NCBI RefSeq assembly: GCF_003932715.1
Contig: NZ_CP020700.1
Location: 1,634,501-1,698,500, forward strand
Direction: 5' to 3'
From: Streptomyces tsukubensis
GTDB lineage: Bacteria; Actinomycetota; Actinomycetes; Streptomycetales; Streptomycetaceae
DNA length: 64,000 nt
The translations under genes were made by a program, and so were the position numbers. This document shows, piece by piece, positions 1 through 64,000 of this stretch. Position 1 is the stretch's first letter; every line of letters begins with the position of its first letter. Below the pieces are notes generated by a model that did not search any database, was not told the origin of the DNA, and was given only the letters and a program-made list of their open reading frames with translations.

Positions 1-1
1 G

Positions 2-592
2 GGACAGCCGTCCGTCGTTCCCGACGACGGGCTCACCACTCGCCAGCGCCGTAACCGGCCCCTGGTCTTCGTCCACACGGGACCGGGCAAGGGCAAGTCG
101 ACGGCCGCGTTCGGGCTCGCGCTGCGGGCCTGGAACCAGGGCTGGCCGATCGGGGTGTTCCAGTTCGTCAAGTCGGCCAAGTGGAAGGTCGGCGAGGAGC
201 GTGCGCTGACGGTCCTCGGGGCGTCCGGGGAGGGCGGCACGGTCGACTGGCACAAGATGGGCACGGGCTGGTCGTGGGTCCAGCGGGACCGGCAGCTCAG
301 CAACGAGGAAGCGGCCCGTGAGGGCTGGGAGCAGGTCAAGCGGGACCTGGCGCGGGAGACGTACCGGCTGTACGTCCTGGACGAGTTCGCCTATCCGATG
401 CACTGGGGGTGGGTGGATCCCGCGGAGGTGGTCGAGGTGCTGCGGGACCGGCCCGGCAACCAGCATGTGGTGATCACCGGTCGCAACGCCCCCGCGGAAC
501 TGGTCGACTATGCCGATCTGGTCACCGAGATGGGCAAGGTCAAGCACCCGATGGACACGGGTCAGAAGGGGCAGCGGGGCATCGAGTGGTAG
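2..592 (+). CDS. cobO: Cob(I)yrinic acid a,c-diamide adenosyltransferase (5' partial)
   Basis: Transfers the adenosyl group of ATP to the cobalt of cob(I)yrinic acid a,c-diamide in cobalamin synthesis, in the cytoplasm. The frame is open from base 2, so the N-terminus lies outside the window; 196 residues are visible. A P-loop GPGKGKST sits at about visible residues 28-35. The conserved block VLDEFAYPMHWGW and the family C-terminus (TGR..APAELVDYADLVTEM, then KHPMDTGQKGQRGIEW) are intact. The last codons overlap the GTG of cobB, so the two are translationally coupled. Confidence 0.95.
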   Translation, partial: GQPSVVPDDGLTTRQRRNRPLVFVHTGPGKGKSTAAFGLALRAWNQGWPIGVFQFVKSAKWKVGEERALTVLGASGEGGTVDWHKMGTGWSWVQRDRQLSNEEAAREGWEQVKRDLARETYRLYVLDEFAYPMHWGWVDPAEVVEVLRDRPGNQHVVITGRNAPAELVDYADLVTEMGKVKHPMDTGQKGQRGIEW

Positions 593-2100
593 CACGTCTC
601 GTCGTCGCGGCCCCCTCGTCGGGCAGCGGCAAGACCACGGTGGCGACCGGGCTGATGGCCGCGTTCGCCGGGGCCGGGCTCGCGGTCTCGCCGCACAAGG
701 TCGGTCCCGACTACATCGACCCCGGGTACCACGCCCTGGCCACCGGCCGGCCGGGCCGCAACCTCGACGCCTATCTGTGCGGCCCCGAGCTGGTCGAGCC
801 GCTGTTCCGGCATGGCGCGGAGGGCTGCGATCTGGCCGTCGTGGAAGGCGTGATGGGCCTGTACGACGGGGCGTCGGGGCTCGGTGAGCTGGCGTCCACG
901 GCCCAGGTCGCCAAGTTGCTGCGGGCGCCGGTGGTGCTGGTGGTGGACGCGTCCTCGCAGTCCCGGTCGGTGGCGGCGCTGGCGCACGGGTTCATCTCCT
1001 TCGACCCGGAGGTGCGGATCGGCGGGATCATCCTGAACAAGGTCGGCTCCCCGCGCCACGAGGAACTCCTGCGGGATGCGCTGGAGGCGGTGGGGGTGCC
1101 GGTGCTCGGGGCGCTGCCGCGGGGTGCCTCGGTGGCGACGCCGTCGCGGCATCTGGGCCTGGTGCCGACGGCGGAGCGCACCACGGAGGCCGTGGAGGCG
1201 GTGGCGGCCATGGCGGCCCTGGTGCGGGAGCACTGCGATCTGCCCGGGCTGCTGGCGCTGGCGCGTTCGGCCCCGGCGCTGAGCGCTCCGGCGTGGAGTC
1301 CGGTGCCGCAGCAGCGGACCGGGGTGGTTTCCGGGGTGCTCTCCGGAGTGGCTTCGGGGGCGGAGCCGACCGCGCTCCCCCGGGCCCGCGGCCGGGTCTC
1401 GCCCGATCTCACGGGCGCGGTGCCGGGCGGTGCGGGGGCCGCAGGACCCGCCGCGGGCGGCCCGGCGAGGGCGAGCCGCGCGGGGCGGGCAGCGGGGACC
1501 GGACCGGTGGTCGCGGTCGCGGGAGGTGTGGCGTTCACCTTCGGGTACACGGAGCACACGGAGCTGCTGCGGGCGTACGGCGCCGAGGTCGTCACGTTCG
1601 ACCCGGTACGGGACACCGCGCTGCCCGAGGGCACTGCGGGCATCGTCATCGGCGGCGGGTTCCCCGAGGTGTACGCGGAGGCGCTGTCCGCGAACGAGCC
1701 GATGCGCCGGGCGGTCGCGGAGTTCGCCCGCGGCGGGGGGCCGGTCGCCGCCGAATGCGCGGGGCTGCTGTATCTGACGCGGTCCCTCGACGGGCTGCCG
1801 ATGTGCGGTGTGCTCGGCGCCGATGCGCGGATGACGCAGCGGCTGACGCTCGGCTACCGGGAAGCGGTCGCCGTCGGAGACAGTGTGCTGGCCGCCGCGG
1901 GGACCCGGATCCGGGGGCACGAGTTCCACCGGACCGTGGTCGAGCCGGGTACGGGTGCTTCGCCCGCCTGGGGGCTGCTCAGGCCCGAACGGCGGACCGA
2001 GGGGTTCGTGCACCTCGGGGTGCACGCGAGCTACCTCCACACGCACTGGGCAGCCGTGCCGGCCGTCGCCGCCCGGTTTGTGGAGAGGTGCGCCCGGTGA
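586..2100 (+). CDS. cobB: Cobyrinic acid a,c-diamide synthase
   Basis: Glutamine-dependent amidase of cobalamin synthesis (CbiA/CobB family), 504 aa. I chose GTG at 586, which overlaps the cobO stop at 590-592 and gives MVARLVVAAPSSGSGKTT, the expected family start. The P-loop lies at residues 10-18. The C-terminal class I glutamine amidotransferase domain (about 310-500) has its nucleophile in AAECAGLLYL (about Cys391) and a C-terminal HTHW. The two domains are joined by an unusually long Gly/Ala/Pro linker (about residues 243-306), which looks like a lineage-specific expansion. A convergent ZIP transporter follows after 187 bp with no recognisable gene. Confidence 0.93.
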   Translation: MVARLVVAAPSSGSGKTTVATGLMAAFAGAGLAVSPHKVGPDYIDPGYHALATGRPGRNLDAYLCGPELVEPLFRHGAEGCDLAVVEGVMGLYDGASGLGELASTAQVAKLLRAPVVLVVDASSQSRSVAALAHGFISFDPEVRIGGIILNKVGSPRHEELLRDALEAVGVPVLGALPRGASVATPSRHLGLVPTAERTTEAVEAVAAMAALVREHCDLPGLLALARSAPALSAPAWSPVPQQRTGVVSGVLSGVASGAEPTALPRARGRVSPDLTGAVPGGAGAAGPAAGGPARASRAGRAAGTGPVVAVAGGVAFTFGYTEHTELLRAYGAEVVTFDPVRDTALPEGTAGIVIGGGFPEVYAEALSANEPMRRAVAEFARGGGPVAAECAGLLYLTRSLDGLPMCGVLGADARMTQRLTLGYREAVAVGDSVLAAAGTRIRGHEFHRTVVEPGTGASPAWGLLRPERRTEGFVHLGVHASYLHTHWAAVPAVAARFVERCAR

Positions 2101-2287
2101 ACGGGCGGCCCCGGGAGTGCAAGGGATGACCAACCCCTCTGCAGAAACGCTTCTTCAGGTGTCTGCGTCGGTTCGGTCCGGTGCCGGGTGCGGCCGCCGC
2201 CGGGGGTGCTCCGGTGACGTTTGCGCCCCCTGGCAGGGCCCGGGCCGGCGGGCTCCGGGGGTCCACCGCGTACGGGCGGGGGCTGGG

Positions 2288-3070
2288 TCACTCGGCGAGG
2301 CCGACCACCAGCCAGATGAAACCGGCGCCGCCGACCGTGCAGAGCAGGGTGGAGCGCGCGGGGTGGGTGTGGTGTGCCTCCGGCAGGATCTCCGCGGCGG
2401 CGAGATACAGCAGCGCGCCGCCGAAGAAGCCGAGGTAGGAGCCGAGCGCCTCCACCGGGATGGTGAACAGCAGGGTCGACGCGGCTCCGACGACGGGTGC
2501 GCAGGCGTCCGCGAACAGCATCGCGACTGCCTTGGTCCGGGTGTTCCCGTAGGCGCTGGTCAGCGTGTACGTGTTGAAGCCGTCGGCGAAGTCATGGGCG
2601 ATGACCGCGAGCGCGACGGTCAGTCCCATCGCCTCCCCGACCTGGAAGGCGGCGCCGATCGCGATGCCGTCCATCAGGCTGTGCCCGACCATCGCGGCGG
2701 CTGCCGTGAGCCCCACCTGCGGTACCCGTGGCCGGCCGCCCGGTGCCGGGTCCGCTTCGGTTCCGGGGGCGGGGAGCGCGCCTGTGCCGGAGTCGGCCGC
2801 GCCGTGCGCGGCGCTCCGTGCCGCGAGGAGACGTTCCACCAGATGCGCGGTCAGAAAGCCGCCCACGAAGAGCAGCAGCGCCTGCGGTACGCCGAAGACG
2901 GGGGTCCCGGCCGCGGCCAGGGCCTCCGGCAGCAGGTCCAGGCCGACGACCCCGAGCATCAGCCCGCCCGCCAGCCCCAGCACGAGGTGGCGGCGGTCGG
3001 TGACGCGATGGGCCGCCCAGCCTCCGAACAGCGTCATCAGGAACGCGCCGAGCGCGACGAACACCGCCAT
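2288..3070 (-). CDS. ZIP family divalent metal transporter (GufA-like)
   Basis: Integral membrane metal importer of 260 aa with about eight hydrophobic segments. The family metal-site helices are visible as VGHSLMDGIAIG (TM4) and IAHDFADGFN (TM5), followed by LPEAHH near the end. A Pro/Gly/Ala-rich cytoplasmic loop separates TM3 and TM4. It lies inside the cobalamin cluster on the opposite strand, so cobalt or another divalent metal is a possible substrate; that is inference from position, since the family mostly carries zinc, iron or manganese. The ATG at 3070 starts directly in a hydrophobic segment. It diverges from the cobE-like gene across about 120 bp. Confidence 0.88.
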   Translation of the reverse strand: MAVFVALGAFLMTLFGGWAAHRVTDRRHLVLGLAGGLMLGVVGLDLLPEALAAAGTPVFGVPQALLLFVGGFLTAHLVERLLAARSAAHGAADSGTGALPAPGTEADPAPGGRPRVPQVGLTAAAAMVGHSLMDGIAIGAAFQVGEAMGLTVALAVIAHDFADGFNTYTLTSAYGNTRTKAVAMLFADACAPVVGAASTLLFTIPVEALGSYLGFFGGALLYLAAAEILPEAHHTHPARSTLLCTVGGAGFIWLVVGLAE

Positions 3071-3192
3071 GGGCCCTTGCTAGCGGATTGACCCCCGCCG
3101 TATCTCCTTCAGACCCGCCCCATTCACCCGTTTGTCCGAGCCCCGGGGCTGTCGACCATCGACGGGCCGGGCACCCGAGAGGACTTCCCCGT

Positions 3193-3897
3193 ATGTCCGA
3201 CACCGGCCACGGCGGCTCGGTGCCCGCCGGAACACCGGGCGAGGCGCTTCCCCTTCCTTCCCTCAGCCGGCCCCCGGCGGGGGAAGGCCGGGCGGAGGCG
3301 GCCGGGGCCGCGGGGCTGGTCGTCGGGGTCGGTGCCTCCCGCGGTACACCCGCCGGAGAGATCCTCGGACTGGTCCGGGACGCCCTGCGGGACGCCGGGC
3401 TCGCGCCGGAGGACGTCCGGGAGCTGGCCACCGTGGACACGAAGGCCGGGGAGCCTGGCCTGGTGGCCGCGGCCCGGGCCCTGGGCGTACCCCTGGTGAC
3501 CCACCCCGCCGAGCGGCTGGCGAGGATCGCCGTACCGCATCCGTCGGACAAGGCCCTCGCGGCCGCCGGTACGCCGTCGGTCGCGGAGGCCGCGGCGCTC
3601 GTGGACGGCGGTGAACTCCTCGTACCGAAGCGCAAGTCGGCTCCCCGGGGGCGACCGGCCGGGGCAACGTGCGCCGTGGTGCGCCGTGGCCGCCCGGCCG
3701 AGGCCGATCCCGGCCCGGCGCCCCACCGGCCCCCTTCGACGGCGGACGCGCCGGAGGAATCCAGCCGACCGGCCGGACCGGGCAGCGTGGATCCGGCGTC
3801 CGTGGACATGATGACCGTCGTGACGGTCGGCAACACGGCCACCCGCGGGAACGCGGGCCGCGCGGAGACCCCGCACGGCATCCGGTGGCAGTCATGA
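3193..3897 (+). CDS. CobE/CbiG C-terminal domain protein fused to a CobJ-like tail
   Basis: Residues about 35-165 form a complete CbiG C-terminal/CobE domain (LVVGVGASRGTPAGEI, TVDTKAGEPGL, ELLVPKRKSAPRG), which acts in ring contraction of the corrin pathway. After a Pro-rich stretch, residues about 197-234 (GSVDPASVDMMTVVTVGNTA and on to TPHGIRWQ) resemble the extreme C-terminus of CobJ/CbiH, the precorrin-3B C17-methyltransferase. The roughly 240-residue methyltransferase core is absent. The likely origin is an in-frame deletion joining cobE to the end of cobJ. The CobE half may still work. The start is ATG at 3193; the region upstream to 3088 is also open but lacks domain similarity. Confidence 0.75.
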   Translation: MSDTGHGGSVPAGTPGEALPLPSLSRPPAGEGRAEAAGAAGLVVGVGASRGTPAGEILGLVRDALRDAGLAPEDVRELATVDTKAGEPGLVAAARALGVPLVTHPAERLARIAVPHPSDKALAAAGTPSVAEAAALVDGGELLVPKRKSAPRGRPAGATCAVVRRGRPAEADPGPAPHRPPSTADAPEESSRPAGPGSVDPASVDMMTVVTVGNTATRGNAGRAETPHGIRWQS

Positions 3898-4522
3898 CGG
3901 CGGACACCCCACCGCCGCACAGACCCGGCGCCCGCACCACGGGCGCGTACGCCCGCGCTCGAAGCGCCCGGGCGGAGGACGCGTGCCCGCACGGCGTCCG
4001 GGTCTGCCGCGCCGGAGCAGCCCCCGGGGTGACCGGGCTTCCCGTACGTCCCCTGCCGTGCGGGACCGGCTCACACGGCCCGCACGGCCCGTACAGCCCG
4101 TACAGCCCGTACGGAAGCAGCGCACCCGCCCCGCTCGATGCGCCGGTGGATCCGGCGCGCGCGAGGCGCATCCGACCCCTCAGCGGAACGACCGTTGCGG
4201 GTGCCGCACGCCCGGCGCAGTCCCTCCTTCCGCGGTCCGCTGCCGGACGGACCGTGCTCCCCGCGCACTCCCGGCGTCCGCCGACGTGGGGCGCGGCAGG
4301 CCGCGTACCCCCGGGTGCGCGGCGGAGGACGGCTGACCGAAGCACTCAGCGCATGATCGCCCATGGGGCGGGTACTCCCCCGGAACCGCCCGTTCAAGGA
4401 CGAAGTGCCAAGGTGGGTTCCGTTTTTGGGGCCCTCCGTGGGAACGTCGTCTTCCGGCCATACCGCGGCGACCTGCCCGCCGCGCTTCACCCTCCGCCGC
4501 ACCCTCACTCCGGAGCTGCCCC
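3898..4522 (+). other. Gene-poor degraded stretch of the cobalamin cluster
   Basis: No recognisable gene lies here, where cobalamin clusters usually carry further corrin methyltransferases. An open frame from ATG 3894 to 4526 overlaps the preceding stop by 4 bp, but its product (about 210 aa, starting MTADTPPPHRPG) is rich in Pro, Arg and Gly, matches nothing I know and loses GC-rich third positions after about 4150. A short internal tandem repeat encodes HGPHGPYSPYSPYG (about 4075-4116). I read the stretch as decayed or rearranged coding DNA. Confidence 0.5.
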
Positions 4523-4687
4523 ATGAGCCGTGCCCTTCTTCCCAGCGAGCGGGAGCCGCGCTGCGGGCCCCGCACTCGGCCCGGCGGCACGGCCCGCCAC
4601 CGGGGCTGCGCCGTCACCACGGCGCTCACGCCCCCGCCGTACCACCCCCGCACCCTCCGCACCCCCCACATCAAGGAGATCGCGTGA
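4523..4687 (+). CDS. Possible 54-aa ORF coupled to the cbiX remnant
   Basis: ATG at 4523 opens a 54-codon frame ending in TGA at 4685-4687, which overlaps the GTG start of the next frame as GTGA. The product begins MSRALLPSEREPRCGPRT and ends TPHIKEIA. It has no signal peptide, membrane segment or domain I recognise. The only support is the stop-start overlap. It could be a leader peptide or chance. Confidence 0.25.
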   Translation: MSRALLPSEREPRCGPRTRPGGTARHRGCAVTTALTPPPYHPRTLRTPHIKEIA

Positions 4688-5094
4688 CCACCCCGCCCGT
4701 ACTGCTGATAGCCGGCCACGGCACCCGGGACGCCACCGGGGCCGATGGGCCCCCGGGCCCGGCCCGGAGGCCCGGCCGCCGCTGCCCCCGGCCGCTCGCC
4801 GCCGTGGGCTCCTTCGCCCTGTCGTCGCGGTCGGCCGAGGCCCCCGCACGCCCGGCGCGCGGGGCGGGGCCCGGCTCCGGTGGGGGGAGAGGCTCCAGAT
4901 CGGGGGTGCATCCCGGGGGCTCCGGCGGGCCGGGGTCCCGCGGAGGACGCCACGGGGAGCCGGGGCTCCTCGCCGATGGCGGAGAACACAGGGAACGCAG
5001 GGAACGCAGAGAGCGCGAAGAACACGGGCGCCTCGGGGGACACGGCCCGCACGGAGAGCACAGTGACCACGGCAGCCATGCACACGCCCACTGA
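4684..5094 (+). pseudogene. cbiX: Sirohydrochlorin cobaltochelatase remnant (internal deletion)
   Basis: The GTG frame starts MTTPPVLLIAGHGTRD, which is the N-terminal strand and catalytic His motif of CbiX/SirB chelatases. After about 16 residues similarity stops; the next 95 residues are Gly/Arg/Pro-rich low-complexity sequence. The last 19 residues contain seven His (GPHGEHSDHGSHAHAH), like the His-rich tails of some CbiX proteins. The total is 136 aa, too short for a working chelatase. Its 3' end overlaps the start of cobC in another frame. It is probably an internal deletion derivative; the tail could also be chance. Confidence 0.6.
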
Positions 5095-6148
5095 CCCTTT
5101 CGACCTGCGCCACCACGGTGACGCGGAGATGCGGGACGCCGCCGCGGGCCTGACCGACCTCGCGGTGAACGTGCGCACCGGCACTCCGCCCCCGTGGCTG
5201 CGCGAACGCATCACGGATTCCCTGGTGTCCCTGGCCGCCTATCCGGACGGCCGGGCCGCTCGCACCGCCGTCGCCGAACGGCACGGCCTGCCGTCCCGGC
5301 GGGTTCTGCTGACGGCCGGGGCCGCGGAGGCGTTCGTCCTGATCGCCCGGGTCGCCGGGGAGTTGGGCGTACGGCGTCCTCTGGTCGTGCATCCTCAGTT
5401 CACCGAGCCGGAGGCGGCGCTGCGGGACGCCGGGTTCGCGGTGTCCCGGCTGCTGCTGCGCGAAGCGGAGGGCTTCGCACTCGACCCGTCGGCGGTGCCG
5501 GACGACGCCGACCTGGTGGTGATCGGCAATCCGACGAACCCGACGTCCGTGCTGCACCCGGCGTCCGCGATCGCCGCGCTGGCCCGTCCGGGGCGGCTGC
5601 TGGTGGTGGACGAGGCGTTCATGGACGCGGTTCCGGACGAGGCCGAGACTCTCGCGGACCGTACCGACGTCCCCGGGCTGATCGTGCTGCGCAGCCTCAC
5701 CAAGACCTGGGGGCTGGCGGGGCTGCGGGTCGGCTACGTCCTCGCGGAACCGGAGACGGTGGACGCGCTGGAGCGGGCGCAGCCGTTGTGGCCGGTGTCG
5801 ACCCCTGCGCTCGCGGCGGCCGAGGCGTGCATGGACCCCGCGGCGCTGAAGGAGGCCGAACAGGCGGCCCGGCAGATCGCGGTCGAGCGGGCCCATCTGC
5901 TGGCCGGGCTCGCGGAGTTCGAGGAGGTCAGGGTGGTGGCCGCGGCGGAGGCGTCGTTCGTGCTGCTGCATGTGCGCCACGGTGCGGCGGTACGGGAGCG
6001 GCTGCGGCGGCTGGGGTTCGCCACCCGGCGGGGAGATACGTTCCCCGGGCTCGGGCCGGAGTGGATCCGGATCGCCGTCCGGGACCGGGTGACCACGAAC
6101 CGGTTCCTCCAGGCCCTGGACCAGGCACTGGCGATGGTCGGCGCCTGA
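5063..6148 (+). CDS. cobC: Threonine-phosphate decarboxylase / CobC-like aminotransferase
   Basis: PLP enzyme of fold type I (HisC/CobC family), 361 aa, expected to make the (R)-1-amino-2-propanol phosphate linker of cobalamin. The Schiff-base Lys is in LRSLTKTWGLAGLRVGY (about K214), with GNPTNPTS near residue 156 and the C-terminal Arg motif in WIRIAVRD. GTG at 5063 has a GGAGAG ribosome site 4-5 bp upstream; ATG at 5078 and ATG at 4976 are alternatives in the same frame. It is intact, unlike the cbiX remnant just upstream, and marks the edge of conserved cobalamin genes. Confidence 0.85.
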   Translation: MTTAAMHTPTDPFDLRHHGDAEMRDAAAGLTDLAVNVRTGTPPPWLRERITDSLVSLAAYPDGRAARTAVAERHGLPSRRVLLTAGAAEAFVLIARVAGELGVRRPLVVHPQFTEPEAALRDAGFAVSRLLLREAEGFALDPSAVPDDADLVVIGNPTNPTSVLHPASAIAALARPGRLLVVDEAFMDAVPDEAETLADRTDVPGLIVLRSLTKTWGLAGLRVGYVLAEPETVDALERAQPLWPVSTPALAAAEACMDPAALKEAEQAARQIAVERAHLLAGLAEFEEVRVVAAAEASFVLLHVRHGAAVRERLRRLGFATRRGDTFPGLGPEWIRIAVRDRVTTNRFLQALDQALAMVGA

Positions 6149-6298
6149 GCCCGCCGGGCGGGTCCGGGCGGGCGGCCGGTGCCCGCTGCCGGGGTCGCGA
6201 CCGCTCCGCCTCCGGGCCGCGTCGGCCGGGTGCCCGCTGGGTATAGGACGTTCGCCCGGCGGACTCCCTGCCGGACTGTGACCGGAAAGAGAGCCGGC

Positions 6299-6586
6299 GT
6301 GAACCGGAACCGACGACGAGTGGTGGCCTCCGCGGCCCTGGTGTTCCTGGCCGCGGAGGCGGCCGCCGTGCAGTTGTTCCTCCCCGCGCGGCAGAGTGTC
6401 CGGCTGGGAATCTGCGGCGGGCTGACCGGCGCGACCGCGTTATGGCTCTGGGCGATGCTGCGATGTCGTCCGGCGAGCGGTGAATCCTGTACGCCCCGGC
6501 CGCCGCGGGCCCCCGGGGTGCCCGAATGCGAGGGCGGACGCGTCAGCGCCGCCCGCTCCCACGGCCGCGGTTCGCGGCTGCCCTGA
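6299..6586 (+). CDS. Small membrane protein with a TTA codon
   Basis: A 95-aa protein starting at GTG 6299 behind an AAAGAGAG ribosome site. Two hydrophobic segments (about residues 9-26 and 35-53) suggest a two-TM membrane protein, followed by a Pro/Arg/Ser-rich tail. Codon 48 (6440-6442) is TTA, the rare leucine codon read by the bldA tRNA in Streptomyces, so translation may be tied to development. I recognise no family. It is the first gene after cobC and may belong to the accessory block. Confidence 0.6.
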   Translation: MNRNRRRVVASAALVFLAAEAAAVQLFLPARQSVRLGICGGLTGATALWLWAMLRCRPASGESCTPRPPRAPGVPECEGGRVSAARSHGRGSRLP

Positions 6587-6988
6587 CGCGCCGAGCGTAC
6601 GCCCGCGCAGACCGCGCCCTCCGGTCCGGGCCGCACCGCCGTCGGAACCCGGGCCGGGCGGGCGGAATCGGCCGGAGCCCGGCGGTTTCCGGTCGTCGTG
6701 GGGCCAACGGCGCGTATTGCCGCGCCTGCTGGCCATGATCGGCTGGGGCGCGCCGGACCGTGCCCCGCCGGTGGCCGTCGGTGGCCGCCGGTGTTCCGCC
6801 CCGGTCGGTATCTGCCGGGCCGGGAACCGGGCTGCCGCCACCGCGACGCCCGGCCGACCCGCCGCCGGACCACCACGCCGGACCGGGGGACCACCGGAAC
6901 CACCGGACCGCGAGACCGCCGGACCACCACGCCGGACCGCCACAACGCCCGCCCGCCCGACTGCCCGACCGCCCGGAGGAGTGCCCCG
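6587..6988. repeat. 400-bp non-coding stretch with 23-bp direct repeats
   Basis: No gene is visible. Two identical 23-bp copies, beginning CGCCGGACCACCACG, lie at 6863-6885 and 6917-6939, 54 bp apart, inside a wider run of ACCACCGG/CCGGACC motifs. It ends at the strong GGAGGA ribosome site (6975-6980) of the next gene. It could be a regulator array, a leader, or slippage-expanded spacer. Confidence 0.6.
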
Positions 6989-8122
6989 ATGCCCACCGCT
7001 CGCGCACGTGTGAGTTCGGCCGTGATGACCCATCCCGTACGCCGTGCACAGGCCCAGGAGCTGAGCGACCGGCTCGGCCTCGGCGGACTGGCGCTGGACC
7101 CCGATCCCGGCGGTCCCCCCTCCGCCCTGCGTACGGCCCTGGTGGCCTGGGCGCGCACGGCCGAGGGCGCGACGCACCATCTGATGATTCAGGACGACGT
7201 CGCCGCGCCCGACGACTTCGTCGATCTGGTGGCGCACTGCGCGGACCGCTTCCCCGACGACGCCCTGGCGTACTACACCAACTGGCACGCCCGCAACGGC
7301 TCCGCGGCCCGGCTCGCCGCGCTGGCGGGGGCGGGCTGGGTGCGGGCGGCGCCGGAGGAGTTCACTCCGACGCTGGCGATCGTCCTGCCGATCGCGCTCG
7401 CCGACGGATTCCGGCGGTACGCGACGGGCAGCGCGGAGCGCCACGACGACGAGCTGATGGCCGCGTTCCTCCGGGGCCACGGGCGTTCCGCCCTGCTCGC
7501 GGTCCCCACGGTCACCGAGCACACGGGCACCAGCAGCATCAACGGCCATGCCTCGCAGGGGGTACGGCTCGCGGTCTGCCCCTCGGAGTCCGCCGACGCG
7601 CGTCCGCTGCTGCTGGACGGCTGGGTGCTGGAGGAGCTCGACTGGCTGCCGTACATGCGGTACGGGGAGGGCTTCATCCGGCTGCCCGGCCAGGACACCA
7701 CGCCCGATGCGCGGCACCACTTCACCTGGCGGGAGGCGCTGCCGCGGACGGGTCTTTCGGAGGCGGCGGTGCTCGGCACGCTCGGCTCGCGGGCCCCGGC
7801 GGAGGAGAAGCAGGCGCGGCAGGTGGCGGAGGCGTTCGGTCCGTCCTTCGCCGACGAGCTGTGGATCCACTGTCTGCTGCTGGGCGTGCAGGCGCGGGCC
7901 GCCGCCCGGCGGTACGCGCCGGGCGGCGGGGATCCGGCCCGCACCGCGGCGGCCGAGAAGCTGCGAGCCGCCGCCGTGTCCACGGTCGGCCCCGCGGGAC
8001 TGTCGCCGGAGCGGCGCCCGGAGGCCGGCCGGGAGCACACGGCCCTGCTGGCCGAGTACGCCTTCGCCGCCGTCAGCTCCGGGGAGCGGCTTCCGGAGCA
8101 GGCCCTCGCAGATCGAAGGTGA
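6989..8122 (+). CDS. Glycosyltransferase-like protein A (GT-A type, stand-alone)
   Basis: A 377-aa cytoplasmic protein; ATG follows GGAGGA with 8-bp spacing. The N-terminus (SSAVMTHPVRR, DPDPGGPPSALRTA, then HHLMIQDDV with QDD at residues 68-70) looks like a nucleotide-sugar-binding GT-A domain, QDD standing in for the DxD metal site. It aligns residue for residue with the N-terminal part of the protein at 21917-23680, where QDD is also at 68-70, but lacks that protein's SDR-like half. The acceptor is unknown. Its last 50 bp overlap the 3' end of the convergent acetyltransferase gene. Confidence 0.65.
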   Translation: MPTARARVSSAVMTHPVRRAQAQELSDRLGLGGLALDPDPGGPPSALRTALVAWARTAEGATHHLMIQDDVAAPDDFVDLVAHCADRFPDDALAYYTNWHARNGSAARLAALAGAGWVRAAPEEFTPTLAIVLPIALADGFRRYATGSAERHDDELMAAFLRGHGRSALLAVPTVTEHTGTSSINGHASQGVRLAVCPSESADARPLLLDGWVLEELDWLPYMRYGEGFIRLPGQDTTPDARHHFTWREALPRTGLSEAAVLGTLGSRAPAEEKQARQVAEAFGPSFADELWIHCLLLGVQARAAARRYAPGGGDPARTAAAEKLRAAAVSTVGPAGLSPERRPEAGREHTALLAEYAFAAVSSGERLPEQALADRR

Positions 8123-8849
8123 CCCAGACGGCCGGTTCCCAGTAGACCGCCCGGTCCCGGGCGCGGTCCACGCGCAGGGTGGAGAGCCCCTCGGGGAAGA
8201 CGTAGTCGCCGTCCCCGGGGAAGGCCATTCCGGTCCAGCTCTCCCACTCGGCGACCGTGCCACTGATCCTGGAGGAACGTTCCATCGCGGCGGTGACGGT
8301 GCCGCCGAGCCGTACCTGGGTCCGGATCCAGGGGTCGAAGGGTTCGCCGTCCTCCCGGGTCCAGGTGGCGTACCGCTCGATGGGCGCCAGCGGGTAGCGG
8401 TGCTTCCAGATCGGCCGCAGGGGCACGATGAGATGGTCGAACCCGTCGGCCCTGGCGAGATCGGAGAGATGGGTCAGGAGCGCCTTGGAGTGGCCCGAGC
8501 CCTGGTGCTTGGGGGCGACCTCGACCCCGAGGGCGACCAGCGCGGTCGGCTTGCGGCCGGTGTCCCGGGCGAGGTAGGCGGCGCTGATGGAGTCGTCGAG
8601 CCCCGAGCCGAGGTCCTTGGGGGTCCCGTCCCAGACGCGGGGCAGGGAGCGGCCCGCGCCGAGGATTTCGTCGCGTTCCTCGTCGTACAGCAGGAACTGG
8701 TAGTCGCGGAATTCCTCGAAGAGGCGGTTCCAGTGGGTTTGGTTGATGTCGCCGTGCAGGTTGTATTCGGGGACGACCCCGGCGAAGACCTCGGGAATTC
8801 GGTCCCACAGTTCGGGACGTTCCGAATGATTGACGAAGCGGGGACTCAT
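8073..8849 (-). CDS. GNAT family N-acetyltransferase
   Basis: A 258-aa acetyltransferase-type protein. The acetyl-CoA binding motif is visible as LGVEVAPKHQGSGHSKALL (about residues 107-125, the Q/R-x-x-G-x-G/A equivalent being QGSGHS). It is longer than a minimal GNAT; the C-terminal third (WESWTGMAFPGDGDYVFPEG) is seen in large uncharacterised actinobacterial GNAT proteins. Its ATG (8847-8849) overlaps the TGA of the upstream methyltransferase gene as ATGA, so the two form one coupled unit and probably act on the same metabolite. Confidence 0.75.
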   Translation of the reverse strand: MSPRFVNHSERPELWDRIPEVFAGVVPEYNLHGDINQTHWNRLFEEFRDYQFLLYDEERDEILGAGRSLPRVWDGTPKDLGSGLDDSISAAYLARDTGRKPTALVALGVEVAPKHQGSGHSKALLTHLSDLARADGFDHLIVPLRPIWKHRYPLAPIERYATWTREDGEPFDPWIRTQVRLGGTVTAAMERSSRISGTVAEWESWTGMAFPGDGDYVFPEGLSTLRVDRARDRAVYWEPAVWVTFDLRGPAPEAAPRS

Positions 8850-9718
8850 CCGGCGGCTCCCACGGCAGGCTTGACGGCTTCCCAGACGATGACGATCGGA
8901 ATGTCGTTCCAGGCCGCCCTGGCCGCCTCCGAGATGTGTTCCTCATATCCGCCGGGGGCGAGCCGCCCATTGAACAGCGGTTCGTAACAGGCGCGTACCG
9001 ACAGTCCGGCGGCGGTGAAGGCGCGCAGATAGTCCCCGGCCAGATGGACATGGTTGCGGACGAAGGCCAGTTCTTCGTCGCCCGCGACGAACAGACACTG
9101 GCCCTGGAGGGTGACGACGAAGGGGTGCAGATCGGAGACGATCACCCGGCCGCCGGGCCGGACCACCCGCGCCAGTTCGGCCACGGCATCGGTGAGATCG
9201 GGCATATGGGTCAGGGCCAGGGTGCTGACGGCGAGGTCGACGGAGGCGTCGTCCACCGGGAGCTTCTCCAGCCGGCCCTCGTGGAACTCGCCGTCCGGCA
9301 CCTTCCGCCGGGCGTGTTCCAGCATGTCGGGGGATTGGTCGACGCCGATGGTGCGGTAGCCGCGGGCAGCCAGGGCGGCGGTGGTGCGGCCGGTGCCGCA
9401 GGCGGCGTCGAGTGCGGTGCCGGCGGGCCCCTCCTCGAAGAGCCGGTGCACGATGGGCTCCTCGACCTCCAGATAGGAGCTGGGCAGGGAGTCGTAGATG
9501 CCCGACCAGGCGGCGTATCCGGCGCCCGCGTCCAGCTCGCCGACGGACGCTCCCCCGCCGGGCAGGTCCTCCGCGGGCCCGTTCGCGTACTTCCTGATCT
9601 CGGCCAGCCGCCGCTCCAGAAACGCCTCGTCCGTGCCGATGGCGTTACGCAGCAGCGCCAGCCCCTCGATACCGAGAACGAGTTCCCTCACCCGGAATTC
9701 CGATTTATCCGATGCCAC
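8846..9718 (-). CDS. Class I SAM-dependent methyltransferase
   Basis: A 290-aa protein with a methyltransferase type 11 core: motif I DAACGTGRTT at about residues 104-113, VDQSPDML, then PVDDASVDLAVSTLAL and VVRPGGRVIVSD. An N-terminal extension of about 95 residues precedes the core. I prefer GTG at 9718 because GAGAGG sits 6 bp upstream; the ATG at 9724 is immediately against that site. It is the first gene of a two-gene unit with the GNAT and diverges from the dimethylformamidase-like gene, with a palindromic operator between them. Confidence 0.8.
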   Translation of the reverse strand: MASDKSEFRVRELVLGIEGLALLRNAIGTDEAFLERRLAEIRKYANGPAEDLPGGGASVGELDAGAGYAAWSGIYDSLPSSYLEVEEPIVHRLFEEGPAGTALDAACGTGRTTAALAARGYRTIGVDQSPDMLEHARRKVPDGEFHEGRLEKLPVDDASVDLAVSTLALTHMPDLTDAVAELARVVRPGGRVIVSDLHPFVVTLQGQCLFVAGDEELAFVRNHVHLAGDYLRAFTAAGLSVRACYEPLFNGRLAPGGYEEHISEAARAAWNDIPIVIVWEAVKPAVGAAG

Positions 9719-9878
9719 GAACATCCTCTCAGCCGGGGTTTCCCTACCGAAACCCACTACTCTTCTCCGATACCGAACGGTAGTTTTCCGCCCGCTTACC
9801 CGCATGCTTACCGATGTGCTTCCCCACTGCTTCCGGGCATGCTTCTGCGCGCTACCCAAGCCCTTCCTCCCGCACTCT

Positions 9879-9890
9879 TGAAACGTTTCA
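9879..9890. promoter_or_regulatory. LacI-type operator palindrome
   Basis: TGAAACGTTTCA is a perfect 12-bp palindrome with the central CG typical of LacI/GalR family operators. It lies between the divergent methyltransferase (start 9718) and dimethylformamidase-like (start 10012) genes, so one repressor could control both. No LacI gene is in the window. Confidence 0.65.
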
Positions 9891-10011
9891 GTTGGCCGGA
9901 ATCAACTGGCGAAAGTCCGGTCTTCCCCAGGTGTGTTGTTGCAGCGGGCACCTTCTCTTAGCATCGGGCGCCGTCGGCCCGCGAGTGACGGGCCTGTTCC
10001 GGGGAGGGACC

Positions 10012-11484
10012 GTGATTGAGGGGTATGCGGGGCGGGAGAGCGTGACGGCCGGTGAGGCACTCGCCCTCCATGTGTCGACCGACGCGCCCGCGTTCCGGGT
10101 ACGGCTGTACCGGCTGGGCCGGGAGCTGGAGTTCATGGCCGAGTCGGGTCCGTACCCCGGGATACGGACCGATCCGCCGCCCCATCCGGAGGGGATCCCC
10201 GGGGTGGCATCGCCCGCCGTGGACTGGGGCTTCCCGGAGTACCGGATCGACGTGCCCGGGGAGTGGCCGACGGGCATCTATCTGGCGCACCTGGTCGAAG
10301 AGGGGCAGCGGGAGACGGTGCCGCTGCTCGGCGACGGGGACATCGAGGGCTTCGCCCGGGAGTTCTTCGTGGTGCGGCCCCGGCGCCCGGGCGGCCGGGG
10401 CCGGATCCTGTACAAGAAGTCGACGTTCACCCGGCACGCCTACAACCGGGCGGACCGCGAGGGCGTCCCGCGGGCCGGGAGCCTGTACGACAACCCGGTG
10501 TACGGCACGGGCGGCGACGGCCGGCCGCGTGGTCACCGGCTGAGCATGCGGCGTCCGGGCGGGGTGATCGACCTGGCCTGGTGGGACGCTCCTTTCATCG
10601 GCTGGCTGGAGCGGTGCGGTTACGCCGTCGAGTACTGCACGGACCTCGACCTCCACCGGGATCCCGGGCTGCTGGCCCCGTACGACCTGCTGCTGAGCGT
10701 CGGTCACGACGAGTACTGGAGCACGGCGATGCGGGAGCACACGGACGCCCATCTGCGCGCGGGCGGGAACGTCGCCTTCCTCAGCGCCAACACCTGCTGG
10801 TGGCGGGTGCACCTCACGGACGACGACACCGGGCTCGTATCCGACACGGACCACCACGTCGACGGGGTGTTCCCGCATCTGCCGTCGACGGATCTGTGGT
10901 GGGCGGCCCCGCCGGACGGCGTCGGCACCCCGGAGAACGTCCTGACCGGGGTCAGTTTCCGCAACGGCGGGATGTGGCCGGGCGAGTGGCCGGGCGACCG
11001 TCCGCGGGTCGGCTACCGGGTCCAGCACGCCGGGCACTGGGTGTTCGAGGGCACCGGACTGCGGGACGGTTCCGACGGTGGTCCCGCGGACCGTCTGGGC
11101 GCCGGGACCCCGCTGATCGGCTACGAGTGCGACGGTGCGGCCTTCGCGTACGACGAACGGGGCGTCGCCCGGGCGACCGGCGCCGACGGTACGCCCGCCT
11201 CTTTTCTGATCCTCGGCCTGTACGAGCTGTCGCCCGTCAGCGAGGACGTGACCACCATGAAGTGGGGCCACTGGAACTGTGTGGTGCGCGAGCCGGAGCG
11301 GACCGGCCCGCGCGCCGCGACCATGGGCGTGCACACGGTCGAGGGCGGCGGGACCGTCTTCACCGCCGGGACCACCGACTGGCCGGTGATCTGCGGACGG
11401 GAGGAGGATCCGGGCGTGGTACGGGTGACCCGCAACGTCCTGGACCGGCTGTCCCGGCGGGCCGGAGCCCCGGCCGGGCCCTGA
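10012..11484 (+). CDS. N,N-dimethylformamidase large-subunit-like protein
   Basis: A 490-aa protein of the N,N-dimethylformamidase beta-subunit C-terminal-domain family. The N-terminal 120 residues form a beta-rich domain (GYAGRESVTAGEALALHVST) and the rest carries the family core, including LSVGHDEYWS (about residue 229) and LIGYECD. Characterised members hydrolyse dimethylformamide with a small subunit that is missing here; most actinobacterial homologues have unknown substrates, so the reaction is not settled. GTG at 10012 follows GGGGAGGG. It has no signal peptide. The operator at 9879-9890 lies upstream. Confidence 0.75.
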   Translation: MIEGYAGRESVTAGEALALHVSTDAPAFRVRLYRLGRELEFMAESGPYPGIRTDPPPHPEGIPGVASPAVDWGFPEYRIDVPGEWPTGIYLAHLVEEGQRETVPLLGDGDIEGFAREFFVVRPRRPGGRGRILYKKSTFTRHAYNRADREGVPRAGSLYDNPVYGTGGDGRPRGHRLSMRRPGGVIDLAWWDAPFIGWLERCGYAVEYCTDLDLHRDPGLLAPYDLLLSVGHDEYWSTAMREHTDAHLRAGGNVAFLSANTCWWRVHLTDDDTGLVSDTDHHVDGVFPHLPSTDLWWAAPPDGVGTPENVLTGVSFRNGGMWPGEWPGDRPRVGYRVQHAGHWVFEGTGLRDGSDGGPADRLGAGTPLIGYECDGAAFAYDERGVARATGADGTPASFLILGLYELSPVSEDVTTMKWGHWNCVVREPERTGPRAATMGVHTVEGGGTVFTAGTTDWPVICGREEDPGVVRVTRNVLDRLSRRAGAPAGP

Positions 11485-11487
11485 GCC

Positions 11488-11531
11488 CGGTCGCCGTACC
11501 GGACCGTGATCGGTCGCCGTACCGGACCGTG
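11488..11531. repeat. Tandem 21-bp direct repeat downstream of the dimethylformamidase-like gene
   Basis: A 21-bp unit beginning CGGTCGCCGTACCGG occurs at 11488-11508 and again at 11511-11531 without mismatch, just after the stop at 11484. Confidence 0.75.
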
Positions 11532-11542
11532 GGCGTGGCCTG

Positions 11543-11576
11543 CCGCCCCGGGGGCCTCGTGGGCACCCCGGGGCGG
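11543..11576. terminator. Hairpin between convergent genes
   Basis: An 11-bp perfect stem (CCGCCCCGGGG at 11543-11553, complement at 11566-11576) with a 12-nt loop lies between the dimethylformamidase-like gene (+) and the HAD gene (-). It is GC-only without a T tract, as is common in Streptomyces, and can serve both strands. Confidence 0.65.
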
Positions 11577-11592
11577 TGTCTCGCGGCCCGCC

Positions 11593-12354
11593 CTACGGTG
11601 TCGGATCCGTCAGCGTGCGCAGGGTGGTGATCCGGGCCGCGCCCCGGGGCAGGGGCGGAGCGGTGCCCTCCACCGCCCGGTCGGGGCGGTGGAGGTGCGC
11701 GGCCCGCATGCCGAGGGCCAGCGGCCCCAGCACATCGGGCTCCCACATGTCCCCCACGAAGAGCGTGCGGCCGGGGGTGGTGCCGCAGGCTTCGAGGACG
11801 GCCCGGTAGATCAGGGGGTGCGGTTTGCGCACCCCCGCCCGGGCCGAGCTGACACTGGAGTCGACCAGTCCGCCGAGGCCCGCGGCGGTCACGGCCCGGT
11901 CGAGGTCCCAGAACCAGTTGGAGCAGACGACGATCCGCAGACCCCGTCCGCGCAGGCGCGCCAGGGAGTCGAGGACGTCGGGGAACAGCTCCAGGGCCAG
12001 GGTCTTCCCGGCCCGGTCCAGTTCGACGGCCACCTCCCCGGCCACATCGGCGGGTACGCCCCGGTCCAGGGCGTGCCGCCGCAGCCGGTCCACCTCCCAG
12101 GCGCGGTAGGCCGCTTCGGACACCGAGTGTTCCCGGTGGTCCTCGCCGTCCGCGATCCCGGTCGACCACATGTCGCCCCAGCGGTCGGCGGCGGCGTGGA
12201 GGCCCCGGCGGCGCAGCACCGCGTCGTGGGTGGGCGGCAGGGGCGGCACCATCCGGACGAGCGTGCCGTAGAAGTCGAGGGCGACGGCGTCGACTCCGTC
12301 CAGGAGGGAGCCGTGGGCGACGGCGCCGGGCCCCTCCGCCCGTGCGGCACCCAC
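11593..12354 (-). CDS. HAD superfamily hydrolase
   Basis: A 253-aa phosphatase-type protein. The nucleophile motif is ALDFYGTLV (Asp about 27), motif II is VVCSNW, the lysine is in RAGVRKPHP, and motif IV is FVGDMWEPDVLG, so all four HAD motifs are present. The helical cap fits subclass I (haloacid dehalogenase/phosphoglycolate phosphatase type). The GTG start at 12354 lies 4 bp after the stop of the amidinotransferase gene, so they form one operon. A sugar-phosphate or aminocyclitol-phosphate phosphatase role would suit this neighbourhood, but that is inference. Confidence 0.8.
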   Translation of the reverse strand: MGAARAEGPGAVAHGSLLDGVDAVALDFYGTLVRMVPPLPPTHDAVLRRRGLHAAADRWGDMWSTGIADGEDHREHSVSEAAYRAWEVDRLRRHALDRGVPADVAGEVAVELDRAGKTLALELFPDVLDSLARLRGRGLRIVVCSNWFWDLDRAVTAAGLGGLVDSSVSSARAGVRKPHPLIYRAVLEACGTTPGRTLFVGDMWEPDVLGPLALGMRAAHLHRPDRAVEGTAPPLPRGAARITTLRTLTDPTP

Positions 12355-12358
12355 CGTC

Positions 12359-13522
12359 TCAGTACTTTCCGTGGCGGCGCGGGAAGTAGTCCTGGCAGTC
12401 GCCTTCGCGCTCGATGTCGACGGTGGCGCAGTGCAGTCCGCCGCCGAAGGGGCCGACGGCCCGGAACGGCACCGGCACGATCTCGAAGCCGTACCCGGCG
12501 AGCTGCTCCGACAGCTTCACCTCCTTCTCCTCGATGCAGAGGGTGTTGGCGTCCAGGTTGAGCATGTTCCCGGCCAGCCAGGGGCTGCAGAAGGAGAGCT
12601 TCGGCGGATGGTCCCAGCTCGCAGGCTGCACCGCTTCGACGATCTCCCAGTCGTTGAGCTTGAAGAAGTCCATCAGCTCGGGGTCGGCGAGCCGCTCGCC
12701 GCAGTGGAGGACCAGCCCGGGCCGGAGCGGCACCCAGGTGGCGTCGATGTGCAGGGGGTGGGTGTTGGTGGAGGTGACCGCGTGCACCCGGTGGTCCGGG
12801 AAGTGCCGCTTCAGCCAGTCGTAGCCGCTGCGGTTGGTCACGAAGGAGAGCTGGACGAAGAGGTCCTTGCCGAAGCGTGCGATATCGGCCGCGTCGAACA
12901 GCGGCTCCTCCTCGGTCAGGACGAGGTCGTAGTCGCGGACCTTGGCCAGCTGCACCTCGGTGGGCAGCTCGTTGTAGGTGTCCCAGAACTCGGTGTGGTA
13001 GCTGGCGTCGGTCAGCCGCGGCTTGGGCGCGGCCTCCCAGCGCATCCGGGGGTCCGCCTTGAAGAGGTCCTGGAGGAGGGGCCGGTAGCAGAGGTACTCG
13101 TACCAGCGGCTGCGGTACGACATGGTCGCCTCCAGCACCTCGCTGCCGACGGTCAGCAGCAGATCGCGGGGCGGCATACAGCCGGACATGGTCTCCTGGG
13201 TCCAGTCCGGGGTCGAGACCTGCTGGTTGAAGTCGACGGGTGTCGGCCGGTCCACGCGGATACCGCGCCGCCGCAGCATGTCTGCGAAGTTGTCGAGCTG
13301 CTCATTGGCCTCGGCCGTCATGTCCTCGGGCATCGGCCCGTAGGTGCCGAGGGGGAATCCGTCGTCGGGGAAGTCACGACGTACGGCCGGTTCGGGTGCC
13401 TGGACCACCGCCTCGTCGGCCCTGCCGACGATGACATGACGCAACGGGTCCCAGCCGTTCCACGAGTTGACCCGGACGGGACGTTCGCTGGTTTCACCGC
13501 TCGTCGTGCCGTGCTCAATCAC
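12359..13522 (-). CDS. Arginine amidinotransferase (AGAT/StrB1 family)
   Basis: A 387-aa enzyme expected to move the amidino group from arginine to an amine, making a guanidino compound and ornithine. The fold signature runs from WNGWDPLRHVIVG through CMPPRDLLLTVG, THPLHIDATWVPLRPGL and SFCSPWLAGNMLNLD to the catalytic Cys in FGGGLHCATVDIEREG (about C365). Relatives include glycine amidinotransferase and StrB1 of streptomycin synthesis; the acceptor cannot be read from sequence. GTG at 13522 has GAAGGG about 9 bp upstream; a longer frame to 13582 is possible. It is first in an operon with the HAD gene. Confidence 0.88.
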   Translation of the reverse strand: MIEHGTTSGETSERPVRVNSWNGWDPLRHVIVGRADEAVVQAPEPAVRRDFPDDGFPLGTYGPMPEDMTAEANEQLDNFADMLRRRGIRVDRPTPVDFNQQVSTPDWTQETMSGCMPPRDLLLTVGSEVLEATMSYRSRWYEYLCYRPLLQDLFKADPRMRWEAAPKPRLTDASYHTEFWDTYNELPTEVQLAKVRDYDLVLTEEEPLFDAADIARFGKDLFVQLSFVTNRSGYDWLKRHFPDHRVHAVTSTNTHPLHIDATWVPLRPGLVLHCGERLADPELMDFFKLNDWEIVEAVQPASWDHPPKLSFCSPWLAGNMLNLDANTLCIEEKEVKLSEQLAGYGFEIVPVPFRAVGPFGGGLHCATVDIEREGDCQDYFPRRHGKY

Positions 13523-13902
13523 CGGTCCATACCCTTCGATCGGGGACGCAAGGGAGTTCACCAACAGCGCGGGCCGGAACACCGGTCCGCAGGAGGCCCG
13601 TAGAGATCACGGGAGATCACGAGAAAAAATGAGCCAGCGGGTACGCACCCGTCAAGGGCACCCGAGCCGGGCATCCCCCCTATTCACGCCAATTCGGTGG
13701 CCTTCGGTGATCCGGACGGCCCGATGAGCAGGTGTCCGGGCCGTTGGACGCAAAGGCCGAGGCCGTGCAGGAACATTTCATAATGCGCGGTCCGATCCTG
13801 GCCAAAAAGAGCTGCCCGGGTAGATCGGCGCACTTTGCTGGGTAGATAGGAGCCCGGTTCGGCCAAGTCTGGAGAGATCGAATCCTCGAAAGGGGGACAG
13901 TC
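13523..13902. promoter_or_regulatory. Divergent control region with GGGTAGAT direct repeats
   Basis: The region between the amidinotransferase and importer genes holds no gene. GGGTAGAT occurs at 13818-13825 and 13840-13847, a 22-bp (two-turn) spacing suited to a dimeric activator, 50-85 bp before the importer start. A second short direct repeat (AGATCACG twice, about 13604-13623) is nearer the amidinotransferase gene. The AAAGGGGG ribosome site precedes ATG 13903. Confidence 0.5.
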
Positions 13903-15204
13903 ATGCGACGATCCCGTTCTCGCACCGCCGTCCGTACCTCCGGCGCACTGGTGCTCGCCCTCGCCGCAACGGCCTGCGACTCGGGCGGCAAGGGCGGTTC
14001 CGCAGGCGGTGGTGGATCGGACGAACTGACCGTGTGGCTGACCATCGACGCCAGGGAGAGCTGGCCCGGTCTCATCACGGCGACCAACAAGCGCTTCGCG
14101 GAGCGATATCCGGGCGTTCGGGTCGATGTGCAGTACCAGCAGTGGACCAGCAAGAATCAGAAGATTGATGCCGCATTGGCCGGCCGGGACGTACCAGATG
14201 TGGTCGAGATGGGCAACAGCGAGACCACCAATTACATCGTCAATGGCGCATTCAGTCCGGTTGACGAGCAGAAATTCGATCATTCCAAGGACTGGCTTCC
14301 GGCTCTTGCGGACGCGTGTCGACTGAACGGGAAGACTTACTGTGTGCCCTACTACGCGGGCGCCCGCGTAGGCATCTACCGGACAGATCTCCTCCGGGAG
14401 ATAGGTGTCGCAAAGCCACCGTCGACCTATCCGGAGCTGCTGTCGGTTCTGGACAAAATGAAGGCCAGATTCGGCCGGACCGACAAGAACTTCTCGGCCT
14501 TCCATATGCCGGGGCGCTACTGGAGCGCCGCGATGGCCTATGTCAAGGACGCAGGGGGCGAGATGGCCGTCCAGCAGGACGGGCGCTGGCGCGGTGCGCT
14601 GGCTTCCCCCGAGTCCCTCAAGGGCCTCACCGAGTGGAAGAAGCTGCTGGACACCTACTACACGGGTGACCGTTCCAAGGACAACAGCGACGAACCCGGT
14701 GTCGTGGGCCAGGGCAAGACCGGCATGTTCTACGGCAACACCTGGGAGGCCAACGCCGCGGCCGATCCGAAGGCGGGCGGCAATCCGGCGATGAAGGGCA
14801 AGTTCGCCACCTTCCCCTTCCCCGGCCCCTCGGGCAAGCTCATGCCGCCCTTCCTGGGCGGCTCCACCCTGGCCGTTCCCGTCAAGTCCCGCAGTCAGGA
14901 CATGGCCCGGGAGTGGATCCGGCTCTTCACCGACCGGGAGTCGCAGCGCACCCTGATCAAGGCCGAGACGCTGCCCAACAACACGATCCAGCTGCGGGAC
15001 GTCCCCGCCGACGGCATCAACGGGGCCGCCGCGATCTCCGCCGCCCGGGGCTGGGTCACCCCGCTGGCGCCCGGCTGGGGAGCCGTGGAGAAGTCCAACG
15101 TCCTGCCGGAGATGCTCCAGGCGATCGCGACCGACAAGAAGTCCGTCGAGCAGGCGGCCAAGGACGCCGACCGGGCGATCGACGCGGTGATCAACGACAA
15201 CTGA
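13903..15204 (+). CDS. Sugar ABC transporter substrate-binding lipoprotein
   Basis: A 433-aa family 1 extracellular solute-binding protein. The signal peptide ends in lipobox LAATAC (lipid Cys about residue 25), followed by a Gly/Ser linker. The body shows family features: DVPDVVEMGNSE near the hinge, GKTYCVPYYAGARVGIYR and a C-terminal helix-rich domain. It should be tethered to the outer face of the membrane and deliver an oligosaccharide or modified sugar to the two permeases downstream. Its third-position GC is lower in the first 600 bp (for example GGCATTCAGTCCGGTTGAC) than in neighbours, which may indicate acquisition. Confidence 0.9.
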   Translation: MRRSRSRTAVRTSGALVLALAATACDSGGKGGSAGGGGSDELTVWLTIDARESWPGLITATNKRFAERYPGVRVDVQYQQWTSKNQKIDAALAGRDVPDVVEMGNSETTNYIVNGAFSPVDEQKFDHSKDWLPALADACRLNGKTYCVPYYAGARVGIYRTDLLREIGVAKPPSTYPELLSVLDKMKARFGRTDKNFSAFHMPGRYWSAAMAYVKDAGGEMAVQQDGRWRGALASPESLKGLTEWKKLLDTYYTGDRSKDNSDEPGVVGQGKTGMFYGNTWEANAAADPKAGGNPAMKGKFATFPFPGPSGKLMPPFLGGSTLAVPVKSRSQDMAREWIRLFTDRESQRTLIKAETLPNNTIQLRDVPADGINGAAAISAARGWVTPLAPGWGAVEKSNVLPEMLQAIATDKKSVEQAAKDADRAIDAVINDN

Positions 15205-15272
15205 CGCTCCCGGCCGCCCTCCGATCCGCCGCCCCGCGGGACCGGTGGCCACAGGTGCGCCCGCGCTCCGCC

Positions 15273-15296
15273 GCCCGCCGGGCCGCACCGGCGGGC
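15273..15296 (+). terminator. Intercistronic hairpin after the binding-protein gene
   Basis: A 9-bp perfect stem (GCCCGCCGG / CCGGCGGGC) with a 6-nt loop lies in the 168-bp gap between the binding protein and the first permease. Such structures often stabilise the upstream mRNA so that the binding protein outnumbers the permeases. Confidence 0.5.
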
Positions 15297-15372
15297 CGGG
15301 CCGGGGCCGGGCGCCCCCGGCCCGCGGGGGCACCTCACCGCCGCGACCCGACGAACCGAGGAGACCCCCCGC

Positions 15373-16377
15373 ATGGCGACCGCAGATCCACCCCATCCAA
15401 CGCGTCCGGCCGGGACGCCGGTACGCCCCTCCCCCGGTCGGGGCCGCCGGACGGCCCGTCCGCCCGCCGCACGCTCCTGGCGGACGCTGCGCCGCCGGGC
15501 GGTGCCGTACGCACTGATCGCGCCGACCGTCCTCGCGCTCGCCGCGGTCCTCGGCTACCCCCTGGTCGAACTGGTACTGCTGTCCTTCCAGGACATGACC
15601 CGGCGGGAGCTGTTCGCCGGCACCGAACCGCCGTGGGTCGGTCTCGACCAGTACCGTACGGTCCTCTCCGACCGCTTCTTCTGGGTGGTCGTCGGCCGTA
15701 CCTCCCTCTTCACCCTGGTGTGCACGGTCGCGACGATGGGCACGGCGATGCTGGTGGCCCTGCTGCTCCGGCGGGTCGCGCCCTGGGTGCGGCTGCTGAC
15801 GGGCGCCGTCCTGGTCGCGGTCTGGGCGATGCCGGTGATGGTCGCGGCGGCGGTGTTCCGCTGGCTGGTGGACCCCGAGTTCGGGGTCGCCAACTGGCTG
15901 CTCGGGCTGGTGCCCGGAGTCTCCTTCGAACGGCACAACTGGTTCGAGGACCCCTGGCAGGGGTTCGCGGTGATCGCCGCCGTGGTGATCTGGGGTTCTC
16001 TGCCCTTTGCCACGATCACCCTGCAGGCGGCGCTCACCCAGGTGCCGCCGGAGCTGGAGGAGGCCGCCAGGGTCGACGGCGCCGAGGGGACGAAGGTCTT
16101 CCGCCACATCGTCTTCCCGGTCATCCGGCCCGCGTTCGTCATGGTGACGTCGCTGACCGCGATCTGGACCTTCGGCGTCTTCAACCAGATCTGGCTGATG
16201 CGCTCGGGCACCCCGGAGAAGGAGTACTACCTCCTCGGGGTCCACTCCTTCATCGAGTCCTTCGCCGTCAACCGCTACAGCACCGGGGCGGCGATCGCCG
16301 TGATCACCGTACTGCTGCTGCTCGCCGGTGCCGTGGTCTACGTACGCCAGCTGGTCAGAATGGGAGAGGCCGAGTGA
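15373..16377 (+). CDS. Sugar ABC transporter permease (MalF type)
   Basis: A 334-aa inner-membrane permease with about six TM segments after a Pro/Arg-rich cytoplasmic N-terminus. The EAA loop that contacts the ATPase is present (EEAARVDGAEGTKVFRHIVF). ATG at 15373 follows GAGGAG. The stop overlaps the GTG of the second permease as GTGA. No ATP-binding subunit is encoded nearby, which is usual for Streptomyces sugar importers that share the MsiK ATPase. Confidence 0.9.
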   Translation: MATADPPHPTRPAGTPVRPSPGRGRRTARPPAARSWRTLRRRAVPYALIAPTVLALAAVLGYPLVELVLLSFQDMTRRELFAGTEPPWVGLDQYRTVLSDRFFWVVVGRTSLFTLVCTVATMGTAMLVALLLRRVAPWVRLLTGAVLVAVWAMPVMVAAAVFRWLVDPEFGVANWLLGLVPGVSFERHNWFEDPWQGFAVIAAVVIWGSLPFATITLQAALTQVPPELEEAARVDGAEGTKVFRHIVFPVIRPAFVMVTSLTAIWTFGVFNQIWLMRSGTPEKEYYLLGVHSFIESFAVNRYSTGAAIAVITVLLLLAGAVVYVRQLVRMGEAE

Positions 16378-17315
16378 GCACCGACGGAACCGTCAACACG
16401 GCCACGGCACCGGGTGCCCGGCGCCCGGACCCCGAACCGGCGGCGGCAGAGCCACGCACCGTACGGCCCGAGCAGCGGGCCGGGCAGCGGCGGCGGCGCA
16501 GACGGTCCCGGCTCGCCAACACCCTGGCGCTGCTGTTCTGCGCCGCCATGGCCTTCCCGGTGTACTGGATGCTGCTGACCGCGCTCCGCCCCGCGCACGA
16601 GATCCGCCGCAACCCGCCGCGGCTCTGGCCGAGCGGGCTGACGCTGGAGAACTTCCGCCGGGCCATGGAGTCGGAGACCTTCTGGTCCAGTGTCCGGGCC
16701 AGCGCCCTGGTGGGCGTCGGGACGGTACTGGTCTCCCTGGTCATCGGGGTACTGGCGGCGTACGCGGTGGCCCGGTACGCGTTCCTGGGGCGCCGGGTCT
16801 TCGTCCTGGCGATCCTCTCCATCCAGATGATCCCGCTCGCCGGACTGATCATCCCGCTGTATCTGCTGCTCAGCGACGCCGGTCTGACGGACAGTCTGAC
16901 CGGGGTCGTCCTCACCTATCTGGTCTTCATGCTGCCGTTCACCGTCTGGCTGCTGCGCGGCTTCGTGGTCGCCGTCCCGGCCGAACTGGAGGAGGCGGCC
17001 ATGGTCGACGGGTGTACCAGGGCCGGGGCGTTCCGCCGGGTGCTGCTGCCGCTGCTGGCCCCCGGACTCGTGGCGACCTCGGTCTACTCCCTGGTGCAGG
17101 CGTGGAACGAGTACGTCCTCGCCTATGTGCTGCTCTCCAGCGACGAGAAGCAGACCGTCTCCATCTGGCTGGTGTCCTTCCAGACCACCTTCGGCACCGA
17201 CTACGGCGGGCTGATGGCGGGCGCCACCCTGACGGCCCTGCCCGTCGTGGTCTTCTTCCTGATCGTGCAGCGGCGGGTGGCGAACGGACTGGCTGCGGGC
17301 GCCGTCAAGGGATGA
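16374..17315 (+). CDS. Sugar ABC transporter permease (MalG type)
   Basis: A 313-aa partner permease with a 45-residue charged N-terminus, about six TM segments and an EAA loop (EEAAMVDGCTRAGAFRRVLL). It is coupled to the first permease by a 4-bp overlap. Together with the lipoprotein it completes the membrane part of a CUT1-type importer. Confidence 0.9.
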   Translation: MSTDGTVNTATAPGARRPDPEPAAAEPRTVRPEQRAGQRRRRRRSRLANTLALLFCAAMAFPVYWMLLTALRPAHEIRRNPPRLWPSGLTLENFRRAMESETFWSSVRASALVGVGTVLVSLVIGVLAAYAVARYAFLGRRVFVLAILSIQMIPLAGLIIPLYLLLSDAGLTDSLTGVVLTYLVFMLPFTVWLLRGFVVAVPAELEEAAMVDGCTRAGAFRRVLLPLLAPGLVATSVYSLVQAWNEYVLAYVLLSSDEKQTVSIWLVSFQTTFGTDYGGLMAGATLTALPVVVFFLIVQRRVANGLAAGAVKG

Positions 17316-17486
17316 CCACCCGGGCCCCGCCTCCGTACCGCGTCCACCCGGTCCGGGCACCGCCGGCACGGGCCCCGCCGACACCGGCGGGGCCACCCGG
17401 CCGACGCCCGTGAGCCCCGGCCCGGCCGCCGCCGGTCCGCGCGCCGTCCGTCACCGGCCGTCCCCGACTCCCGGCCGGTCCCGACT

Positions 17487-17543
17487 GTTCCCGGCCGTTC
17501 CCGGCCGTTCCCGGCCCTTTCCGGCCCTTTCCGGCCCTTTCCG
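17487..17543. repeat. Decamer tandem repeat
   Basis: About five and a half 10-bp units (GTTCCCGGCC changing to CTTTCCGGCC halfway) lie in the 368-bp gap between the second permease and the radical SAM gene. No gene is visible in this gap. The array is nearly in phase with the DNA helix. Confidence 0.7.
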
Positions 17544-17683
17544 TCGATCGTTCCGTCCGTCGCCAACGTCACGCCGCCAATGCCGTCGGCGCACCCCCCC
17601 TTCCCATCCCCGGAAACCGTTGCCGGTCGCGGCTGCCCGCCGACGGGCCCGCGGCCTGCTCCCGACCAAGCAGGAGAACATCC

Positions 17684-18781
17684 GTGACGTCCGACCGTCT
17701 TGACCTGGTTTCCAAGCTGTACCAGCCGTCCGGCTGGCCCCGAGTCCTCGAAGTCGCCTCCGGACAGCGCTCCACCGCCCCCCTGGTGGTGGACCTCGAC
17801 CCGACCACGTTCTGCGATCTGGCCTGCCCCGAGTGCATCAGCGGAAAGCTGCTGAACCAGGGCCGCTTCACCCCCGAGCGGCTCGCCGAACTCGCCGCTG
17901 AGCTGGTGGAGATGTCCGTCCGCGGGGTCGTCCTCATCGGCGGCGGCGAACCGCTGGCCCATCGCGGCACCCGCCAGGTGCTGCGCACCCTCGGCGAGGC
18001 GGGCATCGCCATCGGCGTGGTCACCAACGGCACCATGATCCCGCAGAACCTCGACGAACTGGCCCGGTACGCCTCCTGGGTGCGGGTGTCGATGGACTCC
18101 GGGAGCGCCGACACATACGGCGTGTTCCGCCCCGACCGCAAGGGGCGGAGCGTCTTCGACAAGGTGATCGCCAATATGCGGCTGCTGGCCGCGGAGAAGC
18201 GGGGTGCACTGGGATATTCGTTCCTGATCATGACGCGACGGCAGCCGGACGGCTCCTTCGTCAGCAACCACCACGAGGTGCTGCAGGCGGCGCGGCTCGC
18301 CAAGGACATCGGCTGCGACTACTTCGAGTCCAAGGCGATGTTCGACGACGGGCACCACGTCATCCAGATGCCCGAGGAGACGCTCGCCTCCGTCGTCGAG
18401 CAGCTGCACGAGGCGGAGAAGCTGGCGGACGACACCTTCGAGATCATCGACTCCTCGACCCTGACGACCCTGCGCAACCGGGTGGGCCCGGTGCAGCCGA
18501 AGGACTACCACCGCTGCCCGGTGGCGGAGCTGCGGACACTGATCACCCCTTCGGGCGTGTACGTCTGCTCCTACCACCGGGGCAATCCGCTGGCGAAGAT
18601 CGGTGACGCGGTGACCGAGAAGCTGCCGGACATCTGGGCCTCGGCGGACCGCGGGATCGTCGACCCCAGCCGGGACTGCCGCTTCCACTGCGCCCGCCAC
18701 CGCTCCAACCTCGAACTCCAGAAGATCGGGGCCGGAGCGGCGGCGGCGGAACCGGCCGAGGACTACGACCCGTTCATCTGA
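17684..18781 (+). CDS. Radical SAM enzyme with SPASM/twitch-like C-terminus
   Basis: A 365-aa radical SAM enzyme. The 4Fe-4S cluster motif is CDLACPEC (C44, C48, C51), followed by IGGGEPL for SAM binding and VTNGTM. The C-terminal part has further cysteines in YHRCPVAEL, YVCSYHRG and CRFHCARHR, enough for an auxiliary cluster. Related enzymes oxidise or epimerise aminocyclitols and sugars or modify peptides; no precursor peptide gene is nearby, so a small-molecule substrate is likelier. GTG 17684 follows CAGGAGA. Its 3' end overlaps the convergent kinase gene by 19 bp. Confidence 0.88.
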   Translation: MTSDRLDLVSKLYQPSGWPRVLEVASGQRSTAPLVVDLDPTTFCDLACPECISGKLLNQGRFTPERLAELAAELVEMSVRGVVLIGGGEPLAHRGTRQVLRTLGEAGIAIGVVTNGTMIPQNLDELARYASWVRVSMDSGSADTYGVFRPDRKGRSVFDKVIANMRLLAAEKRGALGYSFLIMTRRQPDGSFVSNHHEVLQAARLAKDIGCDYFESKAMFDDGHHVIQMPEETLASVVEQLHEAEKLADDTFEIIDSSTLTTLRNRVGPVQPKDYHRCPVAELRTLITPSGVYVCSYHRGNPLAKIGDAVTEKLPDIWASADRGIVDPSRDCRFHCARHRSNLELQKIGAGAAAAEPAEDYDPFI

Positions 18782-19890
18782 TCCGGTACGGGCCGGAGGC
18801 GGCTGTTGCGCGCCTCCGGCACCGCACCGGCCGACGCCCGGGTGGGTATCACCCGGGCGTCGGGGTGTTCCCCGCGCAGGGCTTCACGGAGCGCGGCGGC
18901 GATACCGTCGGCGTCGGCCGTGCGGCAGACGCCCACCAGGGCGCCGCCGCCGCCCGCGCCGCTGAGCTTCAGCGTCAGTCCCGTGGACCGCTGCGCCAGC
19001 GCGCGCAAGGTCTCCAGCAGGGGCGTCGACATTTGCTGGTGGTCCCGCATGGTGATGTGCGCCCGGTCCATGGCCTCGGCCAGTGCGCCGAGTTCCCCGG
19101 AGCGGATCGCGGACCAGGCATCGGCGGAGGCGGCGTCGGCCTCCTTGAGATAGGCCGCCAGGGCGGGATCGCCGTCCCTGAGCTGGGCCCGTACGGTCCG
19201 GATATGGTCGGAGGTGTCCTTGCGGGACGCGGAGTCCAGGACCAGGACCGCCCAGTCGGCGGGGAAGACGGCCCGGTCCGCGACGGCGGGCAGTCCGGTG
19301 GGCCGGCCTTCGAGCAGCAGCGCCCCGCCCTCGATGACCGCGAGCTGGTCCATCCCGCCGCCGTTGAAGTGCGCGAACTCGAATTCGTAGGCCCATTGCG
19401 CGAGCGTGTCCACCGGGACGGTGTCCGGTGCGGGGACACAGGCTCCGGTGTAGGCCCGGAACAGGCCGACGATCAGGGCGGTCGACGAGGAGAGCCCGCT
19501 GGCGGAGGGCGCCTCGCTGCGCACCTCGACGGCGGGCGGGCGCGGGGGCAGTCCGGCGAGCCGGGCCCGCAGGAAGTCCCACACCTGATCGGCCCAGTCG
19601 CCGGTGGGCGCCGGGGGCGGTCCGGGGACCGTGGTGACGACGGTGGGCAGGTCGAGGGCGACACTGACGCCGCGTCCGCCCAGCCAGTCGAGGTCCTCGC
19701 CGGACAGGCAGGCCCGGCAGGGCACCGCCGCCCGGACCCCGAGCCGTAAGACGGCGTCCTGGTGGCGGTCGCCGCCGGACCGGGCCGGCTCCGGGACCGC
19801 ACCGGGCGCGGACGCGGGCCGGCCGGCCCCGTTGTGCTCTCCCGGGCCTTCCGGCACCGGGGACGTGCGGGCTTCCGTGGATCCGGTCAC
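18763..19890 (-). CDS. GHMP family sugar kinase (galactokinase-like)
   Basis: A 375-aa small-molecule kinase. Motif 1 is atypical (VPCRACLSGEDLDWLGG), motif 2 is PSASGLSSSTALIVG and motif 3 is LKLSGAGGGGALVG, so the ATP site is intact. GGGMDQLAVIEGG matches the catalytic-Asp region of galactokinases. It most likely phosphorylates a sugar at C1. A Pro/Gly-rich leader of about 45 residues precedes motif 1. GTG 19890 overlaps the NUDIX stop as GTGA; it is the third gene of the SDR-NUDIX-kinase operon. Confidence 0.82.
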   Translation of the reverse strand: MTGSTEARTSPVPEGPGEHNGAGRPASAPGAVPEPARSGGDRHQDAVLRLGVRAAVPCRACLSGEDLDWLGGRGVSVALDLPTVVTTVPGPPPAPTGDWADQVWDFLRARLAGLPPRPPAVEVRSEAPSASGLSSSTALIVGLFRAYTGACVPAPDTVPVDTLAQWAYEFEFAHFNGGGMDQLAVIEGGALLLEGRPTGLPAVADRAVFPADWAVLVLDSASRKDTSDHIRTVRAQLRDGDPALAAYLKEADAASADAWSAIRSGELGALAEAMDRAHITMRDHQQMSTPLLETLRALAQRSTGLTLKLSGAGGGGALVGVCRTADADGIAAALREALRGEHPDARVIPTRASAGAVPEARNSRLRPVPDQMNGS

Positions 19891-20381
19891 CGGGCCTGGA
19901 ACCTTCCCGTTGCGTTGAACTCGCGGTACATCTCCAGCACCGCGGCGGTGGGCTTGTGCAGCGGCGCGGGCGGGTCGTCCGGGCGGTGCCAGGCGATCCG
20001 CACCACTTCGCCGGGGTCGGGAGACGGCTCCCCGGCCCAGGTCCGGGCGGCGAAGAGCAGGGCGAAGCAGTGCATCACATCGCCGTTGGGGTAGGTGAAG
20101 GTGTGCAGCCCGGGGTCGGAGAGGGAGCCGAAGGGCACCAGGTCCTCCCGGCGCACCAGCAGACCGGTCTCCTCCTCCAGTTCGGTGACGGCCGTTCCGG
20201 CGAAGTCGCTGCCCTCCTCGCAGGCTCCGGCCGGGATCTCCCACTGCCCGTTGTCGGCGCGCTGCTGGAACAGCACCCGGCCGTCGGGGTCTTCGAGGAG
20301 GATCTGGGCCCCGGGCATCAGCAGCAGTCTGCTGCCGACGGACTGCCGCAGTTTCCAGACGTACGATCCGACGTAACCCAT
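19887..20381 (-). CDS. NUDIX hydrolase with a degenerate Nudix box
   Basis: A 164-aa protein. The Nudix box ends in TELEEETGL, keeping the metal-binding glutamates, but two canonical positions differ (Glu to Ser after the first Gly spacer, Arg to Thr before the first Glu). Likely substrates are nucleoside diphosphates linked to a sugar or similar. I prefer ATG 20381 with AAGGGA upstream (product MGYVGSYVWKL); GTG 20426, which overlaps the SDR stop as GTGA, would add 15 residues. It is the middle gene of the operon. Confidence 0.8.
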   Translation of the reverse strand: MGYVGSYVWKLRQSVGSRLLLMPGAQILLEDPDGRVLFQQRADNGQWEIPAGACEEGSDFAGTAVTELEEETGLLVRREDLVPFGSLSDPGLHTFTYPNGDVMHCFALLFAARTWAGEPSPDPGEVVRIAWHRPDDPPAPLHKPTAAVLEMYREFNATGRFQAR

Positions 20382-20422
20382 CCGTGCCGTTCCCTTTCGT
20401 TCACCGGCTGTGGCCGCCGGTG

Positions 20423-21613
20423 TCACGCCTGCTCCGTCAGCCAGGCGGGCACCGCGTCCGGCGTGGCGTTGAGCCAGCGCACATACCGGTCGACACCCTC
20501 GCGCACGGTGATGCCCGGGGTCCAGCGCAGCAGTTCGCGCAGCCGGTCCGTGGCGGCGTAGCCGCCGAGCGGGTCGTCGGCGGGGCGCGGGGTGGTGAGG
20601 AAACGGGACCCGGGGTAGTAGGGGGCGATCAGTTCGGCGACGTCGCGCACGGAGGTGGCGATGCCGGAGCCGACGTTGACGGTCTCGCCGACCACTCCGT
20701 CCTCGACCAGGGCGAGCGCGGTGGCGGCGGCGATGTCGTCGACGTGGACGAGGTCACGGACCTGGAGGCCGCCGCCGTTGAGCCGCATCGGCAGTCCGGC
20801 CCTGGCGTGCATGGCGAGCCACGCGACCATCCAGGAGTGGCTGCCCGGCTTGGGGGTCTGCGGATCGCCGTAGACGGAGAAGTAGCGCAGGATCGCGTAG
20901 TCGGTGCCGGTCCCGGCGAGCAGCAGCCGGGTCTGGTGCTCGCCCCAGAGCTTGGAGTTGGCGTAGACCGACAGCGGGTGGGGCGCCTGGTCCTCGGTGA
21001 AGCGCTGGGGGCCGTCGAGCGGGGAGGTGCCGTTGCCGTACACCGCCGCCGAGGAGACGAAGACCATCCGGCGCACCCGGGCCGTGGCGGCTTCCTCCAG
21101 GACGGTCTCGGTTCCGGCGACATTGGCCTCGAAGGCGATGTCGGGGCGGCGGGTGCAGGCGGCGACGTCCGCGAAGGCGGCGGCGTGCACCAGCAGATCG
21201 GCGCCGTCCATGACCCTGCGTACGGCCTCGCGGTCGCCGACGTCTCCGACGACGAGTTCGGCGCCGGAGCGCCGGGTGCCGAAGCGTTCGTGGGTGGCGT
21301 CCGGGTAGGCGTCCATCCGGTCCAGGACGACGACCTCCGCCTCGGCGGCGAGGAGCAGGGCGGTGAGCCTGCTGCCGACCAGACCGCCGCCGCCGGTGAC
21401 GACGATCCGGGAGCCCCTGAGCTTCTCCAGCCGCGCCGCGACCGAATGGTCCGCCGCGCTTTCCGGGGCATGTGCCGGTGCGTGTGCCGTTTTCTGTTCC
21501 GCCGAGTCCGTCGTCACCGCGTTCTTCCCGTCGTTCCGTTCGCCGTTCCGTCCGTTGTGCTGCTGGTCGCTCTGGTCCGTCGCAGCGTTTGCGCCAGCGT
21601 TCGTGCCCGGCAT
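20423..21613 (-). CDS. NAD-dependent epimerase/dehydratase (extended SDR)
   Basis: A 396-aa protein. After about 65 low-complexity residues the extended SDR starts at RIVVTGGGGLVGSRL; VHAAAF, FVSSAAVYG and the catalytic YANSK follow, then RYFSVYGD and RDLVHVDDI, as in UDP-glucose 4-epimerase and NDP-hexose dehydratase relatives. It should act on a nucleotide sugar. The ATG at 21613 has AAGGAG at 5-6 bp. It starts the operon with the NUDIX and GHMP kinase genes and diverges from the glycosyltransferase/SDR fusion. Confidence 0.88.
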   Translation of the reverse strand: MPGTNAGANAATDQSDQQHNGRNGERNDGKNAVTTDSAEQKTAHAPAHAPESAADHSVAARLEKLRGSRIVVTGGGGLVGSRLTALLLAAEAEVVVLDRMDAYPDATHERFGTRRSGAELVVGDVGDREAVRRVMDGADLLVHAAAFADVAACTRRPDIAFEANVAGTETVLEEAATARVRRMVFVSSAAVYGNGTSPLDGPQRFTEDQAPHPLSVYANSKLWGEHQTRLLLAGTGTDYAILRYFSVYGDPQTPKPGSHSWMVAWLAMHARAGLPMRLNGGGLQVRDLVHVDDIAAATALALVEDGVVGETVNVGSGIATSVRDVAELIAPYYPGSRFLTTPRPADDPLGGYAATDRLRELLRWTPGITVREGVDRYVRWLNATPDAVPAWLTEQA

Positions 21614-21916
21614 GCAGACTCCTTACGGCCGATACGGCCGCTCCGTTGGTGAATCGTGTACAGCAGCCAGCATGACGATCTTCAACGGCCGGAACCAGGG
21701 CGCCTTTTTGGCACTCTTGCGGACCGGGAAAGGCTCGCCGTAGTGTCCGGATTCGTATGCGGCCCACCGGATTCCCCCACCGCTATTCGGCCAGCGCGGC
21801 GGAAAACCGTTGCGAAAAGGGCGGAGGAGTCGGGGAAACGGCGAACCGCCCGAAGGAGCGCGGGGAACCGGAGGGGCCCGGCGCGGGCCGGCCCGGGAAC
21901 GGAGCACGGAGGATCT
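21614..21916. promoter_or_regulatory. Divergent promoter region
   Basis: A 303-bp gap between the SDR and the fusion gene without a convincing ORF. TACGGCCG is repeated in tandem at 21624-21631 and 21633-21640 next to the SDR ribosome site. The stretch 21700-21840 is less GC-rich than its surroundings and probably holds both promoters. Confidence 0.4.
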
Positions 21917-23680
21917 GTGACGTCTTATCGTCTGAGCGGCGCGGTGATGACCCATCCGAAGCGGCTCGCGGCCGCCGAGCAACTGGCCGGCGCCGCGCCT
22001 CCGGGGGCGCTGCAGGTCGTCATGGACCCCGACCCGGGCGGCCGCCCCTCGGTGCTGCGGACGGCGCTCGCCGCCTGGTCGGCCATCGGGGAGGACGCCA
22101 CCCACCACCTGGTGGTCCAGGACGACATGCTGCTCTCCGACTCCTTCTTCGAGCGGGCCGGGGCGGCGGTGGAGGCGATGCCGCACGCGGCCCTCGCGCT
22201 CTTCGCCCTCTGGGATTCGCGCAACGGCGCGGCGGTGCGCCTGGGGGCACTGGCCGGGGCCCGCTGGGTGACCGCGGTCAACGAGTACTTCCCGTGTGTC
22301 GCGATCGTGCTGCCGCGCGATGCGGCGGCCGGGTTCGTGGATTACGGCAGGGCCCGGCTCGACGCCTGGCCGGACGACATCCTGATGTACCGCTTTATGC
22401 GCGACAACGGCATCCCGGGCCATGTGTCGGTGCCGAGTCTGGTGGAGCACGAGGACCACGGCAGTATTTCCGGCAACGCGTTCCGGGGCCCGCGCCGTTC
22501 GGTCTGTTTTCTTCCGGACGACCGCCCGGCGGACGAGAGCGTCCGATTGCCGGGGTTGCGGGTGGCGCCGTTCTTCAAGAACGGTGTCGCCCAGTGCGCG
22601 GTCCGGCTTGAGGAACCGGGTCCCGAGCGGTGGCTGCATCTTGAATGCGAGTCTTTTCTGGAGGGCTCGGGAATTCGTGGAGAAAGACTGGATTCGGCCA
22701 TGCTGGGATTGACCGAAGTGACGGACCGGGAGGCGGTACGGGGTACCTGGCTCACGGCGTTCACGCTCGGCTTCGTCCATCGGCGCGACGGCCGGGGGGA
22801 CGCCCCCGATCCGGCGCGGGATCCGGTGCTGGCGGAGGCGCTGGCGACGATCGGCCCCGGCGGTATCAGCCACCGCCGGTCCGAGGAGCAGATCGCGGAG
22901 GTACGGGACGAACTCGCGGCGGTCGCCGAGGCGGGGCTGGCCGCGGGCCTGGCGGCCGGGGAGCGCAGGCCCTCCCGGCGTCCGGCGGCGGGTCCGGCGC
23001 GCGCGGTCGCGGTGGGGCTGGCCGGCGGGGCGAGCCCGCTGGGCGAGCACATCGCCCGGGGCCTCAGGGACAAGGGCTTCACGGTCGCCGCGGCCGACCC
23101 GGGTGCGGAGGGCATGCTGCGGGGGCTGGACGCGCTGGTCGATCTGCGTCCGCTGCACCGGGCGGGCGGCCGGACCCCGGCGGGGGTCGCGCTGCGGATC
23201 CTCGACCGGGCGACGGGCGCGGTCCGCACCGACCACACCCTCTACACGGGCGATCTGTACGGGCCGGGCTGCCCGCGCGATTCGGTGATCGGCGCCCTGG
23301 TGTGGGACGCGGTGCGCTATCAGCCGCTGAAGGTGGCCGAGCCGCCGGAGGCCGGTCCGCGTCCGCTGCATCCGCTGCATACGGCGGATCTGGCGGATGC
23401 GCTGGCCCATGCGGTGGTCTCGCCCCCGGCGGAGCGGGCCGTCCTTCTGCCGGTGGGTGAGCCGCTGCCCGTGAGGGACGTGGCGGAGCTGGTACGGGAG
23501 GCGGTCAGGCCGGTTCCGGTGGAGGGCGCCCCGGCTTCCCGGCGCCGGGGCGCGGGCCCCGGGCCCGTACCGCAGGCGCCGCGGCTGCCGGGGTGGAAGC
23601 CGGTCCGGGAACTGCGCCTGGGGCTGCACGGGTTCGCGCAGTGGCTGGCGTACGAGGGCATCCGCTACGCACCGGTCTGA
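21917..23680 (+). CDS. Glycosyltransferase-like protein B fused to an SDR-like domain
   Basis: A 587-aa protein; GTG 21917 follows GGAGGA closely. Residues 1-340 are homologous to protein A at 6989 (GAVMTHPKR, DPDPGGRPSVLRTA, HHLVVQDDM with QDD at 68-70). Residues about 360-587 (VAVGLAGGASPLGEHIARGL onward) resemble an NAD-dependent epimerase fold with a weak Gly motif and no clear catalytic triad, so it may bind rather than convert a nucleotide sugar. This coupling of a transferase-like and an epimerase-like domain, with a stand-alone copy of the first domain 15 kb away, suggests one pathway bounded by the pair. Confidence 0.65.
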   Translation: MTSYRLSGAVMTHPKRLAAAEQLAGAAPPGALQVVMDPDPGGRPSVLRTALAAWSAIGEDATHHLVVQDDMLLSDSFFERAGAAVEAMPHAALALFALWDSRNGAAVRLGALAGARWVTAVNEYFPCVAIVLPRDAAAGFVDYGRARLDAWPDDILMYRFMRDNGIPGHVSVPSLVEHEDHGSISGNAFRGPRRSVCFLPDDRPADESVRLPGLRVAPFFKNGVAQCAVRLEEPGPERWLHLECESFLEGSGIRGERLDSAMLGLTEVTDREAVRGTWLTAFTLGFVHRRDGRGDAPDPARDPVLAEALATIGPGGISHRRSEEQIAEVRDELAAVAEAGLAAGLAAGERRPSRRPAAGPARAVAVGLAGGASPLGEHIARGLRDKGFTVAAADPGAEGMLRGLDALVDLRPLHRAGGRTPAGVALRILDRATGAVRTDHTLYTGDLYGPGCPRDSVIGALVWDAVRYQPLKVAEPPEAGPRPLHPLHTADLADALAHAVVSPPAERAVLLPVGEPLPVRDVAELVREAVRPVPVEGAPASRRRGAGPGPVPQAPRLPGWKPVRELRLGLHGFAQWLAYEGIRYAPV

Positions 23681-23746
23681 CCGGGCGTCACCGGCGCGGC
23701 GGGGCCGTGCGGCTCGCCGCTGACCGGTGGCGGGCGGGGAGGTGGC

Positions 23747-23798
23747 GCGACCGCCCCCGCGCCGGGTGTGCGGCCCGGTGCGGGGCGGGGGCGGTCGC
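23747..23798. terminator. Bidirectional hairpin terminator
   Basis: A 14-bp perfect stem (GCGACCGCCCCCGC at 23747-23760, complement at 23785-23798) with a 24-nt loop separates the convergent fusion gene and LAETG gene. It also marks the end of the accessory block. Confidence 0.65.
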
Positions 23799-23846
23799 GG
23801 CCCGGGTACGGCCCGGGGACAGGGGCCGTACCGGTCCGGTGCGGGA

Positions 23847-24806
23847 TCAGGCGCGGCCGCGGGTACGGGCGCGGTTGCGGGCCATCAGCAGCGCACCGCC
23901 GCCCAGGCCGAGCAGGATCGCCGAACCGCCCGCCAGATAGAGGGTGGTGGAGCTGCCGCCGGTCTCGGCGAGGTTCTCGGTGGGCTCACCGCCGGTCTGG
24001 GTCTTCACCTGAGGCTCCTCCTCGGCCTTCGGCTGCTCCTTCTTCGGCTCCTCGGGCTTCGGCTCCTCCGGCTTTGCCGGGGCCGCCTTCGGTGTCTCGC
24101 AGGTCGCCTCGACGAGGGTGACCGTGCCGTTGACCTCGGCGACGTTCAGCTTCAGCGGATTGACGCTCACCTTCAGTTCGAGGGCGGTGGCGGCTGCCGT
24201 ACGGGAGGTGGTGACGGTCCTCGACAGGTCGAGCGTCACCTCTCCGACGGCCGGTACGGCGATCCGGGTGCGGCCGCCCGCGGTGAGGGTGACCTTCTGC
24301 CCGAGGATCCGTACCGTGCCCAGCAGATTCGATTCGGCCACGGGCTTCCGGCCGACGACGCAACTGGCCTTGGAGGTGACCTGCTCGACCTCGAAGAGGG
24401 AGAGCAGCGGCAGTCCGGGGACGTGCACCCGGGCCCGGGCCAGATTGACGTAGCCCTCGGACTTCTTGCGGTCCGCGGTGGCCCGGGCGGTGGCGACGTC
24501 GGCCCGGACCATCTGGAAGGGCTTCCCCCCGTCGACCCCGTCGAGCCGGACGGAGAGTGCGGTGCGCTCGGCGCTCGCTGGGGCCGTCACCTGGTTCAGG
24601 GTCGCGGTCAGCGGCAGCTGGATCGACTTGTTGAGCAGGGACACGTCGAGCCCGGCGCGGAGGACGACCGCGCCCGCCCGGCCCTCCGCGCCGCTTCCCG
24701 TGGCCTGCGCGGGACCGGCCAGCGCGACCGGGGCCGCGACGAGGGCGACGGCGGCCGTGACGGCGGCGCAGCGGCGAGCGGGCAGGCGAAAGGTATTGCT
24801 GTTCAA
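23847..24806 (-). CDS. SCO1860-type LAETG-anchored surface protein
   Basis: A 319-aa sortase substrate. It has a signal peptide (cleavage near AQATG), a beta-rich body with one pair of Cys, a Glu/Pro/Lys-rich wall-spanning stretch (about 225-270), then the sorting signal LAETGG, a hydrophobic segment and a basic RNRARTRGRA tail. Class E sortases of Streptomyces use LAxTG. The start codon is TTG at 24806, giving MNSNTFRLPARR. The function is unknown. In S. coelicolor this family member lies close to cobC and ectA, so it is a useful synteny marker. Confidence 0.88.
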   Translation of the reverse strand: MNSNTFRLPARRCAAVTAAVALVAAPVALAGPAQATGSGAEGRAGAVVLRAGLDVSLLNKSIQLPLTATLNQVTAPASAERTALSVRLDGVDGGKPFQMVRADVATARATADRKKSEGYVNLARARVHVPGLPLLSLFEVEQVTSKASCVVGRKPVAESNLLGTVRILGQKVTLTAGGRTRIAVPAVGEVTLDLSRTVTTSRTAAATALELKVSVNPLKLNVAEVNGTVTLVEATCETPKAAPAKPEEPKPEEPKKEQPKAEEEPQVKTQTGGEPTENLAETGGSSTTLYLAGGSAILLGLGGGALLMARNRARTRGRA

Positions 24807-25129
24807 GATGGTGGAACCCCCACAGGAGTACGGCGTCGCCCTGCGGCCACGGGGACACGCGGCCGGCGGCGACCGGGACGCCCATCATCTTTACGCACTG
24901 AGAGTGAACTGACGGATACCCGGCGTCAGTTCACCCCAAAGAGGGGTTTCCGTGAACGTATTCGATTAACTGGACACATCCGTTCCCGGTGGCCCCTCCG
25001 GTTTCACTCCCGCGGCGGTCCCGGGAGGGTGGCCGCGGCCCGGAACGCCCCCGGCCGAAGGGTGCTTCAACGAGCGGGCCGGGCCGGATGTCACGCCCGG
25101 TCAACCGGGCGCCGCTGCCCCGGGGCGGT
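24807..25129. promoter_or_regulatory. 323-bp gap with an 11-bp inverted repeat
   Basis: No gene is seen. GTGAACTGACG at 24904-24914 is repeated in inverse at 24924-24934 with 9 bp between, about 100 bp upstream of the LAETG start, followed by a small CCCC/GGGG hairpin (24934-24946). It could be a repressor site for the LAETG gene. At 25094-25111 a CGCCCGGT/ACCGGGCG hairpin lies just behind the amidohydrolase stop and probably terminates it. Confidence 0.6.
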
Positions 25130-26224
25130 TCAGCCGACGATCCGGCCGTTCAGGACGACCCGGCGGGGGGCCGCCAGGGCCCGGACGTCGGCGCGCGGAT
25201 CCTCGCCGTAGACGACGAGGTCGGCCGGTGCGCCCTCGTCCAGGGCCGGGCGGCCCAGCCAGGCGCGGGCGCCCCAGGTCGTCGCCGAGAGCGCGTCGAG
25301 CGGCGGGATCCCGGCCTTCACCAGCTCGGCGACCTCGGCCGCGACCAGGCCGTGGGCGAGCGAACCGCCCGCGTCGGTGCCGACGAAGACCGGGATGCCC
25401 GCGTCGTAGGCGGAGCGCACGGTGTCGTACCGCCGCTCGTGAAGCCGCCGCATATGGCCGGACCAGACGGGGAACTTGGCCTCGCCGCCGGCCGCGAGCG
25501 CCGGGAAGGTGGCGATGTTGACCAGGGTCGGCACGATGGCCACCCCGCGCTCGGCGAAGAGCGGAATGGTGTCGTCGGTGAGGCCGGTGGCGTGTTCGAT
25601 GCAGTCGATGCCCGCTTCGACGAGATCGCGGAGCGAGTCCTCGGCGAAGCAGTGCGCGGTGACCCGGGCGCCGAGCCGGTGGGCCTCCGCGATGGCGGCC
25701 TCCACTTCGGCCCGCGGCCAGCAGGCGGTCAGATCGCCCGCTTCGCGGTCGATCCAGTCTCCGACGAGTTTGACCCAGCCGTCCCCGCGCCGCGCTTCGC
25801 GGGCGACGTAGGACACCAGATCGGCGGGTTCGATCTCATGGGCGTAGTTGCGGATGTAGCGGCGGGTGCGGGCGATGTGCCGGCCCGCCCGGATGATCTT
25901 CGGGAGGTCCTCCCGGTCGTCGATCCACCGGGTGTCGGCCGCCGAACCCGCGTCCCGGATCAGCAGGGTGCCCGCGTCGCGGTCGGTCAGGGCCTGCTTC
26001 TCGCTGGTGGCGGCGGACACGGCGCCGTGCGCGTCCAGACCCACGTGGCAGTGGGCGTCGACCAGTCCGGGCAGTGCCCATCCGGTCACGGTGACGACCG
26101 CGGCCGAGGACACGGACGGGCGGTCGTAGGTGATGCGTCCCCCGACGACCCACAGCTCGGCCCGGACGTCCTCCGGGCCGACGAGCACCCGCCCCTTCAC
26201 ATGCAGCACCGTGTGATCGCTCAT
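25130..26224 (-). CDS. Metal-dependent amidohydrolase
   Basis: A 364-aa imidazolonepropionase/prolidase-like amidohydrolase. Metal ligands appear in GLVDAHCHVGLD (HxH), in VTAHCF, in CIEHATG and in VGTDAGG (Asp), and the C-terminal strand closes the composite sheet (DLVVYGEDPRADVRAL). Cyclic amide, peptide or imidazolone substrates are typical; the actual one is unknown. The ATG at 26224 diverges from the class V aminotransferase across 175 bp. Confidence 0.87.
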   Translation of the reverse strand: MSDHTVLHVKGRVLVGPEDVRAELWVVGGRITYDRPSVSSAAVVTVTGWALPGLVDAHCHVGLDAHGAVSAATSEKQALTDRDAGTLLIRDAGSAADTRWIDDREDLPKIIRAGRHIARTRRYIRNYAHEIEPADLVSYVAREARRGDGWVKLVGDWIDREAGDLTACWPRAEVEAAIAEAHRLGARVTAHCFAEDSLRDLVEAGIDCIEHATGLTDDTIPLFAERGVAIVPTLVNIATFPALAAGGEAKFPVWSGHMRRLHERRYDTVRSAYDAGIPVFVGTDAGGSLAHGLVAAEVAELVKAGIPPLDALSATTWGARAWLGRPALDEGAPADLVVYGEDPRADVRALAAPRRVVLNGRIVG

Positions 26225-26399
26225 GACTGCACTGTACGAGGGCGGGGACCGGGCCCACGAGAGTGCCGGAGAGGTCCGCCAGGCCCGGTCGGGGGCCGAA
26301 TCGGGGACCGGTCCGGGACCGGGATCCGGCTCGGTACCCTCGTGCGGTGTGGCCGGAATACCCCGGCCCGAACCGAACTGTCCGAAGAAGGCGCCCACC

Positions 26400-27509
26400 G
26401 TGACACATCCGTTTCTGGACCTCCCTCCGCTGACCGCCGACCGGTTCGCGGCCATCGAGCGGCGGGTCGCCGCGCTGCTCGGCACCGAGCAGGACGTGGT
26501 GATCACCCAGGGCGAGGCGCTGTTGCCGCTGGAGGGCTGCATCCGGTCCGGCGCCCGGCCCGGTTCGACGGCGCTGAACGTGGTGACGGGCCCGTACGGC
26601 CAGACCTTCGGCAACTGGCTGCGGGACTGCGGGGCGAAGGTCGTCGATCTGGAGGTGCCGTTCCACACCGCGGTCACCGCCGCACAGGTCGAGCAGGCGC
26701 TGGCCGGGCACCCGGAGATCGACTTCGTCTCCCTGGTGCACGCCGAGGCGGCGACCGGCAACACCAACCCGGTCGCGGAGATCGGCGAGGTCGTCCGGGC
26801 CCACGGCGCCCTGTTCATGCTGGACGCGGTGGCCTCGGTGGCGGCCGAACCGCTGCTGCCGGACGCCTGGGGCGTGGATCTCTGCGTGATCGGGGCGCAG
26901 AAGGCGATGGGCGGTCCGGCCGGGGTGTCGGCGGTGTCGGTGAGCGCGCGCGCCTGGGAGCGGTTCGCCGCGAACCCGGCCGCGCCCCGGCGTTCGTACC
27001 TCTCCCTGCTCGACTGGAAGGAGCGGTGGATCGACGGCGGCCGCCGGACCCTGCTGCACGCGCCCGCGCAGCTGGAGATGCTCGCGCTGGAGGCCTGTGT
27101 CGACCGGATCGAGAAGGACGGCCTCGACACGGTCGTCGCCCGGCATGCGACGGCGGCCGCGGCGACGCGTGCGGGCGCCGCGGCGCTCGGCGGCGGTCTG
27201 ACGCCCTATGTGCACGAGGCGCGGGACGCCGCTCCGGTGGCGACGACGCTGCGGACCCCGGCCGGGGTCGACGCGGCCGGGCTGGTGGCGGCCGCGCTGG
27301 CCGTCGACCCCTCGCTGCCGCTGGTCGCGGGCGGCGGGGCGCTGGCCGGGGAGATGATCCGGGTCAACCACTACGGCGCGGACGCGACCCAGGACGCGGT
27401 GCTGTCGTCGCTGTCGGCGCTGGGGGCGGCGCTGGCCGCATCGGGCACGGCGCCCGAGCCGGTCGACCAGACGGCGGCGCGCCGCGCGGCCCTGGCCGCC
27501 TGGTCGTAA
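26400..27509 (+). CDS. Class V PLP aminotransferase (alanine-glyoxylate type)
   Basis: A 369-aa fold type I PLP enzyme. The cofactor Lys is in VIGAQKAMGGPAG, preceded by FMLDAVASVAAEP with the Asp that binds the pyridine nitrogen. The C-terminal part (MIRVNHYGADATQDAV) matches alanine-glyoxylate or ureidoglycine-glyoxylate aminotransferases. GTG at 26400 gives MTHPFLDLPP; the ribosome site is weak (GAAGAAGG). A pair of hairpins ends the unit before ectA. Confidence 0.85.
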   Translation: MTHPFLDLPPLTADRFAAIERRVAALLGTEQDVVITQGEALLPLEGCIRSGARPGSTALNVVTGPYGQTFGNWLRDCGAKVVDLEVPFHTAVTAAQVEQALAGHPEIDFVSLVHAEAATGNTNPVAEIGEVVRAHGALFMLDAVASVAAEPLLPDAWGVDLCVIGAQKAMGGPAGVSAVSVSARAWERFAANPAAPRRSYLSLLDWKERWIDGGRRTLLHAPAQLEMLALEACVDRIEKDGLDTVVARHATAAAATRAGAAALGGGLTPYVHEARDAAPVATTLRTPAGVDAAGLVAAALAVDPSLPLVAGGGALAGEMIRVNHYGADATQDAVLSSLSALGAALAASGTAPEPVDQTAARRAALAAWS

Positions 27510-27553
27510 CCGTCCGCCGGCTGCCCGGTGCCGACGGCCGTCCGCCGTCGACC

Positions 27554-27575
27554 CCCGGAAGAATGCAATTCCGGG
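27554..27575 (+). terminator. Short hairpin after the aminotransferase gene
   Basis: CCCGGAA (27554-27560) and TTCCGGG (27569-27575) form a 7-bp stem with an 8-nt loop, 45 bp after the stop and just before the stronger hairpin. Confidence 0.5.
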
Positions 27576-27596
27576 CCATAAATTCAAAGCGGAACC

Positions 27597-27649
27597 AGAA
27601 AACGGGAAGCTTTGTCACCGCCTTTACGGATGGCAGCTTCCCGTTTTCT
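27597..27649 (+). terminator. 15-bp stem terminator with T-rich 3' arm
   Basis: AGAAAACGGGAAGCT at 27597-27611 and its perfect complement at 27635-27649 enclose a 23-nt loop. The 3' arm ends in TTTTCTTCTG, so it resembles a factor-independent terminator, and the A-rich 5' arm would do the same on the other strand. It insulates ectA from upstream transcription. Confidence 0.7.
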
Positions 27650-27859
27650 TCTGCCCGGGTTCCGAGGGCCTAAACGCTAAAGTTCCAACAGGGCGAACCA
27701 CCCCCTCCCCGCATGTGATCGAACCCACAACGGCGCCGTTTTGCGGCTTATTTACCGGACAGATGCCGACATAACGCTGCACTGTTCAGAGGGCTCGCGC
27801 CCGCGCGATAACACATCACCCAGCTCACCCCAAGCCGCAGTGACCATGCATTCATGGAA

Positions 27860-27881
27860 TTGAATCGGTAAGTTGAATCGG
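27860..27881 (+). promoter_or_regulatory. TTGAATCGG direct repeat at the ectA start
   Basis: TTGAATCGG occurs at 27860-27868 and 27873-27881, ending one base before the ectA ATG, where a ribosome site would be expected. No purine-rich Shine-Dalgarno sequence is present, so ectA may be read from a leaderless or very short-leader mRNA, or a regulator may bind here. Confidence 0.45.
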
Positions 27882-27882
27882 C

Positions 27883-28422
27883 ATGAACGCCGCGCAGGAC
27901 AACCTGGTACGAGCCGAATCCCATCGTGAATTCACCGTTATCGAGAGCCCCCGCGTCGAGGACGGGGCCGCGCTCTGGCGCATCGCCCGCGACTCCGAGG
28001 TGCTGGACCTCAACTCCTCGTACAGCTACCTGCTGTGGTGCCGGGACTTCGCCACGACCTCCCTGGTGGCCCGGGGCCCGGACGGGGAGCCCGTCGCGTT
28101 CGTGACCGGCTACACCCGCCCGGACCGGCCCGATTCCCTGGTCGTCTGGCAGATCGCGGTCGACCGCGAGCACCGCGGGCGCGGTCTGGCGGGAGCCCTG
28201 CTGGACGCGCTGACCGCCCGGGTCACCGCCGAGCTGGGTATCCGGCGGCTGGAGACCACCGTCACCCCCGGCAACACCGCGTCGGACCGGCTCTTCACGG
28301 CCTTCGCCGCCCGCCGGGGAGCGCAGGTCGAGCGCACCGTCCTGTTCGGCGGGGAGCTGTTCCCGCCGGGTGCGGGGCACGAGCCGGAGCTGCTCTACCG
28401 CATCGGGCCGCTCGACCGCTGA
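27883..28422 (+). CDS. ectA: L-2,4-diaminobutyrate acetyltransferase
   Basis: First ectoine-specific acylation: acetylates L-2,4-diaminobutyrate at the gamma-amino group. It is a 179-aa GNAT protein with LDLNSSYSYLLWCRDF near residue 45 and the acetyl-CoA loop in VDREHRGRGLAGALL. The order ectA-B-C-D that follows is diagnostic. The unusual start context is described under the direct repeat. About 185 bp separate it from ectB. Confidence 0.95.
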   Translation: MNAAQDNLVRAESHREFTVIESPRVEDGAALWRIARDSEVLDLNSSYSYLLWCRDFATTSLVARGPDGEPVAFVTGYTRPDRPDSLVVWQIAVDREHRGRGLAGALLDALTARVTAELGIRRLETTVTPGNTASDRLFTAFAARRGAQVERTVLFGGELFPPGAGHEPELLYRIGPLDR

Positions 28423-28607
28423 CCGTCCGCGCGCCCCTCGCCGTACGGCCGAAGGCCGCCCGCCGCCGTACCCGTGCCGTACGCGCCGCGCCGCCCCGAT
28501 TCCGCACCGCCCCGATTCCGTACCGCCCGATGATCCGTCGCCCCGCACCACCGGCCTGCGGCCCTGCGACCGCCGCACGGCCCGGCCCACACCCCCGGGA
28601 GAGAGCA

Positions 28608-29876
28608 GTGACCATCACCCCGCCCGCCCTGAGCATCTTCGAAACCCTCGAATCGGAGGTGCGCAGCTACTGCCGCAGCTGGCCCGCGGTCTTCGACCGG
28701 GCCCGCGGCAGCCGTCTCGTGGACGAGGACGGCCACTCCTATCTCGACTTCTTCGCCGGAGCCGGCTCCCTCAACTACGGGCACAACAACCCCGTACTCA
28801 AACGCGCCCTGCTCGACTATCTCGAACGGGACGGCATCACCCACGGGCTCGACATGGCGACCACAGCCAAGCGGACCTTCCTGGAGACCTTCCAGAACGT
28901 GGTCCTCCGGCCGCGCGATCTGCCCTACAAGGTGATGTTCCCGGGCCCGACCGGCACCAATGCGGTGGAGGCTGCGCTGAAGCTGGCCCGGAAGGTGAAG
29001 GGCCGGGAGTCGGTCGTCTCCTTCACCAACGCCTTCCACGGGATGTCGCTGGGGTCCCTCGCGGTCACCGGCAACGCCTTCAAACGGGCGGGGGCAGGCA
29101 TTCCGCTGGTCCACGGCACGCCGATGCCGTTCGACAACTACTTCGACGGCACCGTCCCCGACTTCCTCTGGTTCGAACGGCTGCTGGAGGACCAGGGCTC
29201 CGGGCTCAACAAGCCCGCCGCCGTGATCGTGGAGACCGTCCAGGGCGAGGGCGGGATCAATGTGGCCCGGCCCGAGTGGCTGCGCGCGCTCAAGGAGCTG
29301 TGCGAACGGCGGGACATGCTGCTGATCGTCGACGACATCCAGATGGGCTGCGGCCGGACCGGGGGCTTCTTCTCCTTCGAGGAGGCGGGCATCGTCCCGG
29401 ACATCGTGACCCTCTCCAAGTCGATCAGCGGTTACGGGCTGCCGATGTCGCTCTGCCTGTTCCTGCCGGAACTGGACGTCTGGGAGCCCGGCGAGCACAA
29501 CGGCACCTTCCGCGGCAACAACCCCGCCTTCGTCACCGCCGCCGCCGCGCTGCGGACCTACTGGGCCGACGGCGAGTTGGAGAAGCAGACCCTGGACCGC
29601 GGCGAACAGGTCGAACAGGCGCTGCTGGCCCTGGCCGCCGAGGACCCCGAGCCCGGTTTCGGCTTCCGCGGCCGCGGACTGGTCTGGGGCCTCGAATTCC
29701 CGGACAAACAGCGGGCTTCGGCGGTCTGCGCCCGCGCCTTCGAACTCGGGCTGCTGCTGGAGACCTCGGGCCCCGAGGGCGAGGTGGTGAAGCTTCTGCC
29801 GCCGCTCACCGTCTCGGCCGAGGAACTGGACGAGGGCCTGCGGACCCTGGCCCGCGCCGTCCGCGAAACCGCCTGA
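28608..29876 (+). CDS. ectB: L-2,4-diaminobutyrate aminotransferase
   Basis: Converts L-aspartate semialdehyde to L-2,4-diaminobutyrate with glutamate as donor. A 422-aa class III PLP aminotransferase: FFAGAGSLNYGHN near the N-terminus, LLIVDDIQMGCGRTGGFFSFE, the cofactor Lys in VTLSKSISGYGLPMS and GTFRGNNPAFVTA. GTG 28608 has GGGAGAGAG upstream. It is followed by ectC after 69 bp. Confidence 0.96.
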   Translation: MTITPPALSIFETLESEVRSYCRSWPAVFDRARGSRLVDEDGHSYLDFFAGAGSLNYGHNNPVLKRALLDYLERDGITHGLDMATTAKRTFLETFQNVVLRPRDLPYKVMFPGPTGTNAVEAALKLARKVKGRESVVSFTNAFHGMSLGSLAVTGNAFKRAGAGIPLVHGTPMPFDNYFDGTVPDFLWFERLLEDQGSGLNKPAAVIVETVQGEGGINVARPEWLRALKELCERRDMLLIVDDIQMGCGRTGGFFSFEEAGIVPDIVTLSKSISGYGLPMSLCLFLPELDVWEPGEHNGTFRGNNPAFVTAAAALRTYWADGELEKQTLDRGEQVEQALLALAAEDPEPGFGFRGRGLVWGLEFPDKQRASAVCARAFELGLLLETSGPEGEVVKLLPPLTVSAEELDEGLRTLARAVRETA

Positions 29877-29945
29877 CGGCGCCCGCCCGCACCACTCCCC
29901 CACCGAACAGACCGAACAGACCGAACGAACAGAGGTGACCACAGC

Positions 29946-30344
29946 GTGATCGTCCGCTCCCTCGACGACATCGAGAACACGGACCGGCACATCAGAGCGG
30001 CCTCCGGGACCTGGGAGAGCAAACGTCTGGTCCTGGCCCGCGAACGGGTCGGGTTCTCGCTCCACGAGACCGTGCTCTACGCGGGCACCGAGACGTCCAT
30101 GTGGTACGCGAACCACATCGAGGCGGTGCTCTGCGTCGAGGGCACGGCCGAACTGACCGACGACGAGACCGGCGAGGTCCACACCATCGGCCCCGGCACG
30201 ATGTACCTGCTCGACGGGCACGAACGGCACACCCTGCGTCCGGTCACCGACTTCCGCTGCGTCTGCGTCTTCAACCCGCCGGTCACCGGCCGGGAGGACC
30301 ACGACGAACACGGCGTCTATCCCCTGATCACCGAGGAGGGCTGA
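29946..30344 (+). CDS. ectC: L-ectoine synthase
   Basis: Closes N-gamma-acetyl-diaminobutyrate to ectoine. A 132-aa cupin with [30 protein letters not shown] and a C-terminal Asp/Glu-rich end, normal length for the family. It starts at GTG 29946 behind AGAGGTGACC. It is separated from ectD by three bases. Confidence 0.97.
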
Positions 30345-30347
30345 ACC

Positions 30348-31259
30348 ATGGCGACCGCCACCGGCACCGCCGTACACCACGACCTCTATCCGACCCGCGG
30401 CCGGGCCGAGGTGCCGACCCCGCGCCGGGACCCGGTCGTCTGGTCGGCGCCGGGCGCGCCCGGCCCGCTGCTCCCCGCCCAGCTCGCGGCCTACGAACGC
30501 GACGGCTTCATCGGCGTCGAGGACCAGATCACCGACGAGGAGGTGGCGCTCTACCGGACGGAGATGGAGCGGCTGATCTCCGATCCCGATGTCCGCGCCG
30601 ACGAGCGGGCGATCGTCGAGCCCGGGTCGGACAAGGTGCGCTCGGTCTTCGAGGTGCACCGGATCAGCGCTGTCTTCGCCGCGCTGGTGCGCGACGAGCG
30701 GGTGGTGGGCCGGGCCCGGCAGATCCTCGGTTCGGACGTCTACGTCCACCAGTCCCGGATCAACGTGAAGCCGGGCTTCGGCGCCTCCGGCTTCTACTGG
30801 CACTCGGACTTCGAGACCTGGCACGCGGAGGACGGGATGCCCGCGATGCGGGCGGTGTCGGTGTCGATCGCGCTGACCGAGAACCGGGACACCAACGGCG
30901 GGCTGATGATCATGCCGGGTTCGCACCGCACCTTCCTGGGCTGCGCGGGCGAGACCCCGAAGGACAACTACAAGCGCTCCCTGCGGATGCAGGAGGCGGG
31001 GACGCCGTCGGACGGAGCGCTGACCCGGTTCGCGGACGAGCACGGGATCAGGCTGTTCACCGGCCGGGCGGGCTCCGCGACCTGGTTCGACTGCAACTGC
31101 ATGCACGGCTCGGGCGACAACATCAGTCCGTACGCCCGGAGCAATGTCTTCATCGTCTTCAACAGCGTGGAGAACGCGGCGGTGGAACCGTTCGCGGCGC
31201 CGGTGCGGCGGCCGGAGTTCATCGGGGCGCGGGACTTCACTCCGGTACGCCCCGGCTGA
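30348..31259 (+). CDS. ectD: Ectoine 5-hydroxylase
   Basis: Fe(II)/2-oxoglutarate dioxygenase that hydroxylates ectoine at C5. In its 303 aa the iron ligands are in FYWHSDFETWH (HxD) and the distal His in NCMHGSGDN; the ectoine hydroxylase signature SRINVKPGFGASGF lies just before. Its presence means the strain should make 5-hydroxyectoine as well as ectoine, protecting against salt, heat and drying. Confidence 0.97.
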   Translation: MATATGTAVHHDLYPTRGRAEVPTPRRDPVVWSAPGAPGPLLPAQLAAYERDGFIGVEDQITDEEVALYRTEMERLISDPDVRADERAIVEPGSDKVRSVFEVHRISAVFAALVRDERVVGRARQILGSDVYVHQSRINVKPGFGASGFYWHSDFETWHAEDGMPAMRAVSVSIALTENRDTNGGLMIMPGSHRTFLGCAGETPKDNYKRSLRMQEAGTPSDGALTRFADEHGIRLFTGRAGSATWFDCNCMHGSGDNISPYARSNVFIVFNSVENAAVEPFAAPVRRPEFIGARDFTPVRPG

Positions 31260-31300
31260 GGAACGTCCGGGAGGGACCGGGCCGCTGGTACGGAAAAGGG

Positions 31301-31334
31301 AGGGGGAGGGGCGCCGGTGTACGCCCCTCCCCCT
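31301..31334. terminator. Terminator of the ect operon
   Basis: A perfect 13-bp stem (AGGGGGAGGGGCG / CGCCCCTCCCCCT) with an 8-nt loop, 42 bp after ectD and before the convergent old yellow enzyme gene, with GGAAAA at its left flank. Confidence 0.75.
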
Positions 31335-31416
31335 TCGCCCGCTCCCCCTCGGGCGGGCGGTACGGGCCGGTCGGGCCCGGTGGCCCGGTCGGCCCGGTCC
31401 CGGCCGGTCGGCCCGG

Positions 31417-32511
31417 TCAGACTGCCGCCGTGACCGAGGCCGTGGCCAGGGCCGGGTAGTCCGTGTAGCCCCGCTCGTCACCGCCGAAGAAGGTGGCCGG
31501 GTCGGGGGTGTTGTACGGGCCCGAGGTGCGCAGCCGGGACGGCAGGTCCGGGTTGGCGAGGAAGAGCGCGCCGAAGGCGAGCAGATCGGCCGTGCCGTCC
31601 TCGACCAGGCCCAGCGCGTCATGGCCGGTCGGCCCCTCGCTTACGGGGTTGAGCACGAGGGTGCCGGTGAACTCCTTGCGCAGCCCCAGGGTGAACGGCC
31701 GGACCTCGGGGGTGGCCTCCAGGACATGGAGGTAGGCGATGCCGAGCGGCTCCAGGGCACGGACCAGCGTCCGGTAGACGGCGTCCGGAGCGGGCTCCTG
31801 GATGTCGTTGTACGGATTCGACGGCGAGATCCGCAGGCCGACCCGGGAGGCGCCGATCGCGTCCGCGACCGCGCGCACGGTCTCCACGGCGAACCGGGTG
31901 CGGTTCTCGTCCGTACCGCCCCACTCGTCGGTGCGCAGGTTGGTGTTGGGGGCGAGGAACTGGTGGATCAGATAGCCGTTGGCGCCGTGCAGCTCCACCC
32001 CGTCGAAACCGGCGTCGATCGCGTTGCGGGCGGCTGCGGCGAAGTCCTCGACGGTAGTGCGGACCTCGTCGGCGGAGAGCTCGTCCGGGGTCGTGAAGTC
32101 CTGCATCCCCTGCTTGGTGAAGATCTGGCCGTCGGCGCGGACGGCGGAGGGGCCGACGGGGCGGAGCTCGCCGGGCAGCAGATCGGGGTGGCCGATCCGC
32201 CCGGTGTGCATGAGCTGGGCGAAGATCGTGCCGCCGCGGGCGTGGACGGCGTCGGTGACCCGGCGCCAGCCCGCCGTCTGCTCGTCGCTGTGGAGACCGG
32301 GGGTGTCGGGGTAGCCCTGGCCGACAACCGAGGGCTGGATGCCCTCGGTGACGATCAGCCCCGCGGAGGCGCGCTGGGCGTAGTACTCGACCGTCGCATC
32401 GGTGGGCGAGTGCCCGGGGCCGTAGGCCCGGCTACGGGTCATGGGGGCCATGGCGATGCGGTTGGCGAGCGTCCGTCCGGCGAGGTCGACGGGGTCGAAA
32501 GCGGTGGTCAT
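31417..32511 (-). CDS. NADH:flavin oxidoreductase (old yellow enzyme)
   Basis: A 364-aa FMN-dependent ene-reductase of the NemA/OYE class. RIAMAPMTRSRA near the N-terminus, QLMHTGRIGHPD, GFDGVELHGANGYLIHQFL (His-x-x-Asn for the phenolic ligand) and WGGTDENRTRF are all present. It is expected to reduce activated alkenes or nitro compounds using NAD(P)H. GGGAG lies 5 bp before ATG 32511. It diverges from a MarR gene, and its promoter lies inside the MarR operator pair, so it is almost surely the regulator's target. Confidence 0.92.
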   Translation of the reverse strand: MTTAFDPVDLAGRTLANRIAMAPMTRSRAYGPGHSPTDATVEYYAQRASAGLIVTEGIQPSVVGQGYPDTPGLHSDEQTAGWRRVTDAVHARGGTIFAQLMHTGRIGHPDLLPGELRPVGPSAVRADGQIFTKQGMQDFTTPDELSADEVRTTVEDFAAAARNAIDAGFDGVELHGANGYLIHQFLAPNTNLRTDEWGGTDENRTRFAVETVRAVADAIGASRVGLRISPSNPYNDIQEPAPDAVYRTLVRALEPLGIAYLHVLEATPEVRPFTLGLRKEFTGTLVLNPVSEGPTGHDALGLVEDGTADLLAFGALFLANPDLPSRLRTSGPYNTPDPATFFGGDERGYTDYPALATASVTAAV

Positions 32512-32532
32512 CGGGGCTCCCACAGAGGTGTG

Positions 32533-32610
32533 TGGTCGGCCAAATGATATTAGATGGCCGACCAATGAATCCGGTCGGGGGATACTGTAGCGCACTTCTT
32601 TGGCCGACCA
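32533..32610. promoter_or_regulatory. Triple MarR-type operator
   Basis: TGGTCGGCCA (32533-32542) faces TGGCCGACCA (32555-32564) as a perfect 10-bp inverted repeat with a 12-bp AT-rich spacer holding a TAATAT-like -10 for the reductase gene. A third copy, TGGCCGACCA at 32601-32610, lies just before a TAAAAT-like -10 for the MarR gene. The arrangement predicts joint repression of both genes. Confidence 0.85.
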
Positions 32611-32734
32611 AGGTAAAATTTTCGGGAGGCTTCCGGGAGACACTGTCACTGCGGGCGGGGAGACTGACGCACACACCATGCGACCAGCACCGACTAGCAC
32701 CGACCGGCACCGACACCCCTGCGAGGAGGGTCCG

Positions 32735-33319
32735 ATGACGACCGACGAGTACGTGGCCCCGGCAGGAGCGCCGGTGGAAGCGGAGTGCACCGGGACCGAC
32801 GGCGGGCCGGAGCCTTCCGCGGCGGACTGCGCCGGAGCGGGCCTGGGGTTCGCCGCCGGACCCGCCTGCAACGAGAAGGCGCCGGTCTCCTTCACGGTCT
32901 CCCGGGTCGCCCGGCTGCACCGGATGGTCAGCGGAAAGCATCTGCGGAGCCTCGGCCTCTATCCCGGCCAGGAGTTCGTCATGGTCCATCTGTGGACCCG
33001 GGGCCCGTCCCGCCAGTCCGATCTGATCAGGGCCGCCGATCTCGACCCGTCCACCGTCACCAAGATGCTCCAGCGGCTGGAACAGGCCGGACACGTCCGC
33101 CGATGTCCCGATCCGGCGGACCGCCGGGCGGTCCTCGTCGAGGCGACCGAGTCCGGCGACGGGCTCCGGGCGGCGGTGGAGGCGACCCTCTCCGGTCTGG
33201 AGGAGCATCTGCTCACCGGCCTCGACGAGGGCGAGCGGCAGGAACTGCTGCGGCTGCTGACCAAGGCGGAGCGGAATCTCTGCCGGGAGGCCGGCGGGGA
33301 GTGCGAACCCCCCGAGTAG
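32735..33319 (+). CDS. MarR family transcriptional regulator
   Basis: A 194-aa winged-helix regulator. The first 50 residues are low complexity with two Cys; the MarR core follows (LRSLGLYPGQEFVMVHL, SDLIRAADLDPSTVTKMLQRLEQAG, wing RRCPDPADRRAVLVEAT). ATG 32735 has a strong GAGGAGGG; an upstream in-frame start exists but has no ribosome site. The divergent reductase and three operator copies make it a likely autorepressor that senses an electrophile or phenolic ligand. Confidence 0.9.
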   Translation: MTTDEYVAPAGAPVEAECTGTDGGPEPSAADCAGAGLGFAAGPACNEKAPVSFTVSRVARLHRMVSGKHLRSLGLYPGQEFVMVHLWTRGPSRQSDLIRAADLDPSTVTKMLQRLEQAGHVRRCPDPADRRAVLVEATESGDGLRAAVEATLSGLEEHLLTGLDEGERQELLRLLTKAERNLCREAGGECEPPE

Positions 33320-33330
33320 CGCATGGCGCT

Positions 33331-34374
33331 CTAGACCAGCGCCTCCAGGAGCCGGTCCACGTGCCCAGGTGTGTTGTACAAGTGGAAGGACACCCTCAGC
33401 CCGCCGGCGCGGGCGGCGGTGACGATGCCCTGTGCGGCGAGGGCGGGCACCCGGTCCGCCAGCCCGGGGACGGAGACGATCGCGGACTCCCCCGGCACCG
33501 GTGTGTGCCCCCGTTCGGCCAGCCCCTCGCGCAGCCGCCGGGCCAGGCCCGTCACGTGCCGGTGAACGGTCTCCGTACCCGCCTCCGCCAGCAGCTCCAG
33601 CGACGGGACCAGCGCGTGGAACGAGGGGTACGCCGGTGATTCGTCGAAGCGGCGCGCATTCGCCGCCAGTTCCCGCGCCGGGCCGTACAGCGCACCGTCC
33701 GCCGAGGCGAAGGTCCCGGCGAAGAGCGGCCGCAGGGTGCGCTGCGCCTCCTCGGTGACGGTCAGGAACGACACCCCGCGCAGACCGAGCAGGAATTTGT
33801 ACGCGACGGTGACCGTGTAGTCGAAATCGCCCGCGCACAGCGGCAGCCAGCCCGCGGACTGGCTGGTGTCGGCCAGGGTCCGCGCGCCGTGCGCGGCGGC
33901 CGCCTCCCGTACCGCCGCGAGATCTGCGATCCGCCCGTCGGCGGACTGCACGGCCGAGAACGCCACCAGTGCCGTACCGGGGCGGACCGCGTCGGCGAGC
34001 CCTTCGAGCGGGGCGTAGCGCGGCTTCAGATCCCCACGGGCCGTGAACGGGGTGACGACGGAGGTGTACTCGCCCTCGGGGAAGAGCACCTCCGCGCCCG
34101 CCGGCAGCGACTGCGCGACCAGGCCGACAGCCGTGGCCAGGGAGCTGCCCACGGCCACCCGTCCGGCGTCGACGCCCACCAGTCCGGCGAAGGACTCCCG
34201 TACCGCGCCCACGGTGCCGTAGTCACCGGCGCCCCCGGGCCGCCCGGCGGCCAGTTCCCCCGCCAGGGCCGCCAGCGCGGCGACCGCCCGGCGGGGCAGC
34301 ACACCGCAGGAGGCGGTGTTCAGATACGTCGATCCCAGCGCGAACTCGGCGGCGGCAGCATCCGGAGTCTCCAT
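33331..34374 (-). CDS. Class V PLP aminotransferase / cysteine desulfurase-like
   Basis: A 347-aa fold type I PLP protein. YLNTASCGVLPRRAV at the start is the kynureninase/desulfurase-like substrate loop, TLADTSQSAGWLPL holds the pyridine Asp, and the cofactor Lys is in VTVAYKFLLGLRG. There is no desulfurase active-site Cys loop like that of SufS, so the reaction is open. ATG 34374 has AGGGTGA upstream. It ends 11 bp from the MarR stop. Confidence 0.82.
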   Translation of the reverse strand: METPDAAAAEFALGSTYLNTASCGVLPRRAVAALAALAGELAAGRPGGAGDYGTVGAVRESFAGLVGVDAGRVAVGSSLATAVGLVAQSLPAGAEVLFPEGEYTSVVTPFTARGDLKPRYAPLEGLADAVRPGTALVAFSAVQSADGRIADLAAVREAAAAHGARTLADTSQSAGWLPLCAGDFDYTVTVAYKFLLGLRGVSFLTVTEEAQRTLRPLFAGTFASADGALYGPARELAANARRFDESPAYPSFHALVPSLELLAEAGTETVHRHVTGLARRLREGLAERGHTPVPGESAIVSVPGLADRVPALAAQGIVTAARAGGLRVSFHLYNTPGHVDRLLEALV

Positions 34375-34469
34375 ACGATCACCCTGAGCGCCGCGGGGCG
34401 CGCGGTCAACCACGCGCGCGGGCCCGCGACCGGATCACCGGGACCCTGCGGCCGGGCGCGTCCGTGCGA

Positions 34470-35126
34470 TCACGCGGACTCCGCGGCCTCCCGGGACTTC
34501 CACGCCTGCTCCAGTGCCTGGGTGAACAGCTCGGCGGGCTGCCCGCCGGAGACCCCGTACCGCCGGTCGAAGACGAAGAATGGCACTCCGCTCGCCCCCA
34601 TGCCGGACGCCTCCTGCTCATCGGCGCGGACGTCGGCCGCGTACGCCTCGCGGTCCGCGAGGACCCCGCGTACCTCCGCCTCGTCCAGCCCGGCCTCGAC
34701 GGCAACCGCCAGCAGCACCTCGTCGTCGTAGACGGACCGCTCCTCGGCAAAGTTGGCGCGGTAGACCCGGTCCAGCAGCTCGCCCTGACGGCCCCGGGCC
34801 TTCGCCAGATGCAGGACGCGGTGGATGTCGAAGGTGTTGCCGTGGTCGCGGTCGTCCGTACGGTACGGGAGGCCCTCGGCCCGGGCGTTTCCGGCGACGT
34901 GCTCCTCCATCGCCACGGCCTCCTCGCGGCTGCGCCCGTATATCCGCATCAGCACCTCGACGACCGTGTCGATCGTGTCCTTGGGGCGGCCCGGGTCCAG
35001 CTCGTAGGACCGATGCACCACTTCCACCTCGTCCCGGTGCGCGAACCGGGCGAGCCCCTTCTCGAAGCGTTCCTTCCCGATGTAGCACCAGGGGCAGGCG
35101 ATGTCGCTCCAGATCTCGACGCGCAT
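34470..35126 (-). CDS. DsbA family oxidoreductase (FrnE-like)
   Basis: A 218-aa thioredoxin-fold protein without a signal peptide, so cytoplasmic. The redox motif is CPWC in WSDIACPWCYIG, a large helical insert follows, and cis-Pro is in GASGVPFFVFD. FrnE-type proteins act as thiol-disulfide isomerases and are named from a polyketide cluster, but most stand alone. ATG 35126 has GGAGAAG 9 bp upstream; GTG 35144 is an alternative. Confidence 0.9.
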   Translation of the reverse strand: MRVEIWSDIACPWCYIGKERFEKGLARFAHRDEVEVVHRSYELDPGRPKDTIDTVVEVLMRIYGRSREEAVAMEEHVAGNARAEGLPYRTDDRDHGNTFDIHRVLHLAKARGRQGELLDRVYRANFAEERSVYDDEVLLAVAVEAGLDEAEVRGVLADREAYAADVRADEQEASGMGASGVPFFVFDRRYGVSGGQPAELFTQALEQAWKSREAAESA

Positions 35127-35273
35127 CACGACTGTCTTCTCCACTCTCCGGCCGTCCAGTTCTCCCGGGCGACAACGTCCGCACCGAAGCGCGCATTCCC
35201 CGGCGGCGGTCCCGGCACCCGGGAATCAGGGGCGGGGAACCATCCCGGGGGCGCCGGTCGTCTTCCGGGTGGG

Positions 35274-36719
35274 ATGAACAAGACGATCAGGCACACCGCC
35301 GTCTTCACTCTGCTGCTGGTGCTGGCCCTGCTGCTGCGGGCCACCTGGGTACAGGCGTACGAGGCGGAGGCACTCGCGGACAACGACAAGAACCGGCGCA
35401 AGGTCATCGACCAGTACGCCCAGCCGCTGGGCGACATCGTCGTGGCCGGGAGCGCCGTCACCGGCTCGCAGCGCAGCTCCGGCGGCGATCTGGCGTACCA
35501 GCGCACCTACACCGACGGCGAGCTGTACGCGGCGGTGACCGGCTACAGCTCCCAGGCGTACGGCTCCACCCAGTTGGAGGGCATCTACGGCCAGGTGCTC
35601 GACGGCACCGACCCCCGGCTGAAGAACCCGCTGGACACGCTCACCCGCGCCCAGCAGGAGCCGGGTGATGTGCTCACGACCATCGACCCGGCGGTCCAAA
35701 AGGCGGCGTTCGAGGCGCTCGGCGACGTCAAGGGCGCGGCGGTGGCGGTCGAGCCCGCCACGGGCCGCATCCTCGGGCTGGCCAGCACCCCTTCGTACGA
35801 TCCGTCGGCGATCGCCGGGACCACGGACGGCGAGACCTGGCAGAAGCTGCTCACCGACCCGGACAAGCCGATGGTGAACCGGGCGCTGCGGCAGCCGCTG
35901 GCCCCGGGATCGACGTTCAAGCTGGTCGTCGCGGCCGCGGCGCTGGAGGACGGGCGGTACGGGACGGTCGACGAGCGGACCGACAGCCCCATGCCGTACA
36001 CGCTCCCCCTCACCACGAAGCCGCTGCGGAACGACATCCCGAGCGCGCCCTGCGAGGATGCGTCGATCCGTGAGGCGCTGCGCTGGTCGTGCAACAACGT
36101 CTTCGCCAAGCTGGCGATCGACCTGGGCCAGGACAAGGTCCGGGCGATGGCGGAGAAGTTCGGGTTCAACAAGGAGTGGGACGTTCCGGTCCGGGCGTAC
36201 GAGAGCGTGTACCCGAAGGGGCTCGACGCTCCGCAGACCGGTCTGACCGGTATCGGCCAGTTCGATGTGACGGCCACCCCGCTCCAGATGGCGATGGTCT
36301 CGGCGGCGATCGCCAACGGCGGTGTGCTGGCCTCCCCGCATATGGTGTCCCAGGTCGTCGACGCCGAGGGCACCGTCCTCGACTCGTACGACGGAAAACC
36401 GGGGAAGCGGGTCGTCTCGGAGCGGACCGCGGAGCAGTTGCGCAGTGCGATGGTGACGGTCGTCGAGAAGGGTACGGGCTCGAACGCGCAGGTCGCGGGG
36501 GCCGAGGTCGGCGGCAAGACGGGCACCGCCCAGCAGGGGGTCGACAACACGGGCAAGCCGTACGCCTGGTTCACCTCCTACGGCACGGACCGGGAGACCG
36601 GGAAGCAGATCGCGGTCGCGGTGGTCATCGAGGACGCGGGCGGTCCGCGCTCGGAGGTCAGCGGGAACGGTCTGGCGGCGCCGGTGGCACAGAAGATCAT
36701 GGCGGCGGCGCTCCGGTAG
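35274..36719 (+). CDS. Class B penicillin-binding protein (PBP2/FtsI-like transpeptidase)
   Basis: A 481-aa monofunctional transpeptidase anchored by one N-terminal TM segment (residues about 8-25). After the dimerisation domain come SxxK in APGSTFKLVV, SxN in RWSCNNVF and KTG in VGGKTGTAQ, in correct order. It cross-links peptidoglycan outside the membrane. It is shorter than division FtsI and without PASTA domains, so closer to the PbpA type that Streptomyces carries in several copies. The ribosome site is weak (GGTGGG). Confidence 0.92.
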   Translation: MNKTIRHTAVFTLLLVLALLLRATWVQAYEAEALADNDKNRRKVIDQYAQPLGDIVVAGSAVTGSQRSSGGDLAYQRTYTDGELYAAVTGYSSQAYGSTQLEGIYGQVLDGTDPRLKNPLDTLTRAQQEPGDVLTTIDPAVQKAAFEALGDVKGAAVAVEPATGRILGLASTPSYDPSAIAGTTDGETWQKLLTDPDKPMVNRALRQPLAPGSTFKLVVAAAALEDGRYGTVDERTDSPMPYTLPLTTKPLRNDIPSAPCEDASIREALRWSCNNVFAKLAIDLGQDKVRAMAEKFGFNKEWDVPVRAYESVYPKGLDAPQTGLTGIGQFDVTATPLQMAMVSAAIANGGVLASPHMVSQVVDAEGTVLDSYDGKPGKRVVSERTAEQLRSAMVTVVEKGTGSNAQVAGAEVGGKTGTAQQGVDNTGKPYAWFTSYGTDRETGKQIAVAVVIEDAGGPRSEVSGNGLAAPVAQKIMAAALR

Positions 36720-36860
36720 GCGCGCGGACGCCCGGCGCGAGGGCGTGCGTACCGCCGAGCGGAGCCGTCGGTGTGGTCCCGGAGGGTGAAAGGCGGCGCC
36801 GGGAGGGAGCGGAGGGAAGGGTAAGGGAACGGCAAAGCGGTCCCGGTCGTTACTTCTGGC

Positions 36861-38075
36861 ATGACCGCTATGACCCCCGGCTCGAACATCCCTCTGCCCT
36901 CCTCCCGTGTGGCGGTGGACGTCGCCGCCCCCGTGCGACTCGACGTGTCGGGCCTCCTCCTCACCGCAGACGGCAAGGTGCGCTCCGACGCCGATTTCAT
37001 CTTCTACAACCAGCCCACGGGCCCGGGGGTGAGCTACCGCTCCGGCGGCGGCTCCGCGCCGGACGCGATCGTGGTCGACACCGCGGCCGTCCCGCCGGGC
37101 ATCGAGAAGATCGTGATCACGGCCAGCCCGGACGCGGCGGGCCAGTCCTTCCAGGGCATCGAGCCGACCGCCACCGTCCGGGACGCGGACAGCGGCAGCC
37201 CGCTGGCCACCTTCACCCCGCCCCGGCTGGGCGCGGAGACGGCCCTGGTCGTCGTGGAGGTCTACCGGCGCAACGGCGTCTGGAAGGTCCGTGCCGTCGG
37301 CCAGGGATACGCCAACGGTCTCGCGGGCATCGCGACCGACTTCGGCGTCTCGGTGGACGAGGAGCCCGCCGCGGCCGCACCGCAGCCCGCCGCTCCCCCG
37401 GTGACGCCCCCGCCCACCCCCGCCCGGGCCTCCAGCGCCCCGGCCACCCCTCCGCCGCCCCCCGCCCCGGCCGCGCCCGCGGCACCCGCCGCCTCCGGCA
37501 AGATCAACCTCGACAAGGGCCGGGTCAACCTCCAGAAGAACCAGACGGTGTCCCTGGTCAAGGGCGGCCGCCCGCTGCTCTCCCAGGTGAAGATGGGCCT
37601 CGGCTGGGAGCCCGCGTACCGGAGCAAGGACATCGACCTCGATGCCTCGGTGATCGCCTACGGCCCCCAGCGCAACCACCTCGACAGCTGCTACTTCGGC
37701 AAGCTGACCATCCTGGGCGGCTCCATCCGCCACTCCGGCGACAACCTCACCGGTGAGGGCGCGGGCGACGACGAGGTGATCACGGTCGATCTCGGCCGTC
37801 TCCCCGCCGATGCCACCGGCCTGGTGTTCACGGTGAACTCCTTCTCCGGCCAGAAGTTCACCGAGGTCGCCAAGGCCTACTGCCGTCTGCTGGACGCGGC
37901 GACGGGCGAGGAGCTGGTCCGCTTCGACCTGACGGGCGCCGAGCCGCAGACGGGCGTGATGATGGCGAAGCTGATCCGCCAGTACTCGGGCGAGTGGGAG
38001 ATGACGGCCATGGGCGACTTCGTGAAGTCGCGCACGGTCCGCGGCATGGTGAAGCCCGCGGCCCAGGCGCTGTAG
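36861..38075 (+). CDS. TerD-domain protein with two TerD modules
   Basis: A 404-aa cytoplasmic protein. The first TerD-like module (about residues 22-165) has SDADFIFYNQPTGPG and LVVVEVYRRNGVWKVRAVGQ; a Pro/Ala linker of about 50 residues follows; the second module (about 215-400) has VSLVKGG, VKMGLGWEP and ITVDLGRLPADATGLVF with the acidic Ca2+-binding loops. TerD proteins belong to tellurite/stress systems and occur in many copies in Streptomyces. No other ter gene is adjacent. Confidence 0.9.
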   Translation: MTAMTPGSNIPLPSSRVAVDVAAPVRLDVSGLLLTADGKVRSDADFIFYNQPTGPGVSYRSGGGSAPDAIVVDTAAVPPGIEKIVITASPDAAGQSFQGIEPTATVRDADSGSPLATFTPPRLGAETALVVVEVYRRNGVWKVRAVGQGYANGLAGIATDFGVSVDEEPAAAAPQPAAPPVTPPPTPARASSAPATPPPPPAPAAPAAPAASGKINLDKGRVNLQKNQTVSLVKGGRPLLSQVKMGLGWEPAYRSKDIDLDASVIAYGPQRNHLDSCYFGKLTILGGSIRHSGDNLTGEGAGDDEVITVDLGRLPADATGLVFTVNSFSGQKFTEVAKAYCRLLDAATGEELVRFDLTGAEPQTGVMMAKLIRQYSGEWEMTAMGDFVKSRTVRGMVKPAAQAL

Positions 38076-38086
38076 AAAGCCTCAGG

Positions 38087-38914
38087 TCAGGCCGTGCCCG
38101 CCCTCCCCGGGAGGGTGGGCACGGACGCCACGAGCTGTCGGTAGCAGCCGTTGCTCCACTCGGCGTTCCGCTCCCCGGCCACGGCGGTCCAGTGCCGGCA
38201 GACGGCATCGACAAAGGCGCGGACCGCGTCCGGGGCGGCCTCCTGCCACGCGGGTACGGTCGCCAGCCAGGCGAGGGCGGCGTCCGGGGGCTGATCGCAT
38301 TCCATGAGCCGTACGGCGGTGTACGCGGCGTCGACCCAGGCGGGGCCGGTGGCGGGCCTGGCCCAGTCGACGGCGTACGCCCGCCCGGTCGCATGCTCCA
38401 CGAGGAGATTGTGCGGGTGGGTGTCGGTGTGCAGCAGGGTGTCCCCGGCGAGCAGCTCGGAGTCCCCGGGCCGGAGGTGACCGGCGAACCGCTCGGCGAG
38501 CGTGGGCACCCGGACCCCGTCCGGCACCCGCAGCCGCCCCATGCGCCCGAGCACCTCGCGTACCGCGTCCAGATCCTTCGACCCGGGCCCGAGGTCGGCG
38601 TGCCGCCCGTCGACCCGGTCGAAGACGAGGACCCGCCATCCGGCTGCCCTCACGTCGTACCGCAGAGCAGGCCCGACTCCCTCGACGGCCGCGCCGAGCA
38701 GGGCTTCGAGGTGGAGTGCGGCGGCCTCGTCCGTGTCCCCGTCCGGCACACCCTTGAGGAAGAGGCCGCCGTACCGCTGTGTCCGGACGGTTGCCGCGAG
38801 CCGGCAGTTGAGCCCGTGGGGAACGGTCTCGTCGCTCAGCAGGGCGCCGGTCCGCGCGGTGACCTCGTCCCGTAGGACGGCGGGAAGGGCGTCCCAGCCG
38901 ACGCGGTCGATCAT
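38087..38914 (-). CDS. Phosphotransferase of the APH/choline kinase-like family
   Basis: A 275-aa protein-kinase-like phosphotransferase. The catalytic loop is LLHTDTHPHNLLV (HxDxxxxN) and the metal Asp is in YAVDWARPATGPAW (DW instead of DFG). The N-terminal lobe carries the ATP Lys in GGLFLKGVPDG. These proteins are common in actinomycetes next to regulatory genes and have no fixed substrate; resistance is not implied. The gene converges on the TerD gene with 11 bp between stops. Confidence 0.85.
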   Translation of the reverse strand: MIDRVGWDALPAVLRDEVTARTGALLSDETVPHGLNCRLAATVRTQRYGGLFLKGVPDGDTDEAAALHLEALLGAAVEGVGPALRYDVRAAGWRVLVFDRVDGRHADLGPGSKDLDAVREVLGRMGRLRVPDGVRVPTLAERFAGHLRPGDSELLAGDTLLHTDTHPHNLLVEHATGRAYAVDWARPATGPAWVDAAYTAVRLMECDQPPDAALAWLATVPAWQEAAPDAVRAFVDAVCRHWTAVAGERNAEWSNGCYRQLVASVPTLPGRAGTA

Positions 38915-38979
38915 GAAGGTCCCTTTCTCGGGGCGGGCCGCTCACCGTGATGAGGCGGCCCGGTGGTGCCGGTCGGGTG

Positions 38980-39207
38980 CTACTGCTGCTGCGTGGCACC
39001 GCACAGTCGGCACCGCATCTGGCCGCTCCAGCCGACCCACTGGTGTGGGCAGTCGGCCGTGCCGGGGGTGCCCGGGGCACTCGTGCTCCGGGCGCTGTGG
39101 TGAAGGTCCGGGCACTTCGCGGCTCCGCAACGGCACGGCGGCCATGCCCGTTCGGGAGCCGCTGCCGGAAGACCGGCCTCAGCGGGAGCGCGATCAGTAC
39201 GCTGCAT
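38980..39207 (-). CDS. Small Cys-rich (zinc-ribbon-like) protein
   Basis: A 75-aa protein with CRCGAAKCPD in the middle and CPHQWVGWSGQMRCRLCG near the end, so two Cys/His clusters that could bind zinc. ATG 39207 has GGAG 8 bp upstream. Similar short proteins flank XRE/DUF5753 regulator genes in Streptomyces, as here and at 45222-45549. The function is unknown. A longer reading from 39327 is open but lacks support. Confidence 0.5.
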   Translation of the reverse strand: MQRTDRAPAEAGLPAAAPERAWPPCRCGAAKCPDLHHSARSTSAPGTPGTADCPHQWVGWSGQMRCRLCGATQQQ

Positions 39208-39454
39208 GCGTCGACTCCATCCAGTCGGCCACCCCTCGGGCCCGGCGAGGCTACGAGCGTTTCTCTGCTGAACTTCGCAGCACGAGCAGGAAGACGACGG
39301 TAGGGAGTTGCGCATACCTGCCGCCACAAAGTTGCACGCGATTGCAGGGACGGACCTCCATCGAGGTCACACCCCGTCGACTCACTTGACAGCCGCACCA
39401 GAATGGCCGTACCAAGCCTGCGAACCGGTGCAACTTCGGAGCAACGGAGGCGAC

Positions 39455-39517
39455 ATGGACCTACGGTTCGTCGGGATCGCCCCCGAGACGGACGACGACG
39501 GATGCCCCACCCTCTGA
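39455..39517 (+). pseudogene. Truncated small XRE-associated protein (N-terminal fragment)
   Basis: ATG 39455 with a strong GGAGG encodes MDLRFVGIAPETDDDGCPTL and then stops. It matches the first 20 residues of a short protein family (60-90 aa) that usually sits ahead of XRE/DUF5753 genes and continues after CPT with a Trp/Val-rich part. The rest is missing here, consistent with a deletion that also removed most of the next gene. Confidence 0.55.
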
Positions 39518-39531
39518 GACAAGGACTCCGC

Positions 39532-39621
39532 ATGGAGCCGGACCTGGTGAAGGCGCACGTCGAAGCGTTCGAGAACGTCTGGGCGCGCGCGATCCCGCAT
39601 GCCGAGTACGAGATCGTCTGA
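39532..39621 (+). pseudogene. DUF6879-like C-terminal remnant
   Basis: The frame from ATG 39532 encodes 29 residues, including VEAFENVWARAIPHAEY, matching the C-terminal end of DUF6879 proteins (about 170-190 aa), which normally precede XRE/DUF5753 genes. Only this end survives, 14 bp after the truncated gene above and 3 bp before the regulator GTG. An AAGGA before the ATG may let it be translated. Confidence 0.6.
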
Positions 39622-39624
39622 CCC

Positions 39625-40479
39625 GTGCCCGGCTCCCCGACGACCAGCGTGCAGGAAGCCCGAGCCGCCCTCGCGGAGCGGCTGCGGGCCCTCCGGCTGG
39701 ACGCCGGGATCACCGGCAAACAGCTCGCAGCGGCCTGCGGCTGGTCCGCCGCGAAGTCCTCACGGATCGCGGCAGGCCGCACGAGCCCGTCGGACGATGA
39801 CATCCGGGCCTGGTGCCGAGCGTGCGGCGCCGAGGACCTCACAGCCGACCTGATCGCCGCCCGGCGCCAGGCGGACTCCATGTACGTCGAGTGGCGCCGC
39901 CTCCAGCGCACCGGGATGCGGCGTCTCCAAGAGGCATCACGGCCGCTCTACGAACGCACCCGCTCCTTCCGTGTCTACGCCTCGGGCGTCATCCCCGGAT
40001 ACCTCCAGACCCCCGGCTACGCCCGCGCCCTCATGGGCACCATCGCCCGGTTCCGCGGAACCCCGGACGACGTCGACGACGCCGTGAAGGCACGGATACG
40101 GCGGTCTCAGGCCGTCCTCCACGGGAACCACCGGTTTGCCACCCTGATCGAAGAGAACGTCCTGCACCACCGGGTAGGCGACACCGAGGTCATGGCCGGC
40201 CAGCTCGGCCACCTCCTCGCCTCCATGGCACTCCCCTCCATGTCCATCGGGATCGTCCCCTCCGCAGCCGCCCGGGAGCAGGTGATGTGGCCGGTCGAGC
40301 AGTTCACCGCCTTCGATGACGACCGCGTTCATGTCGAACTGCTGGCGGCGAAAGTCACCGTCACCGCGCCGGGCGAGCTGGAGGTGTACCACCGGGCGTT
40401 CGCGAGGCTGGCAAGGCTCGCGGTCCACGGGGCGCATGCGCGGGCGCTGATCGTCAGGGCCATCGACGCCCTTGCGTAA
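39625..40479 (+). CDS. XRE family regulator with DUF5753 domain
   Basis: A 284-aa DNA-binding protein. The N-terminal helix-turn-helix (about residues 12-65: LRALRLDAGITGKQLAAACG, SAAKSSRIAAGRT) is followed by the DUF5753 domain (YERTRSFRVYASGVIPGYLQ, FATLIEENVLHHRVG, HRAFARLARLAVHG). Streptomyces has dozens of these, often beside DUF397 or DUF6879 proteins and acting with them in development. GTG 39625 follows the remnant directly, so any coupling with the lost partner is now broken. Confidence 0.92.
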   Translation: MPGSPTTSVQEARAALAERLRALRLDAGITGKQLAAACGWSAAKSSRIAAGRTSPSDDDIRAWCRACGAEDLTADLIAARRQADSMYVEWRRLQRTGMRRLQEASRPLYERTRSFRVYASGVIPGYLQTPGYARALMGTIARFRGTPDDVDDAVKARIRRSQAVLHGNHRFATLIEENVLHHRVGDTEVMAGQLGHLLASMALPSMSIGIVPSAAAREQVMWPVEQFTAFDDDRVHVELLAAKVTVTAPGELEVYHRAFARLARLAVHGAHARALIVRAIDALA

Positions 40480-40639
40480 GCCCCCGGCCGTGATCGCGGT
40501 GGAGACCTGGTGGCGGTCTGCAGCAGCGGTTGCAGGGGCGGCTGACCTCCACCTCCGTGGAGAGCCGGAGCACCACCCGATCCGAAGCCCTCTGAGATGC
40601 GGCAACGTCACCGGTGAGAGCACCTGCGCCTCCTGGAGA

Positions 40640-43381
40640 TCACACCGATCCTTCGGTCGGCGTGGTCGTCAGCATCGTCGACAGCTCTGTGCGGCCCGTC
40701 GCCCCCGTCTTGCGGTAGACCCGGTGGAGATGGTTGTCGACCGTCCTGACCGAGACGCCGAGTGCGGCCGCGATCTCCCTGCTGGTGTGCCCGGCGGCGG
40801 CGAGACGGGCCACGTCGCGCTCCCGGTCCGTCAGTCCCGGGGTCCAGCAGGCGAGGACCGCCGGTGTCATCGTCCCTTCGCAGGCCGCGGTGAGACGGTG
40901 GCAGCGGTCCGCGGCCCGCTGGGCTCGGGTGTCCTCTCCCCGGCGGGACCACAGCCCGGCCGCCTGCGCCGCGGCCTCGGCCGCGTGCAGCCGCATTCCG
41001 GCGGCGTCGAATCCGGCGACGGCCCGCTCCAGGGCGGCCGCGTCCCGCGCTCCCAGCGCGGCGGCGTGCTCGGCGTACAGGGCCAGATGCGGGGCGTCGC
41101 CCTCGGCGGCGAGGGCGGCGAGGCGGGTGGCGACCCCCGCGGGCTGCCCCAGCCGGACCGGCAGATGCAGCAGTTCCGCCTCCCAGAGGGGAATCGCCTG
41201 TTCCCGCGCGCCCTCCGCGGCGAGCAGTGCCTGCCGGACGGCCTCGGGCCGGCGGCCCCGGGCCGCCAGGATCCACGGCTGGGCCATGCGCAGTGCCGGG
41301 ATCTGGAAGCAGCGGTACGACTCCATCCGGGCCAGATGCGCCCGGTCGAGCAGCGACTCGGCCGCGGCGGTATCACCGAGTTGTGCCTCGACCACGGCCC
41401 ATTCGCCGAGCAGCAGCCCCTCCTGTCCCCAGGTGCTGTCGTCCCGCAGTACGGCGCAGGCGGCCCGCATGTGCTTGCGGGCGGTGCGCAGGGCGCCGCG
41501 CCGGGCGGCGACCCTGCCGAGGTAGAACTGCCAGACGCCCTGACCGGCCACCCAGCCGGACTCCCGGGCCCGCCGGTACTCGGCAGCCGCCGTGGCGTCC
41601 GCTTCGTCCAGTCGTCCCGCATAGGCCTGTACGGTGGCCAGCCAGCTCATCAGTCCCGCGGCCAGCATCGGGATATCGTCCTCGCCCGGCAGCATCGGGA
41701 GCGCCGATTCGAGCAGTGCAAGCGCGGACTCCGTCCGGCCGTGGCAGAACGCGTGCACCCATTCCGCGTACTGGAGCCGGATCCGGATGCCCGGCCCTGG
41801 CCGGTGGCGGCGGCGGGCCCGTTCGACGGCAGCGGTGTACCCGGGCCAGTCGGCCTGTACGGCGAGCAGCAGGGCCTGCAGCGCGGCCAGCTCGGCCCGG
41901 GCCTCCTCGTCCCGGAGTTCTTCCTCGCCCCGGCGCAGCAGGTCCACGGCGTCGGCGGGCCGGTCGAGGGTCAGATACATATTGGCTGCCCGTAACTGGA
42001 GCGAACGCAGTTGCTCCCGCTCGGGAAGCACGCTCTGCGGCAGCCCGCTGTGCACCTCCTCCGCCTGCACGCCCTGGCCACCGTGGCCGAGGGCGATGGC
42101 GAGCACCCGGCGGGCCGGGGTGCCCCCGCCCGCCGCGCACGCGGCCCGGGCCAGCTCGACGGCGAGAGTGAAGTCCATGGTCAGCACGGCGTGGTCGGCC
42201 GCGGAGAGCAGCAGTGCCGGGTCGGAGTGGTCGCCTGCCGCCAGTCGCCAGCCGCCGACCCGGGCCGGATCCGCCCGGCGCCGCATTCCGGTGCGCCGGA
42301 CCGCGTCGGCGAGCTCGCGGCAGTGCCGGCGCCGCCGGTGGGCGGGCATCCGCTGCCGCAGTACTTCGCCGTAGAGCGGATGGGCCAGCCGGACCCGGGC
42401 GCGGCGGCCGTCGCTCTCTCCGGTGGCGAGACCGTGGTGGTCGAGTTCGTCCAGGACGGCGGGGCCGACGAGGTGTTCCAGCTCGGCGGAGCCCAGGGGT
42501 TCACCGAGCGCCAGCAGCTCGGCGGCCCGCCGGACGGCGGGGCTGAGGCGGCCGATCCGCCGCTCCACGAGACCGGACAGCTCGGTGCCGGGGTCGAGCG
42601 GGCCCTTGCGCTGCCAGACCCCGGCGGTGTCCGTCAGCGTGCCCGCGGCGGTGCCCGCCTCCACGAGCTGCTGAAGCCAGAGCACATTGCCGCCGCTGTA
42701 CCGCCGCAGCAGATCAGCGGTGGAGCCCTCCACCGGCCCGCCGAGCGCCCGTTCCAGCAGCAGACCGACGGAGTCGGCGGTGAGCGGCGGCAGTTCCAGC
42801 CGCCGGGCGTAGCCGCCGCGGACCATCGCGTCGACGGCGTCCGGCAGGGGGACGCCCGAGCGGGCGGTGAGCACGATACGGAGGTTCCGGCGCACGGCGA
42901 GATGGAGCAGGAGCGCGGCGGATCCGTCGTCGAGCAGGTGGGTGTCGTCGATCTGGAGCACCGGGGCCGGTTTCGGAGCCGTGCCGTTCGGGTCCGTGTC
43001 GCCCTCGGCCGCGAGGAGTCCGTCCGCGAGGGCACGGAGCAGGTTGGACCGTCCGCCGGCTGCCGGGAGGGGCTCGGGCAGCAGATGTGCCAGGGCGCCG
43101 AAGGGGATCCGCCGGGTGCTCTCGGTGGCCGGGGCCGTCAGCACGCGTGCCACGGGGCGGGCGGGCCCGGCGAGCAGTTCCCGGACGAGTCGTGTCTTGC
43201 CGACTCCGGCGGGCCCGGTCAGCAGCAGGACGTACGGATCCGGGCCGGTCAGCAGCGGTACCAGCTCGCCGAGGGCGTCCTCCCGGCCGGTGAAGGGCCA
43301 GGAGTGAGCGGAGGTGAGGCTTCCGGTGAGGGGCCGCCGGCTGCCGCCCGGTGGGACGGAGTCTGCTGTTCGGTGCCGCAC
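40640..43381 (-). CDS. LuxR family LAL-type ATP-binding regulator
   Basis: A 913-aa large regulator. Near the N-terminus FTGREDALGELVPLL leads into Walker A TGPAGVGKTRLV, then VLQIDDTHLLDDGSA (Walker B); the middle has TPR-like helical repeats (about 400-820); the C-terminus is a LuxR HTH (LTDRERDVARLAAAGHTSRE and VRTVDNHLHRVYRKTG). LAL proteins activate catabolic or biosynthetic genes. GTG 43381 has AGGGAGGGGG upstream. It diverges from the secreted repeat protein, the nearest possible target. Confidence 0.93.
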   Translation of the reverse strand: MRHRTADSVPPGGSRRPLTGSLTSAHSWPFTGREDALGELVPLLTGPDPYVLLLTGPAGVGKTRLVRELLAGPARPVARVLTAPATESTRRIPFGALAHLLPEPLPAAGGRSNLLRALADGLLAAEGDTDPNGTAPKPAPVLQIDDTHLLDDGSAALLLHLAVRRNLRIVLTARSGVPLPDAVDAMVRGGYARRLELPPLTADSVGLLLERALGGPVEGSTADLLRRYSGGNVLWLQQLVEAGTAAGTLTDTAGVWQRKGPLDPGTELSGLVERRIGRLSPAVRRAAELLALGEPLGSAELEHLVGPAVLDELDHHGLATGESDGRRARVRLAHPLYGEVLRQRMPAHRRRRHCRELADAVRRTGMRRRADPARVGGWRLAAGDHSDPALLLSAADHAVLTMDFTLAVELARAACAAGGGTPARRVLAIALGHGGQGVQAEEVHSGLPQSVLPEREQLRSLQLRAANMYLTLDRPADAVDLLRRGEEELRDEEARAELAALQALLLAVQADWPGYTAAVERARRRHRPGPGIRIRLQYAEWVHAFCHGRTESALALLESALPMLPGEDDIPMLAAGLMSWLATVQAYAGRLDEADATAAAEYRRARESGWVAGQGVWQFYLGRVAARRGALRTARKHMRAACAVLRDDSTWGQEGLLLGEWAVVEAQLGDTAAAESLLDRAHLARMESYRCFQIPALRMAQPWILAARGRRPEAVRQALLAAEGAREQAIPLWEAELLHLPVRLGQPAGVATRLAALAAEGDAPHLALYAEHAAALGARDAAALERAVAGFDAAGMRLHAAEAAAQAAGLWSRRGEDTRAQRAADRCHRLTAACEGTMTPAVLACWTPGLTDRERDVARLAAAGHTSREIAAALGVSVRTVDNHLHRVYRKTGATGRTELSTMLTTTPTEGSV

Positions 43382-43531
43382 GGCGGCCCCCTCCCTGAAC
43401 GGTGGCGCCCGGTGGTACCCCGTCGTGGGTCTGAGTACCAGATTACTCACGACATGACATTGCGTCAGGGATACCTTCTCCTCGGTGCCGGGAACCACCA
43501 CCGGCCCGTCGGCGGAGACCGAGGAGGCGCT

Positions 43532-44260
43532 GTGCGCAGCAGAGTTGGAAGGGGCCGGGCCACCGGCCCCGTCAGGCTCCGATCCGTATCGGCCCGGCTG
43601 ATCACGGCCGTCACCGTAGTGGCCGGGGCACTGGCCGTGGGACCGCCCGCGGCGGCGGCCGACCTGCCCTACGGGCCGTACACCTGTGCCAACGGTTTTG
43701 TGTGGCGGGAGGCGTTCGCGGGCGACCAGGTCTGTGTGCCCCCGGCGATCCGCAGCCAGAGCTGGTCGGAGAACGCGCTGGGGCCGTCGCGCCGGGAGCC
43801 GAACGGCGGTCCTTACGGGCCGGACACCTGCAAACAGGGCTTCGTCTGGCGGGAGGCCCGCCCGTCGGACCGGGTCTGTGTCCCGCCGCCCAGCCGTGAC
43901 CAGGCGCGCTCCGACAATGCCAACGCCCCCTATCGGCTGGCCGATGCCGGAGCGACGCCCCAGGGCGGGATCACCGCGATCACCGCGGGGCACTCGGCGG
44001 GCGGTCACCTGTACGCCGCGGGCAGCGGGGTCAGCCCTTATGGGGCGGTGAAGTTCTTCGCGGCCCGTATCTCTGCCGGGCTGTTCCCGCTCGGAACGCT
44101 GACGGCCACTCCGTCCGGGACGCTGCCGGCGTGGCAGTACGTGGCGAACATAGGTTGCTGGGCGGGAGAGACCAGGCTGGCGACGATCGTGGTCCTCGAC
44201 CAGGCCTCGGGTCTGGTCACCACCGCCGGGACCACGGACGCGTTCCGCCGCTGCGGCTGA
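43532..44260 (+). CDS. Secreted protein with two CxxGFVWREA repeats
   Basis: A 242-aa exported protein; the signal peptide ends near PPAAAADL. Two repeats of about 44 residues follow (YGPYTCANGFVWREAFAGDQ and YGPDTCKQGFVWREARPSDR), each with two Cys (TC..GFVWREA....VCVPP) likely to form a disulfide. The C-terminal half has a further Cys pair and beta-rich sequence. This module is common in actinobacterial secreted proteins, with no known function. GTG 43532 has GAGGAGG. It is divergent from the LAL gene. Confidence 0.82.
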   Translation: MRSRVGRGRATGPVRLRSVSARLITAVTVVAGALAVGPPAAAADLPYGPYTCANGFVWREAFAGDQVCVPPAIRSQSWSENALGPSRREPNGGPYGPDTCKQGFVWREARPSDRVCVPPPSRDQARSDNANAPYRLADAGATPQGGITAITAGHSAGGHLYAAGSGVSPYGAVKFFAARISAGLFPLGTLTATPSGTLPAWQYVANIGCWAGETRLATIVVLDQASGLVTTAGTTDAFRRCG

Positions 44261-44278
44261 CCGAATCGTTCTTCCCCT

Positions 44279-44300
44279 CCCGGCAGCCGGTGCTGCCGGG
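44279..44300 (+). terminator. Hairpin after the secreted protein gene
   Basis: CCCGGCAGC and GCTGCCGGG form a 9-bp stem with a CGGT tetraloop, 18 bp after the stop. Confidence 0.7.
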
Positions 44301-44320
44301 CGGGGACTCGGGGGGTATGA

Positions 44321-44361
44321 CGTCGGTCCTCAAGGCCCCGACCGGGCCTTGGGGACCGACG
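44321..44361. terminator. 18-bp stem bidirectional terminator
   Basis: CGTCGGTCCTCAAGGCCC at 44321-44338 pairs with 44344-44361 in 17 of 18 positions (the odd one is a T-G wobble) around a 5-nt loop. It lies between the convergent secreted-protein gene and the gene ending at 44393. Confidence 0.8.
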
Positions 44362-44392
44362 CTGCGGTTCCACCGGATGCCGATGCGGCCCG

Positions 44393-44929
44393 TCACTCGC
44401 CTTCCGCATGGGACAGGGCATCGCTGATCAGGGAAGTCGCGAAGGAAGGATCGTCGGCCATGCGGTTGATGTGCTCCGCGAGCAGGAACGCCGTGGCTTC
44501 CAGCGGAGTCATCTCCTCCTCGGTCCAGTACCCGAACTGCAGACGCCAGAGATTGGGGCTCAAGCCGGTGCCCGCGGCAATGACCAGGGCCGCCATGGTG
44601 GGGATCGCCTCGGCGGGGACACTCCTCGGCATCATGCGCATCGTGGCGACCAAATTGGGGACCACGTACTCGACGACGTCCTTGCCGTGGTCCTCGTGGG
44701 CCGTCCGCAGCCACTGCATGAACATGTAGATGAGCGTGCACACGCCGTCCAGCAGGTCTTCGATACCGTCGGCGCCCAGGGAAGCGGTGAACTGCTCCAG
44801 CAGTTCGCGCTGCACGGGGTCGGGTTCGGTACTGCCGTCATGGACCTGTTTGAGCCGAGAGTCGATCATCATGAGCGCGGCGCTCACATCACCGGCGGGA
44901 GCGAGTGCGGGGTCACAGGACGACGTCAT
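44393..44929 (-). CDS. Conserved hypothetical protein, helical
   Basis: A 178-aa, mostly helical, acidic protein with no signal peptide. Features include PVQRELLEQFTASLGADGIE, a Met-rich middle (LIYMFMQWLRTAHEDHG, TMRMMPRS) and WTEEEMTPLEATAFLLAEHI. I do not recognise a family. ATG 44929 has a textbook AGGAGG at 5 bp, which makes it a real gene. It stands alone between a terminator and the small-protein cluster. Confidence 0.65.
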   Translation of the reverse strand: MTSSCDPALAPAGDVSAALMMIDSRLKQVHDGSTEPDPVQRELLEQFTASLGADGIEDLLDGVCTLIYMFMQWLRTAHEDHGKDVVEYVVPNLVATMRMMPRSVPAEAIPTMAALVIAAGTGLSPNLWRLQFGYWTEEEMTPLEATAFLLAEHINRMADDPSFATSLISDALSHAEGE

Positions 44930-45031
44930 GGATTCCTCCTCGATACGCCGCGGCGGCCGGCGGACGTGCCCGTACGGTAGGCCTTCGCCGCGTACGGGAT
45001 CCGAAAAATCCGATGAACCTCCCCCGACCGT

Positions 45032-45199
45032 GTGAAGCCCCACCCGTTCGAGCCTGCCGGGAAAGGAACGGACGGCGGTATCAGGGCGCCCCGCACAACG
45101 CCCGTCCGGCTCACCGGCCCCGACGGCCGTACGGTCGTCCTCACCGTCCCCGAAGATGCGGCCCCGGCCCGTGAGGGGGACACGGACCGGGGCCGGTGA
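45032..45199 (+). CDS. Possible 55-aa protein
   Basis: A GTG-started frame of 55 codons whose second half (TTPVRLTGPDGRTVVLTVPE) has strongly GC-rich third positions as in real genes. No good ribosome site precedes GTG 45032, so the start is uncertain. It converges on the small Cys-rich gene at 45222. Confidence 0.35.
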   Translation: MKPHPFEPAGKGTDGGIRAPRTTPVRLTGPDGRTVVLTVPEDAAPAREGDTDRGR

Positions 45200-45221
45200 A
45201 GCCCCACGGTCGCCGGAGGTG

Positions 45222-45404
45222 TCAGCGGCGGCGCGGGGTGGTCTTCGTCCGCCATCGCGGAGCCGGGCATTCGGGGTGGGCGTAGAGGGAGGGGCGCGCG
45301 CCGGAGTCGGAGAAGCCGACCATCACCAGGTTCTCCTCCGTACGGTCCACGGGCCGTTCGCAGTAGATGCAGTACTCCGGCATCGGGCCGGGCCTATCGG
45401 TCAT
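45222..45404 (-). CDS. Small zinc-ribbon-like protein
   Basis: A 60-aa protein with YCIYCERPVDRTEENL near the start and YAHPECPAPR later: C-x2-C plus H-x3-C spacing suggests a single zinc site. GAGGAG lies before ATG 45404. Its start overlaps the end of the 51-aa gene upstream by 11 bp, so the two are co-translated. The function is unknown. Confidence 0.6.
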   Translation of the reverse strand: MTDRPGPMPEYCIYCERPVDRTEENLVMVGFSDSGARPSLYAHPECPAPRWRTKTTPRRR

Positions 45405-45549
45405 CGTCGTTCTCCTCGCCCGGGGCAGGCGGCCGGTCGGGGCAGACCGGGCCGCCGCAGACGCACGGCGGCCACTCCGGCTCGGGCGGGTCGAGTGTGG
45501 TGTACGGCGACGGGCTCCCCGTCGAGTAACCCGCATCGCTACGGCGCAT
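45394..45549 (-). CDS. 51-aa Cys-containing protein
   Basis: A short gene with a near-perfect ribosome site (GGAGGAG, 4 bp before ATG 45549). The product starts MRRSDAGYSTGSPSPY and contains PPCVCGGPVCPDRPP, the same C-x-C...C-P-D element as the 75-aa protein at 38980-39207 (CRCGAAKCPD). It overlaps the next gene by 11 bp. Its recurrence beside a second XRE gene argues that it is real. Confidence 0.55.
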   Translation of the reverse strand: MRRSDAGYSTGSPSPYTTLDPPEPEWPPCVCGGPVCPDRPPAPGEENDDDR

Positions 45550-45576
45550 TCGCTCCTCCTTGTCCGGTCGTCCGGC

Positions 45577-45786
45577 TCAGCCGCGCGGGGCCGGTCCATG
45601 GTCGGGGGCGGGGCCGGGGTCGGGGTCCGCGTACTGACGCTCCGGCGCGGAAAGGCCTGACACCCGGTCCGGCCACTCGTCCCGGTCCTCGCTGAGGTCG
45701 TCATGGGCGATGACCGTCACGATTCCGAGCCCGGCGAGCACAGCGGTCCACCAGACCACCGCCGCCCCGACGTCAACGGCGTTCAT
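45577..45786 (-). CDS. Small single-TM membrane protein
   Basis: A 69-aa protein with one hydrophobic segment (VGAAVVWWTAVLAGLGIVTV) after a 5-residue N-terminus and a hydrophilic, Asp/Pro-rich tail. AGGGG lies 8 bp before ATG 45786. It is the first gene of the small-protein group that reads away from the HTH gene. Confidence 0.5.
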   Translation of the reverse strand: MNAVDVGAAVVWWTAVLAGLGIVTVIAHDDLSEDRDEWPDRVSGLSAPERQYADPDPGPAPDHGPAPRG

Positions 45787-46017
45787 CGTCGCGGCCCCTG
45801 CCTCTTGAGACCGCCGCACCCCGGCGGATCGTCGACCGGCGCACTCCTTCTGCTCACCACAACCACGCTCACCCGGTCGTCCACGGGCATTCCTTCCTGC
45901 CGTCCGGCTCGTTGGGGCCATTGAAGGACGCGGAGGAATCAGCGGTAAGCACACCCGGAGGGGCCCATCATGGGGGTACCCGCCGTGGGGGTACCGCAGC
46001 TCGGCAAGGGGGCCACA

Positions 46018-46281
46018 ATGGAACCACCGCTGTCACCGGCAGTACTGTCTGCCGCGCTGCGGGACGATGCACGGATCCGGGATGCACTGGAACACCGGGA
46101 CGTCGGCGCCGTGTTCGCTCTCGCTCACGACGAGGGCGGGCTGAGCTACAACCGGCTCGGCGAGGCCTGCGACATCCGCCCCGAGCGTGTCAGCCGTATG
46201 GCCAAAGGGGATGGGACTGTCACATCGCTGCCGGTGCTGGAACGCGTCTGCGACGGGCTCGGGATCCCCGGCATCTGCTGA
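46018..46281 (+). CDS. XRE-type helix-turn-helix domain (N-terminal part of a split regulator)
   Basis: An 87-aa HTH protein: FALAHDEGGLSYNRLGEACD and PERVSRMAKGDGTVTS form the DNA-binding helices. It stops at TGA 46279-46281 after DGLGIPGIC. The same frame then continues without another stop through GLAPRPWETG into the TPR protein at 46351, which is how one-piece XRE-TPR regulators of Streptomyces (about 400 aa) run. ATG 46018 follows AAGGGGG; ATG 45970 is an alternative. Confidence 0.75.
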   Translation: MEPPLSPAVLSAALRDDARIRDALEHRDVGAVFALAHDEGGLSYNRLGEACDIRPERVSRMAKGDGTVTSLPVLERVCDGLGIPGIC

Positions 46282-46350
46282 GGCTTGGCACCACGCCCCT
46301 GGGAGACCGGGGCGCCGTCCGCAACTCCCCCCGAGGAGGAAGACGATCCG

Positions 46351-47349
46351 ATGAAGCGCCGCTCCATCCTGCGCGGCGCGCTCGTGGCCGGACTGGCAGG
46401 TCCCGGGCTCGCCGCCGCACTCACGACCACCCGTACCGAAATCGACGCGGCGCTCACCGCCCATGACCGCGCCGTCGGCCTCGACCACTGGGAATCGACC
46501 GCCGAACGCTACGGCCACGGCTACCACGGGCAGGCCCCGGCCGACGTCCTCACCGACCTCCTCGCGGAGTTCGGGGAACTGCGGCCCCTGCTGATCCGGC
46601 CGGGAACCGACCGGGACCGGACGATCCTCGCCCATGTCACCGGCCGGATGGCCGGGATGGTCGCCGTCGTCCTCCACGACCTCGGGCAGCACCGGGAGTC
46701 CCACCACTGGAGCGCCACCGCCGCCCGCGCGGCGGAACGCTCCGGCGACCGCGATCTGCACGCCTGGGTGCTCGCCCGCGAAGCCATGGTGCCGCTGAAC
46801 TTCGGCGCTCCGGCGGCCGCGGCCGGACTCGCCGACCGCGCGCGGCAGCTGGCGGGCGACGCGCCCAGCGCCGCCGGGGCCCTGGCCGCCGCGGTCGCGG
46901 CCCGCGCCCATGCGATGACCGGCGACCGGGAACACGCCCTCAAAGCCGTCGCGGAGGCCGAGCGGACCGCCGCCCGGCTGTCTCCCCAGCAGCAGACGGA
47001 CACCTGGTTCGGCTACCCCGCGCAGAAGCACCATGTCCATCTGTCGCAGGCCCTGACACATCTGGGGGAAACCCGGCGGGCGTACGAAGCGCAGCGCGCG
47101 GCGCTGCGGCTGACACGGTCCCCGTCCGTGATGACCCGGGCACTCGTCACGATCGACGAGGCCATGTGCCGGGCGCACGACGGAGACCGGGAAGAGGCCG
47201 CCCGGATCGCCACGCGTGCGTACGGCAGCCTGCCCGCGCCCTACCGGACGGGGCTCACCCGGACCCGCGCGACGGCGCTGTACCGTTCGCTCCCGCACGA
47301 CTGCCCCGGCCGGGACGGACTGGCGGACCTGCTGACGACAGGCGCCTGA
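46351..47349 (+). CDS. TPR-like sensor part of a split XRE regulator
   Basis: A 332-aa helical-repeat protein starting MKRRSILRGALVAGLAGPGL, which in full-length homologues is the internal junction after the HTH and not a signal peptide. Helical TPR-like units follow (HWSATAARAAERSGDRDLHA, LSQALTHLGETRRAYEAQRA). It lies in the same frame as the HTH gene, 69 bp after its stop. A strong GAGGAGGA before ATG 46351 could allow separate translation. It may be a genuine two-piece regulator or a broken gene. Confidence 0.75.
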   Translation: MKRRSILRGALVAGLAGPGLAAALTTTRTEIDAALTAHDRAVGLDHWESTAERYGHGYHGQAPADVLTDLLAEFGELRPLLIRPGTDRDRTILAHVTGRMAGMVAVVLHDLGQHRESHHWSATAARAAERSGDRDLHAWVLAREAMVPLNFGAPAAAAGLADRARQLAGDAPSAAGALAAAVAARAHAMTGDREHALKAVAEAERTAARLSPQQQTDTWFGYPAQKHHVHLSQALTHLGETRRAYEAQRAALRLTRSPSVMTRALVTIDEAMCRAHDGDREEAARIATRAYGSLPAPYRTGLTRTRATALYRSLPHDCPGRDGLADLLTTGA

Positions 47350-47351
47350 GA

Positions 47352-47382
47352 CCGCGGGAGCAAGCTCTCCTTGCCCCCGCGG
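47352..47382. terminator. Hairpin between convergent genes
   Basis: CCGCGGGAGCAAG (47352-47364) pairs with 47370-47382 at 12 of 13 positions around a CTCTC loop, filling the gap between the TPR gene and the large unknown gene. Confidence 0.75.
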
Positions 47383-47391
47383 AGCCAGGTG

Positions 47392-48831
47392 TCAGCTCTG
47401 GCGCGACCGCGCCCGGAACGCCGCCTTGCGGGCCTCCTTCGCCGCCCGCTTCTCCGGGTGCAGGCGGCCCATGGCCTCCAGGACGTCCGCCGTCGCCGGG
47501 TGGTCGCTCCGCCAGGCCGCGTCGATGAAGCCGGCGTGGCGGCCCGTCAGCTCGGCCAGCAGCGCCTGGATGTCCTCCAGTTCGCCGCCCGCGTCGAGCT
47601 GGGCGGCGATGGTGTCGACGGAGAGCCACACCACGAGGGCCTCGGTGGGCGGGGGCACATCGAGGGCCCCGTGCTCCGCCAGCCAGACCCGGGCCAGTCC
47701 GCCCAGCTCCGGGTCCGCGAGCACCGCGCGGACCTCGGGCTCACCGGCCGGGCCGACCAGGGTCAGGGCCTGCTGGCAGCGGAGGCGGCGCAGCGGGGCA
47801 CCCTCGTCGGCGCCGCGGGCGGCGGCGAGCAGCTCCCGGGTGGCTTCCGCGGGCTCGTGCCGGGCGAGCCACTGCTCGGTCTCGGCCCGGGCGGCGGCCT
47901 CCGGGTAGTGGGCGAGCCCGTCGAGGAGGGCGTCCGCGCCCTTGCCCGCCAGTTCACCGACGACCGGGGCGTCGACCCCGGCCTCCAGCAGCCGGGCCCG
48001 GATGCCGTACAGGCCGAGGGGCGTGAGCCGGACCAGCCCGTAGCGCGAAACGTCCTCGTCGTCGAGCGCCGCGTCGGCGTCGGCCTCGGCCATCAGGGCC
48101 TCGTCGACGGGCTGGTACTCGACCAGGCCGACGCCCTCCAGCAGCCGGAACTGGTCGTCGAGGCGGATCATCGCCGTGGAGACCTGCTCCAGTACGTCGT
48201 CGGTGGGCTCCCCCATGTCGTCGGGGACGATCATCGACGCGGCGAGCGCGGGCAGCGGTACCGGCTCGTCGCCGGAGCCGCCGTCGGAGAGCGTGAGGAG
48301 ATAGAGGTTGCCGAGGACGCCGTCGAGGAACTCGGCCTCGCCCTCGGGGTCCCAGTCGAGCGCCCCGTAGTCGATGTCGCCGTCCTCGCCGACGAGGTCG
48401 GAGATATCGTCGAGGAGCGGGGCGATGGCGTCGGCGTGGGCCGCCTCCAGGGTCTCCAGCCAGACGGCGAGGACGTCCTGCGGGGCGCCCGAGGTGATCA
48501 GCGGCAGGTTCTCGCCCTCGGTGGCCGTGCCGTACTCGGCGCTGTGCCCGACCGGGTCCTCGACCGCCACCAGACCGGCGTCGACGGCGGCGCGCCAGGC
48601 CTCGCTGGCGTAGGCCTGCCCGTCCTCGTCGGCGGGCAGCCCGATCTCCGCGGCGGCGGCGGGCAGCAGGTCCTCGGCCAGTTCGCCCCCGGCGCCGACG
48701 CGGGTGCCGGGGCCCGCCCAGCGGGCGAGGCGGACGGCCCGGGAGAGCAGCGGAGAGGCGAGCGCGTCCCGTGCCAGCTCCGCGTCGGAACGCAACCGTA
48801 CGGGCGGCAGGGTGGGACGGTCCTGGGACAT
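47392..48831 (-). CDS. Conserved hypothetical protein, acidic
   Basis: A 479-aa cytoplasmic protein, rich in Ala, Leu, Asp and Glu, without a domain I can name. ARDALASPLLSRAVRLARW near the start and YGLVRLTPLGLYGIRARLL in the middle hint at a winged-helix-like element; the last third is helical and ends in a basic tail (RAAKEARKAAFRARSR). Proteins of this length and start (MSQDRPTLPPVRL) seem widespread in Streptomyces, from memory. ATG 48831 has GGAGAAG upstream. Confidence 0.75.
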   Translation of the reverse strand: MSQDRPTLPPVRLRSDAELARDALASPLLSRAVRLARWAGPGTRVGAGGELAEDLLPAAAAEIGLPADEDGQAYASEAWRAAVDAGLVAVEDPVGHSAEYGTATEGENLPLITSGAPQDVLAVWLETLEAAHADAIAPLLDDISDLVGEDGDIDYGALDWDPEGEAEFLDGVLGNLYLLTLSDGGSGDEPVPLPALAASMIVPDDMGEPTDDVLEQVSTAMIRLDDQFRLLEGVGLVEYQPVDEALMAEADADAALDDEDVSRYGLVRLTPLGLYGIRARLLEAGVDAPVVGELAGKGADALLDGLAHYPEAAARAETEQWLARHEPAEATRELLAAARGADEGAPLRRLRCQQALTLVGPAGEPEVRAVLADPELGGLARVWLAEHGALDVPPPTEALVVWLSVDTIAAQLDAGGELEDIQALLAELTGRHAGFIDAAWRSDHPATADVLEAMGRLHPEKRAAKEARKAAFRARSRQS

Positions 48832-49214
48832 CGGCTGCTTCTCCTCGAAGGCATACGGGGTCCGGGCGCGGCCCCCGGCGGCGAACCCCCAGCGTAGACG
48901 CATTTCCGCCGGTCGCGGCGCGGCGGTGCCACCGCCCTGCCGTGGGCCCGGCCGGAAACGGCCGCACCGGAACTGCCCACTCCTGTTCCGGTTTGCGCCC
49001 GCCGCACCACTCCTTCGTCCGTCCGCCGCCCTCCGTACACCCGGACGCCCTTGACAAGTGACCGGCGCAGCACGGAGATTGACGCGCGTAGAGCCGCCGT
49101 GTTCCGCTCTGCGCCCGAAACGTTTCACCGCCTGCACGACCGCTCCGTCCGGCGCGCCGTACCGTACCCGCGCCGCCGGTCCGTCCTCGCCGTCCCGACC
49201 CGGGGAGTTTCCCG
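48832..49214. promoter_or_regulatory. Divergent control region with a GAAACGTTTC palindrome
   Basis: A 383-bp gap between the unknown gene and the nuclease gene without a credible ORF. GAAACGTTTC at 49117-49126 is a 10-bp palindrome (12 bp with flanks CGAAACGTTTCA), about 90 bp before the nuclease start, and shares its core with the site at 9879-9890. It looks like a LacI/CcpA-type operator. Confidence 0.5.
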
Positions 49215-51089
49215 ATGCGTTCCTCCACCCTCGTCCCGAGACCGGCCGCCGTCGCCGCGGTCGTCGCCTCCGCTCTCGCCGCGGGCCTGCTGGCCGCCTC
49301 TCCCGCCGCGACCGCCGCCACCACGGCGACCTCAGCGGGCTCGACCGCCGCGGCGGTCCGGATCCACGACATCCAGGGCACCACCCGGATCTCCCCGCTG
49401 GTCGGACAGCAGGTCGCCGGGGTGCCCGGAATCGTCACCGGGGTCCGGTCCTACGGCTCGTCGCGCGGTTTCTGGTTCCAGGACCCGGAGGGCGACGGCC
49501 GGGCCGCCACCAGCGAGGGCATCTTCGTCTTCACCGGTTCCGGTTCGACGCCCGCGGTGAAGCCGGGCGATTCCGTCCTGGTCTCCGGGACCGTCAGCGA
49601 GTTCGTGCCCGGCGGCACCTCGTCCGGCAATCAGTCGCTGACCCAGCTCTCCCGGCCGGCCGTCACCGTGGTCTCCTCCGGGAACCCGCTGCCGGAAGCC
49701 GTGACGATCACCGCGTGGTCCGTCCCGGCGGCGTACGCCCCGGCGGGCGACCCGGCGGCGGGCGGCAGCATCAACGCACTGCCCCTCGACCCGCACCGCT
49801 GGGCCCTCGACTACTACGAGTCCCTGGAGGGCGCCAACGTCCGCATCGGTGACTCCCGGGTGGTCGGCGCCACCGACCCGTACGCCGCACTCTGGGTGAC
49901 GGTGAAACCGCAGGAGAACCCCACCCCGCGCGGCGGCACCCGCTACGGCTCGTACACCTCGCAGAACACCGGCCGCCTCCAGATCCAGTCGCTGGCCCCG
50001 CTCGCCGAGCAGCCGTTCCCGAAGGCGAACGTCGGGGACGTCGTCACCGGGACGACGGAGGGGCCGCTGGACTTCAACCAGTTCGGCGGCTACACCCTGG
50101 TCTCCCGCTCGGCGGTCACCGTCACGGACCGGGGCCTCACCCGCGAGAGCACCCGGCCGCAGCGCCGGAACGAGCTCTCCGTGGCCACGTACAACGTGGA
50201 GAACCTGGACCCGTCCGACCCGCAGGAGAAGTTCGACGCCCTCGGCCGGGCCGTCGTCGGCAATCTGGCGTCGCCGGACATCCTGGCCCTGGAGGAGATC
50301 CAGGACAACACCGGCGCGACGAACGACGGTGTCGTCGCCGCCGACCAGACGGTCGCGAAGTTCACGGCGGCGATCCGCGCGGCGGGCGGCCCGGCGTACG
50401 ACTGGCGCAGCATCGACCCGGAGAACAACAAGGACGGCGGCCAGCCCGGCGGCAATATCCGCCAGGTCTTCCTCTTCAACCCGGAGCGGGTGTCCTTCAC
50501 CGACCGTCCGGGCGGCGACGCCACCACGGCGACCGGGGTGGTACGGGAGCGGGGCAAGGCGGCGCTGACGCTCTCCCCGGGCCGGGTGGCCCCGGGCCAC
50601 GAGGCGTGGACGGACAGCCGCAAGCCGCTGGCGGGCGAGTTCACCTTCCGCGGCAAGCGGGTGTTCGTGATCGCGAACCACTTCGGCTCCAAGGGCGGCG
50701 ACGAGGCCCTCACCTCGCACCGCCAGCCGCCGAACCGTTCCTCCGAGGTCCGGAGGCTCCAGCAGGCGCAGACCGTGAACGCCTTCGTCAAGGACATCCT
50801 CGCGGTCGACCGCAAGGCCGATGTCCTGGTCGTCGGCGATATCAACGACTTCGAGTTCTCGGCGGCCACAGAGGCGCTCACGGACGGCAGGGCGCTCTAC
50901 CCGGCGGTGAAGTCCCTGCCGCGCGGCGACCGCTACTCGTACGTCTTCCAGGGCAACAGCCAGGTGCTGGACCAGATCCTGACCAGCCCCGGGATCGACG
51001 ACTTCGAGTACGACAGCGTCCACATCAACGCCGAGTTCAACGACCAGAACAGCGACCACGACCCGCAGCTGCTGCGGTTCCGGCCGTAA
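49215..51089 (+). CDS. Secreted ExeM/NucH-type endonuclease
   Basis: A 624-aa exported nuclease. The signal peptide ends near ATAATTA; a beta-rich OB-like domain (IHDIQGTTRISPLVGQQVAG onward, about 50-300) precedes the endonuclease/exonuclease/phosphatase domain (about 315-624). Catalytic elements are VATYNVENLDP, DILALEEIQDN, VFVIANHFGSKGGD, VLVVGDINDFEFS and the terminal QNSDHDPQL. It likely degrades extracellular DNA for phosphate and nucleosides. There is no sorting signal or TM at the C-terminus, so it is released. Confidence 0.92.
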   Translation: MRSSTLVPRPAAVAAVVASALAAGLLAASPAATAATTATSAGSTAAAVRIHDIQGTTRISPLVGQQVAGVPGIVTGVRSYGSSRGFWFQDPEGDGRAATSEGIFVFTGSGSTPAVKPGDSVLVSGTVSEFVPGGTSSGNQSLTQLSRPAVTVVSSGNPLPEAVTITAWSVPAAYAPAGDPAAGGSINALPLDPHRWALDYYESLEGANVRIGDSRVVGATDPYAALWVTVKPQENPTPRGGTRYGSYTSQNTGRLQIQSLAPLAEQPFPKANVGDVVTGTTEGPLDFNQFGGYTLVSRSAVTVTDRGLTRESTRPQRRNELSVATYNVENLDPSDPQEKFDALGRAVVGNLASPDILALEEIQDNTGATNDGVVAADQTVAKFTAAIRAAGGPAYDWRSIDPENNKDGGQPGGNIRQVFLFNPERVSFTDRPGGDATTATGVVRERGKAALTLSPGRVAPGHEAWTDSRKPLAGEFTFRGKRVFVIANHFGSKGGDEALTSHRQPPNRSSEVRRLQQAQTVNAFVKDILAVDRKADVLVVGDINDFEFSAATEALTDGRALYPAVKSLPRGDRYSYVFQGNSQVLDQILTSPGIDDFEYDSVHINAEFNDQNSDHDPQLLRFRP

Positions 51090-51102
51090 CCCTGCCCGAG
51101 CG

Positions 51103-51135
51103 GCGGCGGGGGCACGTCCATCGCGCCCCCGCCGC
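51103..51135. terminator. Hairpin terminator behind the nuclease gene
   Basis: GCGGCGGGGGC and GCCCCCGCCGC form an 11-bp stem with an 11-nt loop, followed by ACCTCTTTT, between the nuclease (+) and monooxygenase (-) genes. Confidence 0.8.
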
Positions 51136-51143
51136 ACCTCTTT

Positions 51144-51938
51144 TCAGCCGCCCGGCCGCAAGCTCACCCCGGGAGTAAAGCGCCGCACCTGCCCGGAGCG
51201 GACCCCGGGGAACGCATGCACCTTCCGCCACTCCTCGGTGTCCGATCCGATGCCCTCGCCCGGCCCGGCGAGCGCGGCGGCATGGGCCTCGGCGCTCTCC
51301 CACTCGGCGTAGTTGAGCATCCGGCTGCCGTCGGCCGTGAGGTGGAACCAGCCGGAGATCCCGCCGGAGTGCGGCCGGTCCGCGACGGCCGCGCCGCCCC
51401 GGATCCCGGGGTCGGAGGCCAGGGCGGCGAGCACCCCGTCCACCCAGGCCTCCGCCCGCTCCCGGTCCGGTCCGTCGAACTCGGCCTCGACGGCCACGAC
51501 GGCCCCCGGAATCCTGCTGTCGGCCGGATCGGAGAGGCCGCCGCGGTACAGGTCGTACGTGTACAGGGCCACCCGCTCGATACCGGGGACGGCGGCGTCG
51601 ATCTCGGCGTTGCGCTCGTCGCGGTAGTCCGCGCAGAACCGTTCGTACGCCTCCTCGTCGGTCCACTGCGAGTAGTGGAGCAGGGTGCGGCCGTCCTCCC
51701 CGATGTGGACGGTGTACGACAGCAGTCCGACGGCGGGCCAGGCGCGGGAGGTCCACGCGGTCTCGACGGCGGCGAGCGCGGCACGCTGCCGCTCCGGCGT
51801 ACCCACGTCCCAGGTGGATATCTTGACCGCGCCGACACCGTCCCGTCCCGGGTCGGGGCGGGCATGGGGCACGGTGACGGCCTTCGGGGCCGCCGGGCGG
51901 GTGGTGGTACGAGCGGTGGTACGGCGCTGCTCGGCCAT
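51144..51938 (-). CDS. Antibiotic biosynthesis monooxygenase-domain protein (SCO1909-like)
   Basis: A 264-aa protein with two ABM (dimeric alpha-beta barrel) modules. The first (about 35-140) has VGLLSYTVHIGEDGRTLLHY and SQWTDEEAYERF; the second (about 145-262) has ISGWFHLTADGSRMLNYAEW. Two fused modules can form one barrel; such proteins oxidise quinone-like substrates without cofactor. Its promoter carries a SoxR-type box. From memory, the S. coelicolor orthologue SCO1909 is a SoxR target near dapD, matching this position. Confidence 0.85.
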   Translation of the reverse strand: MAEQRRTTARTTTRPAAPKAVTVPHARPDPGRDGVGAVKISTWDVGTPERQRAALAAVETAWTSRAWPAVGLLSYTVHIGEDGRTLLHYSQWTDEEAYERFCADYRDERNAEIDAAVPGIERVALYTYDLYRGGLSDPADSRIPGAVVAVEAEFDGPDRERAEAWVDGVLAALASDPGIRGGAAVADRPHSGGISGWFHLTADGSRMLNYAEWESAEAHAAALAGPGEGIGSDTEEWRKVHAFPGVRSGQVRRFTPGVSLRPGG

Positions 51939-51991
51939 GGCGCTGCTCCCCTTCCGGTACGGCGGCCCGGGGCGGGCCGCCGTGGATCACC

Positions 51992-52022
51992 ATCGTGGAA
52001 CGTCAAGCGCGCTTGAGGTCAA
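51992..52022 (-). promoter_or_regulatory. SoxR-type promoter
   Basis: On the minus strand, -35 TTGACC (52022-52017) and -10 CACGAT (51997-51992) are 19 bp apart, the long spacer typical of MerR-family promoters. The spacer contains the perfect palindrome TCAAGCGCGCTTGA (52003-52016). Extended to 18 bp, the box matches CCTCAAG/CTTGAGG half sites with one mismatch. It drives the ABM gene. Confidence 0.85.
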
Positions 52023-52101
52023 CTCCTCCGTCGGGTCCCGGGGCAACGCGCCGGACGCCATCGGGCGCCACCGGCTGCCGCGGGGAACGGGGGGACAAGC
52101 A

Positions 52102-52148
52102 CGGCCCCGGCGCTCGCCGCCCGTCCGGACGTACGAGAGCCGGGGCCG
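52102..52148 (-). terminator. Terminator of dapD
   Basis: CGGCCCCGGCGCTC (52102-52115) pairs with 52135-52148 at 13 of 14 positions, 24 bp behind the dapD stop. Confidence 0.65.
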
Positions 52149-52171
52149 CGGAGGATCCGCCCGGACCGTGC

Positions 52172-53161
52172 TCAGTTGTGGGCGTGCAGGATCTCGTTCA
52201 GCCCGCCCCAGACCGCGTTGTTCGGCCGGGCCTCGACCGCGCCCGTCACCGAGTTGCGGCGGAAGAGGATGTTGCTCGCGCCGGACAGCTCACGGGCCTT
52301 GACGATCTCGCCGTCGGGCATGGTGATCCGGGTCCCGGCGGTGACGTAGAGACCGGCCTCGACGACGCACTCGTCGCCCAGCGCGATCCCGACGCCCGCC
52401 TCGGCGCCGACCAGGCAGCGCTCCCCGATGGCGATGACGACATTGCCGCCGCCGGACAGGGTGCCCATGGTGGAGGCGCCGCCGCCGATGTCGGAGCCGT
52501 TGCCGACGACGACACCGGCCGAGATCCGGCCCTCGACCATGGAGGTGCCGAGGGTGCCCGCGTTGAAGTTGACGAAGCCCTCGTGCATCACGGTGGTGCC
52601 TTCGGCCAGGTGGGCACCGAGCCGGACCCGGTCGGCGTCGGCGATCCGGACGCCCTTGGGGACCACGTAGTCCGTCATCCGCGGGAACTTATCGACACCG
52701 ACCACCTGGAGGTGCAGGCCCTCGGCCCGGGCGTTGAGCCGTACCTTCTCGATATCGTCGACGGCGACGGGCCCCAGCGACGTCCACGCCACATTGGCCA
52801 GCAGGCCGAACAGGCCGTCGAGGTTCTGGCCGTGCGGCCGGACCAGCCGGTGCGAGAGCAGGTGCAGCCGCAGATACGCGTCATGGGCGTCGAGCGGCTT
52901 GTCGTCGAGGGAGGCGATGACCGTACGGACGGCCACGACCTCGACACCGCGACGGGCGTCCACACCGAGCGCCTTGGCGGCACCGGCCCCCAGAAGCTGC
53001 ACGGCACGGTCCGCGTCCAGCCGCTCGGTCCCGGCGGGGCCGGGCTCCGAGGTGAGTTCGGGGGCGGGGAACCAGGTGTCGAGAACGGTCCCGTCGGCGG
53101 CGATGGTGGCCAGGCCGGCCGCGACGGCTCCGGAGGTGCGAGGGGTGGTGGTATCGGTCAT
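52172..53161 (-). CDS. dapD: 2,3,4,5-tetrahydropyridine-2,6-dicarboxylate N-succinyltransferase
   Basis: Succinyl-CoA dependent step of the diaminopimelate/lysine pathway, 329 aa, cytoplasmic trimer. The actinobacterial DapD form is seen: an alpha/beta N-terminal domain, then hexapeptide repeats of the left-handed beta helix ([58 protein letters not shown]) and a C-terminal strand. LL-diaminopimelate is the Streptomyces cell-wall type, in line with need for this gene. It is monocistronic, with its own terminator. Confidence 0.96.
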
Positions 53162-53249
53162 GAGGAGAACCTAACCGGCGCCGCCCTCCTCGGGCGAACT
53201 CGTCTCACCCGAAGGCCCGCGACCACCCGGAAGACCCCGCTCCGCGCCG

Positions 53250-53810
53250 CTACAGGGGATCCACCGGAGCCGCCGGGGCGACGAGCCGCGCCAGCATCGC
53301 CCGCGCGTACTCCTCGTCGTACGGCCGGTCGGTCAGCAGGACTTCCAGACAGAGGCCGTCCACCAGCGCGGCCACCGCCCGCGCGGTCCCCTCGTCCACC
53401 CGGTGGGCGAGCGCGCCGACGACCTCGTCGATCCACTCCCCCGCCACCGGACGCAGGGCGGGTCGGCGCAGGGCGGCGAGATACAGCTCGTAGCACCGCT
53501 CCACCTCGGCCCGGTCCGAGGTCAGCCAGTGGCCCACGATCCGGGCCAGCTCGGCCGCGAGGTCGCACTCCGGGTCGGTGAGGACCCGGGAGCCCATCAC
53601 CGTCGCCCCGAAGCCCTCGTTGCTCTGCCGCAACGCGGCGACCAGCAGTTCGTCGAGGGAGGAGAAGTGGTACGTGGTGGAGCCCAGCGGCACATCGGCC
53701 TCCGCCGCCACCGTACGGTGACTGAGCCCGGCGATCCCGTCCCGGCCGACGACCCGGATCGCGGCGTCGATGATCCGGCGGCGGCGGTCGGGGTCGTAGC
53801 GGCGGACCAT
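53250..53810 (-). CDS. TetR family transcriptional regulator
   Basis: A 186-aa repressor. The N-terminal HTH is clear (IIDAAIRVVGRDGIAGLSHR, AAEADVPLGSTTYHF, SSLDELLVAAL); the rest is a helical ligand domain. Its ATG overlaps the SMR transporter stop by one base (TGATG), so both are read from one promoter. It probably represses that promoter through the 30-bp dyad at 54146-54175 and responds to a drug exported by the pump. Confidence 0.93.
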   Translation of the reverse strand: MVRRYDPDRRRRIIDAAIRVVGRDGIAGLSHRTVAAEADVPLGSTTYHFSSLDELLVAALRQSNEGFGATVMGSRVLTDPECDLAAELARIVGHWLTSDRAEVERCYELYLAALRRPALRPVAGEWIDEVVGALAHRVDEGTARAVAALVDGLCLEVLLTDRPYDEEYARAMLARLVAPAAPVDPL

Positions 53811-54130
53811 CAGTGCGCACCCCCCACGTTGAGCACCACGACCCCGGCGATCACCAGCGCTATGCCCGCGAACTTGGCGGCGCTGGTCGACTCGTTGAGG
53901 AAGATCATGCCGATGGCCGCGACCGCGGCCGTGCCGACGCCCGCCCAGATGGCGTAGGCGGTACCGACCGAGAGGGTCTTGAGCGTCTGCGCGAGCAGGC
54001 TGAAGGCGATCAGATATCCGGCGACCGTCAGCAACGACGGCCAGAGCCGGCTGAAGCCCTCGCTGTACTTCATGGCGGTGGTGGCGGCGACCTCGGCGAC
54101 GATGGCCCCGGCGAGCAGTCCGTATCCCAT
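53810..54130 (-). CDS. Small multidrug resistance (SMR) transporter
   Basis: A 106-aa four-TM efflux protein of the EmrE/QacE class. The essential membrane Glu is in AIVAEVAATTAMK (Glu13), and AYAIWAGVGTA in TM3 is the family signature. It exchanges protons for lipophilic cations. The gene is first in a two-gene unit with its TetR regulator. Confidence 0.95.
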   Translation of the reverse strand: MGYGLLAGAIVAEVAATTAMKYSEGFSRLWPSLLTVAGYLIAFSLLAQTLKTLSVGTAYAIWAGVGTAAVAAIGMIFLNESTSAAKFAGIALVIAGVVVLNVGGAH

Positions 54131-54145
54131 GCGTACGACTGTACA

Positions 54146-54175
54146 CAGTGATGCGTACGCGCGTACATATCACTG
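54146..54175. promoter_or_regulatory. 30-bp dyad operator of the SMR/TetR unit
   Basis: Two nested palindromes share the same centre (between 54160 and 54161): the inner one is GTACGCGCGTAC (54155-54166) and the outer arms are CAGTGAT (54146-54152) and ATCACTG (54169-54175). It lies 16-45 bp upstream of the SMR start codon, where a repressor would block transcription. Confidence 0.85.
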
Positions 54176-54238
54176 GGTGAAGGCGAGGGAACTCGGGGGA
54201 CGCCAGGGGAAGACCGCAGCGGGAGCGTCCGCGGACGG

Positions 54239-54280
54239 AAAAACGGCCGTGCCCGCCGGAATCACCGGCGGGCACGGCCG
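54239..54280 (-). terminator. Factor-independent terminator of the suf operon
   Basis: A perfect 16-bp GC-rich stem (54244-54259 with 54265-54280) and AATCA loop. Read on the minus strand it is followed at once by TTTTT, a classic intrinsic terminator, 50 bp behind the last suf gene. Confidence 0.92.
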
Positions 54281-54329
54281 CACTGTCGGAGCGCAGGGAA
54301 ACGGCTCCGGAACCGCGAGGAACGAAGGC

Positions 54330-54668
54330 TCAGACGTTGAACCCGAGCGCGCGCAGCTGCTCGCGCCCATCGTCCGTGATCTTGTCCGGGCCCCACGGCG
54401 GCATCCAGACCCAGTTGATCTTCAGCTCGTTGACCAGGCCCTCCGTCGCCGATTTGGCCTGGTCTTCGATCACATCGGTCAGCGGGCAGGCCGCCGACGT
54501 CAGCGTCATGTCCAGCGTGGCGACATTGGTGTCGTCGACGTGGATGCCGTAGATCAGTCCGAGGTTGACCACGTCGATGCCCAGCTCGGGGTCGACGACG
54601 TCGTACAGCGCCTCGCGGATCTCTTCCTCGGAGGCCGGCTTCAGCGCGGCTCCTGCGTTCTCGGTCAT
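54330..54668 (-). CDS. sufT: Fe-S assembly factor SufT/MIP18-like
   Basis: A 112-aa DUF59/MIP18 family protein that helps mature Fe-S proteins. VVDPELGIDVVNLGLIYGI, LTSAACPLTDVIEDQ (conserved Cys) and WVWMPPWGPDKIT are the family blocks. It is the last gene of the suf operon and overlaps the sufU stop as ATGA. Confidence 0.92.
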   Translation of the reverse strand: MTENAGAALKPASEEEIREALYDVVDPELGIDVVNLGLIYGIHVDDTNVATLDMTLTSAACPLTDVIEDQAKSATEGLVNELKINWVWMPPWGPDKITDDGREQLRALGFNV

Positions 54669-55150
54669 GCCGTCTTCCTCTCGGTGGCACCGGCGGTGGC
54701 ACCGGATCCCTCGCCCAGCGCCTGGGCGGTCGCGTCCTTCCAGGCCATCCAGCCGAGCAGCGCGCATTTGACCCGGGCCGGGTACTTGGAGACACCGGCG
54801 AACGCGACCGCGTCCTCCAGCACCTCCTCCATGGCGTCGTCCGGCTCGATCCGGCCCCGGGACTGCATCAGCTCCAGGAACGTCTCCTGGATCTTCTGCG
54901 CCTCGGCCAGCTCCTTGCCGACCAGGAGTTCGTTCAGTACGGAGACGCTGGCCTGGCTGATGGAACAGCCCTGGCCCTCGTACGAGACGTCCGCGACCCG
55001 CGTGCCGTCGTACTTCACCCGCAGCGTGATCTCGTCGCCGCACGTGGGGTTGACGTGGTGCACCTCGGCGTCGCCCTCGCGAAGACCCCGGCCGTGCGGG
55101 TTCTTGTAGTGGTCGAGGATGACGTCCTGGTACATCGAATCAAGCTTCAC
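54665..55150 (-). CDS. sufU: Fe-S cluster assembly scaffold SufU
   Basis: A 161-aa zinc-dependent sulfurtransferase that accepts persulfide from SufS. The three Cys ligands are in HVNPTCGDEITL, EGQGCSISQAS and RVKCALLGW, with the catalytic Asp just after the first. It starts at GTG 55150; MYQDVILDHYKNPHGRG is the conserved N-terminus. It lies directly downstream of sufS, its partner. Confidence 0.95.
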   Translation of the reverse strand: MKLDSMYQDVILDHYKNPHGRGLREGDAEVHHVNPTCGDEITLRVKYDGTRVADVSYEGQGCSISQASVSVLNELLVGKELAEAQKIQETFLELMQSRGRIEPDDAMEEVLEDAVAFAGVSKYPARVKCALLGWMAWKDATAQALGEGSGATAGATERKTA

Positions 55151-55164
55151 GAAAGGCTCCGCTT

Positions 55165-56424
55165 CTACCCGAAGAACTGACGGACATGCTCCAGCCCGTC
55201 GATCAGCGCATCGACCTCTGCGGGCGTGGAGTACAGATAGAACGACGCCCTGGTGGTCGCGGGAATTCCGTAGCGCAGGCAGACCGGCCGTGCGCAGTGG
55301 TGCCCGACACGGACCGCGATGCCCTGTTCGTCGAGGACCTGGCCCACGTCGTGCGGGTGGATATCACCCAGGGTGAACGAGATCGCGGCACCGCGCTCCT
55401 CGGCCGAAGCAGGGCCGATGATCCGCAGATCGGGGACGTCCGCGAGCCGCGCCAGAGCGTACTCCGTGATCGCGTGCTCATGAGCGGCGATCTTCTCCAT
55501 GCCGATGGCGTTGAGGTAGTCCACCGCCGCGCCGAGGCCGACGGCCTGGGCGATCGGGGGCGTACCGGCCTCGAACTTGTGCGGCGCCGGGGCATAGGTG
55601 GAGGAGCTCATCGAGACGGTTTCGATCATCTCGCCACCGCCGAGGAACGGCGGGAGGTCCTCCAGCAGCTCCTGGCGTCCCCAGAGCACGCCGATACCCG
55701 TCGGTCCGCACATCTTGTGGCCGGTGAAGGCCACGAAGTCGGCGCCGAGGGCCTGCACGTCCAGCGGGGCGTGCGGAGCGGCCTGGGAAGCGTCGATCAG
55801 CACCAGCGCGCCGACCTCCTGGGCGCGGCGGACGATCGCGTCCACCGGGTTGATCGTGCCCAGGATGTTGGAGACCAGCACAAAGGAGACGATCTTGGTC
55901 TTCTCGGTGATGATCTGCTCGATGTTGCTCAGGTCGAGCCGGCCGTCGTCGGTGAGGCCGAACCACTTCAGCTTCGCGCCCGTGCGCTGCGCCAGCAGCT
56001 GCCACGGAACGATGTTGGAGTGGTGCTCCATCTCCGTGATGACGATCTCGGTGTCCTGGTCGACCCGGTAGGGCTCGTCGGCCCAGCCGAGCATGTTCGC
56101 CACGAGGTTCAGCGACTCCGAGGCGTTCTTGGTGAAGATCACCTCGTCGCGGCTGGGCGCGTTGATGAACTCCGCGACCTTGGTCCGGGCGTCCTCGTAG
56201 AGCGCCGTGGCCTCTTCGGCGAGCACATGGACACCGCGGTGCACATTGGCGTGGTGCTGCTCGTAGTAGGTGCTGACGGCCTCGATGACCTGGCGCGGCC
56301 GCTGCGAGCTGGCAGCGCTGTCCAGATAGACCAGCTTCTTGCCGTCGTGGATCACCCGGTCGAGGATCGGGAAGTCCTTGCGGATCGCCTCGGTGTCGAG
56401 TAGCCCCGGCGAGGAGAACGTCAC
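55165..56424 (-). CDS. sufS: Cysteine desulfurase SufS
   Basis: A 419-aa group II cysteine desulfurase: removes sulfur from cysteine as a persulfide. The cofactor Lys is in DFVAFTGHKMCGPTGIGVLW, the His stacking on PLP in ITEMEHHSNIVPW, and the persulfide Cys in RVGHHCARPVCLRYG. GTG 56424 overlaps the sufC stop as GTGA. Confidence 0.96.
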   Translation of the reverse strand: MTFSSPGLLDTEAIRKDFPILDRVIHDGKKLVYLDSAASSQRPRQVIEAVSTYYEQHHANVHRGVHVLAEEATALYEDARTKVAEFINAPSRDEVIFTKNASESLNLVANMLGWADEPYRVDQDTEIVITEMEHHSNIVPWQLLAQRTGAKLKWFGLTDDGRLDLSNIEQIITEKTKIVSFVLVSNILGTINPVDAIVRRAQEVGALVLIDASQAAPHAPLDVQALGADFVAFTGHKMCGPTGIGVLWGRQELLEDLPPFLGGGEMIETVSMSSSTYAPAPHKFEAGTPPIAQAVGLGAAVDYLNAIGMEKIAAHEHAITEYALARLADVPDLRIIGPASAEERGAAISFTLGDIHPHDVGQVLDEQGIAVRVGHHCARPVCLRYGIPATTRASFYLYSTPAEVDALIDGLEHVRQFFG

Positions 56425-57185
56425 GTGGTGGCACCACCCTTCACATACGCCTCGTAGCCCTCGGCCTCCAGCTTGTCCGCGAGCTCGGGACCGCCGGACT
56501 CGGCGATCCGGCCGGCCGCGAAGACATGCACGTGGTCGGGCTTGATGTACCGCAGGATGCGGGTGTAGTGGGTGATCAGCAGGGTGCCGACCTCACCGCT
56601 CTCGCGGATCCGGTTGACGCCCTCGGAGACCACACGCAGCGCGTCGACGTCCAGACCGGAGTCGGTCTCGTCGAGGATCGCGATCTTCGGCTTCAGCAGT
56701 TCGAGCTGGAGGATCTCGTGGCGCTTCTTCTCGCCGCCGGAGAAGCCCTCGTTCACATTGCGCTCGGCGAAGGCGGGGTCCATCTGGAGCCGCTCCATGG
56801 TCTCCCGGACCTCCTTCACCCAGGTGCGCAGCTTGGGCGCCTCGCCGCGGATGGCGGTGGCGGAGGTGCGCAGGAAGTTGGAGACGGAGACACCGGGGAC
56901 CTCGACCGGGTACTGCATGGCGAGGAAGAGACCGGCGCGGGCGCGCTCGTCGACGGACATCTCCAGCACGTCCTCGCCGTCCAGGGTGACCTGGCCGCCG
57001 GTGATCGTGTACTTGGGGTGACCGGCCAGCGAGTAGGCGAGGGTGGACTTGCCGGAGCCGTTGGGGCCCATGATGGCGTGGGTCTCGCCCTGCTTCACGG
57101 TCAGGTCGACGCCCTTGAGGATCTCCCGGGAGCCGTTCTCGGCCTCGACGGAGACGTGCAGATCGCGGATTTCAAGCGTTGCCAT
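56421..57185 (-). CDS. sufC: Fe-S assembly ATPase SufC
   Basis: A 254-aa ABC-type ATPase of the SufBCD scaffold. Walker A is IMGPNGSGKSTL, the signature NEGFSGGEKKRHEI, Walker B IAILDETDSGLD and the H-loop LLITHYTRIL. It starts at ATG 57185, 7 bp after the Rieske gene's stop. It has no membrane partner, as expected for SufC. Confidence 0.97.
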   Translation of the reverse strand: MATLEIRDLHVSVEAENGSREILKGVDLTVKQGETHAIMGPNGSGKSTLAYSLAGHPKYTITGGQVTLDGEDVLEMSVDERARAGLFLAMQYPVEVPGVSVSNFLRTSATAIRGEAPKLRTWVKEVRETMERLQMDPAFAERNVNEGFSGGEKKRHEILQLELLKPKIAILDETDSGLDVDALRVVSEGVNRIRESGEVGTLLITHYTRILRYIKPDHVHVFAAGRIAESGGPELADKLEAEGYEAYVKGGATT

Positions 57186-57192
57186 GGGTAGC

Positions 57193-57510
57193 TCAGGACT
57201 CCTGGGTGAGGGAGACGAGCACATCGTCCCCTTCGATCTTTACGGGGTAAACGGGGACGGGGCGCGTCGCGGGCAGTCCGGACGGCTTGCCGGTGCGCAG
57301 GTCGAAGCTGGAGCCGTGCAGCCAGCACTCGATCCGGCAGTCCTCCACCTCGCCCTCGGAGAGCGAGACGTTGGCGTGCGAGCAGATGTCGTAGATCGCG
57401 AAGACCTCGCCCTCGGTGCGGACGACCGAGACCGGCAGGCCGTCGAACTCCACCCGCTTGGGGGTGTCCTCCTCCAGCTCGCTCAGCGCGCAGGCACGGA
57501 CGAAGCTCAT
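57193..57510 (-). CDS. Rieske-type ferredoxin of the suf operon
   Basis: A 105-aa Rieske [2Fe-2S] protein, annotated in relatives as a non-haem iron oxygenase ferredoxin subunit. Ligands are in YDICSHANVSLSEG (C-x-H) and CRIECWLHGSSFDLRTG (C-x2-H). This gene is conserved between sufD and sufC in actinobacteria, so it may supply electrons to cluster assembly. Its ATG overlaps the sufD stop as ATGA. Confidence 0.93.
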   Translation of the reverse strand: MSFVRACALSELEEDTPKRVEFDGLPVSVVRTEGEVFAIYDICSHANVSLSEGEVEDCRIECWLHGSSFDLRTGKPSGLPATRPVPVYPVKIEGDDVLVSLTQES

Positions 57511-58688
57511 GCGACCGACGCCTCCAGCTCCTCTTCGATCTTGGTGATCAGACGCTCTTCGACATCGGGGAGGCCGATCTGCTGGACCAGCTCGGCGAAG
57601 AAGCCGCGGACCACCAGGCGGCGGGCGTCCTGCTCCGGGATACCGCGGGCCATCAGGTAGAAGAGCTGCTCGTCGTCGAAGCGGCCGGTGGCCGAAGCGT
57701 GGCCGGCGCCGACGATCTCGCCGGTCTCGATCTCCAGATTGGGTACGGAGTCGACCCGGGCGCCGTCCGTGAGGACCAGGTTCCGGTTCATCTCGTAGGT
57801 GTCGGTGCCCTCGGCCGCGACCCGGATGAGGACGTCTCCGATCCACACCGCGTGCGCGTTCTCGCCCTGGAGCGCGCCCTTGTAGACCACGTTGGACTTG
57901 TTGTGCGGCGCGTTGTGGTCGACCAGGAGACGGTGCTCCTGGTGCTGCCCGCGGTCGGTGAAGTAGAGGCCGAACAGCTCGGCCTCGCCGCCGGTGGCCG
58001 CGTAGGTGACCCGGGGGTGCAGCCGGACCAGATCGCCGCCGAAGGTGACGACCACGGACTTGAAGGAGGCGTCCCGGCCGACGAGCGCATCGTGCTGGGC
58101 GACGTGGACGGCCTTGTCGTCCCAGTCCTGGACGGAGACCACGGTCAGCTTGGCGCCGTCGCCGAGGACGTACTCGACATTGGCGGCCAGCACCGCGTCG
58201 CCGCTGTGGTCGATCACGACGACGGCCTCGGCGAACGCGCCGAGTTCGATCACCTGGTGGCCGTAGGCGACCCCGCCCTCGCCGTGGACGGTGATCCGGA
58301 CGGGCTCGGTGAGCACGGTCTCCTTGGGCACGGTGACGACCGTCGCCTGCTCGAAGGAGCTGTACGCCTGGGCCGCCACCCGGTCCACGGGCTTGCCGGC
58401 CCGGCCGAGCCGGGCGTCGTCCCGGCCCACGGTCTCGACCGTGACGCCCTCGGGGGCCTCGACGGCCACCTTGACGCCGCCGGAGGCGACGGCGGTGCCG
58501 TCGTGGAGTCCCGCGAGCCGCTCCAGCGGGGTGAAGCGCCACTCCTCCTCGCGGCCGTGCGGCACGGGGAAGTCCGCCACGTCGAACGACGGGGGCGCAC
58601 TCATACGAGTGGCTACGGTCGACTCGGCGGCCACCGCGATCGCGCCGGCGGTCGTGGAACCCGCCGGGATGTTCTGAGCCTCAGCCAT
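57507..58688 (-). CDS. sufD: Fe-S assembly protein SufD
   Basis: A 393-aa beta-helical scaffold subunit that pairs with SufB. FPVPHGREEEWRFTPLERL near the N-terminus and ASATGRFDDEQLFYLMARGI near the C-terminus are typical, as is the central VDHNAPHNKSNVVYKGAL. ATG 58688 is 96 bp downstream of sufB. Confidence 0.95.
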   Translation of the reverse strand: MAEAQNIPAGSTTAGAIAVAAESTVATRMSAPPSFDVADFPVPHGREEEWRFTPLERLAGLHDGTAVASGGVKVAVEAPEGVTVETVGRDDARLGRAGKPVDRVAAQAYSSFEQATVVTVPKETVLTEPVRITVHGEGGVAYGHQVIELGAFAEAVVVIDHSGDAVLAANVEYVLGDGAKLTVVSVQDWDDKAVHVAQHDALVGRDASFKSVVVTFGGDLVRLHPRVTYAATGGEAELFGLYFTDRGQHQEHRLLVDHNAPHNKSNVVYKGALQGENAHAVWIGDVLIRVAAEGTDTYEMNRNLVLTDGARVDSVPNLEIETGEIVGAGHASATGRFDDEQLFYLMARGIPEQDARRLVVRGFFAELVQQIGLPDVEERLITKIEEELEASVA

Positions 58689-58784
58689 GGCTGTCGTCGT
58701 GCTCTCTCTCTGCCTGTCGGTCAGGAAATCTGTCGGGGAGCGGGCGGGCACGGGCGTGCCCGCCCCGGGGGTGCGGCGGCCGGG

Positions 58785-60206
58785 TCAGCCGACCGAACCC
58801 TCCATCTGGAGCTCGATCAGCCGGTTGAGCTCCAGCGCGTACTCCATCGGCAGTTCCTTGGCGATCGGCTCGACAAAGCCGCGGACGATCATCGCCATCG
58901 CCTCGAACTCGGTCATGCCCCGGCTCATCAGATAGAAGAGCTGGTCCTCGGAGACCTTGGAGACGGTGGCCTCGTGGCCCATGGAGACGTCGTCCTCGCG
59001 GACGTCGACGTACGGGTAGGTGTCCGAACGGGAGATCGTGTCCACGAGCAGCGCGTCGCACAGCACGTTGGACTTGGCGCCGGGGGCGCCCTCACCGATC
59101 TCGATCAGACCGCGGTAGGAGGTGCGGCCACCGCCCCGGGCCACCGACTTGGAGACGATGTTGGAGGAGGTGTTGGGCGCCATGTGGACCATCTTCGCGC
59201 CGGCGTCCTGGTGCTGGCCCTCGCCCGCGAAGGCGATGGAGAGCGTCTCGCCCTTGGCGTGCTCGCCCATCAGATAGACGGCCGGGTACTTCATGGTGAC
59301 CTTGGAGCCGATGTTGCCGTCGACCCACTCCATGGTCGCGCCCTCGTACGCCACGGCGCGCTTGGTGACCAGGTTGTAGACGTTGTTCGACCAGTTCTGG
59401 ATGGTCGTGTAGCGGCAGCGGCCGCCCTTCTTCACGATGATCTCCACCACGGCGCTGTGCAGCGAGTCCGAGGAGTAGATCGGGGCCGTACAACCCTCGA
59501 CGTAGTGGACGTACGCGTCCTCGTCGACGATGATCAGCGTCCGCTCGAACTGGCCCATGTTCTCGGTGTTGATCCGGAAGTAGGCCTGGAGCGGGATGTC
59601 GACGTGCACGCCCTTGGGGACGTAGATGAAGGAGCCGCCGGACCAGACCGCGGTGTTCAGCGAGGCGAACTTGTTGTCACCGACCGGGATGACGGTGCCG
59701 AAGTACTCCTGGAACAGCTCCGGGTGCTCCTTCAGCGCGGTGTCCGTGTCGAGGAAGATGACACCCTGCTCCTCCAGGTCCTCACGGATCTGGTGGTAGA
59801 CCACCTCGGACTCGTACTGAGCGGCGACACCGGCGACGAGACGCTGCTTCTCCGCCTCCGGGATGCCCAGCTTGTCGTAGGTGTTCTTGATGTCCTCGGG
59901 GAGGTCCTCCCAGGACGCCGCCTGCTTCTCGGTGGAGCGGACGAAGTACTTGATGTTGTCGAAGTCGATGCCGGAGAGGTCGGAGCCCCAGTTCGGCATG
60001 GGCTTCCGGTCGAACAGCCGCAGACCCTTGAGCCGCAGCTTCAGCATCCACTCGGGCTCGTTCTTCTTGGCCGAGATATCGCGGACGACCTCCTCGGACA
60101 GGCCGCGCTTGGCCACGGCACCGGCCTCGTCGGAGTCGGCCCAGCCGAATTCGTAGGTGCCCAGACCCTCCAGTTCGGGGTGAGCAGTCTCCGTGGGGAG
60201 AGTCAT
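58785..60206 (-). CDS. sufB: Fe-S assembly protein SufB
   Basis: A 473-aa scaffold on which the cluster is built. [10 protein letters not shown] and [19 protein letters not shown] open the protein; [40 protein letters not shown] (conserved Cys) and [20 protein letters not shown] follow. No intein is present, unlike mycobacterial SufB. Its ATG overlaps the regulator's stop as ATGA, so regulator and scaffold are co-translated. Confidence 0.97.
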
Positions 60207-60973
60207 GCGGGGTTCCTCCCGGCCGTACTTGCGGACGCTGATGATGTGGTGGTCGGTGTCTGCGGGGGCGGTGCCGCCGGTGGAGCGGCGCCCCGCGGGA
60301 TGAACGTCGTGCACACCCCGTCGCCGTGGGCGATGGTGGCCAGACGCTGCACATGGGTCCCGAGGAGCTCGGAGAAGATCTCGGTCTCCGCCTCGCAGAG
60401 CTGCGGGTACCGCTCGGCGACGTGGGCGACCGGGCAGTGGTGCTGACAGAGCTGCTCGCCCTGCTGGGCGCCCGGCGCACTGCGCGCCACAGCAGCGTAC
60501 CCGTCGGCACTGAGCGCTTTCGCCAGGGCTTCGGTGCGCTCCTCGGGGGGTGCCGCGGTGACGGCCTCGCGGTAGCTGTCGGCCTGGCTGCCGAGCCGGT
60601 CGCGGGCGAAGGCGGTGACCGCCTCCCCTCCCGCGTGCCGTTCGATCCAGCGCAGGGCGTCCACCGCGATCGCGTCGTAGGCGTGGTCGAAGGCGTCCCG
60701 GCCGCAGTCGGTCAGGGCGAAGACCTTGGCGGGACGGCCACGGGCACGGGCGCCGTAGACCCGCTTCTCCCGGGCCTCCACCGTCTTCTCCGCAGCCAGG
60801 GCGTCGAGGTGGCGGCGGACCGCGGCCTGGGTGAGGCCGAGGCGGCCCGCCAGATCCGCCACGGTGGACGGACCGTGGTCCAGGATGGAGCGCACGACCC
60901 GGTTGCGCGTCGATCGGTCCGACCGCACCCCGGCCGCGAGTTCCTCCCGAGGAGCCTCGCCGACGTTTTTCAC
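60203..60973 (-). CDS. sufR: Fe-S cluster-dependent repressor SufR
   Basis: First gene of the suf operon, 256 aa from GTG 60973 (product [11 protein letters not shown]). The N-terminal winged helix reads [20 protein letters not shown], with the wing [18 protein letters not shown]. The C-terminal part has Cys in [20 protein letters not shown], the ligand set of a [4Fe-4S] cluster. Holo-SufR represses the operon when clusters are plentiful. Starts at 61042 (ATG) or 61045 (GTG) would add residues but fall against the palindrome at 61045-61060, so I prefer the shorter form. Confidence 0.92.
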
Positions 60974-61044
60974 AACGCCATTGTTGCGTAATTCACGGAG
61001 GCGTGACAACCGCCGCCCGGGGGTCCCTGCGGTGCCGTTCATCA

Positions 61045-61060
61045 CTTAGGGTAACCTAAG
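61045..61060. promoter_or_regulatory. Palindrome upstream of sufR
   Basis: CTTAGGGTAACCTAAG: 6-bp arms around GTAA, 72 bp before the chosen sufR start, with a further CCTAAG at 61072-61077. It is the natural candidate for the SufR operator; it also resembles half of an IdeR/DmdR iron box. Confidence 0.6.
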
Positions 61061-61277
61061 CCGGTTGACCTCCTAAGCTCCTTCGTACCGCCTCCGACCA
61101 GGCAGAACGCCCCAGAGAGCGGCCTCGCGACCGGGTCCGTACACCCCCGTACACCCCCTTTTCCTGTCACCACCCGCCCCATGTACCAAAAACACCCGGA
61201 TCCCCGGGCGCCCTACTTCGGCCGCCGCCGGGGGGTACGCCCCCGGGCGGCCGGGCGGGCCACTTAGACTTCGCGGC

Positions 61278-62201
61278 ATGCAGAGCGAGCCCGCCGTCCG
61301 GATCCAGGGCCTGGTCAAGCGGTACGGATCCAAGGCGGCCGTGAACGGCCTCGACCTGACGGTCCCCCGGGGGACCGTCACCGCCGTCCTCGGCCCCAAC
61401 GGAGCCGGTAAGACCACCACCATCGAGATCTGCGAGGGCTACCGCCGTCCCGACGCGGGCACGGTCCGCGTCCTCGGCCTCGATCCCGTCGCCGACGCCG
61501 GACGGCTGCGCCCCCGGGTCGGGGTGATGCTCCAGTCCGGCGGCGTCTACTCGGGTGCCCGGGCCGTGGAGATGCTCCGCCATATCGCGAAACTGCACGC
61601 CGACCCCCTGGACGTCGACTTCCTGGTCGAACGGCTCGGCCTCGGTGACTGCGGGCGCACCACCTACCGCCGGCTCTCCGGCGGCCAGCAGCAGCGGCTG
61701 TCGCTCGCGATGGCCGTCGTCGGCCGCCCCGAGCTGGTCTTCCTCGACGAGCCCACCGCCGGACTGGACCCGCAGGCCCGCCGCGCCACCTGGGACCTGG
61801 TCCGCGAACTCCGCTCCGACGGCGTCACCGCCGTCCTGACCACCCACTTCATGGACGAGGCCGAGAAGCTGGCCGACGACGTCGCCGTCGTCGACGGCGG
61901 CCGGGTGATCGCCCGGGGCAGCCCCGAGCAGCTCTGCCGCGGCGGCGCGGAGAACACCCTCCGCTTCACCGGGCGGCCCGGGCTCGACGTCGGCTCCCTC
62001 CTCAAGGCCCTGCCCGACGGCACCGAAGCCGCCGAGCCCCTCCCCGGCACCTACCGGATAACCGGTGACGTCGGCCCCCAGCTGCTGGCCACGGTCACCT
62101 CCTGGTGCGCCCAGCACGGCGTCATGCCGGACGGCATCTCGGTGGAGCGCCGCACCCTGGAGGACGTCTTCCTGGAGCTGACCGGCAAGGAGCTGCGCTG
62201 A
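61278..62201 (+). CDS. ABC exporter ATP-binding protein
   Basis: A 307-aa DrrA/CcmA-type ATPase. Walker A is LGPNGAGKTTT, the signature RLSGGQQQRLSLAM, Walker B LVFLDEPTAGLDPQ and the H-loop LTTHFMDEAEKLA; a C-terminal extension of about 90 residues follows. It pairs with the permease whose ATG overlaps its stop as TGATG. The position between suf and ctaA genes is conserved in Streptomyces; the substrate is unknown. Confidence 0.93.
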   Translation: MQSEPAVRIQGLVKRYGSKAAVNGLDLTVPRGTVTAVLGPNGAGKTTTIEICEGYRRPDAGTVRVLGLDPVADAGRLRPRVGVMLQSGGVYSGARAVEMLRHIAKLHADPLDVDFLVERLGLGDCGRTTYRRLSGGQQQRLSLAMAVVGRPELVFLDEPTAGLDPQARRATWDLVRELRSDGVTAVLTTHFMDEAEKLADDVAVVDGGRVIARGSPEQLCRGGAENTLRFTGRPGLDVGSLLKALPDGTEAAEPLPGTYRITGDVGPQLLATVTSWCAQHGVMPDGISVERRTLEDVFLELTGKELR

Positions 62202-62977
62202 TGAGCACCGGTACGTACACCCCGCGCCCCGGCGCCGCGCCCCTCGGGCGCATGATCGCCGCCCAGACCGCGTTCGAGACCCGGATGCTGCTGCGCAACG
62301 GCGAACAGCTGGTGCTCACCCTGGTCATCCCGTCCCTGCTGCTGGTGCTCTTCTCCTCCGTCGACATCGTCGACACCGGCAGCGAGAAGGCCGTCGACTT
62401 CCTGGCACCGGGGGTGCTCGCGCTGGCGGTGCTGTCGACCGCATTCACGGGACAGGCCATCGCCACCGGTTTCGAGCGCCGGTACGGGGTCCTCAAGCGC
62501 CTGGGTGCGTCACCGCTCCCCCGCTGGGCGCTGATGTGCTCGAAGACGCTCTCGGTACTGGCGACGCAGGTCCTCCAGATCACCCTGCTCACGGGGATCG
62601 CGCTCGCCCTGGGCTGGTCGCCGCAGGGAGGCCCCGCCGGGTTCGCGGCCGTGCTGCTGCTCCTCGCGCTGGGGACCGCCGCGTTCAGCGGCCTCGGTCT
62701 GCTGATGGCGGGCACCCTCCGGGCCGAGGCCACCCTGGCCGCGGCCAATCTGGTCTTTCTGCTGCTCCTGGTCGGCGGCGGGGTGATCGTTCCGCTGGAC
62801 CGCTTCCCGGACGGTGTCGCCGGTGTCCTCGGGCTGCTCCCGATCTCCGCCCTCTCCGACGGGCTGCGCGACGTCCTCACCGACGGCAGCGGCGTCCCCT
62901 GGTCCGCCCTCGGCATCCTCGCGGTCTGGGCGGCCCTCGGCCTGGGGGCGGCGGCCCGCTTCTTCCGCTGGGAGTAG
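62201..62977 (+). CDS. ABC exporter permease (ABC-2 type)
   Basis: A 258-aa membrane protein with six TM segments: LVLTLVIPSLLLVLF, LAPGVLALAVLSTAF, the family loop RRYGVLKRLGASPLPRW, then helices to ALGLGAAARFF. It forms a homodimeric exporter with the ATPase just upstream. Confidence 0.92.
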   Translation: MSTGTYTPRPGAAPLGRMIAAQTAFETRMLLRNGEQLVLTLVIPSLLLVLFSSVDIVDTGSEKAVDFLAPGVLALAVLSTAFTGQAIATGFERRYGVLKRLGASPLPRWALMCSKTLSVLATQVLQITLLTGIALALGWSPQGGPAGFAAVLLLLALGTAAFSGLGLLMAGTLRAEATLAAANLVFLLLLVGGGVIVPLDRFPDGVAGVLGLLPISALSDGLRDVLTDGSGVPWSALGILAVWAALGLGAAARFFRWE

Positions 62978-63055
62978 CGCGTACGCCGGGGGCCGGGGGC
63001 CGCTCCCGGCCTGTCGGACCCCCCTCGTGAATCGGTGCACAAGGCCCCGCCTACG

Positions 63056-64000
63056 ATGGAGCGCGTGCAAACCCCCATCGACCGCATCGCCCAGCGCTGG
63101 ACGCCCGCCCCGGGAATCGTCCGGCGGGCCGCACTCTCCGCCGTCGTGATGACCGTGGTCATCATCGTCACCGGGGGCGCGGTCCGGCTCACCGGATCGG
63201 GCCTGGGCTGCGACACCTGGCCCAAGTGCACCGACGACAGCCTCTTCGCCACGCCCGAACAGGGGCTGCACGGGGCCATCGAGTTCGGCAACCGCATGCT
63301 GACGTACGTCCTGTCCGCGGCCGTCGGCTGGACGATCATCGCGGCCCGTTCGGCCAAGCCGAGGCGCCGTACGCTCAGCCGGCTCGGCTGGGCGCAGTTC
63401 TGGATCGTGGCGAGCAACGCCGTCGTCGGAGGCATCACGGTCTGGACGGGGCTGAACCCCTGGACCGTCGCCGGACACTTCATCCTCGCCAATGCCCTGC
63501 TCACCGTCGCCGTGCTGACCTGGCACCGGGCGGGCGAGGGCGACGGCGAACGCCGCCCCCGGGTGCCGCTCCCGGTGCGCAGGCTCTCCTGGGCCATCGT
63601 GATCACCGCCGGGCTCGCCATCGTGCTGGGCACGGGGGTCACCGGCGCGGGCAAGCACGCCGGTGACAGCAGCGATGTCCCGCGGATGCCGTGGGACTGG
63701 GTCAACGCGGCGCATCTGCACGCCGTCTCCGCATGGGTGATCTGTGCCCTCGCGCTGGCCATGTGGCTGGTGCTGCGGGTGGTGGACGCCCCGGGCGATA
63801 TCCGGGCCCGCGCCCGCGATCTGCTGGTCGTGCTGCTGCTCCAGGGCGGGATCGGCTACCTCCAGTACTTCACCGGGGTCCCGGAGATCCTCGTCGGGGT
63901 GCACATGCTGGGCTCTTCGCTGATGTGGATCGCGGTGGTACGGCTGCTGCTGAGCATGCGCGAGCGGCCCGATGAGCCCTCCGCCGCGATTCCGGCGCAG
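63056..64000 (+). CDS. ctaA: Haem A synthase CtaA/COX15 (3' partial)
   Basis: Membrane enzyme that oxidises haem O to haem A for cytochrome aa3 oxidase. The 315 visible residues include the first helix and RLTGSGLGCDTWPKC (the loop Cys pair), HGAIEFGNRMLTYVLS, VAGHFILANALLT, NAAHLHAVSAW and VGVHMLGSSLMW, giving the paired His of the haem sites. ATG 63056 gives MERVQTPIDRI; GTG 65 bases into that line (63065) with GGAG before it is an alternative. The frame runs off the window with no stop. Confidence 0.92.
   Translation, partial: MERVQTPIDRIAQRWTPAPGIVRRAALSAVVMTVVIIVTGGAVRLTGSGLGCDTWPKCTDDSLFATPEQGLHGAIEFGNRMLTYVLSAAVGWTIIAARSAKPRRRTLSRLGWAQFWIVASNAVVGGITVWTGLNPWTVAGHFILANALLTVAVLTWHRAGEGDGERRPRVPLPVRRLSWAIVITAGLAIVLGTGVTGAGKHAGDSSDVPRMPWDWVNAAHLHAVSAWVICALALAMWLVLRVVDAPGDIRARARDLLVVLLLQGGIGYLQYFTGVPEILVGVHMLGSSLMWIAVVRLLLSMRERPDEPSAAIPAQ

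What the first reader, a model, noticed from the sequence alone, without database searches (positions are those of the whole stretch)
6299..23680. 17-kb accessory block that looks like an undescribed guanidino-sugar or cyclitol pathway
Seen: between an intact cobC and an SCO1860-type LAETG gene lie an arginine amidinotransferase, HAD hydrolase, GHMP kinase, NUDIX, extended SDR, radical SAM/SPASM enzyme, methyltransferase, GNAT, dimethylformamidase-like protein, two GT-A-like proteins and a CUT1 sugar importer. Known: AGAT-type enzymes, GHMP kinases and radical SAM dehydrogenases recur in aminocyclitol and nucleoside antibiotic routes; in S. coelicolor, from memory, the flanking genes are near neighbours. 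Inference: this is an inserted pathway that builds or remodels a guanidinylated sugar-like molecule. No PKS, NRPS, inositol-phosphate synthase or nucleotidyltransferase is present, so the precursor may be imported by the ABC system or come from elsewhere.
Basis: partly seen in the sequence, partly recalled or inferred. Interest (0 to 1): 0.85.

Follow-up and report, generated by a model that had tools for sequence, protein, structure and literature searches.

The report
Probable allosamidin (chitinase inhibitor) gene cluster
A compact set of 14 genes inserted beside vitamin B12 genes in a Streptomyces chromosome holds enzyme types that fit the known building blocks of allosamidin, a chitin-like chitinase inhibitor, so the long-missing genes for that compound may now be directly testable.

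Summary
It is a 14-gene unit (7025-23680). All 7 close rSAM orthologs in a 345-genome family sample, from two genera, sit in the full set; the 8 distant ones do not.

Best reading: an allosamidin-type pathway. Labelling work (review PMC6269690, passages) requires an Arg amidino donor, Met-derived N,N-dimethyl, GlcN-derived N-acetylallosamine twice and a GlcN-derived cyclopentane via a 6-aldehyde. The block offers an AGAT-family amidinotransferase, a methyltransferase, an SDR nearest in PDB to UDP-GlcNAc C4-epimerase, two paralogous glycosyltransferase-like proteins, and a radical SAM enzyme nearest by sequence to the sugar enzyme BlsE (by fold, peptide maturases tie with DesII).

Shown: content, conservation, insertion, enzyme families. 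Inferred: product and every step. No producer genome or metabolite was examined. The searches made listed no paper on these genes, but most subscription journals are not held. Roles of GNAT, GHMP kinase, NUDIX and importer are guesses.

The parts
7025..8122 (+). GTa1, glycosyltransferase-like protein (365 aa)
   Evidence: PHROG 854 glucosyltransferase, 16 of 16 aligned N-domains; paralog of GTa2 N-domain, 35% identical; not found next to the cluster in CT34 (L011), G191, G609 or MAG L010
8073..8849 (-). GNAT acetyltransferase (258 aa)
   Evidence: Pfam PF00583; no convincing PDB relative (best E 0.053)
8846..9724 (-). SAM methyltransferase (292 aa)
   Evidence: Pfam Methyltransf_11; best PDB hit 3bxo N,N-dimethyltransferase, E 8.1e-10, practically tied with unannotated 1ve3; sugar N,N-dimethyltransferases further down the list
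10012..11484 (+). DMFA2_C (N,N-dimethylformamidase-like) protein (490 aa)
   Evidence: Pfam PF20254, E 4.7e-63; PDB N-acetyl-(R)-beta-phenylalanine acylase, E 1.1e-11
11593..12354 (-). HAD-family hydrolase, probable phosphatase (253 aa)
   Evidence: Pfam PF00702
12359..13477 (-). Arginine amidinotransferase, AGAT family (372 aa)
   Evidence: PDB AGAT E 5.3e-68, SxtG 1.9e-67, HsvA 1.1e-62, StrB1-type 3e-51; FDAAD and GGGLHC motifs in 14 of 14 orthologs, H.LHID in 13 of 14
13903..15204 (+). CUT1 sugar solute-binding protein (433 aa)
   Evidence: Pfam SBP_bac_8 and SBP_bac_1; PDB best trehalose/maltose-binding protein, GacH also listed
15373..16377 (+). ABC permease 1
   Evidence: Pfam BPD_transp_1
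16374..17315 (+). ABC permease 2 (start codon approximate)
   Evidence: Pfam BPD_transp_1
17684..18781 (+). Radical SAM enzyme with a cysteine-rich C-terminal (SPASM/twitch-like) region (365 aa)
18763..19890 (-). GHMP-family small-molecule kinase
   Evidence: Pfam GHMP_kinases_N and _C; best NCBIfam mevalonate kinase, far below its cut-off; weak PDB hits to galactokinase and heptose kinases
19887..20378 (-). NUDIX hydrolase (163 aa)
   Evidence: Pfam PF00293, E 1.4e-19
20423..21442 (-). Extended SDR, nucleotide-sugar epimerase type (339 aa)
   Evidence: Pfam Epimerase; two best PDB entries 6wjb and 6wj9, E 1e-34 to 1e-33, 6wj9 titled UDP-GlcNAc C4-epimerase
21947..23680 (+). GTa2, glycosyltransferase-like N-domain fused to an epimerase-fold C-domain (577 aa)
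   Evidence: PHROG 854; C-domain SDR fold and PF01370 in 29 of 34 members of the alignment, not in the window copy
4976..6148 (+). Left neighbour cobC (host gene, not part of the pathway)
   Evidence: beside the SCO1860-type gene in 11 of 17 relatives' loci
23847..24806 (-). Right neighbour, SCO1860-type LAETG surface protein (host gene, not part of the pathway)

Best explanation
The block is a complete or nearly complete biosynthetic gene cluster for allosamidin or a very close relative, a pseudo-trisaccharide of two N-acetyl-D-allosamines and allosamizoline. Proposed working, all steps inferred: (1) the SDR turns UDP-GlcNAc into UDP-N-acetylallosamine (C3 inversion through a keto intermediate). 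(2) The amidinotransferase moves the amidino group of arginine to the 2-amino group of a glucosamine (phosphate). (3) The radical SAM enzyme oxidises C6 to the aldehyde, or closes the ring itself, so that C5 joins C1 and a cyclopentane forms; kinase, HAD and NUDIX add and remove phosphate. (4) The DMFA-like amidohydrolase closes the aminooxazoline with loss of ammonia. (5) GTa1 and GTa2 add two N-acetylallosamines. (6) The methyltransferase dimethylates the exocyclic nitrogen last. (7) The importer takes chitin oligosaccharides or the product back up. GNAT has no assigned role.
For: Labelling results quoted in a review (PMC6269690, passages seen): allosamine and cyclitol from D-glucosamine, (CH3)2N-C from Met methyl and the Arg guanidino group, cyclopentane likely through a 6-aldehyde, producers are Streptomyces. 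Matching families here: AGAT-type amidinotransferase with conserved motifs; methyltransferase with an N,N-dimethyltransferase as best PDB hit; SDR nearest UDP-GlcNAc C4-epimerase; two GT paralogs; radical SAM enzyme nearest BlsE by sequence, with invariant cysteines for the radical cluster plus four or more C-terminal ones. The unit is closed: 14 genes, and no gene outside GTa1..GTa2 is shared with more than 3 of the other 16 loci compared. All 7 rSAM orthologs of 75% identity or more in the family sample sit in the full 14-gene set, as do the AMDT orthologs of 82% or more in the genus sample (11 of 392 genomes: 8 with 14 genes, G191 and G609 with 13, G073 seen on two contigs with 10). No PKS or NRPS gene is in the block.
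Confidence: 0.66

Rival explanations
1. A guanidino or aminooxazoline pseudo-oligosaccharide of the same chemical class but a different, undescribed compound (for example a glycosidase inhibitor with other sugars).
For: Enzyme families fix the class better than the compound; GNAT, GHMP kinase and NUDIX are unexplained by allosamidin; copies without GTa1 and the reduced MAG set suggest product variation.
Against: One amidinotransferase, one methyltransferase, one UDP-HexNAc-type epimerase and two GTs are a close numerical match to allosamidin.
Confidence: 0.22
2. Trehazolin-like pathway: an aminocyclopentitol-aminooxazoline joined to one glucose.
For: Trehazolin has a fused 2-aminooxazoline on a cyclopentitol and a glucose moiety (PMC7411730, passages), so amidinotransferase and carbocyclisation would be shared.
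Against: No N-methyl is needed, yet the methyltransferase is present in every one of the clusters read that was not cut short of it, MAG L010 included; only one sugar; the reported producer is a Micromonospora.
Confidence: 0.03
3. A radical-SAM-modified ribosomal peptide cluster in which the rSAM enzyme acts on a precursor peptide.
For: SkfB and SuiB, peptide maturases, are among the nearest folds.
Against: By sequence the nearest solved enzyme and the nearest NCBIfam model are BlsE; the partner genes are sugar enzymes. Small precursor ORFs were not searched for.
Confidence: 0.03
4. Streptomycin-like guanidino-aminocyclitol (six-membered ring) or a blasticidin-like guanidino nucleoside.
For: StrB1-type amidinotransferase is homologous; rSAM nearest BlsE.
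Against: No PLP aminotransferase or inositol dehydrogenase family was found among the 14 genes; the amidinotransferase scores higher with AGAT, SxtG and HsvA than with the inosamine-phosphate enzyme.
Confidence: 0.06

Closest known systems
Allosamidin biosynthesis (known from labelling; no gene paper appeared in the searches made)
   Same: Predicted enzyme inventory fits the labelling scheme quoted in PMC6269690: Arg amidino donor, methylation, GlcN-derived sugars, a likely redox step for the 6-aldehyde
   Different: No direct link yet; GNAT, GHMP kinase, NUDIX and importer are extra
Pactamycin cluster (ptm)
   Different: ptm has PKS genes, which are absent here; homology of the rSAM enzyme here to PtmC was not tested
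Streptomycin StrB1 and related amidinotransferases (AGAT, SxtG, HsvA)
   Same: Same amidinotransferase superfamily
   Different: Partner genes differ; substrate unknown here
Acarbose GacH importer
   Same: A CUT1 binding protein belonging to a pseudo-oligosaccharide pathway (pathway role recalled); GacH is among the PDB hits of the SBP
   Different: Not the closest hit (trehalose/maltose-binding protein is); ligand unknown
BlsE and DesII radical SAM sugar enzymes
   Same: Nearest by sequence (BlsE) and among the nearest by fold
   Different: 19-20% identity or less over the fold alignments; reaction here unknown

Membership tests
Allosamidin biosynthesis | Amidino group taken from L-arginine | tested here: met
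   AGAT-family enzyme with conserved catalytic motifs (catalytic roles recalled). Family level only; acceptor untested
Allosamidin biosynthesis | N,N-dimethylation from methionine | tested here: inconclusive
   One SAM methyltransferase in the set; best PDB hit N,N-dimethyltransferase, practically tied with an unannotated protein
Allosamidin biosynthesis | Conversion of GlcNAc to N-acetylallosamine (C3 inversion) | tested here: inconclusive
   SDR nearest UDP-GlcNAc C4-epimerase; C3 activity cannot be read from sequence
Allosamidin biosynthesis | Two glycosyl transfers | tested here: inconclusive
   Two GT paralogs in the window, but GTa1 was not found beside L010, L011, G191 and G609 copies
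Allosamidin biosynthesis | Cyclopentane formed from glucosamine, likely via a 6-aldehyde | tested here: inconclusive
   Radical SAM enzyme with radical and auxiliary cysteines, BlsE/DesII/SkfB/BtrN-like fold
Allosamidin biosynthesis | Compound made by a strain that carries the genes | not testable with these tools
   No metabolite data; no genome of a named producer was looked up
Trehazolin-like pathway | No N-methylation and a single glucose | tested here: not met
   Methyltransferase kept also in MAG L010 and in all five full clusters; two GTs in the window. The presence of the gene does not prove methylation of the product
Pactamycin | PKS genes | tested here: not met
   None among the 14 genes
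Streptomycin-type guanidino cyclitol | Inositol dehydrogenase and PLP aminotransferase with the amidinotransferase (recalled definition) | tested here: not met
   No such Pfam family among the 14 genes
RiPP cluster with rSAM maturase | Precursor peptide gene | not tested
   Short ORFs were not examined

The most novel reading that the evidence does not exclude
The radical SAM enzyme here founds a family of radical carbocyclases that turn amino sugars into aminocyclopentitols. The allosamidin-type cluster is one branch; a sister rSAM branch (52-56% identical), which sits in its own conserved sugar cluster with a GT2/PIG-L deacetylase fusion, a flavin monooxygenase-like protein and, in the copy examined by Pfam, GH3 and GH1 glycosidases, would make a second, undescribed class of glycosidase inhibitors.
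Probability: 0.3. Interest if true: 0.9.

Novelty: new variant of a known kind. Interest (0 to 1): 0.76.

Why it matters
[quoted passage not shown] Its precursors were found by labelling, but the searches here listed no paper on its genes. A defined 14-gene unit, present in cultured named species, would make the cyclopentane and aminooxazoline chemistry directly testable, would let producers be found by sequence, and could reveal a radical SAM route to carbocyclic sugars.

Tried and rejected
DasR-like palindrome (pattern from memory) in the window: 2 matches at up to 2 mismatches against 1.01 expected, so no support for chitin-linked control. NCBIfam: no family above its cut-off for the 10 proteins tried (6 of them gave only weak hits, 4 or more none; the amidinotransferase got none). 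Pfam on GTa N-domains: 0 of 16; PDB profile of the same: best E 0.0077, a 2-phospho-L-lactate guanylyltransferase, so a nucleotidyltransferase role of the GTa proteins is not fully excluded. GNAT: no useful PDB relative. The 396-genome phylum sample gave the rSAM only in the own genome and G133, and the 345-genome class sample gave the amidinotransferase at E up to 1e-130 only in the own genome, so frequency outside the family is poorly known. Relationship of the rSAM enzyme to PtmC could not be tested, no ptm sequence being at hand. Transposase or att-like scar: only an 11-base repeat between the two junctions, not convincing. Plasmid collection: 1 record with the rSAM gene, Streptomyces sp. 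BHT-5-2.
Full report
OBSERVATION. The window lies in an 8.02-Mb, 3-contig assembly. The closest named relative of GTa2 is a Streptomyces tsukubensis protein, 96% identical, so the host is probably close to that species.

INSERTION. Of 18 same-genus relatives searched besides the own genome, 17 have an SCO1860-type homolog (a second, weaker copy in G009 was left out of the count). In 11 of these 17 loci cobC is found within the roughly 1.5 kb fetched on that side, at 49-527 bp between hit ends; in none of the 17 loci was a block gene seen. In the other 6 cobC was not found in the stretch held, and at least some of these stretches end at a contig end, so they say little. DNA similarity to empty sites ends about 45 bases after the cobC stop and resumes around the SCO1860 stop; similarity to other clusters starts about 50 bases before GTa1. 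The repeat search made between the junctions found nothing better than 11 bases.

CO-CONSERVATION. A scan of named genomes with the amidinotransferase gave 16 loci. Eight Streptomyces loci at 85-91% identity carry the set: 6 with all 14 genes (L004, L005, L007, L008, L009, L012; L008 rearranged and with GTa2 cut by the end of the stretch), L011 without GTa1, L006 cut by its short contig after 9 genes. The actinobacterial MAG L010 (77%) has 7 of the 14. The other 7 loci (49.9-59% identity, proteobacterial and planctomycete MAGs) have only the amidinotransferase, apart from one weak SDR hit. In a genus sample of 392 genomes, 29 have an amidinotransferase at E up to 1e-80: 11 at 82% or more including the own genome, 3 at 63%, 15 at 42-46%. 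Of the 11, eight show all 14 genes (G000, G696, G175, G094, G075, G187, G650, G692), G191 and G609 show 13 (no GTa1; G609 is frame-shifted in several genes), and G073 shows 10 on two broken contigs. In a separate genus sample of 199 the rSAM enzyme occurs at 77-100% identity in 7 genomes, all of them among those 11; the next is 55%. In a family sample of 345 genomes there are 15 rSAM matches at E up to 1e-100: 7 at 75% or more, all in the full 14-gene set and from two genera, and 8 at 52-62% identity, none of which has an amidinotransferase or other core gene beside it (three of the 8 show only weak permease hits and one a short 40% methyltransferase hit). Named and unnamed collections overlap (for example contig lengths show G650 to be S. 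rhizoryzae and G1160 to be NRRL WC-3742), so these counts must not be added. Outside GTa1..GTa2 no gene is shared with more than 3 of the other 16 loci compared. The set is therefore a closed, portable unit.

INTERPRETATION. [quoted passage not shown] Each of these requirements has one plausible gene family here, and the GT number matches. Glucoallosamidins, demethyl and other forms exist (PMC6691824, passages), which would fit a loose epimerase or transferase and late methylation; late methylation is also suggested by the title of a conversion study in that reference list. All step assignments are inference. I put allosamidin or a close relative at 0.66.

AGAINST. No product is shown; fold neighbours include peptide maturases at equal score; C3 epimerisation is not shown; three genes and the importer are unexplained; some copies lack GTa1; no chitin-regulator site was found.

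LITERATURE. Searches (3 papers; 0; 2; 0; 5; 17; 551 for two of three terms, 10 listed, none with allosamidin; 23, 15 listed; 1) listed no paper that describes allosamidin genes by its title. I saw passages of PMC6269690, PMC6691824, PMC13402214, PMC3441724 and PMC7411730 and only listings of the rest. Most subscription journals are not held, so a published cluster cannot be excluded.

Noticed in passing
L097, L137, L138, L139, L140, L141, L142: A sister rSAM (52-56% identical) sits in its own recurring cluster: FMO-like protein (6 of the 8 low-identity loci), GT2/PIG-L fusion (5 of 8), a large protein that is GH3 in L141 (7 of 8), and in some a CUT1 importer, LacI/ROK-type regulators and GH1. 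Possibly another amino-sugar-derived glycosidase inhibitor.
   Followed up: partly
L136 9625-14564: A 62% identical rSAM next to a SAM synthetase, a nucleoside-phosphorylase-family protein and a patatin-like protein, with a phage-integrase-family gene on the other side.
   Followed up: no
L010 8815-20198: Reduced relative of the cluster in an actinobacterial MAG, with a MocA-SDR fusion and an aldo/keto reductase in place of separate SDR, HAD, NUDIX and importer.
   Followed up: partly
L094, L095, L096: Amidinotransferases about 63% identical without the other cluster genes; L096 has a second, 30% identical amidinotransferase about 3 kb away.
   Followed up: no
L098, L099, L100, L101: Another amidinotransferase group (42-46% identical) in 15 of 392 genomes plus a second copy in G688; in L100 it lies beside a 2233-aa reading frame that looks like a peptide synthetase by its first residues.
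   Followed up: no
L013-L019: Amidinotransferases 50-59% identical in proteobacterial and planctomycete MAGs without the other cluster genes.
   Followed up: no
window 22999-23680 (GTa2 C-domain): The epimerase-fold C-domain of GTa2 is degenerate in the window copy but still scores as PF01370 in 29 of 34 aligned members.
   Followed up: partly
window 25130-27130: Amidohydrolase-family gene next to the SCO1860-type gene, also found there in most relatives' loci; host gene, not part of the block.
   Followed up: no
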